From positions 186,001-250,000 of the forward strand of contig NZ_BOOB01000004.1 of the NCBI RefSeq assembly GCF_016863015.1: a DNA stretch of 64,000 nt. The letters run 5' to 3'. Source of the DNA: Microbispora amethystogenes. Lineage in GTDB: Bacteria > Actinomycetota > Actinomycetes > Streptosporangiales > Streptosporangiaceae. This document shows positions 1-64,000 of this stretch, piece after piece (the stretch's first letter is position 1; the number at the start of each line of letters is the position of its first letter). The position numbers were made by a program, and so were the translations under genes. The notes beneath the pieces were generated by a model. It did no database searches and was not told the origin of the DNA. It saw only the letters and a list, made by a program, of their open reading frames with translations.

Positions 1-761
1 CCGAGCGCCTGCGCGGCGATCGTGATGCGCGTGTGGTCCAGCGTGGCGAGGGCGGTCCTGAAGCCGGTGCCCGGCTCGCCGATCATCCGGGACTCCGGGA
101 TCCGCACGTTCTCCAGGATGACCTGGCGGGTGGGTGAGCCCTTGATGCCGAGCTTCCTCTCCTTGGGCCCGAACGAGACGCCCTCGTCGTCCTTCTCCAC
201 CACGAACGCGGAGATGCCGCGGGCGCCGGCCGACGGGTGGGCTACGGCCATAACCGTGTAATACTCCGACACGCCCGCGTTGGTGATCCACATCTTGGTG
301 CCGTTGAGCACGTAGTGGTCGCCGTCGCGCTCGGCCCTGGTCTTCATCGCGGCGGCGTCCGAGCCCGCCTCCGGCTCCGACAGGGCGTAGGAGAACATCG
401 CCTCCCCGGCCGCGACCGGCCGCAGGTAGCGCTGCTTGAGCTCCTCGGACGCCGACAGCAGCAGCGGCATGGTGCCCAGCTTGTTGACGGCCGGGATCAG
501 GGAGGACGAGGCGCAGGCGCGGGCGACCTCCTCGATCACGATCACGGTCGCCAGGGCGTCGGCCCCGGCGCCGCCGTACGCCTCGGGGATGTGGACGGCC
601 TGCAGGTCGGCCGCGACGAGGTCCTTGTAGACCTCCCAGGGGAACTCCTCGTTCTCGTCCGCCGCCGCGGCTCGCGGGGCGATCTTCTCGTCGGCGAGGG
701 CCCGTACGGTCTCACGGAGCATCTCGTGCTCCTCGGCGGGGGCGTAGAGAGGGAAGCTCAT
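1..761 (-). CDS. Acyl-CoA dehydrogenase (C-terminus beyond window)
   Basis: FAD-dependent acyl-CoA dehydrogenase, catalysing alpha,beta-dehydrogenation of an acyl-CoA in fatty-acid or branched-chain oxidation. Reading the minus strand from the ATG at 761 gives about 253 residues covering the N-terminal helical domain and the middle beta domain. The family signatures are readable: a YALSEPEAGSDAA stretch, then KMWITNAG and a downstream GIKGSPTRQ segment. The frame is open to the window edge, so the catalytic C-terminal part is missing only because of the cut. A TAGTAT box at 768-773 lies six bases before the ATG with no Shine-Dalgarno, suggesting a leaderless transcript. It sits next to purE/purK as fadE25 does in M. 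tuberculosis, which supports orthology, though the exact substrate is unknown. Confidence 0.9.
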   Translation of the reverse strand, partial: MSFPLYAPAEEHEMLRETVRALADEKIAPRAAAADENEEFPWEVYKDLVAADLQAVHIPEAYGGAGADALATVIVIEEVARACASSSLIPAVNKLGTMPLLLSASEELKQRYLRPVAAGEAMFSYALSEPEAGSDAAAMKTRAERDGDHYVLNGTKMWITNAGVSEYYTVMAVAHPSAGARGISAFVVEKDDEGVSFGPKERKLGIKGSPTRQVILENVRIPESRMIGEPGTGFRTALATLDHTRITIAAQAL

Positions 762-993
762 GACGCGATACTAGGACGTCCGACCGAAAAGTTACCAGTC
801 GGTACGGCACGCGTCCTGACACCTCGCCCTGACAACGGCCGTAATGGCCTATGCACACGGGACCCATCGACCACCTGGGCGTTTGGCCGTACCGTTGGGC
901 CCAAGGCCCCGGTTTGCCCAGGTGGCTGCTCGGGCAGATGACAGGCCCGGTACCATGCCAGATCACGAAGAGTCGGCAAGAGGGGAGCCTGCC

Positions 994-2307
994 GTGCCGT
1001 ACCGCCTCACCGTGCTGGGGACCGGATACCTGGGTGCCACGCACGCGGCCTGCATGGCGGAGCTGGGCTTCGAGGTGCTCGCTCTCGACGTGGACCAGAG
1101 CAAGATCGAACGGCTGCGGCGCGGCGAGCTGCCGATCCACGAGCCCGGGCTCGAGGAGGTCCTCCGCCGCAACCTCGATTCGGGCAGGCTGCGTTTCACC
1201 ACCTCCTACGAGGAGGTGGCGAAGTTCGGCGACGTTCACTTCGTCTGCGTCGGCACGCCGCAGAAGAAGGGCGAGCGCGCCGCCGACGTCTCCTATCTCG
1301 ACGCGGTCGTCGAGTCGCTGGCCCCCTATCTGGACCGCGAGTGCCTGGTCGTGGGCAAGTCGACGGTCCCCGTCGGCACCGCGGAGCGCCTCGCCGACAA
1401 GCTCGTACGGCTCGCGCCCGCCGGCGCGCAGGCCGAGCTGGCCTGGAACCCCGAGTTCCTGCGCGAGGGCTTCGCCGTACGGGACACCCTTCAGCCGGAC
1501 CGGATCGTGCTCGGGGTGGCCTCCGAACGGGCCGAGAAGATCCTGCGGGACGTCTACGCGCCGCTCGGCGAGGTGCCGATCGTGGTGACCGACTTCCCCA
1601 CGGCCGAGCTGGTCAAGTCGGCCGCGAACGCGTTCCTGGCCACGAAGATCTCGTTTATCAACGCCATGGCCGAGGTCTGCGAGGCCGCCGGCGGCGACGT
1701 CACGCAGTTGTCCGCGGCGTTGTCGTACGACGATCGGATCGGCGGCCGGTATCTCAACCCCGGCCTCGGCTTCGGCGGCGGATGCCTGCCCAAGGACATC
1801 AGGGCGTTCACCGCCCGGGCCGACGAACTGGGCGCCGGCCACGCGCTCGCCTTCCTGCGGGAGGTCGACGAGATCAACCTGCGGCGCCGCGCCCGGATGG
1901 TCGGCCTCGCCGGTGAGGCCCTCGGCGGTTCCTTCGGGGGCCGGAGGGTGGCGGTGCTGGGCGCGGCCTTCAAGCCCAACTCGGACGACATCCGCGACTC
2001 GCCCGCGCTGGACGTCGCGGTGAAGATCGCCGAGCTGGGCGGGCTGGTGACGCTCTACGACCCGGCCGCCCTGGCCAACGCGCGGGCCGCCCACCCCCAG
2101 CTCGGGTACGCCGAGTCGGCCCTGGAGGCCGCGAGCGGCGCCGAGGTCGTGCTGCTGCTCACCGAGTGGCAGGAGTTCGTCGCCCTCGACCCCGAGGACC
2201 TGGGGGCGGTCGTCGCCGCCCGGGTCATCGTCGACGGCCGCAACGCGCTCGACGTGGAGACCTGGCGGGGCGCAGGCTGGGACTACCGCGCGCTCGGGCG
2301 CCCCTGA
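994..2307 (+). CDS. ugd: UDP-glucose 6-dehydrogenase
   Basis: Oxidises UDP-glucose to UDP-glucuronate with two NAD+, supplying uronic acid for surface polysaccharide. The protein is 437 residues, normal for the family. It has the N-terminal Rossmann motif GTGYLG (residues 9-14), the central KSTVPVGT and NPEFLREG segments, and the catalytic cysteine in [10 protein letters not shown] (Cys264). The C-terminal UDP-binding domain contains [14 protein letters not shown] chose GTG 994 because AGGGGAG lies about six bases upstream. The in-frame ATG at 955 sits inside a TACCAT sequence that looks like a -10 box. The last 25 bases overlap the convergent purE gene. A related nucleotide-sugar dehydrogenase cannot be fully excluded. 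Confidence 0.93.
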
Positions 2308-2816
2308 TCCTGTTCCCCGTGGAGGGCGGCGGCCTCGGCGCGAAGCCGCTCGCCCTTGGCGTGTGCCTGGTCGCGCAGGGCGACCTGGAACTCCTCCATC
2401 CGCCGCCGCAGGCCCTCGTCGGCCGCCGCCAGGATCCGTACGGCGAGCAGTCCCGCGTTGCGGGCGCCGCCGACGGCGACGGTCGCCACGGGCACCCCGG
2501 CCGGCATCTGGACGATCGACAGCAGCGAGTCCATCCCGTCGAGATACTTGAGCGGCACCGGGACGCCGATCACCGCCAGCGGGGTGACCGAGGCCAGCAT
2601 GCCCGGCAGATGGGCGGCGCCGCCCGCCCCGGCGATGATCACCTTCAGCCCGCGCCCGGCCGCGCGGGAGCCGTACTCGATCATTTCGGCCGGCATCCGG
2701 TGTGCGGAGACCACGTCGGCCTCGAAGGACACGCCGAACTCGGCGACCGCCTCGGCGGCCAGGCGCATCACCGGCCAGTCCGAGTCGCTCCCCATGACGA
2801 TCCCGACGTCAGGCAT
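2283..2816 (-). CDS. purE: N5-carboxyaminoimidazole ribonucleotide mutase PurE
   Basis: Class I PurE converts N5-CAIR to CAIR in de novo purine synthesis. The 177-residue protein opens with the phosphate-binding [10 protein letters not shown] loop. It carries SAHRMP (His39, Arg40) and [11 protein letters not shown] (His69), the active-site elements of the family. The last 20 or so residues are a charged, Arg/Gln-rich tail that is probably not catalytic. It is the second gene after purK, overlapping it by 8 bases, so the two are transcribed and probably translated together, as expected for enzymes acting in series. Its 3' end overlaps the convergent ugd gene. Confidence 0.97.
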
Positions 2817-3999
2817 CCACGGGTCCTCTCAGGCAGGTGACGGCGTGGCGGGCGCGGGCCCGCACCTCGTCGAGGTCGGTGCCGAGGGCCGTGACGTGCC
2901 CGATCTTGCGGCCGGGCCGCACGTCCTTGCCATAGAAATGGATCTTGATGCCCGGGTCGTTGGCCAGCACGTGCTCGTACCGCGAGTACACGTCCGGGTC
3001 GGGCCCGCCGAGCAGATTGGCCATGACGACGACCGGCGCGGTCATCGACGGCGACCCGAGCGGCAGGTTCAGCACGGCCCGCAGGTGCTGCTCGAACTGG
3101 GACGTCCGCGCGCCCTCGATCGTCCAGTGGCCGCTGTTGTGCGGGCGCATGGCCAGTTCGTTGACCACGAGGCCGGTCTTCGTGACGAACATCTCGACCG
3201 CGAGGAGCCCGGTCACGCCGAGGTCGCGCGCGATGGTGAGCGCGACGCGCTGGGCGTACGCCGCCTCCTCCTCGCCGAGGTCCGGCGCGGGGGCGATGAC
3301 CTCGACGCAGATCCCGTCCTGCTGGACCGTCTCCACGACGGGATAGCTGACGCCCTGGCCGTGCGGCGATCGGGCGACCAGCACGGCGATCTCCCGCTCG
3401 AACGGGACGAACGCCTCGGCCAGCAGGTCGACGCCGGTGCCGAGCGCCGCTTCGGCCTCGTCCGGCGACGAGCAGACCCACACGCCCCGGCCGTCGTACC
3501 CGCCGCGGACCGCCTTCAGCACCACCGGCCAGCCGTGCTCGCCCGCGAACGCCTCGACGCCGGCCAGATCCTCGACCCGGGCCCAGGCCGGGCAGGGCGC
3601 GCCGATCGCGGTGAGCCGCTCGCGCATGACCGCCTTGTCCTGCGCGTGGACGAGCGCGTCGGCCCCGGGGTGTACGGCGTGCCCGTCGTCGGCCAGGGCC
3701 CGGATGTGCCCGGTCGGCACATGCTCGTGGTCGAACGTGACGGCGTCGCACCCCTTGGCGAACTCCCGCAGGTCGGCGAGGTCGCGGTAGTCGCCCAGCC
3801 GGGTGTCCACGATGACCTTGGCGGCGCTCTCGTCGCGGGCGTTCGCCAGCACGCGCAGCTCGATGCCGAGCGCGATCGCGGCCTGCTGGGTCATCCGGGC
3901 GAGCTGGCCCGCGCCGACAATGCCCACGACAGGGCCCACAACAGGGCCCACCACGGGCGCGGCCACCGGCCGGGAAGGGGAATCCTTCGGGCTGTTCAC
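2809..3999 (-). CDS. purK: N5-carboxyaminoimidazole ribonucleotide synthase PurK
   Basis: ATP-grasp enzyme that makes N5-CAIR from AIR, ATP and bicarbonate, feeding PurE. The 396-residue protein shows GAGQLARM near the N-terminus, then the ATP-grasp segments [14 protein letters not shown] and [26 protein letters not shown]. Ahead of the Rossmann start is an extra 20-residue leader with a [12 protein letters not shown] repeat, encoded by a 12-base tandem repeat at about 3926-3961. This looks like slippage expansion. The GTG start at 3999 has no Shine-Dalgarno, but TAGGCT lies eight bases upstream, so the gene may be leaderless. It overlaps purE. Confidence 0.96.
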
Positions 4000-4076
4000 G
4001 ACAGGTCAGCCTACCTATTGCCCACGCGTACGCCCGCCATGGGTCACGCTTCACAGAGCGGCCAAAGCCGACCCGG

Positions 4077-5060
4077 TCAGCCGTCGCCCTCGGTGATGTC
4101 GGCCAGGACCCGGCGCATGCCCACGGTCGTCATCCTGTTGTCCGCGCCCACCCTGGTGGCGAGCAGCACGATCTCCGCGCCCGTCATGGTCTTCGGCGCA
4201 CCGCCGGTGAAGGCGCGCACGTCGGCCGCACCGTACCGCCGATGGGCGAGGGAGGAGCGCCCCGGGCCCGGCTTCTGGGTGAAGACGAGGCGCAGCGCGT
4301 GGAACACCAGGGCCCCGCCGTCCGGCAGGGCCAGCGCGCGGGCCGGCCCCTCGATGCGTACGTCGGTGGACAGGCGGTCGGGACGGACCCTGCCGGGAGC
4401 CCGGACCAGTTCGCCGAGCAGGCCGCGCATCGGGTCGCCGGAGACGAAGCGGACCCCGCTCACCCCTGCGGGGTCGGTCAGGAACGCGACGTGCCGGGTG
4501 GACACGAGCCGCGCCCCGACCCAGGAACCCGGGCCGGCCGCGGCGTCCACGATCTCGCCCTCCCCCTCGGGCGCCTGGGGCGCCTCGCCGTCGAGCGGAA
4601 TCGGCCCGGCGCCGAGCCGCCACGCGCCGTCCGTGCGTACGAAGACGAAGTAGGCCGGGGTGGGCTTGCGGGCCAGGACGGCGAACCAGGGGTCGTCCTC
4701 GCCGTCCTCGTGCGCGGGGAGCAGGAACTCCGGGTCCTCGGGCACGTCGAAGCCGGGCGCGGCGCGGCCCTCGCGGGCCGCCGCGCAGACACGGCTCCCG
4801 ATCGCCTGCTCCGCCCACGTCGTGAGCCGCTCGATCTCCGCGCAGTCGCCGTCCTTCCAGGCGGCGGCGAGATCGCCGAGCCCGCCGAAGGCCGCCTCGG
4901 CGTCCGCCCGGGCGACCTCGGCCATCGGCGCGGAGGTCTCCCCGGGATCGGCCGGGAGTTCCCGGGCGCTCTCGGTTCCGCACCCCGCGAGAGAAACCGC
5001 GAGGAGAACCGCGAGCAGGACGAGGCTCGGCGGACGAGCCCCGAAGGTACGACGAACCAC
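4077..5060 (-). CDS. Putative secreted lipoprotein, function unknown
   Basis: A 327-residue protein with a type II signal sequence: an Arg-containing n-region, a Leu/Val-rich core and the lipobox LAGC (Cys27). It should be lipidated and anchored outside the membrane. The mature part is Ala/Gly/Asp-rich with no catalytic motif I recognise. A conserved-looking C-terminal end (about residues 235-320) reads through VFHALRLVFTQKPGPG and TGAEIVLLATRVGADN. I chose GTG 5060 because GAGGTGG lies about eight bases upstream. GTG 5081 would add seven residues and has no good ribosome site. It stands alone between purK and the divergent gtrA gene. Function is unknown. Confidence 0.75.
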   Translation of the reverse strand: MVRRTFGARPPSLVLLAVLLAVSLAGCGTESARELPADPGETSAPMAEVARADAEAAFGGLGDLAAAWKDGDCAEIERLTTWAEQAIGSRVCAAAREGRAAPGFDVPEDPEFLLPAHEDGEDDPWFAVLARKPTPAYFVFVRTDGAWRLGAGPIPLDGEAPQAPEGEGEIVDAAAGPGSWVGARLVSTRHVAFLTDPAGVSGVRFVSGDPMRGLLGELVRAPGRVRPDRLSTDVRIEGPARALALPDGGALVFHALRLVFTQKPGPGRSSLAHRRYGAADVRAFTGGAPKTMTGAEIVLLATRVGADNRMTTVGMRRVLADITEGDG

Positions 5061-5300
5061 GGTGAAGGCCACCTCTTCCACAACGGCACGGCCCCGCGCG
5101 AAGTGATCCAGTGGGGCGAGAGCGTAGTGCGAAGAGTGCCGTCAAATCCCAGATGACGGGATTTTCCGTGAAATGTTCTTTGGTGACCTGCGGCGAAGCG
5201 GCGAGAGGTTGCGCTACTACCCTCATTTGTGCCACCGGCAGGTAGCCTGAGAGGACCTCGCCGCCGACCAGGCCGCAGATCAGGAAGGACCGATCGGGAC

Positions 5301-5954
5301 GTGCAGTTTCTACAACGCGCCTACGAGCGGTTCGCCACGCTCATCCACGAGTTGATCAAGTTCGGAGCGGTGGGCGCGATCGCGTTCGTCATCGACTTCG
5401 GCGGCACCAACTTACTGCGGTTCGGCGTCGGCCTGGGCCCGCTGAGCTCGAAGGTCGGGGCCACGATCGTCGCCGCCACCTTCGCCTACGCGGGCAACCG
5501 GTTCTGGACCTACCGGCACCGCAAGCAGAGCGGCCTGCGACGCGAGTACATCCTGTTCTTCATTCTCAACGGCGTCGGGCTGCTGCCCCCGCTGCTCACC
5601 ATCGGATTCGTGACGTACTCGCTGGGTCTGCACGACGCACTGAGCTACAACATCGCCCAGGGCGTCGGCGTGGTCATCGGCACGCTGTTCCGCTTCTGGT
5701 CGTACAAGAAGTGGGTGTTCCTCGCGGCTCCGGAGCCGGTCGAGAGCGCTGGTCCCGCCGGGGGCGTCGAGGCGCTCGTCGCGTCCGCCGCGAAGGTCGG
5801 CCCCCAGAAGAACGGTTCCCCGACGGGCGGCTCTCCGAAGAACGGCTCCCCGACGAACGGCTCCCGGAAGACCGGCAAGAAGGCCCGGGCGAAGGCGAGA
5901 GCGGCTGTCACGGCGGACGTCTCGGCGCAGCCCGACCCGATCACCGCTCGCTGA
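5301..5954 (+). CDS. GtrA-family polytopic membrane protein
   Basis: GtrA/DPMS-type membrane protein of 217 residues with four predicted transmembrane helices (roughly residues 20-40, 52-70, 88-110 and 120-140). Characteristic segments are KFGAVGAIAFVIDFG, NRFWTYRHR and FRFWSYKKWVF. Members help flip or transfer lipid-linked sugars for cell-wall polysaccharides, and a GtrA-like gene occupies this position beside purK in mycobacteria. GTG 5301 is preceded by AGGAAGGA, which fixes the start. After the last helix comes a 60-residue hydrophilic tail with NGSP-type repeats and then a Lys/Arg-rich stretch. This tail is absent from the core family and is probably a repeat expansion. It converges on the histidine kinase gene. 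Confidence 0.88.
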   Translation: MQFLQRAYERFATLIHELIKFGAVGAIAFVIDFGGTNLLRFGVGLGPLSSKVGATIVAATFAYAGNRFWTYRHRKQSGLRREYILFFILNGVGLLPPLLTIGFVTYSLGLHDALSYNIAQGVGVVIGTLFRFWSYKKWVFLAAPEPVESAGPAGGVEALVASAAKVGPQKNGSPTGGSPKNGSPTNGSRKTGKKARAKARAAVTADVSAQPDPITAR

Positions 5955-5990
5955 CCCCGTTTTCGTCCCCCGCTTCGCACGTCGCCCGGG

Positions 5991-7259
5991 TCAGGCCGGG
6001 CCGGAGACCACGCGGCGACGCTCGTTGTCGCGGTCGTGCCGCAGGAAGATGGCGAAGGTCGCCGGACGGCGCTTGACGAGTTCGAGCCGGCCGCCGTCGG
6101 CGGCGACCAGGGCGCGGGCGAGGGTCAGCCCCAGGCCGGTGCCGCCGCTGCCACTCACGTTCCGCTCGAAGACGCGCTGGCCGAGGGCCTCGGGGATGCC
6201 CGGCCCCTCGTCGCCCACCTCGATCACCACGGACTTCCCCGCGCTCGAGGTGTTGATCGTCAGCACGCCGTCGCCGTGCTTCAGCGAGTTCTCCAGCAGG
6301 GTGGCCAGCACCTGGCTGAGCCCGCCCGTCGTGCCGAGGGCGCGCAGGCCGCGGTCTCCCGCCAGCACCAGCGACCGATGGGCCCGGCGGAACGCGGGCT
6401 CCCACTCGACGATCTGCTGGCCGACCACGTCGTCCACGTCGAGCGGCCCGGCCTGGGCGTGGCGCTGCCTGCGGGCCGCGGCCAGCAACTCGTCGATGAC
6501 CGCCGTCAGCCGCTCGACCTGAACGATGGCGGCCTCGCCCTCCTCGCGGACCACCTCGGGCTGCCCGGCCGCGGCGACGATCTCCTCCAGGCGCATGGTC
6601 AGCCCGGTCAGCGGCGTACGCAGCTGGTGGGAGGCGTCGGTGGCGAACTCGCGCTCGCGGGCGAGCAGATCGGAGATCCGCAGCGCGCTGCGGTCCAGCA
6701 CCTCCGCCACGAGGTCGAGCTCCGGAACGCCGTAGCGGTGCCTGCTGGGCCTCGCGTCGCCCGAGCCCAGCCGCTCCGCGATCCTGGTGAGGTCTTGGAG
6801 CGGCAGGCTCAGGCGGCGCGAGGTCACGGTGGCCAGCCCGATCGCGGCGCCGAGCGCCGCGATCGCGAGCGCGATGATCAGCACCAGCCGCGCCCGGGTC
6901 TCCCGCTGGACCTGGGCCGAGTCGCGGCTGACGCGTACGTAGCCGTTCTCGGAGCGAGCCTCCTCTGTCAGGTCACGGGCCTCCGGTGGCGGCGTGCCTG
7001 CGATGATCGGCGGATTGCCCCGGACGTACACCTGGAGGTATCTGTCCGGGTAGTTCCGTGCGAGCTGCTCCGGACTGATCGGCTGCTGCTGGCTGATGGA
7101 ATACTCCACCCCGATCAGCAGCCGGTTCGCCTCCGAGTGCAGTTCCTGGGCGGCCTCGTCGTTGATCAGCCGTACGACGACCACGCCCAGGGGCACGCCT
7201 AACAGCAGGACCGCGATGACCGCGACGAGCAGCATGGAGGCAAGCAGGCGCCGGCGCAT
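5991..7259 (-). CDS. Sensor histidine kinase of an OmpR-type two-component system
   Basis: Membrane histidine kinase of 422 residues. Helix 1 is at about 7-30, followed by an extracytoplasmic loop of some 90 residues, helix 2 at about 124-143, a HAMP linker, then DHp and ATPase domains. The H-box is ASHQLRTPLTGL with the phospho-accepting histidine at 211. The N-box LLENSLKHG, G-box GDEGPGIP and GTGLGLTLAR are intact, so it should be catalytically competent. A GGGGGAGGAG site precedes the ATG at 7259. It lies 36 bases downstream of its response regulator. The stimulus is not evident from sequence. The sensor loop has no obvious metal or ligand motif. Confidence 0.93.
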   Translation of the reverse strand: MRRRLLASMLLVAVIAVLLLGVPLGVVVVRLINDEAAQELHSEANRLLIGVEYSISQQQPISPEQLARNYPDRYLQVYVRGNPPIIAGTPPPEARDLTEEARSENGYVRVSRDSAQVQRETRARLVLIIALAIAALGAAIGLATVTSRRLSLPLQDLTRIAERLGSGDARPSRHRYGVPELDLVAEVLDRSALRISDLLAREREFATDASHQLRTPLTGLTMRLEEIVAAAGQPEVVREEGEAAIVQVERLTAVIDELLAAARRQRHAQAGPLDVDDVVGQQIVEWEPAFRRAHRSLVLAGDRGLRALGTTGGLSQVLATLLENSLKHGDGVLTINTSSAGKSVVIEVGDEGPGIPEALGQRVFERNVSGSGGTGLGLTLARALVAADGGRLELVKRRPATFAIFLRHDRDNERRRVVSGPA

Positions 7260-7295
7260 GCGGCTAGCTCCTCCCCCGAAACCGCCCCACGGCCG

Positions 7296-7964
7296 CTACT
7301 CGCGCTCGAAGCGGAAGCCGACCCCACGAACGGTGGTGATGTAGCGCGGCTTGGCCGCGTCGTCGCCCAGCTTCCGGCGCAGCCAGGAAATGTGCATGTC
7401 CAGTGTCTTGGTCGAACCCCACCAGTTGGTGTCCCACACCTCGCGCATGATCTGCTCGCGGGTGACGACCTTGCCGGCGTCCCGTACGAGCACGCGCAGC
7501 AGGTCGAACTCCTTGGTGGTGAGATGCAGCTCCTTGTCCCCCATCCAGGCCCGGCGGGAGTCGGCGTCGATGCGGACGCCCTGCACCACCGGGGTCTCCG
7601 ACGTTCCGCGCCGGAGCAGCGCCCGCACACGGGCGAGCAACTCCGCCAGCCGGAACGGCTTGGTCACATAGTCGTCGGCCCCCGCGTCGAGACCGACGAC
7701 GGTGTCGACTTCGTCGACACGGGCGGTGAGGATCAGGACCGGAGTCCCGTGCCCCTCCGCGCGAATGCGGCGCGCGACCTCCAGCCCGTCCATTTCTGGC
7801 AGGCCGAGGTCGAGAACAATCAGGTCGACGCCCCCCGACAAGGCCCTCTCCAGGGCCTGCGGGCCATCCGGGCTCACCTCCACCTGATAGCCCTCCCGGC
7901 GCAGTGCGCGCGCCAGTGGCTCGGATATCGAGGTGTCATCCTCGGCGAGAAGTACGCAGGTCAT
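7296..7964 (-). CDS. OmpR/PhoB-family response regulator
   Basis: A 222-residue DNA-binding response regulator. The receiver domain has the acidic pocket Asp9-Asp10, the phosphorylation site Asp52 in VLDLGLP, a Thr at 80 and Lys102 in KPF. A winged-helix effector domain follows, ending with RYITTVRGVGFRFE, typical of OmpR/PhoB proteins. It is first in the operon with the histidine kinase. The ATG at 7964 is preceded by TACGAT with a six-base gap and no Shine-Dalgarno, so translation is probably leaderless. Target genes are not known. The adjacent iron-storage and cyclase genes are only neighbours. Confidence 0.95.
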   Translation of the reverse strand: MTCVLLAEDDTSISEPLARALRREGYQVEVSPDGPQALERALSGGVDLIVLDLGLPEMDGLEVARRIRAEGHGTPVLILTARVDEVDTVVGLDAGADDYVTKPFRLAELLARVRALLRRGTSETPVVQGVRIDADSRRAWMGDKELHLTTKEFDLLRVLVRDAGKVVTREQIMREVWDTNWWGSTKTLDMHISWLRRKLGDDAAKPRYITTVRGVGFRFERE

Positions 7965-8153
7965 GGTGCGATCGTAGGACCTTAAGCGATCGTTTCCCGG
8001 CTACAGCGCGCAGTTTGACTTGTCGTTGACTCATCAATTGACCTGGGCAAACACTGATATATCCCGGATAGTCATCACGGAAGGGCCGTGATCTTTTATG
8101 GCGTTCTCCGCCAATTCGAACAGCCTCGGATCAATACGGATAATGACATGAGA

Positions 8154-8184
8154 AACGCCCGCCGAACCGATGTCGACGGGCGTT
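8154..8184 (-). terminator. Rho-independent-like terminator after bfr
   Basis: Eleven-base inverted repeat (8154-8164 with 8174-8184, one mismatch) with a nine-base loop. On the minus strand it is followed by a T-rich TTTCTC. It lies about 55 bases past the bfr stop codon and is well placed to end the bfd-bfr transcript. Confidence 0.75.
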
Positions 8185-8239
8185 GTCCATCTGTATTCGC
8201 GAGTTTCGGCCGACCTCCGGACGAGACTCCGGGCGGGCC

Positions 8240-8722
8240 TCAGGCGGGCGACGGCGGCTCCGCGTACCGCTGGAGGTAGGACTGCTCGCCCAGGCTGTCC
8301 AGGAGCCCGAGCTCGGTCTCCAGGTAGTCGATGTGGTGCTCCTCGTCGGCGAGGATCCGCTCGAAGAGCGTGGCGGAGGTGAAGTCTCCCCGCTCCCGCA
8401 TGAGGGCGATCCCCGGCCGCAGCCGCTTGACCACCTCGACCTCAAGCTCCAGGTCGGCCTGGAGCTGCTCCCTGACGGTCTGGCCGATGTGGAGGGTGTT
8501 GAGCTTCTGGTAGTTCGGCAGGCCCTCCAGGAAGAGGATCCGGTCGGTGAGCTCCTCCGCGTGCCGCATCTCGTCTATCGACTCCGCCCTCGTTAAGGCG
8601 GCGAGCTTGGTGTATCCCCAGTTCTCCTGCAGCTTGGCGTGCAGGAAGTATTGGTTGATGGCGGTGAGCTCGGAGGTGAGCTGCTCGTTGAGCAGCGCGA
8701 TGATCTCCTTGTCGCCCTGCAT
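8240..8722 (-). CDS. bfr: Bacterioferritin, heme-containing iron storage protein
   Basis: Subunit of the 24-mer iron-storage shell that oxidises Fe(II) and stores ferric mineral. The 160-residue length is typical. The ferroxidase ligands are readable (Glu18, Glu51 and His54), as is the heme-ligating Met52, at the standard positions of the family. The gene follows bfd by 13 bases and is presumably expressed with it from a promoter containing two IdeR-like boxes. In M. tuberculosis, IdeR activates bfrA from tandem boxes when iron is plentiful; the same logic is likely here but is inferred. Confidence 0.97.
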   Translation of the reverse strand: MQGDKEIIALLNEQLTSELTAINQYFLHAKLQENWGYTKLAALTRAESIDEMRHAEELTDRILFLEGLPNYQKLNTLHIGQTVREQLQADLELEVEVVKRLRPGIALMRERGDFTSATLFERILADEEHHIDYLETELGLLDSLGEQSYLQRYAEPPSPA

Positions 8723-8735
8723 CGCGTACCTCGAT

Positions 8736-8915
8736 CTATGCGCTGGTGACCAGGTCGTCTGACCGTTTCAGGATGGCACAGATCTTTCGGACACATGACG
8801 CGCAGTCCCCTCCGGCGCCGGTGGCGTCCCGCACCTGACGAGCCGTCCGCGCCCCCGCGGCGATGCAGTCGTGCACCTCGTTCTCGGTGACCGCGCGGCA
8901 GATGCACACGTACAT
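8736..8915 (-). CDS. bfd: Bacterioferritin-associated [2Fe-2S] ferredoxin
   Basis: A 59-residue protein read on the minus strand from ATG 8915 to TAG 8736, easily overlooked because it is so short. It has the Bfd-type cluster ligands: Cys4-Ile-Cys6 near the start and Cys38-x2-Cys41 later. The intervening TENEVHDCIAAGARTARQVRDA helix region is also typical, with an extra Cys17 and Cys46. Bfd passes electrons to the bacterioferritin heme to release stored iron. GAGAGGG upstream serves as ribosome site. It is first in a two-gene operon with bfr, under tandem iron boxes. Confidence 0.93.
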   Translation of the reverse strand: MYVCICRAVTENEVHDCIAAGARTARQVRDATGAGGDCASCVRKICAILKRSDDLVTSA

Positions 8916-8941
8916 GGATCGCCCTCTCAGGGATCATGAGG

Positions 8942-8960
8942 AAGGTTAGGCATACCTAAG
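8942..8960 (-). promoter_or_regulatory. IdeR/DmdR-type iron box, proximal
   Basis: AAGGTTAGGCATACCTAAG is a near-palindrome matching the actinobacterial iron-box consensus (TTAGGTTAGGCTAACCTAA). It lies 27 bases upstream of bfd. With the second box it should bind the Fe(II)-dependent DtxR-family regulator IdeR/DmdR. Confidence 0.85.
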
Positions 8961-8970
8961 ATAACCCACT

Positions 8971-8989
8971 TTGGTTAGGCTCGCCTACG
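8971..8989 (-). promoter_or_regulatory. IdeR/DmdR-type iron box, distal
   Basis: TTGGTTAGGCTCGCCTACG shares the GGTTAGGC half-site with the proximal box. The two boxes start exactly 29 bases apart. The second half-site is weaker (GCCTACG), so it may bind only with cooperative help from the proximal site. Confidence 0.75.
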
Positions 8990-9006
8990 TGATCCAGCGC
9001 ACAGAA

Positions 9007-9067
9007 AGGGGCGGCGTCCGGCAAACCCGCTGTCCGAGGAGGACCCGGGAGCCGGAACGCCGCCCCT
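9007..9067. terminator. Long GC-rich hairpin downstream of mscR
   Basis: Arms 9007-9022 and 9051-9067 pair over about 16 bases with a single bulge, separated by a 28-base loop. The hairpin lies between the mscR 3' end and the iron-box promoter, so it can insulate the two minus-strand transcripts. Confidence 0.65.
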
Positions 9068-9097
9068 GTCGCCGAGGCGGGCCGCCGTCCGCGGAGG

Positions 9098-9187
9098 TCA
9101 GAGCACCACGACTCAAAGCACCGTGACTCAGAGCACCGTGACTCAGAGCACCGTGACTCAGAGCACCGTGACTCAGAGCACCACGAC
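9098..9187 (-). repeat. 15-base tandem repeat x6 carrying the mscR stop codon
   Basis: Six contiguous 15-base units (plus-strand TCAGAGCACCGTGAC and close variants) from 9098 to 9187. The gene-proximal unit contains the last codons and TGA of mscR (9173-9175). The other five lie downstream, each repeating Val-Leu-stop in the same frame. The first and last units share the CACGAC variant, while the inner four are nearly identical. This indicates duplication by slippage or unequal exchange. Confidence 0.95.
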
Positions 9188-10258
9188 GGAGCGCAGCACC
9201 TCCCCGCGGTGCATCTTGCCGAACGCCTCCTCGACCTGGTCGAGGGCGATGGTCTCGGAGACGAACCCGTCGAGGTCGAGCCGTCCCTGCAGATAGAGGT
9301 CGATCAGCATCGGGAAGTCGCGGCTGGGCAGGCAGTCGCCGTACCAGGACGACTTGAGCGCGCCGCCGCGGCCGAACACGTCGAGCAGGGGGAGTTCGAG
9401 GGTCATCTCGGGCGTCGGCACGCCGACGAGCACGACGGTCCCGGCGAGGTCGCGGGCGTAGAAGGCCTGCTTGTACGTCTCCGGGCGGCCCACCGCCTCG
9501 ATCACCACGTCGGCGCCGAAACCACCGGTCAGGTCGCGGATCGCCGCCACGGGGTCGGCCTCGCGCGAGTTGACGGTGTGGGTGGCGCCGAAGCGGCGGG
9601 CCCAGTCGAGCTTGCGGTCGTCGACGTCCACCGCGATGATCGTCCGCGCCCCGGCGAGGTTCGACCCGAGGATCGCCGCGTTGCCCACGCCGCCGCAGCC
9701 GATCACCGCCACCGAGTCGCCGCGGGTGACGCCGCCGGTGTTGATCGCGGCACCGAGGCCCGCCATCACGCCGCAGCCGAGGAGGCCGGCGACGGCCGGG
9801 ATGGCCGCCGCGTCGACCTTCGTGCACTGGCCCGCAGCCACCAGGGTCTTCTCCGCGAACGCCCCGATGCCGAGCGCCGGGCTGAGCGCGGTGCCGTCGG
9901 CCAGGGACATCTTCTGGGCGGCGTTGTGGGTGCTGAAGCAGTACCACGGCCGGCCCCGCAGGCACGCCCGGCACTGCCCGCAGACCGCGCGCCAGTTGAG
10001 GATGACGTAGTCGCCCGGCGCGACCTCGGTCACGCCCTCGCCGACCGCCTCGACGACGCCCGCGGCCTCATGGCCCAGCAGGAACGGGAACTCGTCGTTG
10101 ATGCCGCCCTCGCGGTAGTGGAGATCGGTGTGGCAGACGCCGCAGGCCTGCACGTTCACGACCGCCTCGCCGGGCCCCGGGTCCGGGACGACGACCGTCT
10201 CCAGTGTCACCGCCTCTCCCTTGCCCCGTGCCACCACGCCCTGGACTTCGTACGGCAT
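9173..10258 (-). CDS. mscR: S-(hydroxymethyl)mycothiol dehydrogenase / S-nitrosomycothiol reductase
   Basis: Zinc-dependent class III alcohol dehydrogenase that oxidises the formaldehyde-mycothiol adduct and can reduce S-nitrosomycothiol. The 361-residue protein has the catalytic-zinc segment ACGVCHTD (Cys39), GHEAAGVVE, the structural-zinc cluster [15 protein letters not shown], and the NAD-binding CGGVGNAA stretch. The blocks [18 protein letters not shown] and the ending VLRSVVVL are characteristic of the mycothiol-dependent subfamily. ATG 10258 is chosen because GAGG lies eight bases upstream. The GTG at 10267 falls on that site. It follows the class III cyclase gene by ten bases, so they form an operon. 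Its stop codon lies in the first unit of a 15-base repeat array. Confidence 0.93.
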
Positions 10259-10268
10259 GCCCCGCACC

Positions 10269-11279
10269 TCAACTCTCTCTGCTGGATCTCCTCAGAACAT
10301 ACGGCTCCACGACGCCGAGCCCGCGTGCGGGGCGGCGGCGCAGTTTCACCAGGTCGACGCCGGAGGCCCCGGTGAGCGCCGCGGCCATCTCGCTGTCGGC
10401 GAGGATCGTGCCCGGCCGGGCGATGGCGGTGAGCCGCGCCGCCAGGTTCACCGTCGTACCGAAGACGTCGCCCATCGCGGGCAGCACCGGGCCGTACGCC
10501 AGCCCGACCCGCACGTCCGGCCCCTCGGCGTCCCGCTTGAGCTCGTCGAGCAGGTCGAGCGCGATCAGGGCCGCGGTGCGCGGGCCCGAGGCCGTGAAGA
10601 GCACCTCGTCGCCGAGCGTCTTCACCAGCCGCCCGTCGTGGGCGGCGATCACGTCGGAGGCCCGTGACTCGAACCCCTCGACCAGGTCGGCCAGCGCCAG
10701 TTCGTCCAGTTCCCGGGACACCCGGGTGAAGGCGACGAGGTCGGCGAACCCGACCGCGAGCCTCGGGCGGGTCGGAGAGGCCTCCCCACCCGGCTCGCCG
10801 GGCTCGGCGAGGCTGACCAGCCGGCTCGCGGTCGCGGCGAGCTGCGACCGCCAGACGTGCACCAGCGTCCGCTCGAAGTCCGGCAGCAGGCGGCTGACCG
10901 TGTCCATCACCTGCCGGAGCCGCTCCTCGCCCGGCCGCGCCCCGGGCTCGATCAGCGCGTCCACCATGATCTCCGCCTGCCACTGCGCGAGCCGCGCGGT
11001 GTTGCGGCCGAGCGCGCGGGCCATGCGGATCACGGACCGCTCGTCGAGCATCTCCGCGTCCAGCAGGTCGCGGATGCGGTGCAGGGCCTCCAGATCGGCG
11101 TCCGTGAACGCCACCGCGTCGTCGGCGAACGTCGCGAAGCCCAGGGCCCGCCAGATCCGCGCGGCGAGCTCCTGCGGGATCCCCGCCGCCTCGGCGACCT
11201 GCCGCCGCGTGTACACCGGCGGCGGCCCCAGAAACAGCCGCCGCATGTCGTCGGCGCCGGGCCGCCCGCTTGTCTCCAC
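10269..11279 (-). CDS. Class III adenylate/guanylate cyclase with N-terminal regulatory domain
   Basis: Soluble nucleotide cyclase of 336 residues. Residues 20-115 form a helical domain resembling the autoinhibitory regulatory domain of the Rv1264/Rv2212 family. After a Pro/Gly-rich linker the catalytic domain begins near 172. All residues needed for catalysis are visible: metal-binding Asp180 (GFADL) and Asp224 (LGDEV), substrate-selecting Lys220, and the transition-state pair Asn278/Arg282 in TVNLAAR. Lys220 suggests ATP as substrate. GTG 11279 has GGGAGGGAG just upstream. Its placement upstream of mscR suggests a cAMP signal linked to thiol or formaldehyde stress, but that is only an inference from co-transcription. 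Confidence 0.92.
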
Positions 11280-11390
11280 GTCTCCCTCCCCCGTACGGCA
11301 CGTGGTCCGTGCCGCTTAGGTCGTGCCTGACGAATCATGCCCTGCTGCGCGTGGCCCAGCTCGCGACGGGCAGCATTTGTCAGACGCTCC

Positions 11391-11903
11391 CTACTCCCCG
11401 TCGATTTTCCCGTCGGCGGCATCCTCCACCAGCCGGAACAGCTCGTGCCGTACGCGCTGGATCTGGGGGATGTCCCGGTAGTCGATGTCGCCCTTCTCCG
11501 AGGCCGACTCGACCCGGAGCGTGCCACAGCCCAGGATGCGCTCCAGGAACCGCTGGTCGGAGCTCACGCTGCTGACCTTGGCCAGCGGGATGTCGTCCTC
11601 CGACTTGTTCAGCACCCCGAGGCTGATGGCGAAGCGGTGCGAGGTCAGCGTGTAGGAGGTCGTCACCCAGCGCAGATAGGGGATGAGCGTCCACAGGACC
11701 AGCGCCACGAAGGCGACTACGGCCACCGCACCGCGGGCGAGCCCCGCGTACTCGTAGTCGCCGGGAATGAGGATGAAGGCCGCGACGGCGGCGGCCAGGA
11801 CGACGACGAAGGCGAGAACCGGCAGGATGAGCCGCTTCCAGTGCGGATGGAACGACAGAACGACCCGCTCGCCCTCGGCCAGATAGTGATCCGGGAGACC
11901 CAT
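11391..11903 (-). CDS. PH-domain (bPH2-type) membrane protein
   Basis: A 170-residue protein with two adjacent transmembrane helices (about residues 28-47 and 53-72) followed by a bacterial PH/DUF304-like domain. The motif YTLTSHRFAISLGVLNKSEDDIPLAKVSSV is typical of that domain. Function is unknown; the domain generally sits on the cytoplasmic face. The ATG at 11903 has no clear ribosome site, and CACGAT lies seven bases upstream, so a leaderless start is possible. It is next to birA, the same arrangement as Rv3278c-birA in M. tuberculosis, and is probably part of the conserved backbone. Confidence 0.85.
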   Translation of the reverse strand: MGLPDHYLAEGERVVLSFHPHWKRLILPVLAFVVVLAAAVAAFILIPGDYEYAGLARGAVAVVAFVALVLWTLIPYLRWVTTSYTLTSHRFAISLGVLNKSEDDIPLAKVSSVSSDQRFLERILGCGTLRVESASEKGDIDYRDIPQIQRVRHELFRLVEDAADGKIDGE

Positions 11904-11950
11904 GGCGCAAATCGTGACACGATCCCGGGTCGTTCGCATGCGTTCCCGGG

Positions 11951-12778
11951 CTACGTGATCGACCCAGGGCGGACGTGAACGACGTCGCCGGCGCTGAGCG
12001 AGTGCTCCCCGTCCTCGCCGCGCACGATCAGGTGGCCCGCCGGGTCGATGCCGGCGGCCCGGCCGGTGAGCACCCGCTCGCCGGGCAGTTCGACCCGTAC
12101 GTCCTGGCCCACGGTCGCCGACCAGGCGAGATAGGCCGCGCGCAGGCCCGAGGCGTCCGGGTCGCCGTCGGCGGCCACCCAGTCGCGGTAGTGCGACTCG
12201 ACCTCCCGCAGGATCGCGCGCAGCAGCGGGTCGCGGTCGGTGCAGGCGGCGTTCTCCACCGCGAGGGACGTGGCCCGCTCGACGGGCAGTTCCTCCCGTC
12301 GCAGCGAGACGTTGAGGCCCATGCCGATGACGACCACCCGGTCGACCCGCTCGGCCAGGATGCCGGCCAGTTTGCGCTCCCCGATCATGAGGTCGTTCGG
12401 CCACTTCAGCCGTACGTCCAGCTCGGCGATCCGCCGTACGGCGGAGGCGGCGGCGAGACCCACCAGCAGGGCCAGCCAGCCCTGCCGCGCGAGCGGCACC
12501 TCCGGCCGCAGCAGCATCGAGAACGTCAGCCCCGAGCGCGGCGGCGCGCTCCAGGGGCGGCCGAGCCGTCCCCGGCCCGCGAACTGCGCCTCCGCGACCA
12601 GCACGGCGCCCTCACCGGGGGTGTCCCGCACGGTCTTCGCGAGGTCGGCGTTGGTGGAACCGGTCCGCTCGACCACGCGCACGGACGACCACAGCGATCC
12701 GGGGCGCACCAGCGCCCTGGTCAGCGCGGTCTCGGACAGCGGAGGCCGATCGAGGTCGGCGTACGGCGAGTCGGGCAC
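11951..12778 (-). CDS. birA: Biotin--[acetyl-CoA-carboxylase] ligase
   Basis: Attaches biotin to the BCCP domain of acyl-CoA carboxylases via biotinyl-5'-AMP. The 275-residue protein is the group I type without an N-terminal DNA-binding domain. It has STN near 41, the biotinyl-adenylate loop GRGRLGRPW (68-76) and the catalytic KWPNDL segment (Lys125). A C-terminal SH3-like domain starts near residue 225. Its likely substrate is the carboxylase alpha subunit at 45240-47003, biotinyl Lys551. The GTG at 12778 is preceded six bases upstream by TAGCCT without a Shine-Dalgarno, suggesting leaderless translation. Confidence 0.95.
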   Translation of the reverse strand: MPDSPYADLDRPPLSETALTRALVRPGSLWSSVRVVERTGSTNADLAKTVRDTPGEGAVLVAEAQFAGRGRLGRPWSAPPRSGLTFSMLLRPEVPLARQGWLALLVGLAAASAVRRIAELDVRLKWPNDLMIGERKLAGILAERVDRVVVIGMGLNVSLRREELPVERATSLAVENAACTDRDPLLRAILREVESHYRDWVAADGDPDASGLRAAYLAWSATVGQDVRVELPGERVLTGRAAGIDPAGHLIVRGEDGEHSLSAGDVVHVRPGSIT

Positions 12779-13079
12779 GCGTCCAGGCTATCGGCCGGGG
12801 GCCGCCCCCACCTCCGCGAAGCCACATCGGCGGCCCGCCGCCTCGATAGGCCTCAGCGCGGGGCGCCAGGAGGGTCCCCAGGCGAGCTGAGAGCGGGTCC
12901 GGGCCGGTTTTCCGGGAGGGGTCCCAGGCAGCCTCAGCGCGGGCTCTCGGCGGCCGTGGGGGCATGCTGCCGGAGGCCGCCGCGCCCGTACGACGGACCC
13001 AGGACCCGGGCGTGACCTGCGCGAATCGGGGTTTGCCGGGGAAAGCCCCCGGGCCCAGCGCCGGCTGAGGGAGGCGACC
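12779..13079. other. Intergenic region between birA and glycosyltransferase remnant
   Basis: About 300 bases with no gene I can support. It contains the leaderless birA promoter at its left edge and, at the right edge, a GGGAGG ribosome site in front of the GTG at 13080. CCTCAGCGCGGG occurs twice (near 12850 and 12934), and the GC content is very high. It may hold worn-out coding sequence from the decayed glycosyltransferase locus to its right. Confidence 0.4.
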
Positions 13080-13742
13080 GTGGCGAGAGAGATCCGCGTG
13101 GCCGTGGTCCACGGTCCCGGGCCCGCGCACCGCGACGGCGTCGGCGTCGGCGTCGGCGACTACGCCGAGCGCCTCGTCGTGCGTCAGCTGGTCGAGGCCC
13201 TGCCCACGCTCTGGACCGGCCGTCCCGGGCTGCGCCTGCTGGTCGTGGGCGGCTTCGCGTCCCAGGCGCTGCCGGAGGCGGAGGCGCGGGCCTTCCGCGC
13301 GGAGCTGGAGGCGCTGGCCGCGCGGCACGGCATGGCGGACGCGGTGACGTTCACCGGGCACCTGCCCGCCGCCCGGGTGTCGGAGCTCCTGCACGCGGCC
13401 GACGCGGGCGTGCTGCCCTTCACCGCCGGGGTCACGACCAAGAGCAGCGCACTGCTCACGATGTTGGCGCACGGTCTGCCGGTCGCGGTCACCGTGCCGG
13501 ACGAACCCGACCCGGCGCTTCCGCTCGGGGAGGCCGCCGCCGTGATCCCGGCGCGCCGCGACGCCGCCGCCGTGGCGCGTGCCGTCGGCGCGCTGCTGGA
13601 CGATACGGGCCTGCGGCGGCGGATGGCCGGGGCCGCCCGGCGCCTCGCCGACCACCACTCCTGGTCCCGCGTCGCCGCCGCTCACCGGACCCTGTACGAA
13701 GCCCTGCCCGGCCCCCACCGGGATCTCCCCAGGCAGGGCGAG
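13080..13742 (+). pseudogene. GT4 glycosyltransferase remnant with internal deletion
   Basis: Begins with a good ribosome site and GTG, and REIRVAVVHGPGPAHRDGV looks like a genuine GT4 N-terminus. After about 30 residues it jumps to the C-terminal nucleotide-sugar-binding half (LLVVGGF, HGMADAVTFTGHLP, LLHAADAGVLPF, HGLPVAVT). Roughly 150-200 residues of the acceptor domain are therefore missing. The frame has no stop at the end of the GT4 homology. It runs on as Arg/Pro-rich nonsense through the neighbouring GT9 remnant into fdhD. A functional glycosyltransferase is very unlikely. An internal deletion that also fused two adjacent genes is the simplest reading. Confidence 0.7.
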
Positions 13743-14250
13743 AAGGGGCGCCGTGGTCGTGGGCGGCGACACCGGCCCGCTGCGCCTCGCCGCCGCGTCC
13801 GGCGCGGCCACGGTCGGGCTGTTCGGCCCCACCTGGGCCGGGAGGTACGGCATCGCCGGTTCCACCGTTTTCCCCGACGGCGACATGCCCGGCGATTCCC
13901 GCCTCGCCGTTCCCCCCGGCGGCGTGTTCGGCGATTCCGGCTCCGGCGGCCTTCCCGGCCTTCCCGGGCTCCCCGGCGCGCCCGGCTCGGTGAGCGAGCG
14001 TGCCGACTCCGGGACACGCGCGGTGGACCTTCAGGGGTTGCCGGGGTGCCCGCACCGGAGGCCCGTCGCGATCACCGAGCAGCCGTGCTGGTGGACCGCC
14101 GCGTGCCCGTTGTCCGCGGCGGGGTCCCCGGCGGGCCCTGCCTGCATGGCCGACGTCTCCGTGGCGTCCGTCGCCCGCGCCGGGACCCGCCTCATGACCA
14201 CCCTGTGCGACGGCGGCCCTCCCCCGCGCCGCCCGGCGGAGGACCCCTGA
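13743..14250 (+). pseudogene. GT9 heptosyltransferase-like C-terminal remnant
   Basis: In the +1 frame relative to the GT4 remnant, homology resumes with VVVGGDTGPLRLAAASGA and TVGLFGPTWAGRYG, the nucleotide-sugar site of GT9 heptosyltransferases. It ends with a Cys-containing CWWTAACP ... CMADVSVASV segment and TGA at 14248-14250. Only the last 165 residues or so exist. The N-terminal acceptor domain is gone, and there is no start codon with a ribosome site. A Gly-Leu-Pro-Gly collagen-like repeat has been inserted near 13950. GT4 and GT9 genes are commonly neighbours, so one deletion removing the end of one and the start of the other explains this structure. Confidence 0.65.
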
Positions 14251-14324
14251 GACGAGGCCGGGACGAGGCGTGGCAGGCTGCGTACGGGAAAGAGCGGCAG
14301 CCATGCCGCCAGAGGAGGAAGCAG

Positions 14325-15230
14325 ATGCGAGGGGACGGCGGGGAGGGATTGCCGGCCCGTCCGGGGCCGGTCACGCGGTTCTACGTCCGGAGGGTGTCGG
14401 GATCGGCCGTACGCGACCGGCGGGACGACCTCGCGACCGAGGAACCGCTGGAGATCCGGCTGCTGGCCGCGGGCGGCGACGCCCGCACGGTGGCGATCAC
14501 GATGCGGACGCCGGGCGCGGACTTCGAGCTCGCGGCGGGGTTCCTGCACGGCGAGGGCATCGTCGGCCCCGGCGGCATCGCCGCCATCGGCTACTGCACG
14601 GACGAGGACCTGGACCCCGAGGCGCGCTACAACACCGTGACCGTACGGCTCACCGCGCCCGAACTGCCCGACATGACCTCCGTCCAGCGGAACTTCCTGA
14701 CGTCGAGCGCGTGCGGCGTCTGCGGCACGGCCAGCCTGGACGCCCTGCGTGATCGCTGTGCGCCGCCGGTCGTACGCCCGCCGGTCGGCGTGTCCGCCGC
14801 GACCCTCTACGCCCTGCCGGACCGGCTGCGCGCGGCCCAGGGGGTGTTCGGGAAGACGGGCGGGCTGCACGCCGCCGGGCTGTTCACGCCCAAGGGCGCC
14901 CCCGTGGCCGTACGGGAGGACGTGGGGCGGCACAACGCGGTCGACAAGCTGGTCGGCTGGGCGCTGATGGGCGGCACGCTGCCCCTCGACCGGCACGTCC
15001 TGCTGGTCAGCGGCCGCGTCAGCTACGAGATCATGCAGAAGGCCGCGAGCGCCGGGATCCAGATCGTCTGCGCCGTCTCCGCGCCCTCGTCGCTCGCCGT
15101 CGACCTCGCCCGCGAGTTCGGCGTCACGCTCGTGGGGTTCCTGCGCGACGAGCGCTTCAACGTCTACGCCTGCCCGGAGAGGATCGACGTCGAGCGGGAG
15201 CCGTCGGCTCCGGCCTCTCCCGCGCCGTGA
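14325..15230 (+). CDS. fdhD: Formate dehydrogenase accessory sulfurtransferase FdhD
   Basis: Transfers sulfur from a cysteine desulfurase to the Mo-bis-MGD cofactor, needed to activate formate dehydrogenases and related molybdoenzymes. The 301-residue protein has EEPLEIRL, FELAAGFLHGEG and the mobile-loop cysteines Cys130 and Cys133 in SACGVCG. It also has TGGLHAAG, VREDVGRHNAVDKLVG and SGRVSYEIMQKA. AGAGGAGGAAG ends seven bases before ATG 14325, which fixes the start, although the frame is open upstream through decayed glycosyltransferase sequence. No formate dehydrogenase gene is in the window. The last codon and stop are part of a 33-base tandem duplication. Confidence 0.95.
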   Translation: MRGDGGEGLPARPGPVTRFYVRRVSGSAVRDRRDDLATEEPLEIRLLAAGGDARTVAITMRTPGADFELAAGFLHGEGIVGPGGIAAIGYCTDEDLDPEARYNTVTVRLTAPELPDMTSVQRNFLTSSACGVCGTASLDALRDRCAPPVVRPPVGVSAATLYALPDRLRAAQGVFGKTGGLHAAGLFTPKGAPVAVREDVGRHNAVDKLVGWALMGGTLPLDRHVLLVSGRVSYEIMQKAASAGIQIVCAVSAPSSLAVDLAREFGVTLVGFLRDERFNVYACPERIDVEREPSAPASPAP

Positions 15231-15291
15231 CTCCCCGCCGCCGCGGCCGAAGCCGCGGCGTGACTCCCCGCGGCCGCGGCCGAAGCCGCGG
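15226..15291 (+). repeat. 33-base tandem duplication with fdhD stop and hairpin
   Basis: Two 33-base units (15226-15258 and 15259-15291) differ at one base. Each holds a TGA, in the same frame as the fdhD stop, and a perfect seven-base stem with a CGAA loop (15241-15258 and 15274-15291). The copies therefore give two in-line stop codons and two hairpins, probably acting as tandem terminators. Confidence 0.9.
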
Positions 15292-15303
15292 CGGGCCGAG
15301 CAG

Positions 15304-15335
15304 CGTGCGGGCGCCCGTTCACCTGCGCCCGCACG
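15304..15335. terminator. Bidirectional hairpin between fdhD and ppc
   Basis: Perfect 11-base stem (15304-15314 with 15325-15335) and a ten-base loop, placed between the convergent fdhD and ppc stop codons. There is no U tract, which is normal for high-GC actinomycete terminators. Confidence 0.75.
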
Positions 15336-15348
15336 CCGGACCGGCCGG

Positions 15349-17985
<2,637 letters not shown>

Positions 17986-18064
17986 GGTTGGAAGGCTAGC
18001 GAATGACGCTTCGCGCCCCGAGGGCGGTCTCACTAATTGGACTAGACCACTGAAAAGGGACAGA

Positions 18065-18535
18065 TCAGATTGTCCCGACCACCTCGGCGGGGGTGACGAC
18101 GGCCGCCGGGAGCCGTCTGATGCGGAGAGTGAGGTGCTGGGCGAACAGGCCGTGGGCCGCCACGGCGGCGGCGAAGGCGACGACCAGGAAGGTGATCAGC
18201 GTCAGCTGGTCGTCGTCCGCCAGCAGGATCGTCTTCGCGTCGCCGAGCCCCGTCCTGACGGCCATCAGCCCGGTGACCGCGGCGGTCACCCACCGGCCGG
18301 CGCGCCTGACCGCCGGGCGCGCGGTCGCGGTCGCCGCCGCGGGCAGGGCGAACACGACGAAGGCGACGATGATCGCCACCGTGCCCACCAGGGAGAAACC
18401 GGTCCGTCCGTCGATGGCCAGGTTGATCCCCCGCATCAGGAGGCGCGCCAGCGCTCCGATCACCAGTCCGCTCAGCGCCGCCGCGGCAAGCGGCGCCCAG
18501 ATCGCGCGGCCCAGCCGCCTGCGGTCGTGCATCAT
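18065..18535 (-). CDS. Small four-helix membrane protein, function unknown
   Basis: A 156-residue hydrophobic protein with four predicted transmembrane helices (about residues 12-32, 47-68, 82-98 and 108-130) and a short basic N-terminus. No domain is recognised. The ATG at 18535 follows AAGGGGATGA. An ATG three bases later is an alternative. Just upstream is a 16-base palindrome, AACGGTCCAGACCGTT, overlapping a TATAAC -10-like box, so transcription is probably repressed by a TetR-type regulator encoded elsewhere. Such single membrane proteins under TetR control are often induced by small hydrophobic compounds, but no function can be assigned. Confidence 0.7.
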   Translation of the reverse strand: MMHDRRRLGRAIWAPLAAAALSGLVIGALARLLMRGINLAIDGRTGFSLVGTVAIIVAFVVFALPAAATATARPAVRRAGRWVTAAVTGLMAVRTGLGDAKTILLADDDQLTLITFLVVAFAAAVAAHGLFAQHLTLRIRRLPAAVVTPAEVVGTI

Positions 18536-18547
18536 TCATCCCCTTAG

Positions 18548-18563
18548 AACGGTCCAGACCGTT
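18548..18563 (-). promoter_or_regulatory. TetR-like palindromic operator
   Basis: AACGGTC-CA-GACCGTT is a perfect seven-base inverted repeat with a two-base centre. On the minus strand it directly follows TATAAC and precedes the ribosome site of the small membrane protein, the position expected for a repressor operator. No TetR gene is in the window. Confidence 0.7.
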
Positions 18564-18645
18564 ATAGGGACAGCCCATAACGCCCGCAACACCACAAGGA
18601 CTTCGCGACCGCTCTGTTACGTGACAGACGGGGCAGAAGGCGCAG

Positions 18646-20202
18646 TCAGGTGGGGCGGGAGACGGCGGCGAGGAGTTCGGGGAGCCGGGCGAAGCCGATG
18701 CCGGACGCGAGCCGGCGGCCCGCCCAGGCGACCGCCACGCCGTACGGCACCGCGAGCACGGCGAGCCAGGTCGTGCCGAGCAGGACCGGAAGGACGACGG
18801 GCAGCGCGAGCGCGGCGACGGCGAGCATCGTGGCGAAGGACGAGGCGAAGGCCTGCCCGCCCTGCCCGGGCGCCGCGCCGCTGAAGGCGTTGAGCCGGTC
18901 GGGATAGGTGTACGGGACGGTCACGCTGGTGAGCGCGCCGACTCCCATGCCGACGCCGAGCACGCCCCACGCGGTGAGCGCGGCGGCGGGGGCCCAGCCG
19001 GCGTCACCCGCCACCAGGGCGGCGGCCAGCGACGCCAGCGCCAGCAGCGGCACCGCGATGACCGCCATGGCGAGGTGCCGCCCGGCGAGGTCGGTGCGCA
19101 GGTCGCGCGGCGTGCCGAAGGCCACCGCGTTCATCCACAGCGACCTTCCGTCGATGCCGAAGGAGTTGGCCGACTGCAGCCCGATCACCAGGGCGGCCAG
19201 GCAGGCGGGGCCGATCGCGGACGCGGGCCCCGCCGAGCCGCCGGGCCCGTGCAGGGAGAACATGACGACCGCGCTCACGAAGATCGCGGCGATCCAGTTC
19301 ACCCGGCCACGCGGCTCCCTGCGGGCGTACTTCAGCTCCTTGGCGACGACGGCGCCGATCATGCCGTCCGGCAGGAGCCCGCCGGCCCAGGACCGCCGCA
19401 CCGAGCCGCCGCTCTGGTTGGAGGAGTCGGGCCGCACCAGCGCGTGCCGCAGCGCGGCGATCCACAGCCAGCCCAGGAGGACCACCGCCACCGCGACGAC
19501 GACCAGGTCGGCCACACCGGCGAGCCCGCCGTCGGCGATCGCGTGCGCGGCCAGGCCGGGCGGCGTCCAGCGCAGGACGTCCGCCGCCGACGCCAGCATC
19601 CCCGCCGGGTCGCCCGCCAGCCTCCGGTTGAGCAGCAGGTTCGGCAACTGGGCGAACAGCACGCCGAAGACGGCGGCGACCGCGAGCACGTCGCGGCCCC
19701 GGCGGGTGCGCAGCGCGCCGGACAACGCGGTGGTCACCAGGCGGGAGAGCACGATGCAGAAGGCGAACTGGAGGACCACCGCCGGCACCCCGAGCAGCAC
19801 CCCGCCCGGTCCGTGGGCGAGCGCGACCAGGCCGCCGAAGAGCGCGACCAGCGAGGCGATCGGCCACGGCCCGGCGACCGACGCGGCGAACAGGCCGGTC
19901 GCGAGCTGCCGGGTGGTCAGCGGGAACAGGGCCAGCCGGGCCGGGTCGAGCGTCTCGTCCAGGCCGAAGGCCATCAGCGGCACGACGATCCACCAGGCGG
20001 CGAACATCGCGAACGCCACCGGCACGACGTCGAGCGCGATGTCGTGCGGCGCGAACCGTACGAGTGCCAGCAGCCCGAACCCCGCGACCGCCATGAGGAC
20101 GGCGGCGAGCAACGAGAAGGCGAAGCCCAGCTGCTTGGCGGTCTCACCGCGCAGGCCCCCGCGGACGAGGCTGAGCTTCATCCGGACGAACAGCCACGTC
20201 AT
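18646..20202 (-). CDS. ABC exporter permease subunit
   Basis: A 518-residue integral membrane protein with about 12 hydrophobic segments, the partner of the ATPase encoded just upstream. It resembles the large ABC-2-like permeases that occur with CcmA/DrrA-type ATPases in actinomycetes. Recognisable internal features are a cytoplasmic KELKYARREPRGR segment in the middle and alternating Ala/Val/Leu-rich helices. ATG 20202 has GGGGAGCG upstream, and an in-frame open extension above it is only repeat sequence. The substrate is unknown. The 175-base spacer to the ATPase consists almost wholly of 24-base repeats. Confidence 0.85.
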   Translation of the reverse strand: MTWLFVRMKLSLVRGGLRGETAKQLGFAFSLLAAVLMAVAGFGLLALVRFAPHDIALDVVPVAFAMFAAWWIVVPLMAFGLDETLDPARLALFPLTTRQLATGLFAASVAGPWPIASLVALFGGLVALAHGPGGVLLGVPAVVLQFAFCIVLSRLVTTALSGALRTRRGRDVLAVAAVFGVLFAQLPNLLLNRRLAGDPAGMLASAADVLRWTPPGLAAHAIADGGLAGVADLVVVAVAVVLLGWLWIAALRHALVRPDSSNQSGGSVRRSWAGGLLPDGMIGAVVAKELKYARREPRGRVNWIAAIFVSAVVMFSLHGPGGSAGPASAIGPACLAALVIGLQSANSFGIDGRSLWMNAVAFGTPRDLRTDLAGRHLAMAVIAVPLLALASLAAALVAGDAGWAPAAALTAWGVLGVGMGVGALTSVTVPYTYPDRLNAFSGAAPGQGGQAFASSFATMLAVAALALPVVLPVLLGTTWLAVLAVPYGVAVAWAGRRLASGIGFARLPELLAAVSRPT

Positions 20203-20218
20203 GACGCGCTCCCCGGTC

Positions 20219-20377
20219 CGGCGGGCCGCGCGGTCAGGGGGCCCGCGTGCGGACCGGTCAGGAGGTCCGCGTACGGAACGGTCAGGGGGCACGTGTGCGA
20301 GGCGGCCGGGAGGCCGGAGGGTCGCGCGGTCAGCGGGCGCGTGTGCGAGGCGGTCAGGAGGCCGACGGGCCGCGCGG

Positions 20378-20386
<9 letters not shown>
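20219..20386 (-). repeat. 24-base degenerate tandem repeat x7 spanning the ATPase stop
   Basis: Seven 24-base units on the minus strand from 20386 to 20219. The first holds the ATPase stop at 20380-20378. Six of the seven units have TGA at the same position and hence in the same frame. Units alternate between GCGCGGCCC-type and CCTCGCACA-type cores, showing that a two-unit block was duplicated. The array ends 16 bases before the permease ATG, so it fills the whole intercistronic space. Confidence 0.85.
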
Positions 20387-21160
<774 letters not shown>

Positions 21161-21409
21161 CGCGCCCCCTTCTCCGCCGTCGTCATGAAGGCCTGGTCGT
21201 GAAGGCCTGGTTGTAAAAGCCGAACGAACGACAGGCGACCTCCGTTCCTCCCGGACGCCTCCCTGACGCCTCCCGGGCGGCTTCCGGCCGCGCCCCGGCG
21301 CGACCTCGCGGCGGAAGTCTCGTTAACCTGTCGGCCATGGATCCGACGCGGCCTGGAGCGCATCTCGGGACCCGGGGCCGCTGAGCATGCGAGGAACGGT
21401 GAGGGAACG

Positions 21410-22999
21410 ATGAGCGCGGAACGCGCCCACGAGATCGATATCCACACCACCGCCGGCAAGATCGCCGACCTGGAGCGGCGCCTCGGCGAGGCGGCCCACG
21501 CAGGCTCCGCGCGAGCGGTGGACAAGCAGCACGCCAAGGGCAAGATGACGGCCCGCGAGCGGGTCGCGGCCTTCCTCGACGAGGGCTCGTTCGTGGAGTT
21601 CGACGAGCTGGCCAGGCACCGGGCGACCGCCTTCGGCCTGGACCGCGAGCGGCCGTACGGCGACGGGGTCGTGACCGGGTACGGCACAGTGGACGGCCGC
21701 CCGGTCGCGGTGTTCGCGCAGGACTTCACCGTGTTCGGCGGCTCGCTGGGCGAGGTCTTCGGCGAGAAGATCGTCAAGGTGATGGACCACGCGCTCAAGA
21801 CCGGCTGCCCGGTGATCGGGATCAACGACTCGGGCGGCGCGCGCATCCAGGAGGGCGTGGTCTCCCTCGGCCTGTACGCCGAGATCTTCAAGCGCAACGT
21901 GCACGCCTCCGGGGTGATCCCGCAGATCTCGCTGATCATGGGCCCGTGCGCCGGCGGCGCGGTCTACTCCCCCGCGCTGACCGACTTCGTCCTGATGGTC
22001 CGGGAGAAGTCGCACATGTTCATCACCGGGCCGGACGTCATCAAGACCGTCACCGGCGAGGAGGTGACGTTCGAGGAGCTGGGCGGGGCGCACACGCACA
22101 ACTCCCGCAGCGGCGTCGCCCACTACGAGGCGTCCGACGAGCAGGACTGCCTCGACTTCGCCAGGGCGCTGCTGTCGTTCCTGCCGTCCAACAACATGGA
22201 CGACCCGCCAGCCTTCGAGGCGGAGGCGGTCCTGGAGACGACCGACGAGGACCTCGTGCTCGACACGCTGATCCCCGACTCGGCCAACCAGCCGTACGAC
22301 ATGCACACGGTGCTCGAACACGTCCTCGACGACGGGGAGTTCCTGGAGATCCACGCGGGCTTCGCGCCGAACATCCTGGTCGGCTTCGGCCGGGTCGAGG
22401 GGCGTTCGGTGGGCGTCGTCGCCAACCAGCCGATGAGCTTCGCCGGGACGCTCGACATCGCCGCGTCCGAGAAGGCCGCCCGGTTCGTCCGCACCTGCGA
22501 TGCCTTCAACATCCCGGTGCTGACCTTCGTCGACGTGCCGGGCTTCCTCCCGGGCACCGACCAGGAGTGGAACGGCATCATCCGGCGCGGCGCCAAGCTC
22601 CTCTACGCCTACGCCGAGGCGACCGTGCCGCTGGTCACCGTCATCACCCGCAAGGCGTACGGCGGGGCGTACGACGTCATGGGGTCCAAGCACCTCGGCG
22701 CGGACATCAACCTGGCGTGGCCCACCGCCCAGATCGCGGTGATGGGGGCGCAGGGTGCGGTCAACATCCTCTACCGGCGTGAACTGGCCGCCGCCGACGA
22801 GCCGGACACGGCGCGAGCGAGGTTCGTCTCCGAGTACGAGGACACGCTGGCCAACCCGTACCTCGCCGCCGAGCGCGGCTACGTGGACGCGGTGATCCGG
22901 CCGTCGGACACCCGGGTCCGGATCGTCCGCGCGCTGCGGGCACTGCGCAACAAACGGGCTGTCCTGCCGCCGAAGAAGCATGGGAACATCCCGTTGTGA
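21410..22999 (+). CDS. pccB: Acyl-CoA carboxylase carboxyltransferase (beta) subunit, propionyl-CoA type
   Basis: Transfers the carboxyl group from biotin to acyl-CoA, giving methylmalonyl-CoA for odd-chain and polyketide metabolism. The 529-residue protein has both crotonase-fold halves. Motifs include [49 protein letters not shown] and [12 protein letters not shown]. Asp422 in the last motif is the residue that favours propionyl-CoA in S. coelicolor PccB. A GAGGGAACG site precedes ATG 21410. It overlaps the epsilon subunit by four bases. The alpha subunit is encoded 22 kb away at 45240-47003. This is the accD5 position of the mycobacterial backbone. Confidence 0.95.
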
Positions 23000-23220
23000 G
23001 CACTCGCGAGCCGTACCTGGAGATCATCCGGGGGGACGCCACCCCGGAGGAGACCGCCGCCCTGCTCGCCGCGCTGCTGGCCCGGGCGTCGGCGCACGCC
23101 CCCCGGGAGGCCCGGCCCGCCACCAGGGGAAACTGGAGGTACGCGGGGCGCGTCATGCGCCCGGCGCTGCCGCACGGCCCGGGGGCGTGGCGCTCCGCCT
23201 TCCTCCCCGGCGCCCGGTGA
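22996..23220 (+). CDS. accE: Acyl-CoA carboxylase epsilon subunit
   Basis: A 74-residue AccE/PccE-type protein that stabilises the alpha-beta carboxylase complex in actinomycetes. It has the family's [21 protein letters not shown] helix and a C-terminal tail ending in [10 protein letters not shown]. The GTG start at 22996 overlaps the beta-subunit stop (GTGA), so the two are translationally coupled. Epsilon subunits occur only in actinobacterial carboxylases, which supports the taxonomic reading. Confidence 0.92.
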
Positions 23221-23371
23221 CGGCAGCCGGGGATCGGCCGCGGATCAGCCGGGGACCACAGCCTGATTACATCGACGGAACCGGGTGTCAACTGGCCCAA
23301 GAGTTGGGACTATCTAGAAAGCGGGGGAATATAGTCGCCTGATCATCTAGTGACGAGTCCTGGAGGACACC

Positions 23372-24307
23372 ATGGCCATCCCGGACTTCAGCGCACATGG
23401 GATTGCCGCGAAGTATGCCGTTCTGGTGGACGTGGGTTACCTTTACGCGGCCGCCGGTGAAGTTCTCTTAGGCGCCAAGGAGCGTAAGGAGTACCGCGTC
23501 GCCGCGGACGAGTTGATCCAGGCGCTGCAGAAGCACGTCGTGCAGAGCATCTCGGGCGAGCTGCTGCGGGTCTACTGGTACGACGCCGCACGTGACCGGG
23601 TGCCCACGGTGGACCAGCGGGTGATCGCCCAGCTGCCCTGGGTCAAGGTGCGCCTCGGCAACCTGAACGCCCGTGGCCAGCAGAAGGGCGTGGACGCGCA
23701 GATCCGCAGCGACCTGGAGGCGCTCGCCCGGCACCACGCCGTGAACGACGCCGTGCTGATCGCCGGAGACGAGGACATGGTGCCCGCCGTGGAGGCCGCC
23801 CAGGCGTACGGGGTGCGCGTCCACCTGTGGGGCGTCGAGCCGCCGTTCGGGACCAACCAGGCCGAACGGCTCGTCTGGGAGTCGGACACCGTCGAGATCC
23901 TCAGCGCCGACTTCCTGCGTCCGTTCTTCACCCGCGCTCCGGTGCCGGTGCCCGTTCCGCCCGCGCCGTCGCCCGCCCAGGTCTTCGCGAGCCGCGCCAA
24001 GCCGATGCCGCCGAAGGCGCCGGTCGGCCAGACCTCCAAACTGGGCCCGGGCCGGCCCCACGTGGAGGAGGTCGGTGAGCACGTCGCGCAGAAATGGATC
24101 CTGACGCGCGGCCGGGACAACATCCGCGACCTGCTGCCCGGCCCGATCCTGCCCACGGTGATCGACACCGAACTGCTCATCGAGGCCGAGAAGGAACTCG
24201 GCCATTCCCTGCGGCCCTATCCCGAGGCTCGCGTGTGGCTGCGCGACGGCTTCTGGGCCCGGGTGTACCGCGAGTTCGACCTCGGGGTCGGCATATCCAG
24301 CAAGTGA
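23372..24307 (+). CDS. NYN-domain (PIN-like) putative ribonuclease
   Basis: A 311-residue protein with an N-terminal NYN/DUF88 (LabA-like) PIN-fold domain. The expected acidic residues are Asp20 in LVDVGYLY, Asp108 in KGVDAQIRSDL, and Asp133/Asp135 in IAGDEDMVPAV, so a metal-dependent RNase active site is complete. A Pro/Val-rich linker (about 185-215) leads to a C-terminal region of roughly 80 residues that may be a winged-helix RNA-binding domain. A TGGAGGACACC site fixes ATG 23372. It is monocistronic, with TATAGT about 40 bases upstream as a possible -10. Target RNAs are unknown. Confidence 0.85.
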   Translation: MAIPDFSAHGIAAKYAVLVDVGYLYAAAGEVLLGAKERKEYRVAADELIQALQKHVVQSISGELLRVYWYDAARDRVPTVDQRVIAQLPWVKVRLGNLNARGQQKGVDAQIRSDLEALARHHAVNDAVLIAGDEDMVPAVEAAQAYGVRVHLWGVEPPFGTNQAERLVWESDTVEILSADFLRPFFTRAPVPVPVPPAPSPAQVFASRAKPMPPKAPVGQTSKLGPGRPHVEEVGEHVAQKWILTRGRDNIRDLLPGPILPTVIDTELLIEAEKELGHSLRPYPEARVWLRDGFWARVYREFDLGVGISSK

Positions 24308-24446
24308 CGCCGACGACGTCCCGTGCCGCGCGAGAAAAGGCCCGGCGCCGCACCGCCCGGCCTGCCGCGAGCGCCATCGTGCGACGTGACGACCGCGTCC
24401 GATTTCCGCGAGCCCGCATCGGTGGCCTGGGCATAACGTCGTGTGC

Positions 24447-25973
24447 GTGACCACCACACGACAGCTCGACTTCGACGCGTGCTACCTGGCCGTGTCCGCC
24501 CGGGACCCCCGCTTCGACGGGCGTTTCTACACGGCTGTCACGACCACCGGCATCTACTGCCGACCGATCTGCCCGGCCCGCACCCCCGGACGGGCGAACG
24601 TCCGCTTCTACCGGCACGCCGCCGCCGCCGAGGCCGCCGGGTTCCGGCCCTGCCGCCGCTGCCGCCCGGAGCTCAGCCCGGGCGACCCCGGCTGGGACGT
24701 CCGCGCCGACCTGGTGGGACGCGCGCTGCGGTTGATCGACGACGGCGTCGCCGACGACTCCGGCGTCGCGGGGCTGGCCCGGCGCCTCCACGTGACCGAG
24801 CGCCATCTGCACCGTCTGTTCGCCGCCGAACTCGGCGCCGGGCCGCTCGCCGTCGCCCGCACCCGGCGGCTGCTGCTCGCCAAGCAACTGCTCACCGAGA
24901 CCACCCTGCCGATCACGGACGTCGCGTTCGCCGCCGGGTTCGGGAGCGTACGGCAGTTCAACGCGGCCATGAAGGAGTCGTACGGCTTCGCGCCGGGTGA
25001 GCTGCGCAAGGGCAACGGGCCGGTCGGCGGCGGGGGGCAGTGCTCCCCTGCGAGCGGCCTGACCCTGCGGCTCGGCCACCGGCGGCCGTACGACGCGCAG
25101 TCGGTGCTGCGCTTCCTCGCCGCCCGGGCGGTCCCGGGGGTGGAGGCGGTCCGCTGGGCGGGCGCGGACGTCGCGGCGTACACCCGAGCCGTTCCGGGCG
25201 GCTCGATCACCCTGCGGCCCGCGGCGGACCACGTCAGGCTCACCGTACGGACCACCGAGGCCCACCGCCTGTCGCCGCTGGTGGCGCGGTGCCGCCGGCT
25301 GCTCGACCTGGACGCCGACCCCGGGGCGGTGCGGGAGATCCTCGGCCGCACATCGCTCGCGCCTCTGGTCGAGGCCCGGCCGGGACTGCGGGTCCCGGGA
25401 GCGTACGACGGGTTCGAGGCGGCCGTCCGGGCCGTCGTGGGGCAGCAGATCTCGGTGGCCGGGGCCCGCACGCTGCTCGGCCGCATCGCCGCCCGCGCCG
25501 GCACCCCCGCCGTCACGGACCGGGACCCCGCCTCGGAGGCGGCGAACGAGACCCCGCTGCTGTTTCCCACCGCCGACCGGCTGGCGGGCGCCGATCTGGA
25601 CGGCCTCGGGCTCACCACCCGCAGAACCGCCACGATCAGGGCGCTGGCCGAGGGGGTCGCCTCCGGCGAGATCGACCTCGACGGCGCCGAGGACCCCGCC
25701 GACACCACGGCCAGGCTGCTGGCGATCCCCGGCATCGGCCCGTGGACCGCGAGCTACATCGCGCTACGTGCGCTGCGCGACCCGGACGCCTGGCCCGAGG
25801 GCGACCTCGTGCTGCGCAGGACCATGGACCGGCTCGGCATCACGGCCGGCGAGAGCGAGGAGTGGCGGCCCTGGCGCGCGTACGCGGCGGTCCACCTGTG
25901 GAGCCACGCCTCCCAGCAGACCCCGGCCCCGGCCCTCACCCTGGACACGCACCCGGGCGCCGCTTCGGCCTGA
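24447..25973 (+). CDS. alkA: Bifunctional Ada-type regulator / AlkA 3-methyladenine DNA glycosylase
   Basis: A 508-residue fusion for alkylation-damage sensing and repair. Residues 1-80 form the Ada zinc domain that accepts methyl groups from phosphotriesters. With GTG 24447 as start its cysteines fall at 38, 42, 69 and 72, exactly the E. coli Ada numbering. An AraC-type HTH follows (about 85-185), then the AlkA N-terminal domain and a HhH-GPD glycosylase domain with GIGPWTASYIALRAL and the catalytic Asp in AWPEGD. TAACGT lies seven bases before GTG 24447, suggesting leaderless translation. The next gene is ogt, the same pair as Rv1317c-Rv1316c. Methylation of Cys38 should turn it into an activator of its own operon. 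Confidence 0.95.
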   Translation: MTTTRQLDFDACYLAVSARDPRFDGRFYTAVTTTGIYCRPICPARTPGRANVRFYRHAAAAEAAGFRPCRRCRPELSPGDPGWDVRADLVGRALRLIDDGVADDSGVAGLARRLHVTERHLHRLFAAELGAGPLAVARTRRLLLAKQLLTETTLPITDVAFAAGFGSVRQFNAAMKESYGFAPGELRKGNGPVGGGGQCSPASGLTLRLGHRRPYDAQSVLRFLAARAVPGVEAVRWAGADVAAYTRAVPGGSITLRPAADHVRLTVRTTEAHRLSPLVARCRRLLDLDADPGAVREILGRTSLAPLVEARPGLRVPGAYDGFEAAVRAVVGQQISVAGARTLLGRIAARAGTPAVTDRDPASEAANETPLLFPTADRLAGADLDGLGLTTRRTATIRALAEGVASGEIDLDGAEDPADTTARLLAIPGIGPWTASYIALRALRDPDAWPEGDLVLRRTMDRLGITAGESEEWRPWRAYAAVHLWSHASQQTPAPALTLDTHPGAASA

Positions 25974-26082
25974 GCCCCCGCACCCAGCGTCGGACCACGA
26001 ACCCAACCGCGACCTCAGTCACAACCCCGGCCCGGCACCGACCGGCCTGAGCCTGGGGACACCGACCAAGCCCAAGACACAC

Positions 26083-26103
26083 ATGGACGTGAACAACCGA
26101 TGA
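26083..26103 (+). other. Six-codon open frame overlapping the ogt start
   Basis: ATG at 26083 opens a frame of six codons (MDVNNR) whose TGA at 26101-26103 overlaps the ogt ATG as ATGA. ogt itself has no visible Shine-Dalgarno, so ribosomes ending this mini-frame could restart on ogt. The mini-frame also lacks a clear ribosome site, so this may be coincidence. Confidence 0.25.
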
Positions 26104-26600
26104 TCCTCACGCAGATCGTGCCCACCCCCGTGGGCCCTCTCGCCCTGCTGGCCCATGACGGCGTGCTCGTCGCCGCGGGCTTCACCGCCGACCCCCGCGA
26201 GATGTACGCGCGGCTCTCGCCGTCCCTGCGGACGCTCCCCCTGCGGGAGGACGACCTCGGAGACGCGGCGCTCGCCGTCCGCGAATACCTCGACGGGAAG
26301 ATCGACGCGCTCGACCGGGTTCCCACCGAGCAGCCGGGCACGCCCACCAGGCAGCGCCTGTACGAGGCGCTGCGCGCCGTGCCCGCCGGCACCACCGTGT
26401 CGTACGCCGTGCTGGCCGAGCGGGCGGGGCTGCCCCGGACCGCCGCGCGGGCCGCCGGATCGGCCTGCGCGCAGAACCTCGTCGCGCCGTTCGTGCCGTG
26501 CCACCGCGTGCTGCCCTCGACCGGCGGTTACGGCGGCTACTACTACGGCACGCCGGTCAAGGAGTGGCTGCTCGCCCACGAGTCCGGCGTGATCGGTTGA
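26100..26600 (+). CDS. ogt: Methylated-DNA--protein-cysteine S-methyltransferase
   Basis: Suicide enzyme that removes the methyl group from O6-methylguanine. The 166-residue protein has the active-site motif VPCHRVL with acceptor Cys134, the recognition-helix segment TAARAAGSACAQN carrying the expected conserved Arg/Asn pattern, and a C-terminal GGYGGYYYGTPVKEWLLAHE. It follows the Ada-AlkA gene by 126 bases. The two likely form one adaptive-response operon, with base excision, phosphotriester sensing and direct reversal combined. No Shine-Dalgarno is visible before ATG 26100, so translation may be coupled to a short upstream frame. Confidence 0.94.
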   Translation: MILTQIVPTPVGPLALLAHDGVLVAAGFTADPREMYARLSPSLRTLPLREDDLGDAALAVREYLDGKIDALDRVPTEQPGTPTRQRLYEALRAVPAGTTVSYAVLAERAGLPRTAARAAGSACAQNLVAPFVPCHRVLPSTGGYGGYYYGTPVKEWLLAHESGVIG

Positions 26601-26643
26601 GCCGGGCGACGCGATGAGCCGAGCCACCCGGCAAGCCTGATGA

Positions 26644-26665
26644 GCCGCCCGGTGAGCCGGGCGGC
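26644..26665. terminator. Hairpin between convergent ogt and secreted-protein gene
   Basis: Perfect nine-base stem (26644-26652 with 26657-26665) and a TGAG loop, just before the stop of the last gene of the Tad operon. It can serve both directions. Confidence 0.75.
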
Positions 26666-26668
26666 CGG

Positions 26669-27679
26669 TCAGTTCCGGACGACGCTCTGGACCTCCCCGA
26701 CGGGCACGTCGCGCTGGGCGTTCACCTGGATCGGCGCGAAGGCGATCGGGGCGTAGATGAACGGGTCGCCCGCGCCACCGCCGAGGTTCTGGCCGTTGCC
26801 CTCGACGTTCCAGGTGGTCGTCACGGTGAGCGTGTAGACCTTGTTCGGCTGGTCGATGGAGGAACGCAGGTAGCGCACCCCGCATGGAGGGTCGTCGTCC
26901 GAGCCCTTGGCGGCGCCCTTGACGTACGGCTCGCCGGTCTCGCCGCACCTCTTCTCGTAGACCGTGGCCCGGTCATCGCCGGTGCCGGCGTCGATGTGCA
27001 TGCTGTTGTCGGCCGGTTTCGCCGTGACGGTGGCGGACATGACCCCGGGCAGCGTGGCGGTGACGGACCTGGGGGCCTGGTCGGCCCCGGGCAGCCAGAC
27101 CCACGTCGGCAGGTTCACGTAGCTCTTGGCGTCCGGGCTCAGCCTGATCGTCGGCTCGGGGACGGTCAGCGCGGCCCGGGCGAGCTCCCTGAGCTGCTCG
27201 AACGTGATGCCTCCGGCGGGCGTGTCCCCCTCCGGCACCCACACGAGCGGATCACGCCCGGCCGCGCACGCCTCCCCCTTGGGGTCGCCCGCGTTGTACC
27301 CGATGCCCCACCACTGGCCCTTCTCGTCCAGCTTGCTGGAGAACTTGTCGAGGTCCGGCCGGTAGTCGCCGCCCGTCTCCACCGACTCCTTCTTCTCCCG
27401 CGCCTTGAGGTCACGCGCCTCGTCGGCCGTCATGTTCGGCTCGTACCAGCAGGGATTGGGCATCTGGTAGCCGTTGCCGTTGCCGCCGATCCCGCTGCCG
27501 GACAGCGTGATCTGCGAGTTGGTGAGCCTGACGCCGGCCTTCCTGTCGTGCTGGAAGGCCTCGCCGTGCGGCCCGTCGCCCTGGTCCGCCGCCGCGGGCG
27601 GCGTGGCGAGCGGCGTCAGCACCGCGAGCATGCCTCCCGCCAGCAGGGATATCACCGCGATTGTCGGTCTCGTGCTCAA
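26669..27679 (-). CDS. Secreted protein at the end of the Tad operon
   Basis: A 336-residue protein with an N-terminal signal peptide (hydrophobic VISLLAGGMLAVL, Ala-rich cleavage region near residue 32). The mature part has four to five cysteines, including PNPCWY and CGVRYLR, and a beta-rich middle with WVWLPG. It reads as a secreted, disulfide-stabilised protein, with no known catalytic motif. I chose TTG 27679 because AAGGAG lies eight bases upstream and TTGA overlaps the preceding lipoprotein stop, continuing the operon's four-base overlap pattern. The GTG at 27688 lies inside the ribosome site. As the last gene of the pilus operon it is a candidate surface or pilus-associated factor, by position only. 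Confidence 0.75.
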   Translation of the reverse strand: MSTRPTIAVISLLAGGMLAVLTPLATPPAAADQGDGPHGEAFQHDRKAGVRLTNSQITLSGSGIGGNGNGYQMPNPCWYEPNMTADEARDLKAREKKESVETGGDYRPDLDKFSSKLDEKGQWWGIGYNAGDPKGEACAAGRDPLVWVPEGDTPAGGITFEQLRELARAALTVPEPTIRLSPDAKSYVNLPTWVWLPGADQAPRSVTATLPGVMSATVTAKPADNSMHIDAGTGDDRATVYEKRCGETGEPYVKGAAKGSDDDPPCGVRYLRSSIDQPNKVYTLTVTTTWNVEGNGQNLGGGAGDPFIYAPIAFAPIQVNAQRDVPVGEVQSVVRN

Positions 27680-28368
27680 CGGAGGCACTCCTTAGCGCGC
27701 TCGTCCGGATAGTCCGCGTGGTGGTACATGGCGATTCGCCAGGCGCCGTCGTTCCCGCGGCGCAGCCCGGCGTTCTGCAGGAAGACCGCTCGCGGGCGTT
27801 TCACCCAGGAAGGCTGGGCCGCCAGCGGGGTGCCCTCCTCATCGGTCAGCCGGACACCGGTCAGGTCGACGCAGGCGTTCGCCTCGGCCCCGCGTCCCAT
27901 GATCGCGGGTACGGTCATCGAATAGATCTTGGCGACGCCCCGGGCCGAGCGTCCGTCCTTGAGGAAGCCGTGGACCCATTTGTCGGCGTCCCGGTAGGCC
28001 GACGAGTCCGGGTGGAGCCCCTTGGTGTAGGACCGGTCCGCACCGGAGGTGCCGACGGCCCGCCACTGCGCCGTGAAGTCGTCGGCGAACGCCTTGACCA
28101 CGGCCGACTGCACCGGGTCGAGCCCTCCCGGCCACTCGATCTCGATCCGCAGGCCGGGCGCCGCCGTCACCACGCCGTCGCCCATCCCGTCGGCCGTGTC
28201 GTCGCCGGTCACCCCGGTCGTCGCGCCCGCCGCCGCGGCGGGCGCCTTCGCGCCGCCACCCGGGGTGAAGCCGTGGTCCTCACCCGGCGTCGAGCAGGCC
28301 GACGTGAGCAGCGCGCAGGCCGACACGAGCAGTGTGGCCGCCGCTGTGGCGAGTGCCGGACGCGTCAA
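27676..28368 (-). CDS. Putative lipoprotein in the Tad operon
   Basis: A 230-residue lipoprotein: TTG start at 28368 with GGAGG six bases upstream, a hydrophobic LATAAATLLVSACALL core and the lipobox LTSAC (Cys25). After a Gly/Ala-rich spacer the mature domain (about 75-230) contains DDFTAQWRAVG and ends with AMYHHADYPDERAKECL, resembling a small alpha/beta ligand-binding or NTF2-like fold. That resemblance is weak. It lies 110 bases downstream of the LysM/BTAD gene and overlaps the secreted-protein gene by four bases. In Gram-positive Tad systems, extra lipoproteins may anchor the pilus apparatus to the membrane surface, which is the most plausible role. Confidence 0.75.
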   Translation of the reverse strand: MTRPALATAAATLLVSACALLTSACSTPGEDHGFTPGGGAKAPAAAAGATTGVTGDDTADGMGDGVVTAAPGLRIEIEWPGGLDPVQSAVVKAFADDFTAQWRAVGTSGADRSYTKGLHPDSSAYRDADKWVHGFLKDGRSARGVAKIYSMTVPAIMGRGAEANACVDLTGVRLTDEEGTPLAAQPSWVKRPRAVFLQNAGLRRGNDGAWRIAMYHHADYPDERAKECLR

Positions 28369-28478
28369 AGGGGTCCTCCGCAGTACGCGATCCCCCGCCG
28401 GGCCCACCCTAGAAAGGGTCGCCGGCGATGATCCAGCGTCATGCACGAATCGGCATGGGTCGGGCATCGGCGCTCCGC

Positions 28479-31400
28479 TCAGGCGAGACGTTGGGTTCGG
28501 AGATCAGGTGAGAGGGTGCGGCGCCAGTCGGGCAGCAACTCGTCGATGAGCGCCTCGGTCTCCGGGGCCATCCCGCCGCCGTACGGGTGGGAGGCCGAGC
28601 GGCGCACCAGGCCGTCGACGACCGCCCGCAGCCGGACCGGCTCCCCGGTGGCGTGCGAGGCGCGGAGCAGGTCGCGCCACAACCCCTCGTCGTCGGCCGC
28701 GAGCAGCAACCCGGCGCGGGCCGCCGCCACCGCGCCGTACGGGTCGTCGCGCCGCAGCCTGATCTCGCACAGTTCGTGCGCCGCGTCCGCCACCCAGGCC
28801 GTCACGTCGTACTCCAGCGGGTCGGCGGCCAGCCAGGCGTACCGGTCCGGCGGCCTGCCGCTCAACAGCGGCCCGCGGACCAGCCGCAACGCCCGGTTCA
28901 GCAGGTCCTCCTCGACCTCGCCGGAGGAGGACGTCCCGGCCCATTCGCTCGCCTGCCGCACGAGGTCCTGGAACAACCGCCAGTCCGTACGGATCTCCGG
29001 CCCGAGCCGCAACCGCCCGGACCGGTCGGCGAAGAGGTGGGGACGCCCCTCGGAGTCGCGGCCGAGCCATTCGGCGACCCGGGCGATGGTGGCGTCGCGG
29101 ACCGCGGTCTGCACGCCGCGCGGCCACAGCACCCCGGCGAGGACGACCGGATGCACGCCTTCGGGATGCGTGGCGAGATAGACGACGAGCTCGTGGGCGA
29201 GGGCCGCCCGCCCCTCTTCGAGGGGGTTCACCGGGCTGATCTCGATCGGGCCGAGGACGCGCACCTCGATGGCCGGGGGCTCCTCGCTGAGCCGCTCCGT
29301 CACGGGGGTGAGCGGCTCGCTCTCCTGGCGCATGGCGGTCCGGAACAGGCCGACCACCGCGTCGTAGTGCCGGCGCGGCAGCAGGTGTGCCTCGATGTCC
29401 AGGCCCAGGGCGTCGACGCGGGTCCGTCCGCCGTCGGTGACGTCCCACTTCCAGGTGGCGTGCGGCACCTCACCCGCGATCACGAAGCCGCTCGCCGTAC
29501 GGGTGCCCTTGCCGAGCAGCGCCAACCGGCGCGCCTCGTCCTCGTCGGGCCGGATGGCCGACAGCAGGTAGTGGGGCGTGTAGGCGGGATCGGCCACCCG
29601 GCTGTGCACGCGGCCGGTCAGCACGTCGCCGTCGTGCCGGCCGCGCTCCTCGAACTCGGGCAGCACCTCGGCCAGGCTGCCCGCCGTCCTGATCCGGTCG
29701 GGCGCGAGCAGGGTGAGTTCCTCGCCGAAGCCGACGAGTGTGAGACGCATGTCGTCGGACCAGCGGTTGGTGGCGAGTTCCACGGCGAGCGCGGACAGGG
29801 CGGCGACGGTGTGCGCGCCGGTGATCGCGATGATTCCGTGGGCGGCCTCCAGGTCGACCAGGACCCGGCCGCCCTGACCGGTGCCGAGCGAGACCAGCCC
29901 GGGATAGGGCGCGGGCACCCCGGCGAGCGCGTGCTCGTCGATGCGTCGCCCCTCGTGGGCCGGGAGCCGCCAGACCTGCCCGCCGTCGCAGGCCTCCCAC
30001 GGCTCGGGCGCGTGCTGCTCGGCCGGGTGGATCCACAGGTCGAGACCCCGGCTGGACAGATGCACGGCGTAGATGGTGGGCGGCCGCCTGCCTGAGTCGG
30101 CCAGCAGGCGGCCGAGCAGGCGAAGGCCGATGTCGAGCATCCGGCTGCCGGGTGCGTCGGCGCCGAGGCGGATCGCGACCTCGGCCTCGGCGGCGTCTCC
30201 GCGTGGCCGCGCGATCCGCCGTCCGAACGCCCTGCGCCACAGCTGCTCGCGCCGTTTGCGGCCGAGCAGGGCCAGCAGCCCGGCCGCCGCCAGCGACGAC
30301 GCCGCGAGGTAGTCGGCGAGCACCGGCCCGCCCCGCTGCCCGTCCTCCTCGGCTCCGCCCCCGTCGTGGTCACCGGCCGCCGCGGCGGGAGCGCCGTGGG
30401 CATCGGCCGTCGCGCCGGGTGAGGAGGCGGGCGGGGACACGGACGGGGACACGGACGGGGAGCCGGTGGCGTGGCGGCCGGGTGCCGCGGCCTCGGCGAC
30501 GGGCCGGTTACGCACCGGGGGCTGCCCCTCCTCCCGCGCGGACCCCGCACCGGGCTGCTCGGACGCGTGATCGCCCGGGTCCTCGGCCGCTTGCTCGGTG
30601 GGGCGTGCCTCCCCCACCGCGGCCGGTTGAGCGGTGGTGGTCGTGATCGGCCGTGGCGTCCGCGGCGCCTCGCCCGTCGCGTGAGCGTCCGGCACGGCGG
30701 CCTTGCCCGTGGCGTGCGCGTCCGGCGTAGTGGGCTTCCCTGTGGCGTGGGCATCCGGCGTGCCGGCCTTGCCCGTCGCGTGGGGGTCGGGGGCTGCGGC
30801 ACGGCCGGTGGCGTGGGCGTCCGGGGTGGCGGGCTTGCCCGTGGCGTGCGCGTCCGGCGTGGCGGCGTGACCGCTGTGTCCCGGCTGCTGCGCCGCGGAG
30901 GGGTCCTGCGGCATCGCGGGCGGCGGCAGCACGACCCCCGGCTTGCCCGGCTGGGGGGTCACCCTGCCGGGCTCGTGCCGTACGTCGCCCTGATGCTGAG
31001 CGGTCCCCTCCGGCCGCGGGGTGGCGGGTCCGGCCGTCGGCGGAGTGTGCCGCGCCTTCCCGCCCGGCCCGGCCGGGGCGTCTCCCGAGCCCTGGTCGGG
31101 CAGCGTCGTGTCCCTTTCCCCACCGGCCGAGCCACCTGCTGAGCCACTGGGGGCGCCCGTTCCGGCCGATACGCGCGGATCGGGCGTGGCGTGCGGACGC
31201 TCGTGGGCGCCGCCGGGCGAGCCGGTCGTCGTGTGAGGGGTCGGGCGGGGATGCGCGCGAACGTCGCCGCCCTTGGCGTCCGCTCCCCCGGCGCCGCCGC
31301 CATAACGGGTGGTGCCGTCAAGCTCGGCGGGGGCGTTCCGGTGTTCCTTGAGGATCTCCGGCCGGTCCTCGTCGACGGGCACGACGTGGACGTTCCTGGC

Positions 31401-32369
31401 GTCGTCCGGCATGTCGAGCACCCAGCCGGGGCGGATCAGATCGGCCATGTGGAGGCGGCTGCCGTCCGGCTGCTCCTTGTGCTGGTTCAGCTGATAGATC
31501 TCCGGATAGCGGCGCCCGTCACCCAGGCACTTGTCCGCGATCTCCCAGAGGCTCTCGTGATGACGCCCGTGCGGGGGCTGGACCACGTAGACCTTCTTGA
31601 CCTCCCTGGCGTGCAGGGCCGGCCGGTCCGCTTCTGTCTGGGGCACCGGCGCAGCCAGCACGGCGGCGACCGTCTGCGCCTTGATCACGACGGGCGCGCC
31701 CGCGCGGGCGATGGGCACCACCGCGGCGGTCGCCGTGAAGAGCAGCAGGACGGCGCCGACAAGGCGGTTCGCGAGCGCCTGTGTGCCGCCCGACAACGGC
31801 ACCCGGGCCGGCATCCCGACCCGGCGCAGCCCCGCGTACACCTCGACGATCACGCACAGGAACAGCTGCAGCCAGGCCAGCCACACCAGGAGGACCAGGA
31901 TCGCGATGATCGTTTCCGGGCCGACGTGGTCGGTGAACAGGTCCAGGTTCAGCAGATCACCGCTGATCGGCGGCCCGGCCAGCCGGAGCAGCGCGTACGG
32001 CACGCCGCCCACCAGGGCGACGAGCGCGATGAACGCCCCGATGCCGGCGAACACGTCCTTCGCCCCGCGCCTGGACCGCGGCCGCACCGACCGGTCGTCG
32101 CGCCAGTGCTCCGGCGCGCGCTGCGGTGCCAGCACGGACGGCATGCCCTCGGGACGCGGTCGCGGTCCCCGGCCGGGCTCCTGACGGACGGCCTGATAGG
32201 AGTCCTGGTAGGCGTCCTGGCCGGAAGTCCGGCCCGCACGTCCGGGAACGCCGCGCGGCGGCGCGGCGGCACGGCCCGGCCACTGCGTCTGCCCTGCAGG
32301 GTCACGGGCGGGGTCAGGGGCGGAGTCGCGGGCGGAGTGCCGGCCCTGCGGCGTGGACCTGTCCGTCAT
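28479..32369 (-). CDS. LysM-containing membrane protein with cytoplasmic SARP-like/BTAD domain
   Basis: A 1296-residue protein built as follows: a Pro/Arg-rich N-terminus; three helices (about 106-130, 152-180, 200-225); a LysM peptidoglycan-binding domain (about 260-323) with SLWEIADKCLGDGRRYPEIYQLN; and a long Pro/His/Thr-rich stretch including six 11-residue PDAHATG repeats. A further helix lies near 685-705, followed by a long cytoplasmic part. That ends in a winged helix (VRVLGPIEISPVNP, about 1036) and a BTAD domain (about 1130-1256) as in SARP regulators. ATG 32369 overlaps the upstream tadG-like stop (ATGA). It could link pilus or wall state to gene expression. BTAD domains can also act purely as protein-binding modules. 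Confidence 0.85.
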   Translation of the reverse strand: MTDRSTPQGRHSARDSAPDPARDPAGQTQWPGRAAAPPRGVPGRAGRTSGQDAYQDSYQAVRQEPGRGPRPRPEGMPSVLAPQRAPEHWRDDRSVRPRSRRGAKDVFAGIGAFIALVALVGGVPYALLRLAGPPISGDLLNLDLFTDHVGPETIIAILVLLVWLAWLQLFLCVIVEVYAGLRRVGMPARVPLSGGTQALANRLVGAVLLLFTATAAVVPIARAGAPVVIKAQTVAAVLAAPVPQTEADRPALHAREVKKVYVVQPPHGRHHESLWEIADKCLGDGRRYPEIYQLNQHKEQPDGSRLHMADLIRPGWVLDMPDDARNVHVVPVDEDRPEILKEHRNAPAELDGTTRYGGGAGGADAKGGDVRAHPRPTPHTTTGSPGGAHERPHATPDPRVSAGTGAPSGSAGGSAGGERDTTLPDQGSGDAPAGPGGKARHTPPTAGPATPRPEGTAQHQGDVRHEPGRVTPQPGKPGVVLPPPAMPQDPSAAQQPGHSGHAATPDAHATGKPATPDAHATGRAAAPDPHATGKAGTPDAHATGKPTTPDAHATGKAAVPDAHATGEAPRTPRPITTTTAQPAAVGEARPTEQAAEDPGDHASEQPGAGSAREEGQPPVRNRPVAEAAAPGRHATGSPSVSPSVSPPASSPGATADAHGAPAAAAGDHDGGGAEEDGQRGGPVLADYLAASSLAAAGLLALLGRKRREQLWRRAFGRRIARPRGDAAEAEVAIRLGADAPGSRMLDIGLRLLGRLLADSGRRPPTIYAVHLSSRGLDLWIHPAEQHAPEPWEACDGGQVWRLPAHEGRRIDEHALAGVPAPYPGLVSLGTGQGGRVLVDLEAAHGIIAITGAHTVAALSALAVELATNRWSDDMRLTLVGFGEELTLLAPDRIRTAGSLAEVLPEFEERGRHDGDVLTGRVHSRVADPAYTPHYLLSAIRPDEDEARRLALLGKGTRTASGFVIAGEVPHATWKWDVTDGGRTRVDALGLDIEAHLLPRRHYDAVVGLFRTAMRQESEPLTPVTERLSEEPPAIEVRVLGPIEISPVNPLEEGRAALAHELVVYLATHPEGVHPVVLAGVLWPRGVQTAVRDATIARVAEWLGRDSEGRPHLFADRSGRLRLGPEIRTDWRLFQDLVRQASEWAGTSSSGEVEEDLLNRALRLVRGPLLSGRPPDRYAWLAADPLEYDVTAWVADAAHELCEIRLRRDDPYGAVAAARAGLLLAADDEGLWRDLLRASHATGEPVRLRAVVDGLVRRSASHPYGGGMAPETEALIDELLPDWRRTLSPDLRTQRLA
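30679..30876 (-). repeat. 33-base in-frame repeat x6 in the LysM/BTAD gene
   Basis: Six consecutive 33-base units starting at 30679, 30712, 30745, 30778, 30811 and 30844. Each encodes an 11-residue unit with the core PDAHATG. The array lengthens the extracytoplasmic linker between the LysM domain and the fourth helix. Copy number probably varies between strains. Confidence 0.88.
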
Positions 32370-32869
32370 TCCTCCCCCGGATCCGGTGCGGCCGTGGCCT
32401 CCGCCTCCATGTCGGAGCCGGCGAAGCCGAGCGCGGACAGGAAGAAGGCGTCCCAGTGGACCGCCACCCCCACTGTCACGTCCGCCTGGCCACCGCCCAC
32501 CGTGCAGTCGGTCATGCGTACGCCCTCCGCGTCTCGGTCCGTAGCGATCTCCTCGGCCCGGCCGCACACCGCGCCCTCGTCGGCGAGCAGGCGCACCTGA
32601 CCGGAGGCCCGAAGAGTCTCCTCGTCGATCTGGTCGGCGGCGGCGCGGGCGGCCTGCTCGGCGATGTCGGCCGCCTTCAGCCGGGCGTTGATGGCCGCCC
32701 CGCCGTCCACAAGCAGCCCGGCCAGCAGGAACACCGCTCCCGAGAACACGACCACGAACACCGACATGGAGCCCCGCTCCGCCGCTCCGCGCCGTACGGC
32801 CCGGGCACGCGCGCCCGGCCGCCGGGGGGCGGCGGCCGGTGGTGGGGCGGGGCGGGAGAGAGGGATCAT
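32366..32869 (-). CDS. TadG-like pilus assembly protein
   Basis: A 167-residue protein with a basic Pro-rich start and one transmembrane helix in the TadG N-terminal signature ERGSMSVFVVVFSGAVFLLAGLLVDGG, then an Ala-rich helix AADIAEQAARAAADQID and a short extracytoplasmic domain with two cysteines (GAVCG, TDCT). The length matches the Rv3655c-like short TadG homologues of actinobacteria, not the long proteobacterial TadG with a von Willebrand domain. Its start overlaps the upstream gene (ATGA) and its stop overlaps the LysM/BTAD gene. It probably forms a minor pilin or pilus-base component with the two TadE-like proteins. Confidence 0.8.
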   Translation of the reverse strand: MIPLSRPAPPPAAAPRRPGARARAVRRGAAERGSMSVFVVVFSGAVFLLAGLLVDGGAAINARLKAADIAEQAARAAADQIDEETLRASGQVRLLADEGAVCGRAEEIATDRDAEGVRMTDCTVGGGQADVTVGVAVHWDAFFLSALGFAGSDMEAEATAAPDPGEE

Positions 32870-33324
32870 TTCTGCACCCTCCGGAACCGCTCCAGCGGCA
32901 CGACCGAGGTGCCCGACATCTGCTTGGCCGCGCCGAAGCCGAGGACCGCCAGATCGAGTTCGCAGGTCACGGTGGCGCGGACGACCGCGAGATGCTCGTC
33001 GGTGCTCATCTCCCACTCGGTGCCGGACATGTCGACCTGCGGCGAGCATTCGCCGGAAAGGGCCGTTTCGGCGGCCTCCCTGGCGGCCGACTCGGCCTCC
33101 GACTGCGTGCGCTGCACCGAGGCGGCCCGCGCGGCGTCACGTGCGGCCCCGTTGACCTCTCCCTGCGCCTCCACGATGCGGCCCGCCGCGACCAGGAACA
33201 GCAGGAACAGCAGGAGGATCGGGGCGAGCATGACCGTCTCGACCGTCATCGAACCGCTCTCTCCTTCCGCTGCGCCGTGTGTGGTCTGGGCGAGTCGTGC
33301 GGCCCGCGCGGAGCGGGGAGTCAT
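32866..33324 (-). CDS. tadE: TadE-like minor pseudopilin (second copy)
   Basis: A 152-residue protein with the TadE signature GESGSMTVETVMLAPILLLFLLFLVAAGRIVEAQGEVNGAARDAAR: a Gly-Ser cleavage zone, an acidic residue at the fifth position of the mature helix, and a pilin-like hydrophobic helix. The extracytoplasmic part has two cysteines (GECS and VTCE) that may pair. ATG 33324 overlaps the preceding gene by four bases and its stop overlaps tadG. In Tad systems TadE and TadF are minor pilins that need the prepilin peptidase. The two adjacent copies here probably fill the TadE and TadF roles. Confidence 0.82.
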   Translation of the reverse strand: MTPRSARAARLAQTTHGAAEGESGSMTVETVMLAPILLLFLLFLVAAGRIVEAQGEVNGAARDAARAASVQRTQSEAESAAREAAETALSGECSPQVDMSGTEWEMSTDEHLAVVRATVTCELDLAVLGFGAAKQMSGTSVVPLERFRRVQK

Positions 33325-33890
33325 TCGCACCCCTCCGAACCGTCGTCCGGGCGGAAGCACTCCACGGGCCCGCCGAAGCGCGAGGTGATGTGGATGGCCA
33401 TTTCGGGCAGTAGCGGCACCACCAGTACGGCGTCGCCGGTGACCTCGATGCCCCGCTGGTCGCCCTGCTCCCACGCCTTCGCCTCGGCGTCGCGCAGCAG
33501 TTGCGGGCCGATCGCCTGCACGATCTGCCGGGCCTTGCCCTCCGCGGCCTCCTGCCAGCCGTCGGAGGAGCCCGCCGTCCTGGCGACGCGCGCGCCCTCC
33601 CGGGCGGCGGCGTCGGCGACCTGACGGCCGTGGAACCAGAGCGCGACCTGGACGACCAGGAAGACGACCGCCAGCACGATCGGCATCAGGATGGCGAGCT
33701 CGATCACCGTCGCGCCCCGCTCACCCCGCCGCCCGCCGCCCTTCTCGCCAGGCGGCCGTCGCACGGAGCCGCGAGAGCCGCCCGGCTCGGCGCCGAGCCG
33801 GGCGGGCCCGGGCCCGTACGGCTCGGCGGCATGTGGCCGGGGACGGGAGCCGCGTGGCCCGCGTCCGCGTCCGCCCTGCACCCTTGTCAT
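33321..33890 (-). CDS. tadE: TadE-like minor pseudopilin (first copy)
   Basis: A 189-residue protein. The first 55 residues are an Arg/Gly/Pro-rich leader, unusually long, before the TadE motif GERGATVIELAILMPIVLAVVFLVVQVALWFHGRQVADAAAREGARVARTAG. The pattern ATVIE places Glu at position 5 of the mature helix if cleavage follows Gly. The C-terminal domain has a single cysteine pair (VECF, EGCE). ATG 33890 is directly preceded by GGCGGCGGAGG, which is also the poly-Gly coding end of the flp gene, and overlaps the flp stop as ATGA. Confidence 0.82.
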   Translation of the reverse strand: MTRVQGGRGRGPRGSRPRPHAAEPYGPGPARLGAEPGGSRGSVRRPPGEKGGGRRGERGATVIELAILMPIVLAVVFLVVQVALWFHGRQVADAAAREGARVARTAGSSDGWQEAAEGKARQIVQAIGPQLLRDAEAKAWEQGDQRGIEVTGDAVLVVPLLPEMAIHITSRFGGPVECFRPDDGSEGCE

Positions 33891-34138
33891 CCTCCGCCGC
33901 CGCCACCGCCACCGCCACCACCGGCACCGCCACCACCACCACCACCGAAGCCTGTCTCGATGTCCGCCTGCCGCCCCTCGACCAGTGTCCTGATCAGTGT
34001 GGCCAGACCGAGCGCGACCCCGGCGATGATGGCGGTGATGATCACCCATTCGACCGCCGAGGCGCCCTTGGACGGTGCGGTCCTGGCGCGGTCGAGCCGT
34101 ACGTGGAGCACGGCGACCAGATAGTGAAACCAGAGCAT
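33887..34138 (-). CDS. flp: Flp-type major pilin with polyglycine tail
   Basis: An 83-residue prepilin of the Tad system. The leader ends SKG (Gly25). Cleavage there gives a mature start ASAVEW with Glu at position 5, followed by the hydrophobic helix WVIITAIIAGVALGLATLI. Flp pilins usually carry Glu-Tyr at positions 5-6; here it is Glu-Trp. The C-terminus is a run of 18 Gly and one Ala (residues 65-83), encoded by a GGT/GGC tract, which is very unusual for a pilin. ATG 34138 overlaps the tadC stop by one base (TGATG), and its stop overlaps the next gene. The assignment rests on motif and operon position. Confidence 0.85.
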   Translation of the reverse strand: MLWFHYLVAVLHVRLDRARTAPSKGASAVEWVIITAIIAGVALGLATLIRTLVEGRQADIETGFGGGGGGGAGGGGGGGGGGG

Positions 34139-35184
34139 CAGGCCCCCAACATCTTCATGGCTGCCGGAAAGGTAAGGAAGATCACGAAGCCCGCGCACAG
34201 CAGGAGCTGGGCGACGAGCATCGACTGGGACCGCTCGCCCGCCTTGCCCTCGACCTCCGCGAGCTCGCGGCGGCGCAGGGTGGCGGCCCGTGCGGTGAGT
34301 GACGAGCGCACCTTGGCGCCGTCGTCGGCGACCAGCCCGAGGGCGGCCGAAAGGTCTCGCAGCTCGTCGACGTTGATCTCCTCGCCGAGCTGGCCGAGTG
34401 CCTGCCATGGGGTGATACCGACGATCCGGGCGTTCGCCAGTGCCTCGCGGATGCGCTCCATGGCCCAGTTCGCGCCGGGGGCGGGCCCGGCCGCGTTCGC
34501 GGCGCCGTTCACACCGCCGCTCCCGGTGCCGGTCGAGGCGCCGGCGGCCGTGCCGTTCAGCGTGCCGTTCAGGGTTCCGTTGAGCGCGCCGGGCGCGGCG
34601 GCGGGGCTGCCGACGGAGACGGCCATCATCAGCGCCTCCGGGACGCCCCGGCCGCCCGCGAGGTTCATCGCCACGAGGTCGAGGAAGGCCCCCACGGCGT
34701 GCCGGAAGTCCCGGCGCCGTTCGGCGGCGTCCCGCTTGATCTGCAGGTCGGGCAGCAGGAAGAAGACCACACTGACGGCCAGGGCCGACCACAGTGGCAC
34801 CTGCAGCGAGACTCCCCACCCCATCAGCGCCAGCCAGCCGACGAGCAGCGGGAACGCCAGCAGGCCGGAGACCCCCAGCAGCAGCTTCGTCGCCAGGAAG
34901 CCCTCGAACGACCTGCCGAGCAGCGCGAGGTCGGCCTTGGTCGAGCGCACCTCCCAGCCGCGGCTCTCGTAGAAGGCGGCGAGCCGGACGCCGAGCGTAC
35001 GGCGGAACTCGCTGACGTTCTCCTCCGGCGCGATCAGGGGAGCCCGGGGCACGCCCGTGCCGTCGCGGGCCTGGTCGAGCGCGGCGAGCCGGGCGAGCAG
35101 GCCGGGCCGGGGCGGGAACAGCGCGCGCAGCAGCAGGAAGATCCCGAGCCCGAGCACCACCCCGGCAAGCACGGTATTGATCAC
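34138..35184 (-). CDS. tadC: Tad secretion system inner-membrane protein TadC
   Basis: A 348-residue platform protein of the T2SF family that works with TadB and the ATPase TadA to assemble the pilus. The N-terminal helix is VLAGVVLGLGIFLLLRALF, and there is a hydrophobic pair near 110-150. The T2SF cytoplasmic domain has RRDFRHAVGAFLDLVAMNLAGGRGVPEALMMA and TPWQALGQLGEE, followed by a terminal helix. A low-complexity insert of Asn-Gly-Thr and Gly/Ala repeats (about residues 192-228) splits the T2SF domain. It looks like a recent repeat expansion. GTG 35184 has GGGAGG six bases upstream and overlaps the tadB stop (GTGA). Confidence 0.9.
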   Translation of the reverse strand: MINTVLAGVVLGLGIFLLLRALFPPRPGLLARLAALDQARDGTGVPRAPLIAPEENVSEFRRTLGVRLAAFYESRGWEVRSTKADLALLGRSFEGFLATKLLLGVSGLLAFPLLVGWLALMGWGVSLQVPLWSALAVSVVFFLLPDLQIKRDAAERRRDFRHAVGAFLDLVAMNLAGGRGVPEALMMAVSVGSPAAAPGALNGTLNGTLNGTAAGASTGTGSGGVNGAANAAGPAPGANWAMERIREALANARIVGITPWQALGQLGEEINVDELRDLSAALGLVADDGAKVRSSLTARAATLRRRELAEVEGKAGERSQSMLVAQLLLCAGFVIFLTFPAAMKMLGA

Positions 35185-36152
35185 GGCGTCCTCCCTTCGG
35201 CCGCGAGACCACCGACGGTTCCTCCGGCGGGGGCCGGCCGCGTCTGGGGGCGGGTCTGCGACTGAGAGATCTCGGCCCGGGGGTGCGGGGCGAGGATCCG
35301 GGCGGGCTTGTCGAAGTGGGCGAGCCGCCGCATCCACGCGAAGCCCGCGCCGAACAGGCCGGCCACGACGACCAGCACGGCCTGGCCGAGCACGGAGTTG
35401 TACTCCTCCACGTAGGACCGGTTGAACACGACGAGCGTGCCGGCGAAGACGAGGGCGGTGCCGACGACGATCTGCACGCTCTTGCGGGTGGACCTGCGCT
35501 CGGCCTCCACCCGGCGGCGCATGTCCAGTTCCTCGCGGGCGGAGACGGCCAGGGCCGAGAGCACGTCGCGCAGGCCCGGCCCGCGCAGCCGGGCGTTGAG
35601 GATCAGCGCCGCCACGACGAGGTCGGCGGAGGTGTCGTCCAGCTCGTCGGCGAAGATCCGCAGCGCGTCCGAGAGCGGCATCCTCATGTGCAGGCGGTCG
35701 ACCAACGCCCGAAGGTGGGGTTGCAGCATCGGGGCCGCGGCCCGGATCGAGGACGGGATGGCCTGCTCCAGGCCCGCGGCGCCGGCGATCGTGTCCCGCA
35801 GCGACTCGGTCCAGGCCGCGAGGCCCTCCAGCCGCCGCATCGCGGCCCGCTCCTCGGCCGCGCCGCCGGTGAGCCCGCGCCAGGCGATGACCAGCAGTAC
35901 GGCGCCTCCCGCGATGACCGGCCACCCCGTCACCACCAGCACCAGCACGCCCGTGATCAGGGCGACCGCCATCCTGGTGGACAGCGCGCGCAGCAGCGCC
36001 GTCCGTTTCGCCTTGCCGTCGGGAGAGGCGGGCCGGGGACGCACGCCGTACAGCGCCAGGGCGAGGAGGAAGATCCCGCCGCCGGCCATCGCGCCGGGCA
36101 GCAGCACCAGCGGGTCGAGCAGGTCCTGGGGCACGGGCAGCAGGCCGCTCAT
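35181..36152 (-). CDS. tadB: Tad secretion system inner-membrane protein TadB
   Basis: A 323-residue T2SF-family platform protein. Helices occur near 15-38, 58-95, 230-247 and 260-280, with the cytoplasmic T2SF domain between (AAWTESLRDTIAGAAGLEQAIP, DELDDTSADLVVAALILNARLRG, SAREELDMRRRVEAERRST). It forms the membrane base of the Tad machine with TadC. ATG 36152 is chosen because it overlaps the tadA stop as ATGA and GGGAG lies seven bases upstream. A GTG six bases earlier is the alternative. The C-terminus is a hydrophilic Gln/Pro-rich tail. Confidence 0.9.
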   Translation of the reverse strand: MSGLLPVPQDLLDPLVLLPGAMAGGGIFLLALALYGVRPRPASPDGKAKRTALLRALSTRMAVALITGVLVLVVTGWPVIAGGAVLLVIAWRGLTGGAAEERAAMRRLEGLAAWTESLRDTIAGAAGLEQAIPSSIRAAAPMLQPHLRALVDRLHMRMPLSDALRIFADELDDTSADLVVAALILNARLRGPGLRDVLSALAVSAREELDMRRRVEAERRSTRKSVQIVVGTALVFAGTLVVFNRSYVEEYNSVLGQAVLVVVAGLFGAGFAWMRRLAHFDKPARILAPHPRAEISQSQTRPQTRPAPAGGTVGGLAAEGRTP

Positions 36153-37468
36153 CGCCACGCTCCCATCGCCGGGTCGTAGCCGTGGGCGGCCAGTTCGTCC
36201 GCGCAGGAGATCGGGGCGTGCGGCACCACGTAGCCGCCCGACATCGCGAACACCTCCGAGGACAGCACCCGCCCGTCGCAGCCCGTGACCTCGCGCACGC
36301 TGGACACGTAGCGGCGCAGCGTGCCACCCCGGTGGTAGTCGTTGCGCTTCTCGATGAACACCACGAAGTCGATGGCCCCGGCGATGAGCATGTGGGTGGC
36401 CTCGATGGGCAGCCGCTCCGTGGCCTGCAGCGCGTAGGTCGCGATGCGGTTGAACACCTCCATGCTGGAGTTGGCGTGGATCGTCGACAGCGACCCGTCG
36501 TTGCCCTGGGTCATCGCGTTCAGCATCGTGACGATCTCGTCGCCCAGCACCTCGCCCACGATCACCCGGGAGGGGTTCATGCGCAGCGAGCGGCGCACCA
36601 GCTCGGCCATCGTGATCTCTCCCTGCCCCTCGGAGTTGGGCAGGCGGTGCTCGAAGGCCACCACGTTCGGGTGCAGCTCGGGGAACTGGTCCAGCCCCAG
36701 CTCAAGGGCACGTTCCACGGTGATGAGCCGCTCGGTCGGCGGGATCTCGTTGGCCAGCGCCCGCAGCAGCGTCGTCTTCCCGGCGTTCGTCGACCCGGCG
36801 AGCATGATGTTCTTGCGCGCCGCGACCGCGGCCGTGAGGAACCTGCCCACCTCGGGGGTGAGCGTGCCGTTCCCGACGAGGTCGGAGAGGAAGACCTTGC
36901 CGAGGCGGGACCGGCGGATCGACAGCGCGGGCCGCACGGTGACGTCCATGACCGCCGAGAGCCGCGAGCCGTCCGGCAGGCGCAGGTCGAGCTGCGGGTT
37001 CGCGGTGTCGAAGGGCCTCGACGACAGGCCCGAGTACGCCGCGAGGATCTGGATCAGCTCGACCAGCTCCTCGTCCGACTCCGCGACGGGGTCGTGCATG
37101 AGCTCCTGGCCGTCGGCGTAGCTGACGAACACACGGTCGCACCCGTTGATGTCGATGTTCTCGACCTCGGGGTCGTCCAGCAGCGGCTGGAGGCGGCCGA
37201 CGCCGAAGAGGGCGGCATGGATGCCCGCCGCGAGCGCCTCCTCCTCCTCGGCGGTCGGCGGCGTGCGCCCCACGCCGATCTCGCCGCGCGCGAACTCCTC
37301 CAGCACCTGGGCGATCAGCGCCCGGGCGAACTGCCGTTCGTCCTCCCCCGACATCGGCGGCAGGCCGCTCGCCTGGTCCAGCCGCCGCTGGTGTGCCAGC
37401 CGGTCGCCGACCTCCTGCCGGAACCGCTTCACCAGGCCGTGGTCGACGGTCCGCCCCTGGGCGCTCAC
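36149..37468 (-). CDS. tadA: Tad pilus assembly ATPase TadA/CpaF
   Basis: Secretion-type hexameric ATPase of 439 residues that drives pilus assembly. It has an N-terminal all-alpha domain, then LLDDPEVENIDINGCDRVFV, the Walker A GSTNAGKTTLL (about residue 225), Asp box ITVERALELGL, Walker B SRVIVGEVLGDE and the His box ALSTIHAN-like SLSTIHANSS. All catalytic elements are present. GTG 37468 has GGAGGTGCGGTC just upstream and overlaps the TadZ-like gene stop (GTGA). It is the third gene of the operon and the most reliably identified one. Confidence 0.95.
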   Translation of the reverse strand: MSAQGRTVDHGLVKRFRQEVGDRLAHQRRLDQASGLPPMSGEDERQFARALIAQVLEEFARGEIGVGRTPPTAEEEEALAAGIHAALFGVGRLQPLLDDPEVENIDINGCDRVFVSYADGQELMHDPVAESDEELVELIQILAAYSGLSSRPFDTANPQLDLRLPDGSRLSAVMDVTVRPALSIRRSRLGKVFLSDLVGNGTLTPEVGRFLTAAVAARKNIMLAGSTNAGKTTLLRALANEIPPTERLITVERALELGLDQFPELHPNVVAFEHRLPNSEGQGEITMAELVRRSLRMNPSRVIVGEVLGDEIVTMLNAMTQGNDGSLSTIHANSSMEVFNRIATYALQATERLPIEATHMLIAGAIDFVVFIEKRNDYHRGGTLRRYVSSVREVTGCDGRVLSSEVFAMSGGYVVPHAPISCADELAAHGYDPAMGAWR

Positions 37469-38268
37469 GACCGCACCTCCGGGGCCCGCCGCGTGATCCG
37501 GCCGCCCGGCTGCCGCCGCGCCTGCTCCGGCTCCTCGCCGCCGCCCGCGAGGTGCGTGGCGAGGCGGGTGGCCAGCTCCCGCGCCGTACGGATCAGCAGG
37601 CTGCGGTCGAGCTTGCCGCCCCACTGGCCGCGCAGCAGCTCCGCGCCCTTCGGGTCGTGCGCCAGGCCGCCGACGAAGGCGACGTCCCAGCCGGACACGA
37701 TGCGCCGGATCTCCTCCAGCGAGGTGCGGTACGACCGGGGGTCGGCGATGACGACGACGCCGGCCTTGCGGCCGAGCAGCGACAGCCGCTCACGCAGGTG
37801 GGCGACGTGGTCGAGGTTGGCCCGCGTGAACAGCACCACCAGGTCGGCCTCGGCCATGAGGTCGTTGATCGGGGCGTGCAGCCCGAGGCGGCCGCAGTCG
37901 GCGAGCACGTCGGCCTGCGGCAGGGCGGCGAACGCCCGGCCGAGCGGCCCCCACAGCCAGGTGAGGCCCGCCGCCTGCTCGCCGTTGGTCAGCCCGGCCA
38001 GCACGTCGAGGCCGCCGACGAGCTTCTGCGTGTGCTCGTACAGAAGATCGGTGTGGAGCCCGCGCCGCGCGACCGCGCCGAGGCTGAGCAGGCCGCGGCC
38101 GGGGTTGAGCACGCTCCCGTCGATCCCGGGCAGGCGGTAGGCGAGGTCGCCGCCGGACGGATCGCACTCGGCGAGCAGCACCGGGCGGGGCCACACCGCG
38201 CCGAGGGCCGTCGCCGCGGTGGTCACGCCGGGCGCCCCCTTGTCGGCCGCGAGCACGATCAGCGCCAC
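37465..38268 (-). CDS. TadZ/CpaE-like ParA-family protein with degenerate P-loop
   Basis: A 267-residue MinD/ParA-fold protein at the position of TadZ/CpaE, which places the Tad machine in the cell. The start ALIVLAADKGAPGVTTAATALG corresponds to the deviant Walker A, but the Lys-Gly-Gly-x-Gly-Lys pattern is reduced to GAPGVTT with no catalytic lysine. ECDPSGGDLAYRL and DCGRLG fit the Walker A' and B regions. ATP hydrolysis is therefore doubtful and a structural role is likely, as in other actinobacterial homologues. GTG 38268 lies one base after the SAF-protein stop, and its stop overlaps tadA. Confidence 0.8.
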   Translation of the reverse strand: MALIVLAADKGAPGVTTAATALGAVWPRPVLLAECDPSGGDLAYRLPGIDGSVLNPGRGLLSLGAVARRGLHTDLLYEHTQKLVGGLDVLAGLTNGEQAAGLTWLWGPLGRAFAALPQADVLADCGRLGLHAPINDLMAEADLVVLFTRANLDHVAHLRERLSLLGRKAGVVVIADPRSYRTSLEEIRRIVSGWDVAFVGGLAHDPKGAELLRGQWGGKLDRSLLIRTARELATRLATHLAGGGEEPEQARRQPGGRITRRAPEVRS

Positions 38269-38269
38269 G

Positions 38270-38953
38270 TCACTTGACCCCCGGAAGCGAGATGAGTGCG
38301 ATCTCGCCGCTCGACGCGTACTGCGCGATCGTCGGCGCGATCGTGGTGTCGACGACGATCGTGACCAGCCCACCGCCGGACCGTCCGGAGGAGATGCTCT
38401 CCACGCGGGCGGCGGTCGTCAGCACCTTCTGCTGGGTGGTCGCGGAGTTGCGCCCGGCCGTGGGCACGTAGACCACCTGGACGATCTCGCTCCACCTGAG
38501 GTCGGTGGGCATCTGTCCCGCCTTGAGCGAGAGGCCGACCTTGGCCTTGGCCGGGCCGACCTGGTCGGTGCTCTTGGCGGTCATCGGCTCGGTGAGCAGC
38601 GTGCCGGGCAGCAGCGTCACCGCGGCGTACGTCTTGATGACCTGGTCCCTGTACCGCCAGGCGACGTAGTCGATGCCGGTGTCGGCGATCTGCACCTCCC
38701 GCAGCGCGGACGGCGGGATGCGCTGCCCGGCGCCCACCTGCTGGGTGATCTGCACGGCCGAGACGCGGTCGCCGCTGCGCAAGACCAGGAGGGTGGTCGC
38801 CAGGGCGCCGCCCAGGATGAGGAGGACGGCGAGCGCGGCGAGGGCGGGCTTGCGCTCCCGCGGCGGCACGGGCAGCTTGCGGGAGGCCGGACCGGACAGG
38901 CCGGGCCGCGCGGCCGCGCGAGCGTCCTGCGGCGACTTCTCGCTGATCCTCAT
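38270..38953 (-). CDS. SAF-domain protein (CpaB/RcpC-like), first gene of Tad operon
   Basis: A 227-residue protein with a cytoplasmic basic N-terminus, one transmembrane helix (PALAALAVLLILGGALATTLLVL, about 36-58) and an extracytoplasmic SAF domain (ITQQVGAGQRIPPSALREVQI) followed by a beta-rich C-terminus. This is the CpaB/RcpC layout. In Gram-negatives that protein links the pilus to the secretin. Here, with no outer membrane, it may contact peptidoglycan. It is the promoter-proximal gene of the minus-strand operon, divergent from the EssC-like gene. ATG 38953 has GGGGGTCCCCC upstream, not a strong ribosome site. Confidence 0.85.
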   Translation of the reverse strand: MRISEKSPQDARAAARPGLSGPASRKLPVPPRERKPALAALAVLLILGGALATTLLVLRSGDRVSAVQITQQVGAGQRIPPSALREVQIADTGIDYVAWRYRDQVIKTYAAVTLLPGTLLTEPMTAKSTDQVGPAKAKVGLSLKAGQMPTDLRWSEIVQVVYVPTAGRNSATTQQKVLTTAARVESISSGRSGGGLVTIVVDTTIAPTIAQYASSGEIALISLPGVK

Positions 38954-39476
38954 GGGCGGGGGACCCCCAGGATGACGGCGCCCCTTCTATTTTCGGGCCG
39001 CTCGATTGTAATTACGGTCTTACCGTTGCTCCGAATTCACTCCATTATGGCCAGCTCCGGCCGCCATAAGTGGCGCGAAGTGGCGACCCATGCTTATCCG
39101 TTAGGAATACGCCTGTCAACGGGAGTCGATCTATCGCCATATCGACACAAAGCTTTACTATCACGACATTTCGTGATAGTGACTGACCACATCCTCCCCA
39201 CTTGTCACGTCGTTCACAGCGGCATCTCGCGAAGCGCGGCCGGGGTCGTGCCGGGCATGTCTCCCGGTCCGTCACACGTCGCCTGATGACAGGCGCTTTT
39301 ACCTATTCCGGGAAACGCCCAGATGAGCGGCGGATGCGCGGCTACGGTGTCCCGCGGGAGAACGGCCGGACGAGGCGGCGCCGGAGCCGGCCTCGGTGAA
39401 GATCTTCACTGGAACGCCCCGGGATGAAACGCTTTCCGGAGTTCTCGCCGCACCACCGCCGTCTGGGAGTCTGCGC
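38954..39476. promoter_or_regulatory. Divergent promoter region between Tad operon and EssC-like gene
   Basis: About 520 bases without a gene I can support, distinctly richer in A/T (about 38990-39190) than the surrounding DNA. It should contain the Tad operon promoter on the minus strand and the EssC promoter on the plus strand. It holds a perfect ten-base inverted repeat (39157-39180) and a weaker GTCGAT/ATCGAC pair (39125-39146). Its size and base composition suggest a heavily regulated region, but no specific regulator can be named. Confidence 0.6.
39157..39180. promoter_or_regulatory. Perfect inverted repeat, candidate operator
   Basis: ACTATCACGA and TCGTGATAGT pair perfectly over ten bases around a CATT centre. 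It lies in the A/T-rich middle of the divergent region, 203 bases from the Tad start and 296 bases from the EssC start. It is not followed by a T tract, so an operator is more likely than a terminator. Confidence 0.6.
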
Positions 39477-42400
39477 ATGCGGGTTACGCTCACCGTGGTC
39501 ACCGAGCACGGCCGCCGCGACGTGCTGGTCGAGGGAGACGGGACCGCCACGGTCGCCGCCCTCACCGGCGCGCTCACCGCCACGCTGGAGGGCGCGTCCG
39601 CCCGGCCCGCCAACGTCGTACGGCTCCCGCGTGCCCGCGCGCCGTACGACATGGACCGGGACCGGCCCGCCGCGCCCGCCGCCGGCCAGGAGACGAGACT
39701 GTGGGTGGACGGCCGGCCGCTCGACCCCGACGCGGTCGTGTTCGGCCTGTTGCGGGACGGCGACCTCGTGGCCCTGGACGGCCACGCCGCGGCCGCCACC
39801 GTGACCGAGGAGCCCGGCGGCCCGGCGGAGCTCCGGGTGGTGGGCGGGCCGGGCGCGGGAGTGGTCCACCGGATCGGGCTCGGCGCGCACACGCTGGGCG
39901 CCGACCCCGCCTGCGCGGTCTCCGTGCCCGACCCGAGGATGCCGCCGGTCGCGCTGGTCGTCAGGCTCGCCCTCGGGACGGCCACCGTGGAGCCCGCCGG
40001 ACCTGCTCCCGCGCCCGGCGGCGAGCCGGTCGCCCGGCTGGACGGCGAGCCGGTCACCGGGGCGGTCGAGTGGCCCGCGGGCGGCATGCTCTCCTGCGGC
40101 GGCTCCGTACTGTCCCTGGGCCCCGTACGGCCCCCGGACGCCCACCTCGACGCGCTGCCGGACGGCGGCCTCGCCTACAACCGGCCGCCGCGCCTGCAGC
40201 GGCCCGAGCGGCAGCGGCGGTTCACCGTCCCGGCCGAGCCGAAACGCGGCGAGGGCATGCGGCTGCAGTTGCTGGCCGCGATGCTGCCGGCCGTCCTCGG
40301 CGTGGTCATGGCCCTCGTCACCCACACGTGGTACTACCTGCTGATCGCGTTCATGACGCCGCTCATCATGATCGGCCAGTGGGTGAGCGACCGCAGGCAC
40401 GGCAGGAAGAAACACCGCCAGGCGCTCAAGGCGTACCGCGAGCGGATGGCCGCCTTTGAGGCGGAGGTGGCCCGCGCGGTGCGGCAGGACGAGGAGGCCC
40501 GCCGCCAGGGCGCCCCCGACCCCGCCGAGGTGCTGCTCACCGCGACCGGGCCGCGCCGCCGCCTCTGGGAGCGCCGGGTGCACGACCAGGACGCGCTGCG
40601 GCTGCGGATAGGGCTCGCCGACCTGCCCGCCGACCTGGAGTTCGAGCCGGAGACCGGCACTCCTCCCGACGCGGCCCGGCGGGAGCCGCCCGTCTGCCAC
40701 GACGTGCCGGTCGCGCTCGTCATGCGCCGCCTCGGCGTCGCGGGCCTGACCGGTCCGCGGGAGGTGGCCCTCGGCTGCGCCCGGTGGCTCGTCGGCCAGG
40801 CCGCCGCCCTGCACAGCCCGCGCGACCTCGCCGTCGTGGTGCTCTCGGCCAACGCCGACGGCGCCGAGCAGTGGGGCTGGGTCCGCTGGCTGCCGCACTG
40901 CGCCCCGGACGCCGCCCGCGGGGGCGCCCTGTCGTCCGACTGCGCCGCGCTCGTCGGCGCCGACCCCGAGGCCGCCGCCCGCCGCGTCTCCGAGCTCGCC
41001 GCCCTGGTCGCCGAACGGCTCGACGCCGAGAACGGCTCCGGCCCCTACCCGGGGGCGCCGCGGGGCGCCCGCCTGTCGGGCGGCCCGGCGGGCTGGGACG
41101 ACCTGGGGCGCGGCGGGAACCGGCCCGCCGAGCCGGCTTTCACCACCTACGACGAGCGGCCGTTCGACGTGCTCGTCGTGCTCGACGGCGCGCAGGTGCT
41201 GCGCGGCCTGCCCGGCATGCCGCAGGTGCTGCGGCAGGGCCCCCGGGCAGGCGTCTACACGATCGCGATCGACGACGACGAGCGGCTGCTGCCCGAGGAG
41301 TGCGCGACGGTCGTGTCCTGCGACGCCGCGGGCGGCGTACGGCTCCACGGCGGCGGCCTCGACCCGATCACGGGCATCCGCGCCGACCGGGTCTCGCCGT
41401 CCTGGGCCGAGCGCCTGTCCCGCGCGCTCGCCCCGCTGCGCGACGTGAGCCGCGAGGACCCCTCGGCCGCCCTGCCCGACGCGGTCCGCCTGCTCGACCT
41501 GCTGGACGTCTCGCCCGACCCGACCTCCCTCGCCGAACGGCAGGGCCGTACGACCCGGGCCCTGATCGGCGTGGGACCGGAGGGGCCGTTCGAGGTGGAC
41601 CTGAGCAGGGACGGCCCGCACGCCCTGGTCGCGGGCACGACCGGCGCGGGCAAGTCGGAGCTGCTGCAGACCCTGATCTGCTCGCTCGCGGTGGTCAACC
41701 GGCCCGACGAGATGACGTTCGTGCTGATCGACTACAAGGGCGGGGCCGCCTTCAAGGAGTGCGTGCGGCTCCCGCACACGGTCGGCATGGTGAGCGACCT
41801 CGACGGCCACCTGACCCAGCGGGCCCTGTCGTCGCTGGCCGCCGAGATCCGGCGCAGGGAACGCCTGCTGCTCGACGCGGGGGCCAAGGACATCGAGGAC
41901 TACCAGCGGTCGCGCGGGGCCACGTGGGTCCTCGGCACCGGCGGCGTCCGCCGGGCGCGCGGCGGCGGGATCTTCGCCGCGCCGGTGCCGGAGAGCGCCG
42001 GGAACAACAGGGACCTGCCGCCGCTGCCCCGGCTCGTCCTGATCATCGACGAGTTCGCCGCGCTGGTGGCGGAGCTGCCCGACTTCGTCGACGGCCTGGT
42101 CGACATCGCCCGCCGGGGCCGTTCCCTCGGCATCCACCTGATCCTCGCCACCCAGCGGCCGGGCGGCGTGGTCACCGCCGACATCCAGGCCAACACCTCG
42201 CTCAGGATCGCGCTCCGGGTGACCGACGCCCGCGAGTCCGGCGACGTCATCGACGTGCCGGACGCCGCGCACATCTCGCGGTCGACGCCGGGCCGCTGCT
42301 ACGTGCGGGCGGGCTCGTCCACGCCGGTCGCCGTGCAGACGGCCAGGATCGGCGGGCGGACCCCGCAGGTCCGGGTCCGCGGCAACGGGACGGCCGACGG

Positions 42401-44474
42401 CGGCGCCGAGGACGTGCGGGTGCTCGACCTGCCCTGGCCCGCGCTCGGCCGTCCGCTGCCCGCCCCGCCCGCCCAGGCGGGGAGCGGCACCGACCTGGCC
42501 CTGCTCGTCGACGCGCTGCTGGAGGCCGGGAACGGGCTGCCCCGCCAGCCCAGCCCCTGGCTGCCGCCCCTTCCGGACCGGGTCGTCCTCGACGTCGAGG
42601 CCGCGGCGGCCGGGCGGTCCGGCTCGGGACGGTCCGGCTCGGGACGGTCCGGCTCGGGGCGGTCAGGGTCTGGGCGGTCCGGCTCCGGGCGGTCGGGGTC
42701 CGGGCGGTCCGGGTCGGGGAGCGACCCGCTCGACGGCGGGGCGCTGGCGGCGGCGCCGCCGTACCGGCCGGGGATCGAGGAGGTGCCGCCGCTGCCCTTC
42801 GGCGTGACGGATATGCCCTGGCGGCAGGCCCGGCGGGCGCTCACGCTCGACCCGCGCCACGGCGGCCACCTGCTGATCGCGGGCGGCGCGCGCAGCGGCA
42901 GGTCCAGCGCGCTCCGGACGATCGCGGGGTCGATCGCGGCCGGCGCCTCCCCCGAGGACGTGCACGTCCACGCCGTCGACTGCGGGTCGGGCGCGCTGCT
43001 GCCGCTCGTCGCGCTGCCGCACTGCGGCGCCGTGGTCACGCGCGACCAGATGGACCGGGTGGAGCGCCTGCTGACCCGGCTGCGCGCGGAGGTCGGGCGC
43101 CGTCAGCACCTGCTGGCCGAGGCGGGGTACGCCTCGCTCGCCGAGGCGCGGGGCGCCGCCAGGTCCCGGGCCGACACCAGGCCGCCCGCGGCCCGGGACC
43201 GTTCGGGCGTGGGGGCGCTGCCCTGGATGGTGCTGCTGCTGGACCGCTGGGAGGGATACGTCGCGGCGTTCGAGAACTACGACTACGGGCGGCTGGTCGA
43301 CGCGTTGCTGCAACTGCTGCGGGAGGGACCGGCCGTGGGGCTGCGCGCCGTCGTCACCTCCGACCGGTCGGGCCTGATCGGGCAGATCTCCACCGTCTTC
43401 GACGACCGGCTGGTGCTCCGGCTCGCCGACCCCGCCGACTACGGGCTCGCCGGGCTGCCCGTACGCAACCTGCCGACCTCCATGCCGCCGGGCCGGGCCC
43501 TGTCGGTGGGCGACCACGGCCTGGTGGAGAGCCAGTTCGCGCTGCTCGGCGACGATCCCTCCGGGCCCGCGCAGGTGGCGGTCCTGCAGGATCTCGCCCG
43601 TACGGCCGCGGCCAGGTTCGGGGGCACAGCCGGGGGCACGACGAGCGGCACGACGGGTGGTGCGACCGGCGGGACGGGAGCCGTGGGGGACGGCGGGGAG
43701 GCGGCCCGCGCCTGGGTCTGGCCGTCGGAGCCCCCGCTGCGGGTGGACGCGCTGCCGATGCGGATAACGGTGGAGCAGACGATGGACCTGGCTCCGGCGT
43801 TCGAGCCGCCGTCGGCGCTGTGGGCGCTGCTCGGCGCGGGAGGTGACGCGCTCACGCCGCTGGGCGTGGACCTGCAGGGCCAGGGCCCGGCGGCGGTGAT
43901 CGCCGGGCCGCCCCGATCGGGCAGGTCGTCCACGCTGCTCACGGCGGCGCGCTCGCTGCTCGGCCGGGGCACGCCGGTGCTCGTCGTGACCCCGCGCCGC
44001 AGCCCGCTGCGCGACCTCGCAGGGACGTCCGGAGTGCTCGCCGTGCTGGACGGCAACGCCAGGAGCGTGACCGGGGGCGGCGCGGACGAGTTCGGCGGCC
44101 TGCCCGGCGCGCTCGACCCGCTGGCCCTGGTCGCCGGGCACGAGCGTTACGTGGTGGTCGTGGACGACGCGGAACTGATCTCCCCCGACTCGCCGCTCGG
44201 GCTGGCCCTGGACGAGATCCTGCGGACCGGCCGGGACGGCGAGCACGGCCTGCTCGTCGCGGGGACCACCGGCGACCTGGCGACGGCCTACCGGGGCTTC
44301 GCGGCCGAGGCGCGCAAGGGCCGGACCGGCCTGCTGCTCAACGTGCAGAGCCCCGCCGACGGGGACCTGTTCACCGTACGGCTGCCGCGTGGCGCCGTTG
44401 GCGGGCCTCCCGGGCGGGGCCTGCTGGTCATCTCGGGCACCGCCACCCCGATCCAGGCGGCCGTCCCCCAGTGA
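39477..44474 (+). CDS. EssC/EccC-like type VII secretion ATPase (FHA-FtsK/SpoIIIE)
   Basis: A 1665-residue membrane ATPase that recruits and exports WXG100 proteins. Residues 1-210 contain one clear and possibly two FHA-like domains (ELRVVGGPGAGVVHRIGLG...), as in Firmicutes EssC and unlike mycobacterial EccC. Two helices follow (about 262-305). ATPase domain 1 has an intact Walker A GTTGAGKSELL (about residue 718) and Walker B LVLIIDEFAAL (about 854). Domains 2 (about 1138) and 3 (about 1477) have GxxRSGRSS loops in which the Walker lysine is Arg, so they are probably inactive. A seven-fold RSGSG linker precedes domain 2. GGGAG precedes ATG 39477; a GTG at 39396 is less likely. Confidence 0.9.
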   Translation: MRVTLTVVTEHGRRDVLVEGDGTATVAALTGALTATLEGASARPANVVRLPRARAPYDMDRDRPAAPAAGQETRLWVDGRPLDPDAVVFGLLRDGDLVALDGHAAAATVTEEPGGPAELRVVGGPGAGVVHRIGLGAHTLGADPACAVSVPDPRMPPVALVVRLALGTATVEPAGPAPAPGGEPVARLDGEPVTGAVEWPAGGMLSCGGSVLSLGPVRPPDAHLDALPDGGLAYNRPPRLQRPERQRRFTVPAEPKRGEGMRLQLLAAMLPAVLGVVMALVTHTWYYLLIAFMTPLIMIGQWVSDRRHGRKKHRQALKAYRERMAAFEAEVARAVRQDEEARRQGAPDPAEVLLTATGPRRRLWERRVHDQDALRLRIGLADLPADLEFEPETGTPPDAARREPPVCHDVPVALVMRRLGVAGLTGPREVALGCARWLVGQAAALHSPRDLAVVVLSANADGAEQWGWVRWLPHCAPDAARGGALSSDCAALVGADPEAAARRVSELAALVAERLDAENGSGPYPGAPRGARLSGGPAGWDDLGRGGNRPAEPAFTTYDERPFDVLVVLDGAQVLRGLPGMPQVLRQGPRAGVYTIAIDDDERLLPEECATVVSCDAAGGVRLHGGGLDPITGIRADRVSPSWAERLSRALAPLRDVSREDPSAALPDAVRLLDLLDVSPDPTSLAERQGRTTRALIGVGPEGPFEVDLSRDGPHALVAGTTGAGKSELLQTLICSLAVVNRPDEMTFVLIDYKGGAAFKECVRLPHTVGMVSDLDGHLTQRALSSLAAEIRRRERLLLDAGAKDIEDYQRSRGATWVLGTGGVRRARGGGIFAAPVPESAGNNRDLPPLPRLVLIIDEFAALVAELPDFVDGLVDIARRGRSLGIHLILATQRPGGVVTADIQANTSLRIALRVTDARESGDVIDVPDAAHISRSTPGRCYVRAGSSTPVAVQTARIGGRTPQVRVRGNGTADGGAEDVRVLDLPWPALGRPLPAPPAQAGSGTDLALLVDALLEAGNGLPRQPSPWLPPLPDRVVLDVEAAAAGRSGSGRSGSGRSGSGRSGSGRSGSGRSGSGRSGSGSDPLDGGALAAAPPYRPGIEEVPPLPFGVTDMPWRQARRALTLDPRHGGHLLIAGGARSGRSSALRTIAGSIAAGASPEDVHVHAVDCGSGALLPLVALPHCGAVVTRDQMDRVERLLTRLRAEVGRRQHLLAEAGYASLAEARGAARSRADTRPPAARDRSGVGALPWMVLLLDRWEGYVAAFENYDYGRLVDALLQLLREGPAVGLRAVVTSDRSGLIGQISTVFDDRLVLRLADPADYGLAGLPVRNLPTSMPPGRALSVGDHGLVESQFALLGDDPSGPAQVAVLQDLARTAAARFGGTAGGTTSGTTGGATGGTGAVGDGGEAARAWVWPSEPPLRVDALPMRITVEQTMDLAPAFEPPSALWALLGAGGDALTPLGVDLQGQGPAAVIAGPPRSGRSSTLLTAARSLLGRGTPVLVVTPRRSPLRDLAGTSGVLAVLDGNARSVTGGGADEFGGLPGALDPLALVAGHERYVVVVDDAELISPDSPLGLALDEILRTGRDGEHGLLVAGTTGDLATAYRGFAAEARKGRTGLLLNVQSPADGDLFTVRLPRGAVGGPPGRGLLVISGTATPIQAAVPQ
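42611..42715 (+). repeat. 15-base in-frame repeat x7 (RSGSG) in the EssC-like gene
   Basis: Seven 15-base units encode RSGSG repeats between ATPase domains 1 and 2. The first three units are identical in protein and nearly in DNA, while later ones have drifted. The repeat makes a flexible linker of 35 residues. It resembles the stop-spanning repeats elsewhere in unit length. Confidence 0.9.
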
Positions 44475-44520
44475 CCCAGCGCCCTAGCGCCCCAGAGACA
44501 CAGTGACGCTGGAGACACAG

Positions 44521-44550
44521 CGCCGGACGCCGCAGAGGCGGCGTCCGGCG
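44521..44550 (+). terminator. Strong hairpin after the EssC-like gene
   Basis: Perfect 13-base stem (44521-44533 with 44538-44550) with an AGAG loop, 46 bases past the stop codon at 44474 and between convergent genes. It is followed by a T-rich stretch about 20 bases on. Confidence 0.85.
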
Positions 44551-44663
44551 GTGAGACGAGGACGGCTATTTCAGCCCTTTTTCCGGCATAAAGGCCGTCC
44601 CTTTTCACGAATCGCCGGACGCCTCGTCAGCCGGGGCGCCCAGCGGAGATCGTGTGGATTTCG

Positions 44664-44936
44664 TTAACGGGTGGCGGACTCGATGTTGCCGCGGTAGGTG
44701 GTGATGACCCGGGAGGCCTCGTTGAGCTCTTCCGCCATGCGCTGGAACGCCGTCCGGTAGCTCTGCCAGGCGTCGTGGAAGCGCTGCGCGCCGGGGCCGG
44801 TCCAGGCGGTGCCGACCTTGGCCGCCTCGCGGTCGAGGGCGGCCATCGTGGTGCGAACCTGGTCCGCCTGCTGGCTGAACTGCGCGGCCATGCCCTGCAT
44901 CTCCGCGGGGTCGCCGCCGAGCAAGCTGTTACTCAT
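44664..44936 (-). CDS. WXG100-family secreted protein (EsxA/EsxB-like)
   Basis: A 90-residue helical-hairpin protein with Trp45-Thr46-Gly47 in the turn, the WXG signature, and helices with a heptad pattern on both sides (PAEMQGMAAQFSQQADQVRTTMAAL and QRFHDAWQSYRTAFQRMAEELN). No signal peptide is present, as expected for a type VII substrate. GATGGAGGAGTGA precedes ATG 44936. It is convergent with the EssC-like ATPase gene, so the two are not in one operon, but proximity suggests that it is a substrate. Only a single WXG100 gene is found, so it may form a homodimer. Confidence 0.92.
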   Translation of the reverse strand: MSNSLLGGDPAEMQGMAAQFSQQADQVRTTMAALDREAAKVGTAWTGPGAQRFHDAWQSYRTAFQRMAEELNEASRVITTYRGNIESATR

Positions 44937-45239
44937 TCAGTCACTCCTCCATCGACAAAGGGGCCGCCCTCACCGTAAAACGCAGGTCAATCCTGTGGAG
45001 ACCTTATGCCGAGCGGCTATATCGGAACGGAAGGAGAGTGTGGCTTTTCTGGTAGTTCATTCCCCTTCCACCGGGCATTGCCGGGAGGAGCCCGCCCGCC
45101 GGGCGCAGGGTCCCGGCCGCCCACCCCGGAAATCCCTGCCCGGCGTAGGTCAGGGGTGCCCCTGGGGCCCCCTCGGGTCAGGCGGCACCTCTACACTCCC
45201 AGGCAGGGTTCGCGAGCGCTGAAGGGAAGGGACATCCCT
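44937..45239. promoter_or_regulatory. Divergent intergenic region between WXG100 and carboxylase alpha genes
   Basis: About 300 bases holding the two divergent promoters. The left part (44960-45060) is less GC-rich and includes TATATC near 45020. GAAGGGAAGGGA at the right end is the ribosome site for the carboxylase. I see no gene and no clear operator. Confidence 0.5.
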
Positions 45240-47003
45240 GTGCACAAGGTCCTGATCGCCAATCGTGGCGAAATCGCCGTACGGATCGCCCGGGCCTGCC
45301 GGGACGCCGGCCTGGCCAGCGTGGCGGTGTACGCCGACCAGGATCTGGACGCGCTGCACGCGCGGGTGGCCGACGAGGCCCACGCGCTCGGCGGGCAGAG
45401 CCCGGCGGAGACGTACCTCGACATCGCGAAGATCCTGGCGGTGGCCGAGAAGACCGGTGCGGACGCCGTCCATCCCGGCTACGGCTTCCTGGCCGAGAAC
45501 GCGGACTTCGCCCAGGCCGTGATCGACGCCGGCCTGATCTGGATCGGCCCGCCGCCCTCGGCGATCAACGCGCTCGGCGACAAGGTCCAGGCCCGGCACA
45601 TCGCGCAGCGCGTCGGCGCCCCGCTCGTGGCGGGCACCCCCGACCCGGTGTCCGGCGTGGACGAGGTGGTCGAGTTCGCCGGGCGGCACGGCCTGCCGAT
45701 CGCCATCAAGGCGGCCTTCGGCGGCGGCGGGCGCGGGCTCAAGGTGGCCCGGACGATGGAGGAGATCCCCGACCTCTACGAGTCGGCCGTACGCGAGGCG
45801 GTGACCGCCTTCGGGCGCGGCGAGTGCTTCGTCGAGCGCTACCTCGACCGGCCGCGCCACGTCGAGACCCAGTGCCTGGCCGACCGGCACGGCAACGTGG
45901 TCGTCGTCAGCACCCGCGACTGCTCGCTCCAGCGCCGTCACCAGAAGCTCGTGGAGGAGGCCCCGGCGCCGTTCCTCACCGACGAGCAGCTCGACCTCCT
46001 CTACTCGTCGTCGAAGGCGATCCTGCGCGAGGCGGGATACGTCGGCGCCGGCACCTGCGAGTTCCTCGTCGGCCAGGACGGCACGATCTCCTTCCTGGAG
46101 GTCAACACCCGGCTCCAGGTCGAGCACCCGGTGACCGAGGAGGTCTCCGGCATCGACCTCGTCCGCGAGATGTTCCGCATCGCCGACGGCGAGCCGCTGG
46201 GGTACGACGACCCGGCGCTGCGCGGCCACTCGATCGAGTTCCGGATCAACGCGGAGGACGCGGGCCGGGGCTTCCTGCCCGCGCCGGGCACGCTGACCTC
46301 GATGCGCGTCCCCTCCGGGCCGGGCGTACGCCTCGACGGCGGCTACGAGACCGGGATGAGCGTCCCGCAGGCGTTCGACTCGCTCGTGGCCAAGCTGGTC
46401 GTGACCGGGGCCACCCGGCGGCAGGCGCTGGAGCGGGCGCGGCGGGCGCTCGCCGAGTACGAGATCGGCGGCATGCCGACCGTGCTGCCGTTCCACCGGG
46501 CCGTGGTGGACGACCCCGCCTTCGCCGGGGAGCCGTTCTCCGTCCACACCCGGTGGATCGAGACCGAGTTCGTCAACGACATCCCGCCGTACGAGGCGAC
46601 GGCGGAGACTCCCGGCGAGCCCGCCGGCCGTGAGCGGATCACGGTCGAGGTCGGCGGCAAGCGGCTGGAGGTCGTGCTGCCCGCGGGGCTGAGTTCGGCG
46701 GGCCCGGGGGCGGACCGGCCCGAGCTCAGGAAGGCCGCGCCCAGGCGGTCCGGCGGGAGCGGCGCGAAGAAGGCCGCGGCGAGCGGCGACGCGCTCGTCA
46801 GCCCCATGCAGGGCACGATCGTGAAGGTCGTCGTGGCTGACGGTGACACCGTCGAGCCCGGCGACACGGTCATCGTCCTGGAGGCGATGAAGATGGAGCA
46901 GCCGCTGACCGCGCACAAGGGCGGCACGGTCACCGGCCTGGCGGCCACCGTCGGCCAGACGGTCACCGCCGGGACCGCGCTCTGCGAGATCAAGGACGCC
47001 TGA
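45240..47003 (+). CDS. accA: Acyl-CoA carboxylase alpha subunit (biotin carboxylase + BCCP)
   Basis: A 587-residue protein that carboxylates its own biotin with ATP and bicarbonate. It has the biotin carboxylase domain ([18 protein letters not shown], Gly-rich [10 protein letters not shown] loop, [14 protein letters not shown]) and a C-terminal BCCP domain with EAMKMEQ and biotinyl Lys551, 36 residues from the end. It is the natural partner of the beta and epsilon subunits at 21410-23220 and substrate of BirA (11951-12778). GTG 45240 is fixed by GAAGGGAAGGGA upstream. It is the accA3-like gene of the mycobacterial backbone and may serve more than one beta subunit. Confidence 0.95.
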
Positions 47004-47130
47004 CCCGGCCCGGCCCGCGGCGACCGTACGGTCGTCGTGCGGTGTGGTGCGGCGATGGGGAACGATAGTTTCCTGTGGAGGAACCATCGCGCCCTGCCGT
47101 TCGTCCAGTAGGGCGAAGGAGGCTTAAGCC

Positions 47131-48549
47131 GTGACCATGAAATCACCGCTCGGACGGGCCGGGGCCGCCCTGGCGGCTCTGTTCGCCGGGCTCTTCATCT
47201 CGCTCGCGCTCGCTCCGGCCGCGAACGCGGCGGCTCCGCCGGACCCGGCCACGGTCGTGGCGTCATGGAAGAACAGCAGTAACCCGCTCTTCGTCCAGCC
47301 CGGGTCGCCGCTCTCGCCGGACCAGCAGAGCAAGATCCGCAAGGAGCTGGAGGACTCGAAGGCCAAGATCTACATGGTCGCGCTGCCGGACGGCACCGTG
47401 ACCACGGCCCAGGTGAGCACGTACATCCCGCAGCTGATGACCGAGCTCGACAAGGCCGGGCGGTCGCGGGCGACCGTGGCCCTGCTCGACGGCATGAGCC
47501 TGTTCGCCGGCTCCAACGACCTGCCGAAGAACGCCGCGGGAACGTTGGCGCGGCTGTCCACCAGCGCCAACAGCGACGTGGTCAGCGGCATGCAGGACTT
47601 CGTCAACCGGGTGAACCTGGTCCACGAAGGTGATGTGAAGGGCGCGCGGGGCCCTGGTTCCACCGTCGGTGGTGGCGGCGGCTCGGGTGTGCTCGTCGGC
47701 ATCCTGGGCGTCGCCGTAGTGGGAGGTGCCGGTTTGTGGATCATCGGACGCCGCAACAAGCGCAAGCGCGAGGAGCGCGAGGCCGCGGAGCTGGCCGCCG
47801 TCAAGCAGACGGTCGAGGAGGACGTCACCAAGTTCGGTGAGGAGATCACCGCGCTCGACGTCGACGTCAAGATGCTCCCCCAGGCGGAGACGACGAGCGA
47901 CTGGCAGCGCGCGCTCGACTCCTACGAGCGGGCCAAGACCGAGCTGGACGCGATCAAGCGGCCCGAGGACCTGCGTACGGTGACCTCGACGCTGGAGGAC
48001 GGCCGCTACGCGCTGGCGTGCGTGAAGGCGCGGGTGAACAACCAGCCGCTGCCCGAGCGGCTGCCCCCGTGCTTCTTCAACCCCCAGCACGGCCCGTCGG
48101 TGCGCAACGTGCGCTGGGCGCCGCCCGGTGGCGCGGTGCGCGACGTCCCCGCCTGCGCGGCGGACGCCGAGGCGGTGGAGCGCGGCTTCGACCCGCAGAT
48201 GCGCGAGGTCATGGTCAACGGCCAGCGCCGGCCGTACTGGGACGCCGGTCCCGCCTACCAGCCCTACGCGTACGGCTACTACGGCGGCTTCGGCGGCGAC
48301 CTGCTCACCGGAATGATGGTCGGCACGATGCTCGGCGGCGCCTTCGGCGGCTGGGGCCACGGCGGCTACGGCGCCGGCTACGACTCGGGCTACGCCGCGG
48401 GCGTCGAGTCCGGCGGCGGCAACGACTGGGGCGGCGGCGACTGGGGTGGCGGCGGTGGCGGCGGTGGCGGCGACTTCGGCGGCGGCGGCGACTGGGGCGG
48501 CGGCAGCGACTTCGGCGGAGGAGACTTCGGCGGCGGCGGCGACTGGTAA
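47131..48549 (+). CDS. Membrane protein with extracellular TPM-like domain, shared cytoplasmic domain and Gly-rich tail
   Basis: A 472-residue protein. It has a signal peptide (about 1-34), an extracellular alpha/beta domain (about 40-165; DSKAKIYMVALPDG, ATVALLDGMSLFAGSNDLP) resembling TPM domains, and a Gly linker and helix (about 185-206). The cytoplasmic region (about 214-307) is coiled and reads VEEDVTKFGEEITALD and WQRALDSYERAKTELD, then has a Cys-containing patch (PPCFFNPQHG, PACAADAEAV). The last 100 residues are Gly/Trp/Asp-rich (GGGDWGGG). The gene at 49965-51245 shares the cytoplasmic domain. GTG 47131 has AAGGAGG eight bases upstream. The function is unknown, but its topology suggests signal transmission or envelope-stress sensing. 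Confidence 0.75.
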   Translation: MTMKSPLGRAGAALAALFAGLFISLALAPAANAAAPPDPATVVASWKNSSNPLFVQPGSPLSPDQQSKIRKELEDSKAKIYMVALPDGTVTTAQVSTYIPQLMTELDKAGRSRATVALLDGMSLFAGSNDLPKNAAGTLARLSTSANSDVVSGMQDFVNRVNLVHEGDVKGARGPGSTVGGGGGSGVLVGILGVAVVGGAGLWIIGRRNKRKREEREAAELAAVKQTVEEDVTKFGEEITALDVDVKMLPQAETTSDWQRALDSYERAKTELDAIKRPEDLRTVTSTLEDGRYALACVKARVNNQPLPERLPPCFFNPQHGPSVRNVRWAPPGGAVRDVPACAADAEAVERGFDPQMREVMVNGQRRPYWDAGPAYQPYAYGYYGGFGGDLLTGMMVGTMLGGAFGGWGHGGYGAGYDSGYAAGVESGGGNDWGGGDWGGGGGGGGGDFGGGGDWGGGSDFGGGDFGGGGDW

Positions 48550-48578
48550 CGCCTGACACGGCACCGGATACGACCTCG

Positions 48579-48611
48579 GAAGGGGGCGGACCACGACGGT
48601 CCGTCCCCTTC
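48579..48611. terminator. Hairpin between convergent genes at 48.6 kb
   Basis: Fourteen-base arms 48579-48592 and 48598-48611 pair with one mismatch around a five-base loop. It separates the TPM-like gene from the convergent CDP-diacylglycerol hydrolase gene and can terminate both. Confidence 0.8.
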
Positions 48612-48646
48612 GTCGTCGGAGACACCGGGAAGCGATCGGTGGCGGG

Positions 48647-49537
48647 TCAGGGATGCATGAGCAGCAGCGGGTCGCAGGTGTCGGTTCCCGTCAGGTGGGG
48701 GTTGTTCGGGTCGACCAGGCCCTTCTCACTGTTGACGATGTAGTAGCCCCCGGCGGGCCGGGGGATCACGATCAGCGTCTGGTACTGCATGAGCGGCTGC
48801 GCCTTGGCGGTCGTCCCTCCGTGCCCCAGCGAAGCGACCAGCATGGACCTGAGCATGGCGAAGAGATTGTCGTGGTTGAATCCGGGCCAGATGAGCACCC
48901 GGTAGGTGTGCGGGATGATCCCGAGCTTCTCGCTGAGACCCCGGACCGACACGCGCGAGTCCGCCCAGTGCGGCACGTGCCAGGCGGCCAGGTTGTCCTG
49001 CGCGACGAGGTCGTTCAAAGACTCCCATCGCGCCCGTGCCATGTGGATGTGCAGCTGGTCGAAATTCCTGATCGCCTTCGAGTTGATCCCAAGCCCCACC
49101 GGAGTGGGAACCACGGTGGGAGACTGGGTGGCGTAGTAGTCGGCGGCGCTCCAATAGTTCGGCGCACTGTTGCCGCAGATCCAGGAACACTCGATACCGT
49201 TGATCCGCTCCGTGGGGACGAGAATGTAGTTGACGTATCCCTTCTTGCTGTTGGTGCCGCCCATCACGACGTAGTCGGTGTGGTTCTGCAGGCAGGTGTT
49301 GTTGCTGTGGCACTTCTGACTGCGCTGCCAGAGAGAGTCCGAGTCGGTGGTCCTGCCGCATTCCTTGGGGTCGGGCCCCTGGGCGATGCTCAGTTGAGGC
49401 GCGGCCAGGGCGCGCCCGGCACCGGAAAGAAGGCCCGCACCCGCGAGCAGGCCGGTCCCCGCCAGGCCGGAGAACTGGATGAACCGGCGGCGCGTCAGCT
49501 CGCTCGCCTCGCCGCTCGCCCGGTCGCTTTCACGCAT
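48647..49537 (-). CDS. Tat-exported CDP-diacylglycerol diphosphatase-like protein
   Basis: A 296-residue protein of the Cdh family, which cleaves CDP-diacylglycerol to phosphatidate and CMP. A twin-arginine signal (TRRRFIQFSGLAGTGLLAG) is followed by an Ala-rich cleavage site near 46. The mature domain has the family pattern YVNYILVPTERINGIE, then ALINSK-like GLGINSKAIRNFDQLHIHMARARW with the HIH catalytic histidines. Several cysteines (KECG, KCHSNNTCLQ, CSWICG) fit an exported, disulfide-bonded enzyme. GGGGGT lies eight bases before ATG 49537. Family activity is known mainly from enterobacteria, so the substrate here is inferred. It sits between two genes with a shared membrane domain. Confidence 0.8.
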   Translation of the reverse strand: MRESDRASGEASELTRRRFIQFSGLAGTGLLAGAGLLSGAGRALAAPQLSIAQGPDPKECGRTTDSDSLWQRSQKCHSNNTCLQNHTDYVVMGGTNSKKGYVNYILVPTERINGIECSWICGNSAPNYWSAADYYATQSPTVVPTPVGLGINSKAIRNFDQLHIHMARARWESLNDLVAQDNLAAWHVPHWADSRVSVRGLSEKLGIIPHTYRVLIWPGFNHDNLFAMLRSMLVASLGHGGTTAKAQPLMQYQTLIVIPRPAGGYYIVNSEKGLVDPNNPHLTGTDTCDPLLLMHP

Positions 49538-49964
49538 GATTGTTACCCCCGATGACCCGCACCTTCGTTCGGCCAGATTGATCCCCTTCCGATAGGCCGA
49601 TAAAAGCCCCTGGGACAGCCTTTTATCACCTCAGGAAAGATCGGGACACTTCTCTCGGGCGCCGCGAGAACAACCGGGCGTTCCACTTCCGCGCACGCAC
49701 GGCGGCTGCCCGCGGGAAAGCGATGGTTTGTCGCCTCGTTGCGCGGCCGCCGAGCGGACGGCCATCAGAATGACCCGGCGCGACATAATAAGCAATATTA
49801 GGCGATTGCGACAAAGGCGATATGGTGCCGATTTTCTCGATATGGACCAGCGCCTCGCCCGAGCCGGAGCGGCCGTGAGCGCTCCGGGAGATGGCGTCAG
49901 CGACTTGCAAGCGAACGTAAAGATCGCGTGGGAGACTCGGGGCGTTCCCCCCAGGAGGCCCCCC
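49538..49964. promoter_or_regulatory. Divergent region between cdh-like and pentapeptide genes
   Basis: About 430 bases without a supported gene. It includes an eight-base inverted repeat (GATAAAAG 49599-49606 with CTTTTATC 49620-49627), a C/T-rich stretch, and an A/T-rich block around 49780-49840 (CATAATAAGCAATATTAG) suitable for promoters. AGGAGG at 49953-49958 is the ribosome site for the TTG start. Possible in-frame upstream starts exist but would precede the signal peptide by poorly coding sequence. Confidence 0.5.
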
Positions 49965-51245
49965 TTGCGCCGTTTCGCCCCCCTCTTCGTCGCCGTCCAG
50001 GTCCTGTCGCTCGCCTTCCTGCCGGCGACGCTCTTCTCGTCCCCGGCGGACGCCGCACGCGTTCCGTACGCGGCGGCGGGGGCGCCGTGCGCGCCGGGAA
50101 GCGGCGTCAAGCTCCGGGGCAGGGACCTCACCCAGGGCAGCACCCTCCCCGCGGTCCTGCGGTGCGCCGACCTCACCGGCGCGAAGCTCGACGGGGTGGA
50201 TCTCACCGCCAGGGACCTGACCGGAGCCGTCCTCCGCAAGGCGTCGTTGAAGGAGGCCGACCTCGGCCAGGCGCACCTCGACTACGCCGACCTGCGCGGG
50301 GCCGACCTGTCGGACGCGGACCTCGGGCAGTTGCGGGCCAGGAAGGCGGATCTGCGCGGAGCGATCCTCACCGACGCGGACGCCGTCCAGGCCGAGTTCC
50401 CGCACGCCGACCTGACGGGGGCCGTTCTCACCCGGGCCGTGCTCACGCAGGCCGACCTCACCGACGCCACGCTCGTGGGCGCGGACCTCAGGGACGCCAC
50501 GCTCGGCCAGATCAAGGCCCGCAAGGCCGACCTCACCCGCGCCAAACTCGGCGAGGCCAAGCTCGGCCAGGCCCATCTGGAGCACGCCGTGCTCAGGAAC
50601 GCGGACCTGTCGGAGGCGGAGTTCACCCAGGCCGAACTGGACGGCGCCGACTTCCGGGGCGCCGACGTCGGCAAGGCGTCCTTCATCCAGGCGAGCGACG
50701 TGAACCTCACCGGCGCCCGCGGCACGCCCGTGAACCTGCCGGACGACGCCGTCGCGCCCGGCCGGACCGACGGCGCGGACGGAGAGGGGGACGCCCAGGT
50801 CGGTGTGGACGACGTCGTACGCGGCGACACCGGCGACGATCTCACCGTGCGCGCGGGCGGCACGCGGGGCCCGTCACCGGCGCTGATCCTGGTCGTCGTG
50901 AGCGGCCTCGGACTTGTCCTGACCCTGATCATGTGGGGCGGCGCGCACCGTCGCAAGCAGCGCTTCGCGGCGGAGATGGCGGTGGCCAGGCACGCCGCCG
51001 AGGAGGACGTGACCCGCTTCGGCGAGGAGATCGACGCCCTCGACTTCGAGATGAAGATCAACCAGATCAGCGGCCCGTCGCAGGAGTGGCGGGCGGCGCT
51101 CGACGCCTACGAGGCGGCAAAGCAGGCGCTCGGCGTCGCCCGCACGCCGTACGAACTGCGGGCGGCGGCCGTCACGGTGGCGCGCGGACGGGACGCCCTG
51201 CGGCAGGTGCGGTCCCGGCTGCCGAACACGGGCGGAAGCCGCTGA
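49965..51245 (+). CDS. Membrane-anchored pentapeptide-repeat protein with shared cytoplasmic domain
   Basis: A 426-residue protein from TTG 49965, chosen because AGGAGG lies six bases upstream and a signal peptide follows directly (RRFAPLFVAVQVLSLAFLP..., cleavage near 30). Residues 49-245 are about 38 pentapeptide repeats of the A(D/N)LxxA type, giving a right-handed beta-helix outside the cell. After a polar linker a helix (about 305-326) leads to a cytoplasmic tail (about 335-426): EEDVTRFGEEIDALDFEMKI, EWRAALDAYEAAKQAL, RGRDALRQVRSRL. That tail matches the tail of the protein at 47131-48549. Pentapeptide proteins usually act as DNA mimics or scaffolds; this one cannot touch DNA because it is exported. 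Role unknown. Confidence 0.8.
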   Translation: MRRFAPLFVAVQVLSLAFLPATLFSSPADAARVPYAAAGAPCAPGSGVKLRGRDLTQGSTLPAVLRCADLTGAKLDGVDLTARDLTGAVLRKASLKEADLGQAHLDYADLRGADLSDADLGQLRARKADLRGAILTDADAVQAEFPHADLTGAVLTRAVLTQADLTDATLVGADLRDATLGQIKARKADLTRAKLGEAKLGQAHLEHAVLRNADLSEAEFTQAELDGADFRGADVGKASFIQASDVNLTGARGTPVNLPDDAVAPGRTDGADGEGDAQVGVDDVVRGDTGDDLTVRAGGTRGPSPALILVVVSGLGLVLTLIMWGGAHRRKQRFAAEMAVARHAAEEDVTRFGEEIDALDFEMKINQISGPSQEWRAALDAYEAAKQALGVARTPYELRAAAVTVARGRDALRQVRSRLPNTGGSR

Positions 51246-51332
51246 GCCGCGGCGGAAACCGGCCGTGCGGCCCGGCTCGCGCCCGCCGAGGGGCCGGCAC
51301 CGGCGAGCGAGACGGGCCGGCCGCCGGGCCGA

Positions 51333-51402
51333 CAGATACCGGCGGTCAGATACCGGCGGTCAGATACCGGCGGTCAGATACCGGCGGTCAGATACCGGCG
51401 GT
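51333..51402 (-). repeat. 14-base perfect tandem repeat x5 containing the lpdA stop
   Basis: Five identical copies of CAGATACCGGCGGT (51333-51402). The lpdA stop (TCA at 51388-51390) lies in the array and the last codons of lpdA are one repeat unit. The unit is not a multiple of three, so successive copies put TGA in different frames, closing all three within three copies. Identity of all copies implies a recent origin. Confidence 0.97.
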
Positions 51403-52788
51403 CAGGGGCGACATGAGGCGGCGGGCCGCCTCGGTGATCGAGCCGGACAGCGACGGGTAGACGGCGAACGTGTGGGCGAGCTGGTCCACGGTCAGGCGGT
51501 GCTGCACGGCCACCGACACGGCGAGGATCAGCTCCGAGGCGCGCGGGGCGACCACGACGCCGCCGAGCACGATGCCGGTGTTGGGGCGGCAGAACAGCTT
51601 CACGAAACCGTCGTGGAAGCCCTGCATCTTGGCCCGGGCGTTGGTGGCGAGGGGCAGCTTGACCACGTTCGCCTCGATCTCGCCTGACTCGATCTGCCGC
51701 TGCGAGATCCCCACCGCGGCGATCTCGGGGTCGGTGAAGATGTTCGAGGCGACGGTGGCCAGGCGGATCGGCTGCACGGCCTCGCCGAGCGCGTGCCAGA
51801 CCGCGATCCTGCCCTGCATGGCGGCGACCGAGGCGAGCATCAGGACGCCCGTGCAGTCGCCCGCGGCGTACACGCCCGGGGCTGAGGTCCTGGAGACCTT
51901 GTCGACCTCGATGAAGCCGCCCCGGTCGAGCCGCACGCCGTTGTCCTCCAGCCCGAGGCCGGAGGTGTTGGGCACCATGCCGACGGTCATCAGGCAGTGG
52001 GTGCCCTCGGCCGTGCGGCCGTCCTCCAGCGTGACGACGACCCCGTGCTCGGTGCGCTTGACCGAGGAGGCCCGCGAGCGGCCCATGACGTTCATGCCGC
52101 GCCGCCGGTAGACCTCTTCGAGCACCTCGGCCGCGTCGGCGTCCTCGTTGGGCATCATCCGGTCGCGGGAGGAGACCAGCGTGACCTCCGACCCCAGCGA
52201 CTGGTAGGCGCCGGCGAACTCCGCGCCGGTGACGCCGGAGCCGACCACGATCAGGTGCCCCGGCAGCTCCTCCAGGTCGTACAGCTGCCGCCAGCTGAGG
52301 ATGCGCTCGCCGTCCGGCTCGGCGCCGGGCAGCACCCGGGGGTGGGCGCCGGTGGCCACGATGACCACGTCGGCCCGGATCGTACGGTCGCCCGCGCGCA
52401 CCACCTGGGGATCGACCAGGCGGCCGCGGGCGCGGATGACCTCGACGCCCTCGGCGGCCAGCCGGGCGGCGATGTCGCCGGACTGCGCCAGCGCGAGTTC
52501 CTTGACGCGCTTGTTCACGTCGATCATGTCCACGGCGACGCCGCCCGCGTCACCGTCGAGGCCGCCGTCGAAGCGGACCCCCACGGACGCCGCGTCGAGA
52601 AGCGCCTGCTTGCGGACGGAGGTGGCGATCAGGGTCTTGGACGGCACGCAGTCGGTGAGAACGCACGCCCCGCCGGGCCCTTCCTCCTCCACGACGGTGA
52701 CCCGCGCCCCCAGTTGCGCGGCGACCAGGGCCGCCTCGTATCCGCCGGGGCCGCCACCGATGATCACGATCCTTGTCACATGCTCCAT
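51388..52788 (-). CDS. lpdA: NAD(P)H-quinone dehydrogenase of the LpdA type
   Basis: A 466-residue flavoprotein disulfide reductase-like enzyme. It has FAD motif IIGGGPGGYEAAL, the redox-pair region Cys42-x4-Cys47 in GACVLTDCVPSK, NAD motif VVGSGVTGAEFA and GVYAAGDCTG. The C-terminal interface, where dihydrolipoamide dehydrogenases have a His-x4-Glu catalytic dyad, reads VYPSLSGSITEAARRL, so the dyad is absent. This is the feature of M. tuberculosis LpdA (Rv3303c), which reduces quinones rather than lipoamide. ATG 52788 was used; a GTG four codons later is possible. Its 3' end is embedded in a 14-base repeat. It is divergent from the cyclotransferase-like gene, as in mycobacteria. Confidence 0.92.
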   Translation of the reverse strand: MEHVTRIVIIGGGPGGYEAALVAAQLGARVTVVEEEGPGGACVLTDCVPSKTLIATSVRKQALLDAASVGVRFDGGLDGDAGGVAVDMIDVNKRVKELALAQSGDIAARLAAEGVEVIRARGRLVDPQVVRAGDRTIRADVVIVATGAHPRVLPGAEPDGERILSWRQLYDLEELPGHLIVVGSGVTGAEFAGAYQSLGSEVTLVSSRDRMMPNEDADAAEVLEEVYRRRGMNVMGRSRASSVKRTEHGVVVTLEDGRTAEGTHCLMTVGMVPNTSGLGLEDNGVRLDRGGFIEVDKVSRTSAPGVYAAGDCTGVLMLASVAAMQGRIAVWHALGEAVQPIRLATVASNIFTDPEIAAVGISQRQIESGEIEANVVKLPLATNARAKMQGFHDGFVKLFCRPNTGIVLGGVVVAPRASELILAVSVAVQHRLTVDQLAHTFAVYPSLSGSITEAARRLMSPLTAGI

Positions 52789-52918
52789 TGTCCCGCATCC
52801 TGGCTACGTATTCCCGGCGAGGGCCGCGTAACGGGTCAACTACTCGTATTTCTCGCGCCACACCCCATGCGCGCGCTACCCGTCCAACTTTGGCGATCTT
52901 GGATTAGGCTTGGGTGCC

Positions 52919-53371
52919 GTGCCTGTTTACGCGGCCTACGGCAGCAACATGGACCCCAAGCAGATGGCGGAGTGGGCGCCCCACTCGCCCATGCGAGGAA
53001 CGGGGTGGCTCCCGGGCTGGCGGCTCACCTTCGGCGGCGAGGACGTCAGCTGGGAGGGTGCTCTCGCCACGATAGTCGAGGATGCCGACGAGCAGGTATT
53101 CGTGGTCCTGTACGACGTGCCGGAGTGGGACGAGCCGTCCCTCGACCGGTGGACGGGCACCGACCTCGGCCTCTACCGCAAGGTGCGGCTCCGCGTCGCG
53201 ACCCTGGAGGGCGACGTGCTCGCCTGGTCGCACGTGCTCGACTCCTACGAGGGCGGCCTGCCCTCGGCGCGCTACATCGGCATCCTCGCCGACGCCGCGG
53301 AGAAGGCGGGGGCTCCCGACGACTACGTCACGGGGCTGCGCAACCGCCCCTGCAAGTCGCTCGGCGACTGA
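52919..53371 (+). CDS. Gamma-glutamylcyclotransferase-fold protein
   Basis: A 150-residue AIG2/GGCT-fold protein. It starts PVYAAYGSNMD, with the substrate-binding YGSN signature, then has GWRLTFGGED, and a later YEGGLPSARYIGILADAAE segment with acidic residues suited to a catalytic role. GGCT enzymes form 5-oxoproline from gamma-glutamyl peptides, but this subfamily has not been characterised. GTG 52919 follows TAGGCT by eight bases, without a Shine-Dalgarno, so translation is probably leaderless. It lies between lpdA and punA, the position of Rv3304 in M. tuberculosis, implying a conserved housekeeping role. Confidence 0.8.
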   Translation: MPVYAAYGSNMDPKQMAEWAPHSPMRGTGWLPGWRLTFGGEDVSWEGALATIVEDADEQVFVVLYDVPEWDEPSLDRWTGTDLGLYRKVRLRVATLEGDVLAWSHVLDSYEGGLPSARYIGILADAAEKAGAPDDYVTGLRNRPCKSLGD

Positions 53372-53478
53372 CCACGCCCACAGCGACGACGTCAGTGCCG
53401 ACCATAGTGCGGACCTGAGCGGCAGAACGGGCAGGTGGAGCCCCGGACTTCGTCATGCCCTTCTGTACGCTCAGCAAA

Positions 53479-54276
53479 GTGACCCCTTATGACCTGGCGG
53501 CCGAGGCCGCGACCACGTTGAGGAACCTCACCGGCATCCCTTCCTTCGACGTCGCCCTCGTCATGGGCTCGGGATGGGTGCCGGCCGCGGACGCGATCGG
53601 CGAGACGGTCGCCGAACTCCCGGTGACGAAGCTGCCCGGGTTCTCCCCGCCTGCGGTCGCCGGGCACGCCGGCACGGTACGCGCGGTGCGGACGGCGGCC
53701 GGGCTCAACGGGCTGATCTTCCTGGGGCGTACGCACCTGTACGAGGGCCGCGGCGTGGACCCGGTGGTGCACGGCGTCCGTACGGCCGTCGCGGCCGGGG
53801 TGCGCACGGTCGTGCTGACCAACGCGGCGGGCGGGCTGCGCCCGGAGACGCAGAAGGTCGGCGACCCCGTGCTCATCGGCGACCACATCAACCTGACTGG
53901 GAGCAACCCGCTCGTCGGCGCGACGTTCGTCGACCTGACCGAGGTGTACTCCCGGCGGCTGCGCGACCTCGCCCGCGAGGTGGACCCCTCGCTGACCGAG
54001 GGCGTGTACGTGGCCTTCCGCGGCCCGACGTACGAGACGCCCGCGGAGATCCGCATGCTGCGCACGCTCGGCGGCGACCTGGTGGGCATGTCGACCGTGC
54101 TGGAGGCGATCGCCGCCCGGGAGGCCGGGGCCGAGGTGCTCGGGATCTCCCTGGTCACCAACCCCGGCGCGGGCCTGGCGGACGAGCCGCTCAACCACGA
54201 GGAGGTCCTGGAGGTCGGCCGCGCCACCGCCGCCCGGATGGGCGTCCTGCTCGCCCAGGTCGTCGACAAGCTTTAG
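53479..54276 (+). CDS. punA: Purine nucleoside phosphorylase
   Basis: Trimeric PNP of 265 residues that splits inosine and guanosine (and deoxy forms) into base and (deoxy)ribose-1-phosphate. Motifs: [53 protein letters not shown] and [14 protein letters not shown] 53479 follows TACGCT by seven bases with no ribosome site, suggesting leaderless translation. The ATG at 53455 would place the box inside the gene. It lies nine bases before the phosphosugar mutase gene, so ribose-1-phosphate made here can be converted at once to ribose-5-phosphate. The pair matches Rv3307-Rv3308. Confidence 0.94.
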
Positions 54277-54285
54277 GGAGCACCT

Positions 54286-55920
54286 GTGACCGATCTCGTA
54301 CGGCTCGCCCGCGAATGGCGTGACCAGGACCCCGACCCCGACACGCGGGCGGAACTCGACGCGATCCTGGACCGGCAGGACCTCGACGCGCTGGAGGACC
54401 GCTTCGGCGCGAAGCTGGAGTTCGGCACGGCGGGCCTGCGCGGCGCGCTGGGAGCCGGGCCGAACCGGATGAACCGGGTGACCGTGATGCGGGCCGCCGC
54501 CGGGCTGGCCCGGGTGCTCGGACCGGGACGCCACGTCGTGATCGGCTACGACGGGCGGCACAAGTCCGACGTGTTCGCCGCCGACACGGCCCGCGTGCTG
54601 ACGGGCGCCGGGCTGCGCGCCTCGGTCATGGCCGGGAAGTGGCCGACGCCGGTGCTGGCGTTCGCCGTGCGCCACCTCGGCGCGGACGCGGGCGTGATGG
54701 TCACCGCCTCGCACAACCCTCCCCAGGACAACGGCTACAAGGTCTACTGGGGCGACGGCGCGCAGATCGTCCCGCCCGTCGACCTGGAGATCTCGGCCGC
54801 CATCGACGCGACCGGCCCGGTGGACGCCCTCCCGCTGGGCGACGACTGGACGACCCTCGGCCACGACGACATCGTCACGCCGTACCTGCGGGCGCTGACG
54901 GCGCTGCCGCTGGGCGACGCCCGCGCGATCTCGGTCGCGTACACGCCGCTGCACGGCGTGGGCGGCGCGACCGTGTCCGAGGCGTTCCGCGCGGCGGGCT
55001 TCGAGGTGCCGGTCATGGTCGGCCGACAGGCCATGCCCGACCCGAACTTCCCCACTGTCACGTTCCCGAATCCGGAGGAGCCGGGCGCGATGGACCTCGC
55101 GCTCGAACTCGCCGCCGCCACCCGCGCCGACCTCGTGCTGGCCAACGACCCGGACGCCGACCGGTGCGCGGTCGGCACGCCGCTGCCCGGCGGCGGCTAC
55201 CGCATGCTGACCGGCGACGAGGTCGGCGGGCTGCTCGCCGAGCACGTGCTGCGGCACACCTCGGGCGGCGACCGGCTGGTCGCCACGTCGATCGTGTCGT
55301 CGTCGCTGCTCGCGAAGATCGCCGCCGACCACGGTGTGCGGCACGCCGAGACGCTGACGGGCTTCAAGTGGATCATGAAGTCGGGGCCGGGGCTCGTCTT
55401 CGGATACGAGGAGGCGCTGGGCTACAGCGTCGGGTCGGACGCCGGCCTGCCGGTCCACGACAAGGACGGCGTCGGGGCCGCCCTCACCGTCGCCGCGATG
55501 GCCGCCGAGGCCCGGCGGGAGGGCCGGTCGCTGCTCGACCTGCTCGACGAGCAGGCCCGCCGGTACGGCCTGCACGCGACCACCCAGTTGTCGGTCCGGG
55601 TCGAGGACCTGTCGCTGATCGCGAAGGCGATGGAGCGCCTGCGGACCAACCCGCCGGCACGGCTGGCCGGCCGGGTGGTGGAGTCGGCCGAGGACCTGTC
55701 GCAGGGGGCGGCCGGGCTGCCGCCGACCGACGGCCTGCGGTACCGCCTCTCCGGCGACGCCCGGGTCATCGTGCGGCCCAGCGGAACCGAGCCCAAGCTC
55801 AAGTGCTACCTGGAGGTCGTCGTACCGGTCGGGGACGACGACGTCACGGCGGCCAGGGCGCGGGCCGCCGCGGACCTGGAGGCCCTGAAGCGGGACCTCG
55901 CCACCGCCCTCGCCCTCTGA
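54286..55920 (+). CDS. pmmB: Phospho-sugar mutase (phosphopentomutase/phosphomannomutase type)
   Basis: A 544-residue alpha-D-phosphohexomutase-family enzyme. It has the active-site serine in VTASHNPPQDNGYK (Ser142), the metal site NDPDADRC, the sugar-binding FGYEEALGYSVG, and the phosphate-binding RPSGTEPKLK near the end. In operon with PNP it probably interconverts ribose-1- and ribose-5-phosphate, though family members also act on hexose phosphates. GTG 54286 follows TAGGGAGCACCT. Its final codons GCCCTCTGA are repeated once directly downstream. Confidence 0.9.
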   Translation: MTDLVRLAREWRDQDPDPDTRAELDAILDRQDLDALEDRFGAKLEFGTAGLRGALGAGPNRMNRVTVMRAAAGLARVLGPGRHVVIGYDGRHKSDVFAADTARVLTGAGLRASVMAGKWPTPVLAFAVRHLGADAGVMVTASHNPPQDNGYKVYWGDGAQIVPPVDLEISAAIDATGPVDALPLGDDWTTLGHDDIVTPYLRALTALPLGDARAISVAYTPLHGVGGATVSEAFRAAGFEVPVMVGRQAMPDPNFPTVTFPNPEEPGAMDLALELAAATRADLVLANDPDADRCAVGTPLPGGGYRMLTGDEVGGLLAEHVLRHTSGGDRLVATSIVSSSLLAKIAADHGVRHAETLTGFKWIMKSGPGLVFGYEEALGYSVGSDAGLPVHDKDGVGAALTVAAMAAEARREGRSLLDLLDEQARRYGLHATTQLSVRVEDLSLIAKAMERLRTNPPARLAGRVVESAEDLSQGAAGLPPTDGLRYRLSGDARVIVRPSGTEPKLKCYLEVVVPVGDDDVTAARARAAADLEALKRDLATALAL

Positions 55921-55929
55921 GCCCTCTGA
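55912..55929 (+). repeat. 9-base tandem duplication with the pmmB stop
   Basis: GCCCTCTGA at 55912-55920, containing the pmmB stop, is repeated exactly at 55921-55929. The second TGA is in the same frame. It is the smallest of the stop-spanning repeats in the window. Confidence 0.9.
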
Positions 55930-55939
55930 GAGGGGCGTC

Positions 55940-56518
55940 TCAGGAGACGACGACGGCCGCCACGACCAGCGCGAGCGCGGCGGCCAGGGCGGCCAGGGCG
56001 GAGGGCGACCAGGTGACCCGGGTCTCGCCGGAGGAGGTCTGCCGGCGAGACCCGCTCATCTCCTCAAGCTGCTGGGCCACCCAGTCGGCGTGGGTGCGCC
56101 CGCCCACGGCCGCCGTGGCCCGCTCGACGCGGTCCTTCGACGAGGCCGCCTTGACGGCCTGCCCGGCGGCCCTGGCCCGCTCCCGCGCCGTGGCCTGCGG
56201 CGTCCAGCAGCGTACGGCGGTCGCGCCCGACTCGATGACGATGGCGCTGGTCACGGTCAGGTCGTCGACGGCGTTCCAGGGGACGTAGGCGTTCTTCAGC
56301 GGATTGCGGACGCGGATCCCGCCCTCCTCGGCGAGGATGGCGGGCCGCAGCGCCATCACGAAGACCAGCGCGGTGATGACGCCGAGCACCGCCCCCGCGA
56401 TCAGCGCGCTGGGCAGCCGGCCGTGGGCGATCAGGTCCCAGGCGTTCCAGGCGGCGAACACCAGCCAGGCCCATCCGAAGACCCAGGCCAGCTTCGACCG
56501 GAAGACCTGCGGCTTCAC
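55940..56518 (-). CDS. PH-domain (bPH6-like) membrane protein
   Basis: A 192-residue protein with two N-terminal helices (about 8-27 and 35-55), a PH-like domain (about 60-105; [26 protein letters not shown]) and a final hydrophobic helix at the C-terminus ([16 protein letters not shown]). GTG 56518 overlaps the adenosine deaminase stop (GTGA), so they are translationally coupled. Its function is unknown. The tryptophan-anchored IRVRNP motif is typical of bacterial PH6 domains. It converges on pmmB. Confidence 0.8.
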
Positions 56519-57603
56519 GCCTGCTGCCGCATCTGCGCGAAAGCGGGCTTGATCACGTCGTTGATCAGCGCGAGCCGCTCGTCGAACGGGATGAACGCCG
56601 ACTTCATCGCGTTGACGGTGAACCACTGCAGGTCGTCCCAGCCGTAGCCGAAGGCGTCCACCAGCTTCGCGAACTCCTGCGACACGCTGGTGCCGCTCAT
56701 CAGCCGGTTGTCGGTGTTGACCGTCACGCGGAAGTACAGGCGGCGCAGCAGGCCGATCGGGTGCTCGGCGATCGACGGGGCGGCCCCGGTCTGCAGGTTG
56801 GAGGTCGGGCACATCTCCAGCGGGATGCGCTTGTCGCGGACGTAGGCCGCGAGCCTGCCGAGCTTGGCCTCGCCGTCCGCCGGCACCGTGATGTCATCGA
56901 TGATCCGCACCCCGTGGCCCAGCCGGTCGGCGCCGCACCACTGGATCGCCTGCCAGATCGACGGCAGCCCGAAGGCCTCCCCCGCGTGGATCGTGAAGTG
57001 GGCGTTCTCCCGTTGGAGGTACTCGAAGGCGTCCAGGTGACGGGTGGGCGGATATCCGGCCTCCGCGCCCGCGATGTCGAAGCCGACCACGCCGAGGTCC
57101 CGATAGCGTACGGCGAGCTCGGCGATCTCCATCGAACGGGCCTGGTGGCGCATCGCGGTGAGCAGCGTGCCGACCCTGATGCGCGCGCGGCCGTCCGGTC
57201 CGGTGGAGCCGAGCCGGAACCCCTCCAGCACGGCCTCCACGACCTCGTCCAGCGACAGGCCCTGCGAGGTGTGCTGCTCAGGCGCGAAACGGACCTCGGC
57301 GTAGATCACGCCGTCCTCCGCCAGGTCCTCGGCGCACTCGGCGGCCACCCTGACCAGCGCGTCGCGGGTCTGCATGACCCCGACGGTGTGGGCGAACGTC
57401 TCCAGGTAGCGCTCCAGCGATCCCGAGTCGGCCGCGGCCCTGAACCAGGCCCCCAGCGCGTCCGGGTCGTACGTGGGCAGTTCGTGCCCGCACTCCCGGG
57501 CGAGGTCCACGATCGTCCCGGCCCGCAGTCCGCCGTCGAGATGGTCGTGCAGGAGCACCTTTGGCGCCCTGCGGATCTCCTCCAGAGTGGGCAGCTCGTT
57601 CAT
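56515..57603 (-). CDS. add: Adenosine deaminase
   Basis: Zinc enzyme of 362 residues that converts adenosine to inosine, the substrate of the neighbouring PNP. It has [10 protein letters not shown] (metal ligands His19, His21), the mid-protein [15 protein letters not shown] and [10 protein letters not shown], and a final [12 protein letters not shown] metal/active-site block. GAGGAGGGC precedes ATG 57603. The operon comprises add and a PH-domain gene, and the cupin gene lies 81 bases upstream. Together with punA and pmmB it completes a purine nucleoside salvage route. Confidence 0.96.
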
Positions 57604-57684
57604 TCGCCCTCCTCACCGCGGTCGTACATCCGGCAATCCTATCCACGGACCCGGATCGGGCGGCCTGGCGAAACTCGCCGTCGC

Positions 57685-58038
57685 TCACTCCTCGCGGTTG
57701 GCGGTCTCCGGCGAGAACGCGGGCAGGCACACCGCCACGTACTCGGCGCCGGACGGCCCGGCGCTGTAGCGGATCTTCTCCCCCGGCTCACTCGCGAACG
57801 CCTGGCCCGCCTCCACGACGGTCGTCCCGCCCTCGTGCTCGACGACGACCGATCCCTTGAGGACGAGCGTGTACTCGGCGAACCCGGGGGCCTGCGCGGG
57901 CTCGCTCCAGCCCGCGGGCGCCACCATGTGCGCGATGGAGACCTGTTCGTCACCGCTGTTGACTCGGCCGACGTACTCGTCGATGACCTTCCCGCCCGGC
58001 ACTGGCACCCGGGTGGGTCCCTCGATCTTCCTGACCAT
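57685..58038 (-). CDS. Small cupin-domain protein
   Basis: A 117-residue single-domain cupin: a short lead-in with PGGKVIDEYVG, then cupin motif 1 in a weakened form (AQAPGFAEYTLVLKGSVVVEHEG), with motif 2 as AGQAFASEPGEKIRYS. The canonical metal-binding histidines of motif 1 are missing (Pro-Gly-Phe in place of His-x-His), so metal binding is uncertain. Homologues include ectoine-synthase-like and sugar-binding cupins, but no substrate can be named. The ATG at 58038 lacks a clear ribosome site. It is upstream of add in the same direction. Confidence 0.75.
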   Translation of the reverse strand: MVRKIEGPTRVPVPGGKVIDEYVGRVNSGDEQVSIAHMVAPAGWSEPAQAPGFAEYTLVLKGSVVVEHEGGTTVVEAGQAFASEPGEKIRYSAGPSGAEYVAVCLPAFSPETANREE

Positions 58039-58192
58039 GCCGACCAGTGTGTCAGTTGATCCGGAGATCATGTCATTCGCGCACGTTCGCACTACGCTTT
58101 GTCGGCTGTGGTCGCGAGAGAGGCCCCCGAGCCGGGAGTGAGGCGTTGAAGCAGACACGACACGGGCCTCGTCGCCGTACGGAGGAGCCGCG

Positions 58193-60424
58193 GTGAGAGA
58201 TCTGCCGGGCTTCGACGCGTTCGCCGCCGACCACGTCCGGCCGCTGGCCCGTACGGCCCTGGCGCTGACGGGAGAACCGGAGGCCGCCCGCGCGCTCGTG
58301 GTGACCGCGCTCTCCGCCGTGGCGGCCAGATGGGGCACCGCACGCTGGTCGTTTCCCGCCCAAGCCACACGCAAGGCGCTGTACGCGGCCTACCTGGAGC
58401 GCCCGCGACCCGGAGCCACAGCCGGGCGCGGCACGCACCCGAGCCACACGCCCGGCACGTCGCCCCCGAGCTTGACGCCCGGCACGGACGCGGCGGCCCT
58501 CGCGGAGGCACTCACCGCGCTGCCGCCGCGGCGGCGTGCCCTGGTCGTGGCCTGCTTCCACGACGGGCACACCACCTGGCAGGCGGCCGGCCTGTGCCGC
58601 ATGGACGCGCGGACGGCCAACACCGAGACCGTGCTCGCCGTCGCCGAACTGCGCGACCGCCTTCCCGCCTCGTTCGTGGCGGGAACGGCCCCGGAGACCG
58701 GAGTAGGGACGGCCTCGGACACCACGGGAGGAACGGGCCCGGACACCACGGCGAGCACGGGCCCCGAGACCCCGGCGGAGACGGCCCCGGGCTCCGCGAT
58801 GGGGACGGCCCCGGAACCAGAGCCGGCCGGTCCCCCGCCCGGCTCGTGGACGTCGCCATCCGGGCTGACAGATCCCGCGCCCAGCTCCTGGGCATCGCCA
58901 TCCGGGCCGGCCGGTCCCTCGCCCAGCCCCTGGGCATCACCATCCGGGCTGACAGATCCCGCGCCCAGCCCCTGGGCATCACCATCCGGGTCAGCCGGTC
59001 CCGCGCCTGGCTCGTGGGGGTCGCCGTCGGAGGCGGGCCGGGCCGCCGGACCGGCGGCCGCCGCGCCCGGCTCGTTCGCCGCCCCAGCGGGCGGCACGCC
59101 GCCGTACCATGCCGCACCGTTCTCCACCTCCCCGGCGATCGCGCCTGTCGCTCCTGCGGGAGGCACGGGCGCGGGCGACCTCGGCGACGGTCCGTGGGAG
59201 GCGGCGCTGCGCCGGGAGCTGGCCGCCCTGTCCGCGGGGATGCCCGCGCTCGACCCGGCCCCGCTCGCCGCGGAGGCGGCGCGGGCCGGCCGGCGGCACC
59301 GCACCCGGCGTCGTGCCGTGGTCACGGCCGTGAGCGTCACGCTCGCCGCCCTGGTCGTCGTCCCCCTCGCCTTGGGTGTGACGAGCCTGGCCGGGCGCGT
59401 GGAGCGGGCAGTCGGCGATGGCACCCCCGGAGCCTCCGGTTCCCCGGACGTGAGCGCCGCGATTCCCGGCACGCTGCGCGCCCCCCTGCCCGCCCCCGTA
59501 CGCTTCGCCTACCAGGGCTCCTGCACGGACGACGACTGGGACGCGTTCGCCGAGAAGTTCGCGAACGGCTGCGACCAGTGGCGGCTGGTCACGACCACGG
59601 GCGAGCAGTGGCGTGTTCCGGACGTGGCCCTCGACCCCGGCGGCCACTGGAACCCTTCCCTCCTCGCGATCAGCCAGGACGGCAACCACGTGGCCTACTA
59701 CGGCCAGACGTCGCCCGACTTCATGGTCCTCGACCGGCGTCGTGCCCGGGCGGAGAGAAGCGGCATGTTCCCGCTCAACGAGGACGCGTCACCGCAGGAC
59801 TCCCACCTGGTCATCTCGCCCAAAGGGCGATGGATGGCCGCCGACTTCGGCGCGGGCGCGCGAGCACCCCTACCGCGGGTGCAGAGCCTCACCGGTTACC
59901 GGGTCGCGGTGTTGCCGCGTCGCATGCGGATCCTGGCGGTCGGGGACGACGGCACGGTGACGGGCACGGCCACGTGGGACACGAACGCGATTCCCGGGCG
60001 GCTCGCCACCACCGTCCTGCTGCGGGTGCGGCCGAACGGGCGCACGCTGAGCAGTGCGCCGATCGACCCGGCGCTGTTCGAGTCCGGCGTCGCGGTCTCC
60101 CCCGACGGACGCGCCGTCGCCGTGGCGGCCGAGCGCGCCCACCCCGGCGACGACGACCACGGCCAGGTGGTCACCCTCGACTCCGCCACCGGGCGCGTGC
60201 TCACCCGGCGCGAGGCGGCCCTCCCCCCGGACGCGCACGTCACCGTTGTATGCGGCTGGGCGAGCGATCACGAGGTGATCGTCGAGGCGAGGCAGCCCGA
60301 CGACGAAGACGAGGAGGAGTACTCGGTCCACGCCGTCGACGTACGCACCGGGGCCGCCCGGCCGATCACGCTGGACCGGGCCGGCGGCGTGCCCGACCTC
60401 TGGGTGCCCGGCACGCTGCGCTGA
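58193..60424 (+). CDS. Membrane protein with sigma-factor-like head and extracellular propeller-like domain
   Basis: A 743-residue protein from GTG 58193 (GGAGG eight bases upstream). Residues 1-70 and 95-160 resemble ECF sigma regions 2 and 4 (FAADHVRPLARTALALTGEPEAARALV; ALTALPPRRRALVVACFHDGHT ... TANTETVLAVAELRDRL), with region 2 degraded in its DNA-contact part. A Pro/Ser/Thr-rich linker with four 14-residue repeats follows. A basic RRHRTRRR precedes one helix (about 380-401). The extracellular domain (about 430-743) has TolB/WD-like repeats (ISQDGNHVAYYG, VSPDGRAVAVAAE). The design suggests a sensor whose head is a degenerate sigma or anti-sigma-like partner. Ligand and target are unknown. 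Confidence 0.75.
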   Translation: MRDLPGFDAFAADHVRPLARTALALTGEPEAARALVVTALSAVAARWGTARWSFPAQATRKALYAAYLERPRPGATAGRGTHPSHTPGTSPPSLTPGTDAAALAEALTALPPRRRALVVACFHDGHTTWQAAGLCRMDARTANTETVLAVAELRDRLPASFVAGTAPETGVGTASDTTGGTGPDTTASTGPETPAETAPGSAMGTAPEPEPAGPPPGSWTSPSGLTDPAPSSWASPSGPAGPSPSPWASPSGLTDPAPSPWASPSGSAGPAPGSWGSPSEAGRAAGPAAAAPGSFAAPAGGTPPYHAAPFSTSPAIAPVAPAGGTGAGDLGDGPWEAALRRELAALSAGMPALDPAPLAAEAARAGRRHRTRRRAVVTAVSVTLAALVVVPLALGVTSLAGRVERAVGDGTPGASGSPDVSAAIPGTLRAPLPAPVRFAYQGSCTDDDWDAFAEKFANGCDQWRLVTTTGEQWRVPDVALDPGGHWNPSLLAISQDGNHVAYYGQTSPDFMVLDRRRARAERSGMFPLNEDASPQDSHLVISPKGRWMAADFGAGARAPLPRVQSLTGYRVAVLPRRMRILAVGDDGTVTGTATWDTNAIPGRLATTVLLRVRPNGRTLSSAPIDPALFESGVAVSPDGRAVAVAAERAHPGDDDHGQVVTLDSATGRVLTRREAALPPDAHVTVVCGWASDHEVIVEARQPDDEDEEEYSVHAVDVRTGAARPITLDRAGGVPDLWVPGTLR
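58853..59020 (+). repeat. 42-base in-frame repeat x4 in the sigma-like gene
   Basis: Four 42-base units starting at 58853, 58895, 58937 and 58979. Each encodes a 14-residue unit beginning SPSG and ending in Trp-(Ala/Gly). Units 1 and 3 are closer to each other than to unit 2, so a two-unit block was duplicated. Confidence 0.88.
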
Positions 60425-60467
60425 ACCGCGTACGGACGGCCGCGCACGGCCGCCCGGACGACGGAAA

Positions 60468-60494
60468 GGGGCGCCCCGATGACCGGGACGCCCC
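60468..60494. terminator. Hairpin between convergent genes at 60.5 kb
   Basis: Arms 60468-60478 and 60484-60494 pair with one mismatch around a five-base loop, between the sigma-like gene and the convergent MFS gene. Confidence 0.7.
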
Positions 60495-60523
60495 CTCCGC
60501 CGGGCAGGGAACCGCCTGACGGG

Positions 60524-61939
60524 TCAGACGAGTTCCGGCACCGGTTCCTCCCTGGCCTCGACCGGCCGCCGGACCCGGAGCCCCGTGACGGAGATCGCCA
60601 GGCCGGCGAGGGCGAACCCGGCCGAGACCAGGATCGCGGCACGGAAGTGGGTGATCGGGTCACCGCCGCCCGCCCCCGCGGTCAGGACGGCCGTGACGAT
60701 CGCCAGCACCACCGCGCCGCCGACCTGCCCGGAGGTGTTCAGCAGCCCGGAGGCGAGCCCCTGCTCCTCGTCGTCGACCCCGGCGGTCGCCTGGATGTTG
60801 AGCGAGGGGAACGACAGCGCGAACGCGACGCCCAGCAGGACCATGCCGGGCAGCACCGTCGTGAACAGGCCGGGGTGCAGGTCCACCCGCAGGAACACCG
60901 CGTAGCCCGCGAGCAGCGCGACCGACCCCACCACGATCAGCCGGGCGGTGCCGAAGCGGTCGGCGAGCCTGCCCATCGTGGTCGAGCCGACCGCGACCAG
61001 CAGTCCGGCCGGAAGGAACGCCAGCGCGGTCTCCAGGGCGCTCCAGCCCAGCAGGTTCTGGAAGTACTGCATCGCCACGAACTGGAATCCGACGTACGAG
61101 CCGAACAGGATGACCAGCCCGATGTTGGCCCGCACCAATGGTGCGGAGCGCAGGATGCCGAGCCGGACGAGCGGGTGCCGCACCCTCCGCTCCAGCCGGA
61201 CGAACAGGCCGACCAGGGCGGCGGACGCCGCGAGCGACAGGACGGTGCGCGCCAGGCTCACCTTGGGCGCCTCCACCACGGCGAAGACCATGAGCAGCAT
61301 CGCGGCGGTGATGGTGACCGCGCCGAGGATGTCGTGGCCGCCCTCGCCGCGCTCCTCACCCCGGTCCAGCAGTCGCGCCCCGGCCACCAGCGCGATGATC
61401 GCCACCGGCACCGGCATGAGGAAGGTCCAGCGCCACCCGATCTCGGTGAGCACGCCGGACAACACCAGCCCGAGCGAGAAGCCGCTGGCGCCGGAGGCGG
61501 TGAAGATGCTCAGCGCCCGGTTGCGGGCGGGCCCCTCGGCGAAGGTCGTGGTGATGATGGACAACGCGGCCGGAGCGGTGAACGCGGCGCTGATGCCCTT
61601 CGCGAACCGGGCCGCGATCAACAGCGTCCCGTCGCTCATCAGCCCGCCGAGCAGCGAGGCGACGGCGAAGAGGACCAGGGCCGACAGGAACACCCGGCGA
61701 CGGCCGAGCAGGTCGGCGGTCCGGCCCCCGAGCAGCAGCAGACCGCCGTAGCCGAGCACGTAACCGCTCACCACCCACTGCAGCGAGGAGGTGGTCATCC
61801 CGAGGTCGGCCTGGATGGACGGGAGCGCCACCCCGACCATCGACACGTCCAGAGCGTCGAGGAACACGACGGCGCAGAGCACCGTGAGGGCACCCCACAG
61901 GCGGGCCCCCCAGCGCTCGTCCTGAGTGGAGGAAGTCAT
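60524..61939 (-). CDS. MFS multidrug efflux transporter (DHA2, 14-helix type)
   Basis: A 471-residue proton-driven exporter with about 14 hydrophobic segments. It has the DHA2 opening FLDALDVSMVGVALPSIQADLG, motif A-like GGRTADLLGRRRVF and the motif C-like GASGFSLGLVLSGVLTEIGWRW. Substrates are probably hydrophobic toxins or antibiotics. ATG 61939 is preceded by TAAGTT with an eight-base gap and no Shine-Dalgarno. The box touches the left arm of a long dyad (61951-62000), so a MarR protein bound there would block transcription. The regulator gene is divergent at 62044. The frame extends upstream into the dyad, so the longer start is unlikely. Confidence 0.9.
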   Translation of the reverse strand: MTSSTQDERWGARLWGALTVLCAVVFLDALDVSMVGVALPSIQADLGMTTSSLQWVVSGYVLGYGGLLLLGGRTADLLGRRRVFLSALVLFAVASLLGGLMSDGTLLIAARFAKGISAAFTAPAALSIITTTFAEGPARNRALSIFTASGASGFSLGLVLSGVLTEIGWRWTFLMPVPVAIIALVAGARLLDRGEERGEGGHDILGAVTITAAMLLMVFAVVEAPKVSLARTVLSLAASAALVGLFVRLERRVRHPLVRLGILRSAPLVRANIGLVILFGSYVGFQFVAMQYFQNLLGWSALETALAFLPAGLLVAVGSTTMGRLADRFGTARLIVVGSVALLAGYAVFLRVDLHPGLFTTVLPGMVLLGVAFALSFPSLNIQATAGVDDEEQGLASGLLNTSGQVGGAVVLAIVTAVLTAGAGGGDPITHFRAAILVSAGFALAGLAISVTGLRVRRPVEAREEPVPELV

Positions 61940-61950
61940 GGCACGGAAAC

Positions 61951-62000
61951 TTACATGCACGCGCATTCAATGCACAAGCAATTAATGCGATTGCATGTAG
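61951..62000. promoter_or_regulatory. MarR-type operator between MFS and marR genes
   Basis: Arms 61951-61967 and 61984-62000 are inverted repeats matching at 14 of 17 positions (TTACATGCACGCGCATT against CTACATGCAATCGCATT), separated by 16 bases that contain AATGCA/AATTAATG-type half-sites. It overlaps the MFS -10 box on one side and lies just upstream of the marR -10 (TATGGT) on the other. Self-repression with control of the efflux gene is likely. Confidence 0.75.
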
Positions 62001-62043
62001 TTGGCGCGGATGGTATGGTCACGCGCAGAAAGGCGGCACTCGT

Positions 62044-62529
62044 ATGAACGACACCGACACCGATTTCGTGGTCATGGCCTGGCGCGCGCTGCTCGCCCGC
62101 CACGCCGAGGTGTCGGGCGTCCTGGAGCGTGAGCTCAGCGAGAGGCACGGCCTCGGGGTGAGCGAGTTCGAGGTGCTGGAGCGTCTCGCCGAGGCCCGGT
62201 CGTCCTGTCAGGAACCGGGCGAGGCCAAGTTCCGCGTGCAGGGTCTCGCCGACCAGGTCCACCTGAGCCAGAGCGCGCTGTCCCGCCTCATCGCCCGGCT
62301 GGAACGCGAGGGACTCGTCGCCCGCGCCCTGTGCGAGGCGGACCGGCGCGGGGTGTTCGTGCAGCTCACCGAGGAAGGCCGCCGCCGGCACGCGGAGGCG
62401 ACCCCCACCCACAGAGCCGTCCTGTCCGCGCACCTGTTCCCCCACCTCGTCGACGCCGGATGCGCGCCCCCGGCCGAGGGCACCGCCCCGGAGAACGCCG
62501 CTCCAGGGTCGGTCAGACGGGGCCCGTGA
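62044..62529 (+). CDS. MarR-family transcriptional regulator
   Basis: A 161-residue dimeric winged-helix repressor. It has an N-terminal dimerisation helix, then GVSEFEVLERLAEA, the recognition helix region LADQVHLSQSALSRLIARLEREGLVAR, and the wing EADRRGVFVQLTEEGRR with the Asp-Arg signature of MarR proteins. It should repress the divergent MFS exporter gene and itself through the dyad at 61951-62000, releasing it on ligand binding. AAAGGCGG precedes ATG 62044. Its last 17 bases overlap the convergent VOC gene. Confidence 0.94.
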   Translation: MNDTDTDFVVMAWRALLARHAEVSGVLERELSERHGLGVSEFEVLERLAEARSSCQEPGEAKFRVQGLADQVHLSQSALSRLIARLEREGLVARALCEADRRGVFVQLTEEGRRRHAEATPTHRAVLSAHLFPHLVDAGCAPPAEGTAPENAAPGSVRRGP

Positions 62530-63358
62530 GAGCGAGCGGGACGCCGTCCGGGTCGACGAGCAGCCCGTCCGCCGCGACCCGGGCGCCGGAGGCGACGAGC
62601 CTCCCGGCCTCCTTCTCGGGGTCGTCCACGGCGACGGCGACGTGCCGGAAGCCGCGGCGGCCGGGGCCGGCTGTCAGGGCGGCCGCCGGGTCGGCCGTCC
62701 ACGGACTCGGCGTCGTGGCCGCGGTGAACGTGAACACCTCCAGCACGGCCGGCCCGGCCAGCAGGTAGGTGATCAGGAAGCCCCGGGGGTCCTCGTCCTG
62801 CGTGATCTGGCCGATCACCTCGTATCCGAGCGTGTCGCGGTAGAAGGCGAGCGCGGCGTCGAGCCCGCCCGACGTGACCGCCACGTGGTCGAAGACCGGC
62901 GGCGCCGTACGCGGCCTGCTCAGGGTGGCGAGCCGTTCGCGTTCGGCCAGTTCGGGCGAGGCGACGCGGTGATACCGCAGGTAGTTGTCGGTGATCTCCA
63001 GGTGCGTGCCGTCCGGGTCCTGGAAGAACGCGATCCGCACGCCACCGACCGCGTCGAGCGGCGGGAGCGTGAAGGGCACCCCGGCGTCGCGTACGCGCTC
63101 GGCCCGCAGGTCGACGTCGCCGACCTTGAAACCGATGTGCCGGATGCCGCGCTGGAGGTCGTCGTTCACCCAGCCGCCGAGGTCGCCGTCGCCCGTCTCG
63201 ACGAGCTTGAGCAGCACCGGACCCGCCGTCAGCCAGGCCACCCCCGCTCCTCCGGCGGGGCCTTCCACCTCGGCGAGGTCCAGCAGGCTCCGGTAGAAGT
63301 CGAGCGAACGGGCCAGATCGGCGACGCCGATCTCGACATGCCGGATGTCTCTGGACAC
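62513..63358 (-). CDS. Two-domain VOC-family protein
   Basis: A 281-residue tandem vicinal-oxygen-chelate protein. Domain 1 (about 1-130) starts IRHVEIGVADLARSLDFYRSLL and has FFQDPDGTHLEI. Domain 2 (about 150-281) has FDHVAVTSGGLDAALAFYRDTLGYEV and HVAVAVDDPEKEAGRL. This is the layout of extradiol-type dioxygenases and of resistance or glyoxalase-like proteins. Domain 1 keeps a His and Glu suited to metal binding; domain 2 ends in VDPDGVPLAL, lacking the metal Glu. GTG 63358 follows GGAGGGGGG. The substrate is unknown. Confidence 0.85.
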   Translation of the reverse strand: MSRDIRHVEIGVADLARSLDFYRSLLDLAEVEGPAGGAGVAWLTAGPVLLKLVETGDGDLGGWVNDDLQRGIRHIGFKVGDVDLRAERVRDAGVPFTLPPLDAVGGVRIAFFQDPDGTHLEITDNYLRYHRVASPELAERERLATLSRPRTAPPVFDHVAVTSGGLDAALAFYRDTLGYEVIGQITQDEDPRGFLITYLLAGPAVLEVFTFTAATTPSPWTADPAAALTAGPGRRGFRHVAVAVDDPEKEAGRLVASGARVAADGLLVDPDGVPLALTGPV

Positions 63359-63407
63359 GTGCCCCCCTCCGTCGCGGCCCGCCCCGGCACCGCCGGTCAC
63401 GAAGCCC

Positions 63408-64000
63408 TCATGTCTGCGCACAGGAGACTTTCCCATATCCCCCCGGACGCAGACCGGGCGCCAGGGCCAGGGTGACCGCCACGGAGAGCGCGGCCATCGC
63501 GGCCATGGCGGCCGAGGCCGAGGTGAACTGGGCGACGGACCCGGCGAGCGCGGCGCCGACCCCCTGCATGGTCATCGTGCCGGACGACTGCAGCCCCAGC
63601 GCCTGCCCGCTCATCTCCTCGGGAGTGACGGACAGGAGGCGTTCCTGGAGGAGCAGGCCGGCCGCGTATCCGGCCGAGGCGAGCGCCACGGCGGCGACCG
63701 CGAGCGGCAGGGCCGGGTGCAGGAGGAAGACCAGGTACGGCACGGCCAGCAGCAGCCGCAGCGGAGCGCTCAGCCGCTCACGCCACCACTTCGGGACGAA
63801 CCGCCCCACCAGGGTGTCTCCCGCGAGCATGCCCGCGGCGGCGGCGGCGAACAGCGTCCCGGCGTGCCGCGGGTCGTAGGCGACGTACAGCGACTCGCAG
63901 CCGACGATCAGGCCGTTCGGCACCCACAGGGCCAGATACAGGTGACGGCGCGCGGGCGACGACCACAGCCTCCGGTTGGTCCGCCACGTCTCGGCGGGCG
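63408..64000 (-). CDS. MFS-type membrane transporter, partial (N-terminus beyond window)
   Basis: The frame is open from the right edge (first full codon at 63998) to TGA 63408 and gives 196 residues: a cytoplasmic PAETWRTNRRLWSSPARRHLYLAL lead followed by about five hydrophobic segments, with GMLAGDTLVGRFVPKWWRERL as an MFS loop. It looks like the C-terminal half of an MFS exporter. The N-terminal half lies outside the window, so substrate class cannot be judged. It is upstream of the VOC gene with a 49-base gap, probably cotranscribed. Confidence 0.8.
   Translation of the reverse strand, partial: PAETWRTNRRLWSSPARRHLYLALWVPNGLIVGCESLYVAYDPRHAGTLFAAAAAGMLAGDTLVGRFVPKWWRERLSAPLRLLLAVPYLVFLLHPALPLAVAAVALASAGYAAGLLLQERLLSVTPEEMSGQALGLQSSGTMTMQGVGAALAGSVAQFTSASAAMAAMAALSVAVTLALAPGLRPGGYGKVSCAQT

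What the first reader, a model, noticed from the sequence alone, without database searches (positions are those of the whole stretch)
9098..55929. Recurrent tandem repeats that carry the stop codon past the gene end
At five genes in 64 kb (mscR 15 bp x6, fdhD 33 bp x2, ABC ATPase 24 bp x7, lpdA 14 bp x5, pmmB 9 bp x2) a short tandem array begins in the last codons and repeats the stop codon downstream. In four cases the unit is a multiple of three, so the extra stops are all in frame. Internal repeats elsewhere also preserve frame. Chance placement of five arrays on stop codons seems unlikely. The arrays could be slippage products tolerated only where the first stop protects the protein, or back-up stops against readthrough and a trigger for ribosome or RNA-end effects. 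I know of no description of this as a general pattern.
Basis: partly seen in the sequence, partly recalled or inferred. Interest (0 to 1): 0.72.

Follow-up and report, generated by a model that had tools for sequence, protein, structure and literature searches.

The report
Tandem repeats spilling over gene ends
In this soil actinobacterium short DNA stretches are often copied head-to-tail in the loosely constrained gaps after genes, and some of these copies start in the last few codons because a repeat that begins there leaves the protein unchanged; it looks like ordinary tolerated copying error rather than a dedicated stop-signal device.

Summary
The arrays are real at mscR, fdhD, the ABC ATPase and the lpdA-like gene (TRF score above 130 each). 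The pmmB case is a weak two-copy 9-mer. In 1.29 Mb of this genome 35 of 1008 called stops lie in an array; the window has 4 of 50 (P 0.09). The pattern recurs, but stops are not special: over six genomes of the genus, stops facing convergent spacers are covered less often (19 of 266, 7.1%) than random triplets inside those spacers (12.4%); same-strand 17 of 484 (3.5%) against 5.0%. None of the 9 stop-crossing arrays on the window's contig is shared with relative G013. Units are multiples of three in 23 of 50 stop-crossing arrays against 475 of 511 coding ones. Extra in-frame stops are not enriched. Best reading: recurrent tandem duplication, tolerated where the first stop protects the protein. 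Back-up stops are not supported. The underlying pattern is array enrichment in 3' spacers, above all convergent ones.

The parts
9098..9182 (-). 15-bp tandem array, 5.7 copies, starting in the last codons of mscR (stop 9173-9175); copy 1 is the conserved gene end
   Evidence: TRF; six in-frame TGA; G013 has two copies only, G014 one (read)
9173..10267 (-). mscR, S-(hydroxymethyl)mycothiol dehydrogenase
   Evidence: NCBIfam TIGR03451, 690.7 bits, cut-off 512.9
15220..15293 (+). 33-bp array, 2.2 copies, that duplicates the fdhD stop (15228-15230) together with a GC-rich hairpin
   Evidence: TRF; fold z -2.2; one copy of the hairpin sequence in G014 (read)
14394..15230 (+). fdhD, formate dehydrogenase accessory sulfurtransferase (extent as called)
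   Evidence: NCBIfam NF001943, 296.4 bits, cut-off 269, on the longer ORF 13080-15230; gene
20231..20386 (-). degenerate 24/48-bp array between the ABC ATPase (stop 20378-20380) and the next gene on the same strand
   Evidence: TRF; 48-bp x 2.4 array in G014, no array in G013
20378..21160 (-). ABC transporter ATP-binding protein (DrrA-like, below the curated cut-off)
   Evidence: NCBIfam TIGR01188, 211.2 bits, cut-off 312.45
51333..51405 (-). 14-bp array, 5.2 copies, over the stop of the lpdA-like gene (51388-51390), in a convergent spacer
   Evidence: TRF; no array in G013, a different 16-bp array in G014
   Evidence: NF005883, 751.7 bits, cut-off 479
55912..55930 (+). two-copy 9-mer over the stop (55918-55920) of a phosphohexomutase-like gene (pmmB); weak
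   Evidence: TRF score 38

Best explanation
The arrays are products of recurrent short tandem duplication, most likely replication slippage or unequal exchange at short pre-existing direct repeats (inferred). They survive mainly in the weakly constrained spacers after genes. A duplication that starts up to about one unit before a stop codon leaves the protein unchanged, because the first copy keeps the original stop, so such arrays are tolerated like those wholly in the spacer. The extra stops are passengers of the copied segment. Shown here: the positional statistics, the loss of the 3n rule at stops, the turnover between close relatives, the different units at the same stop in two species, and in one case (lpdA) a 14-bp self-similarity at the unexpanded gene end of eight relatives that equals the unit expanded here. 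Inferred: the slippage mechanism itself, and neutrality.
For: Array coverage in the own genome rises from coding (about 2% of the last 60 coding bases) through the stop (4.1%) to the spacer (9-10% at +15 to +60), with no peak at the stop (1008 genes). Six genomes: stops in arrays 19 of 266 (7.1%, convergent) against 12.4% of random triplets in those spacers; 17 of 484 (3.5%, same-strand) against 5.0%; starts 3 of 484 and 1 of 404; coding 1.5%. Placement with arrays allowed to start up to one unit before the stop: 26.0 expected, 28 observed (46 arrays, convergent, P 0.29); 14.0 expected, 18 observed (81 arrays, same-strand, P 0.11). In 46 of 52 stop-crossing array/gene pairs the coding part is no longer than one unit plus 2 bases. 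Units are multiples of three in 475 of 511 coding arrays but 23 of 50 stop-crossing ones (P 1.3e-15). Turnover: of 143 comparable gene ends between contig C4 and G013, 9 cross only here, 3 only in G013, 0 in both. Convergent spacers are the least conserved (mean identity with G013 0.53, n=13; same-strand 0.80, n=53; divergent 0.89, n=13; leaving out spacers with an own array 0.68, n=7; 0.82, n=46; 0.89, n=12). lpdA: 14-bp unit here, 16-bp unit in G014; eight relatives with the same gene end and no array over it (L097, L098, L102 to L107) match themselves at period 14 in 8 to 10 of 14 bases. The units are not one family: 1 of 561 pairs of own stop-crossing arrays is similar.
Against: Array 5' edges are somewhat concentrated near the stop: per 1000 gene-bases 2.6 at -15 to -10, 3.8 at -10 to -5, 1.3 at -5 to 0, 3.2 at 0 to +5, 0.8 at +5 to +10, 2.5 at +10 to +20, 1.2 at +40 to +60, although spacer length also limits where an array can start. 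In G013 the rise from coding to spacer is weak: 2.5-3.5% coverage at -150 to -30, 2.2% at the stop, at most 4.7% beyond. With G014 two of four own stop-crossers also cross there, so some sharing exists. G013 and G014 show less period-14 self-match at lpdA (6 of 14) and four relatives with another gene end 4 to 5. Slippage was not observed, no strains of one species were available, and a mutational hot spot in convergent spacers is not excluded.
Confidence: 0.85

Rival explanations
1. Back-up stops: the arrays are selected because repeated in-frame stops catch ribosomes that read through the leaky TGA.
For: At mscR, fdhD, the ABC gene and pmmB the extra stops are in frame.
Against: lpdA is not in one frame; unit lengths are 3n no more often than in 3' spacers (23 of 50 against 30 of 62; convergent spacers alone 4 of 19, same-strand ones 26 of 43, so the comparison depends on which spacers are taken); in array-free own genes in-frame stops in the first 20 triplets are fewer than in the other frames (density 0.0151 against 0.0177 and 0.0212, 438 genes, P 0.012), and with array genes included there is no difference (521 genes, P 0.23); a published survey finds no evidence of selection for additional stops in eubacteria (PMC6764699, abstract).
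Confidence: 0.04
2. RNA-end elements: the arrays act as terminators, mRNA stabilisers or duplexes between convergent transcripts.
For: The fdhD array holds two copies of a strong hairpin (z -2.2); overlapping convergent transcripts (cutoRNAs) are common in Streptomyces (PMC3765725, abstract and passages).
Against: mscR, ABC and lpdA arrays fold only moderately (z -1.1, -0.7, -1.8); most relatives compared have no array over the same stop; at mscR an inverted repeat follows the stop in most relatives without an array (read by eye; folded in one relative, z -3.0). The stretch just after the own mscR array did not fold unusually (z +0.9), but it cut that inverted repeat.
Confidence: 0.06
3. A mutational hot spot: convergent transcription or collision at 3' ends makes tandem duplications form faster there, and tolerance is only part of the story.
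For: Convergent spacers have the highest array coverage (11.9% against 2.6% in divergent ones, own genome), also in another family of the class (G036, arrays in 10 of 22 convergent and 5 of 24 divergent spacers).
Against: Convergent spacers are also the least conserved, so relaxed constraint predicts the same ranking; G048, same class, has none (0 of 9 convergent).
Confidence: 0.15
4. Assembly artefact.
For: G000 is a draft of 167 contigs.
Against: Arrays of 73-156 bp are short enough for paired reads (recalled); the same kind occurs in single-contig genomes: G009 6 of 97 stops, G013 4 of 212, G036 12 of 164 (contig counts).
Confidence: 0.02

Closest known systems
Variable-number tandem repeats (bacterial minisatellites)
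   Same: Head-to-tail copies of about 10-50 bp, copy number differing between close relatives, 3n units inside genes, other lengths outside
   Different: Here the subset that straddles stop codons is singled out; strain-level variation not tested
Tandem repeats of Borg elements (PMC9879509, passages read)
   Same: Rapidly evolving, independently arising arrays; 3n inside ORFs; [quoted passage not shown] 4 legend); slippage discussed
   Different: Borg repeats are reported as perfect and A-enriched; these are GC-rich and partly degenerate, in a bacterial chromosome
Additional (tandem) stop codons (PMC6764699, abstract and section list; PMC1088959, search listing only)
   Same: In-frame stops after the primary stop
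   Different: Maintained by selection in yeasts according to the listing; no evidence for selection in eubacteria; here a by-product of duplication
MIRU elements of mycobacteria (recalled; only search listings seen)
   Same: Repeats placed at stop codons between genes (recalled)
   Different: MIRUs are one dispersed family (recalled); these units are almost all unrelated to each other (1 of 561 pairs similar)

Membership tests
VNTR / minisatellite | head-to-tail copies with high identity | tested here: met
   met for mscR, fdhD and lpdA; the ABC array is degenerate (24-bp unit 67%, 48-bp unit 76%)
VNTR / minisatellite | copy number varies between strains of a species | not testable with these tools
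   one genome per species held; between close species it varies
Fail-safe additional stop codons | excess of in-frame downstream stops over other frames | tested here: not met
   depleted in array-free genes, no difference when array genes are included
Fail-safe additional stop codons | unit length kept at multiples of three | tested here: not met
   23 of 50 against 30 of 62 in convergent and same-strand spacers
Intrinsic terminator | GC-rich hairpin followed by a U tract | tested here: inconclusive
   the fdhD array duplicates a hairpin with no U tract that I could see; no terminator-like pattern in 8700-9300, the only stretch scanned with that tool
Known RNA family (Rfam) | covariance-model match | tested here: not met
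   no match at gathering score in the window
MIRU-like dispersed repeat family | same unit at several loci | tested here: not met
   among 34 own stop-crossing arrays 1 of 561 pairs is similar at E 1e-3 (lpdA and an array on C46, 88% over 26 bases; unit-shuffled control 0 in 20 runs); the same pair appears (80% over 45 bases)

The most novel reading that the evidence does not exclude
Gene ends, above all convergent ones, are mutational hot spots for short tandem duplication in some high-GC actinomycetes, driven by transcription or replication events at 3' ends, so that 3' spacers and stop regions of orthologous genes are rebuilt independently in each species.
Probability: 0.15. Interest if true: 0.5.

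Novelty: new member of a known kind. Interest (0 to 1): 0.27.

Why it matters
It shows how coding constraint ends: once a duplication is shielded by the first stop, the multiple-of-three rule breaks down (475 of 511 coding arrays against 23 of 50 stop-crossing ones). It also warns against reading repeated stop codons as a designed signal. The strong enrichment of arrays in convergent spacers, present in this genus and in one other family sampled but absent in a third, could be used to ask whether 3' ends differ in mutation rate or only in constraint.

Tried and rejected
Back-up stops: rejected. RNA structure as a shared function: three of the four arrays folded are not unusual. An Rfam family: none. 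One dispersed repeat family: 1 of 561 pairs similar. Naming the organism through the array sequence: no match (the tool says records of this genome may be left out). Streptomyces as host, my first guess, was wrong: the nearest named relatives are mostly Microbispora. The Streptomyces plasmid SCP1 as an annotated control: record not held under the accession I tried. Papers: six searches for arrays at stop codons or in intergenic and convergent regions and for tandem stops, one on NucS and indels, one for repeats that include the stop codon, one on cutoRNAs. In these listings, which show only the best-ranked papers, I saw no genome-wide account of stop-spanning arrays in bacteria; [quoted passage not shown]

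Limits: gene calls come from my own simple codon-model caller, not a curated annotation; uncalled genes may inflate same-strand 'spacer' arrays with 3n units. The own-genome sample is 1.286 Mb of 8.13 Mb (13 contigs, chosen by number plus C46, not at random); the relatives' stretches were chosen for synteny with the window. Stops overlapped by another gene were left out of the coverage profile, and gene ends without a called counterpart out of the turnover table (217 genes on C4, 150 with an aligned end in G013, 143 counted). The E. coli control is 100 kb with longest-ORF calls (0 of 84 stops). One search used TRF score 38 or more; searches used 50 or more (some also 80 and 110).
Full report
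What is there. The window (GC 0.73) lies in a draft genome of 8.13 Mb and 167 contigs. The nearest named relatives of its lpdA-like protein are mostly Microbispora (94-96% identity; one Planotetraspora at 94%), and contig G007:C36 of the same genus has the length of a Microbispora rosea contig, so the host is most likely a Microbispora (Streptosporangiaceae; lineage). Four of the five arrays are solid: mscR 15 bp x 5.7, fdhD 33 bp x 2.2, ABC ATPase 24/48 bp degenerate, lpdA-like 14 bp x 5.2 with 100% matches. The fifth, pmmB, is a two-copy 9-mer with score 38.

Is the stop codon special? I called genes in 1.286 Mb of this genome (1008 genes) and in stretches of five relatives of the same genus (531 genes) with a simple codon-model caller and ran TRF on all of it. 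In the own genome 35 of 1008 stops lie inside an array; in the relatives G013 4 of 212, G014 4 of 65, G009 6 of 97, G010 2 of 74, G007 1 of 83; in the window 4 of 50, not significantly above the rest (P 0.09). In the own genome coverage climbs from coding through the stop into the spacer with no peak at the stop; in G013 the rise is weak, with the stop (2.2%) below the coding stretch before it (2.5-3.5% at -150 to -30). Over the six genomes, for spacers of 40-400 bases, stops facing convergent spacers are covered in 19 of 266 cases (7.1%), random triplets inside those spacers in 12.4%; same-strand spacers give 17 of 484 (3.5%) against 5.0%; start codons 3 of 484 and 1 of 404; coding triplets 1.5%. 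So a stop codon lies between coding and spacer, as expected for a boundary.

A placement model drops each array at random into its own spacer and lets it start up to one unit before a stop, or as far as it was observed. It predicts 26.0 stop crossings in convergent spacers (28 observed, 46 arrays, P 0.29) and 14.0 in same-strand spacers (18 observed, 81 arrays, P 0.11). If only half a unit is allowed, the predictions fall to 22.7 (P 0.03) and 9.0 (P 0.0005). Four arrays in same-strand spacers cross a start codon, which the model allows only because they were observed. Array 5' edges are mildly concentrated between -15 and +20. In 46 of 52 crossings the coding part is no longer than one unit plus 2 bases.

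The frame. Units are multiples of three in 475 of 511 wholly coding arrays (258 of 284 own, 217 of 227 relatives), but in only 23 of 50 stop-crossing ones, much like the 30 of 62 inside convergent and same-strand spacers of 15-300 bases (convergent alone 4 of 19, same-strand 26 of 43, where uncalled genes may add 3n units). There is thus no clear preference for in-frame repeated stops. In array-free own genes with at least 62 bases of spacer, in-frame stops in the first 20 triplets are rarer than in the other frames (0.0151 against 0.0177 and 0.0212, 438 genes, 83 left out, P 0.012; six genomes 649 genes, 117 left out, P 0.006); with array genes included there is no difference (P 0.23 and 0.16). 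This agrees with a survey of eubacteria (PMC6764699, abstract).

Turnover. On the 270 kb of contig C4 examined, 143 gene ends could be compared with G013, the relative with the most similar mscR and lpdA proteins among the 15 genomes of the genus searched. Nine cross a stop here only, three in G013 only, none in both. Fewer ends could be compared with the others (here only / there only / both): G014 2, 1, 2 of 57; G009 4, 4, 0 of 48; G010 4, 0, 0 of 37; G007 4, 0, 0 of 34. At mscR G013 has two copies of the unit (not called as an array) and then a different 16-bp array starting 14 bases from the stop; G014 has one copy. With a laxer score, 5 of the 14 mscR tails compared hold some array in or just after the gene end, with units of 15, 16, 14, 17 and 13 bases. 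At the ABC gene G014 has a 48-bp x 2.4 array and G013 none; at lpdA G014 has a 16-bp array with another unit. Among 80 named family loci of lpdA, 2 have an array over the called stop, with units of 36 bases (L202) and 21 bases (L227, where the called stop lies 170 bases past the matched protein), and 12 have one downstream only, several of which look like coding repeats of the neighbouring gene (the last is my reading). Eight relatives with the same gene end and no array over it (L097, L098, L102 to L107) match themselves at period 14 in 8 to 10 of 14 bases; G013 and G014 match in 6, and four relatives with a different end in 4 to 5. This self-similarity is a plausible seed for the unit that expanded here.

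Not one family. Of 561 pairs among 34 own stop-crossing arrays, one is similar (lpdA and an array on C46, 88% over 26 bases); unit-shuffled controls gave none in 20 runs.

Where arrays live. In the own genome arrays cover 11.9% of the bases of convergent spacers (22 of 93 spacers hit), 5.2% of same-strand (53 of 346), 2.6% of divergent (12 of 131) and 1.5% of coding bases; spacers taken alone give 9.6%, 4.9% and 2.6% against 0.6%, 0.2% and 0.1% in dinucleotide shuffles. G013 shows the same order more weakly, the other four relatives more strongly. Convergent spacers are also the least conserved (mean identity with G013 0.53, n=13; same-strand 0.80, n=53; divergent 0.89, n=13; without spacers that hold an own array 0.68, 0.82 and 0.89), so weak constraint explains the order without a special mechanism, though a mutational contribution is not excluded. 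Outside the genus, one genome of another family of the class (G036) has 12 of 164 stops in arrays and arrays in 10 of 22 convergent spacers; another (G048) 0 of 175 and 0 of 9; 100 kb of E. coli gives 0 of 84. Loss of NucS mismatch repair did not considerably affect the indel rate in Streptomyces (PMC11109965, passages), so this repair route may not police such duplications (inference; the indels reported there are of 1-4 bases).

RNA effects. The mscR, ABC (142 of its bases folded) and lpdA arrays fold only moderately (z -1.1, -0.7, -1.8); the fdhD array, which duplicates a hairpin, reaches z -2.2. At mscR an inverted repeat follows the stop in most relatives without an array (by eye; one folded, z -3.0), so the array seems to be an insertion ahead of it; the own stretch folded after the array (z +0.9) cut that repeat. 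No Rfam family matches the window at gathering score.

Verdict. [quoted passage not shown]

Noticed in passing
window 51388-52788: The gene called lpdA matches the NCBIfam model NAD(P)H-quinone dehydrogenase above cut-off and the dihydrolipoyl dehydrogenase model below it, so the name lpdA is doubtful.
   Followed up: partly
window 15220-15293: The fdhD array copies the stop together with a GC-rich hairpin, giving two stop-plus-hairpin modules in a row.
   Followed up: partly
window 58822-59007: A 42/84-bp array of high score (288) between called genes; not examined.
   Followed up: no
window 30667-30866: A 33/99-bp array inside the long called gene 28479-32144 on the minus strand; units are multiples of three.
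   Followed up: no
L064 (G013 mscR): A second, different 16-bp array sits in the same 3' spacer in the close relative.
   Followed up: partly
G048 C1:200001-400000 (L172-L181): A same-class genome with GC 0.674 has no array at 175 stops or in 84 short spacers, in contrast to G036 with GC 0.721.
   Followed up: no
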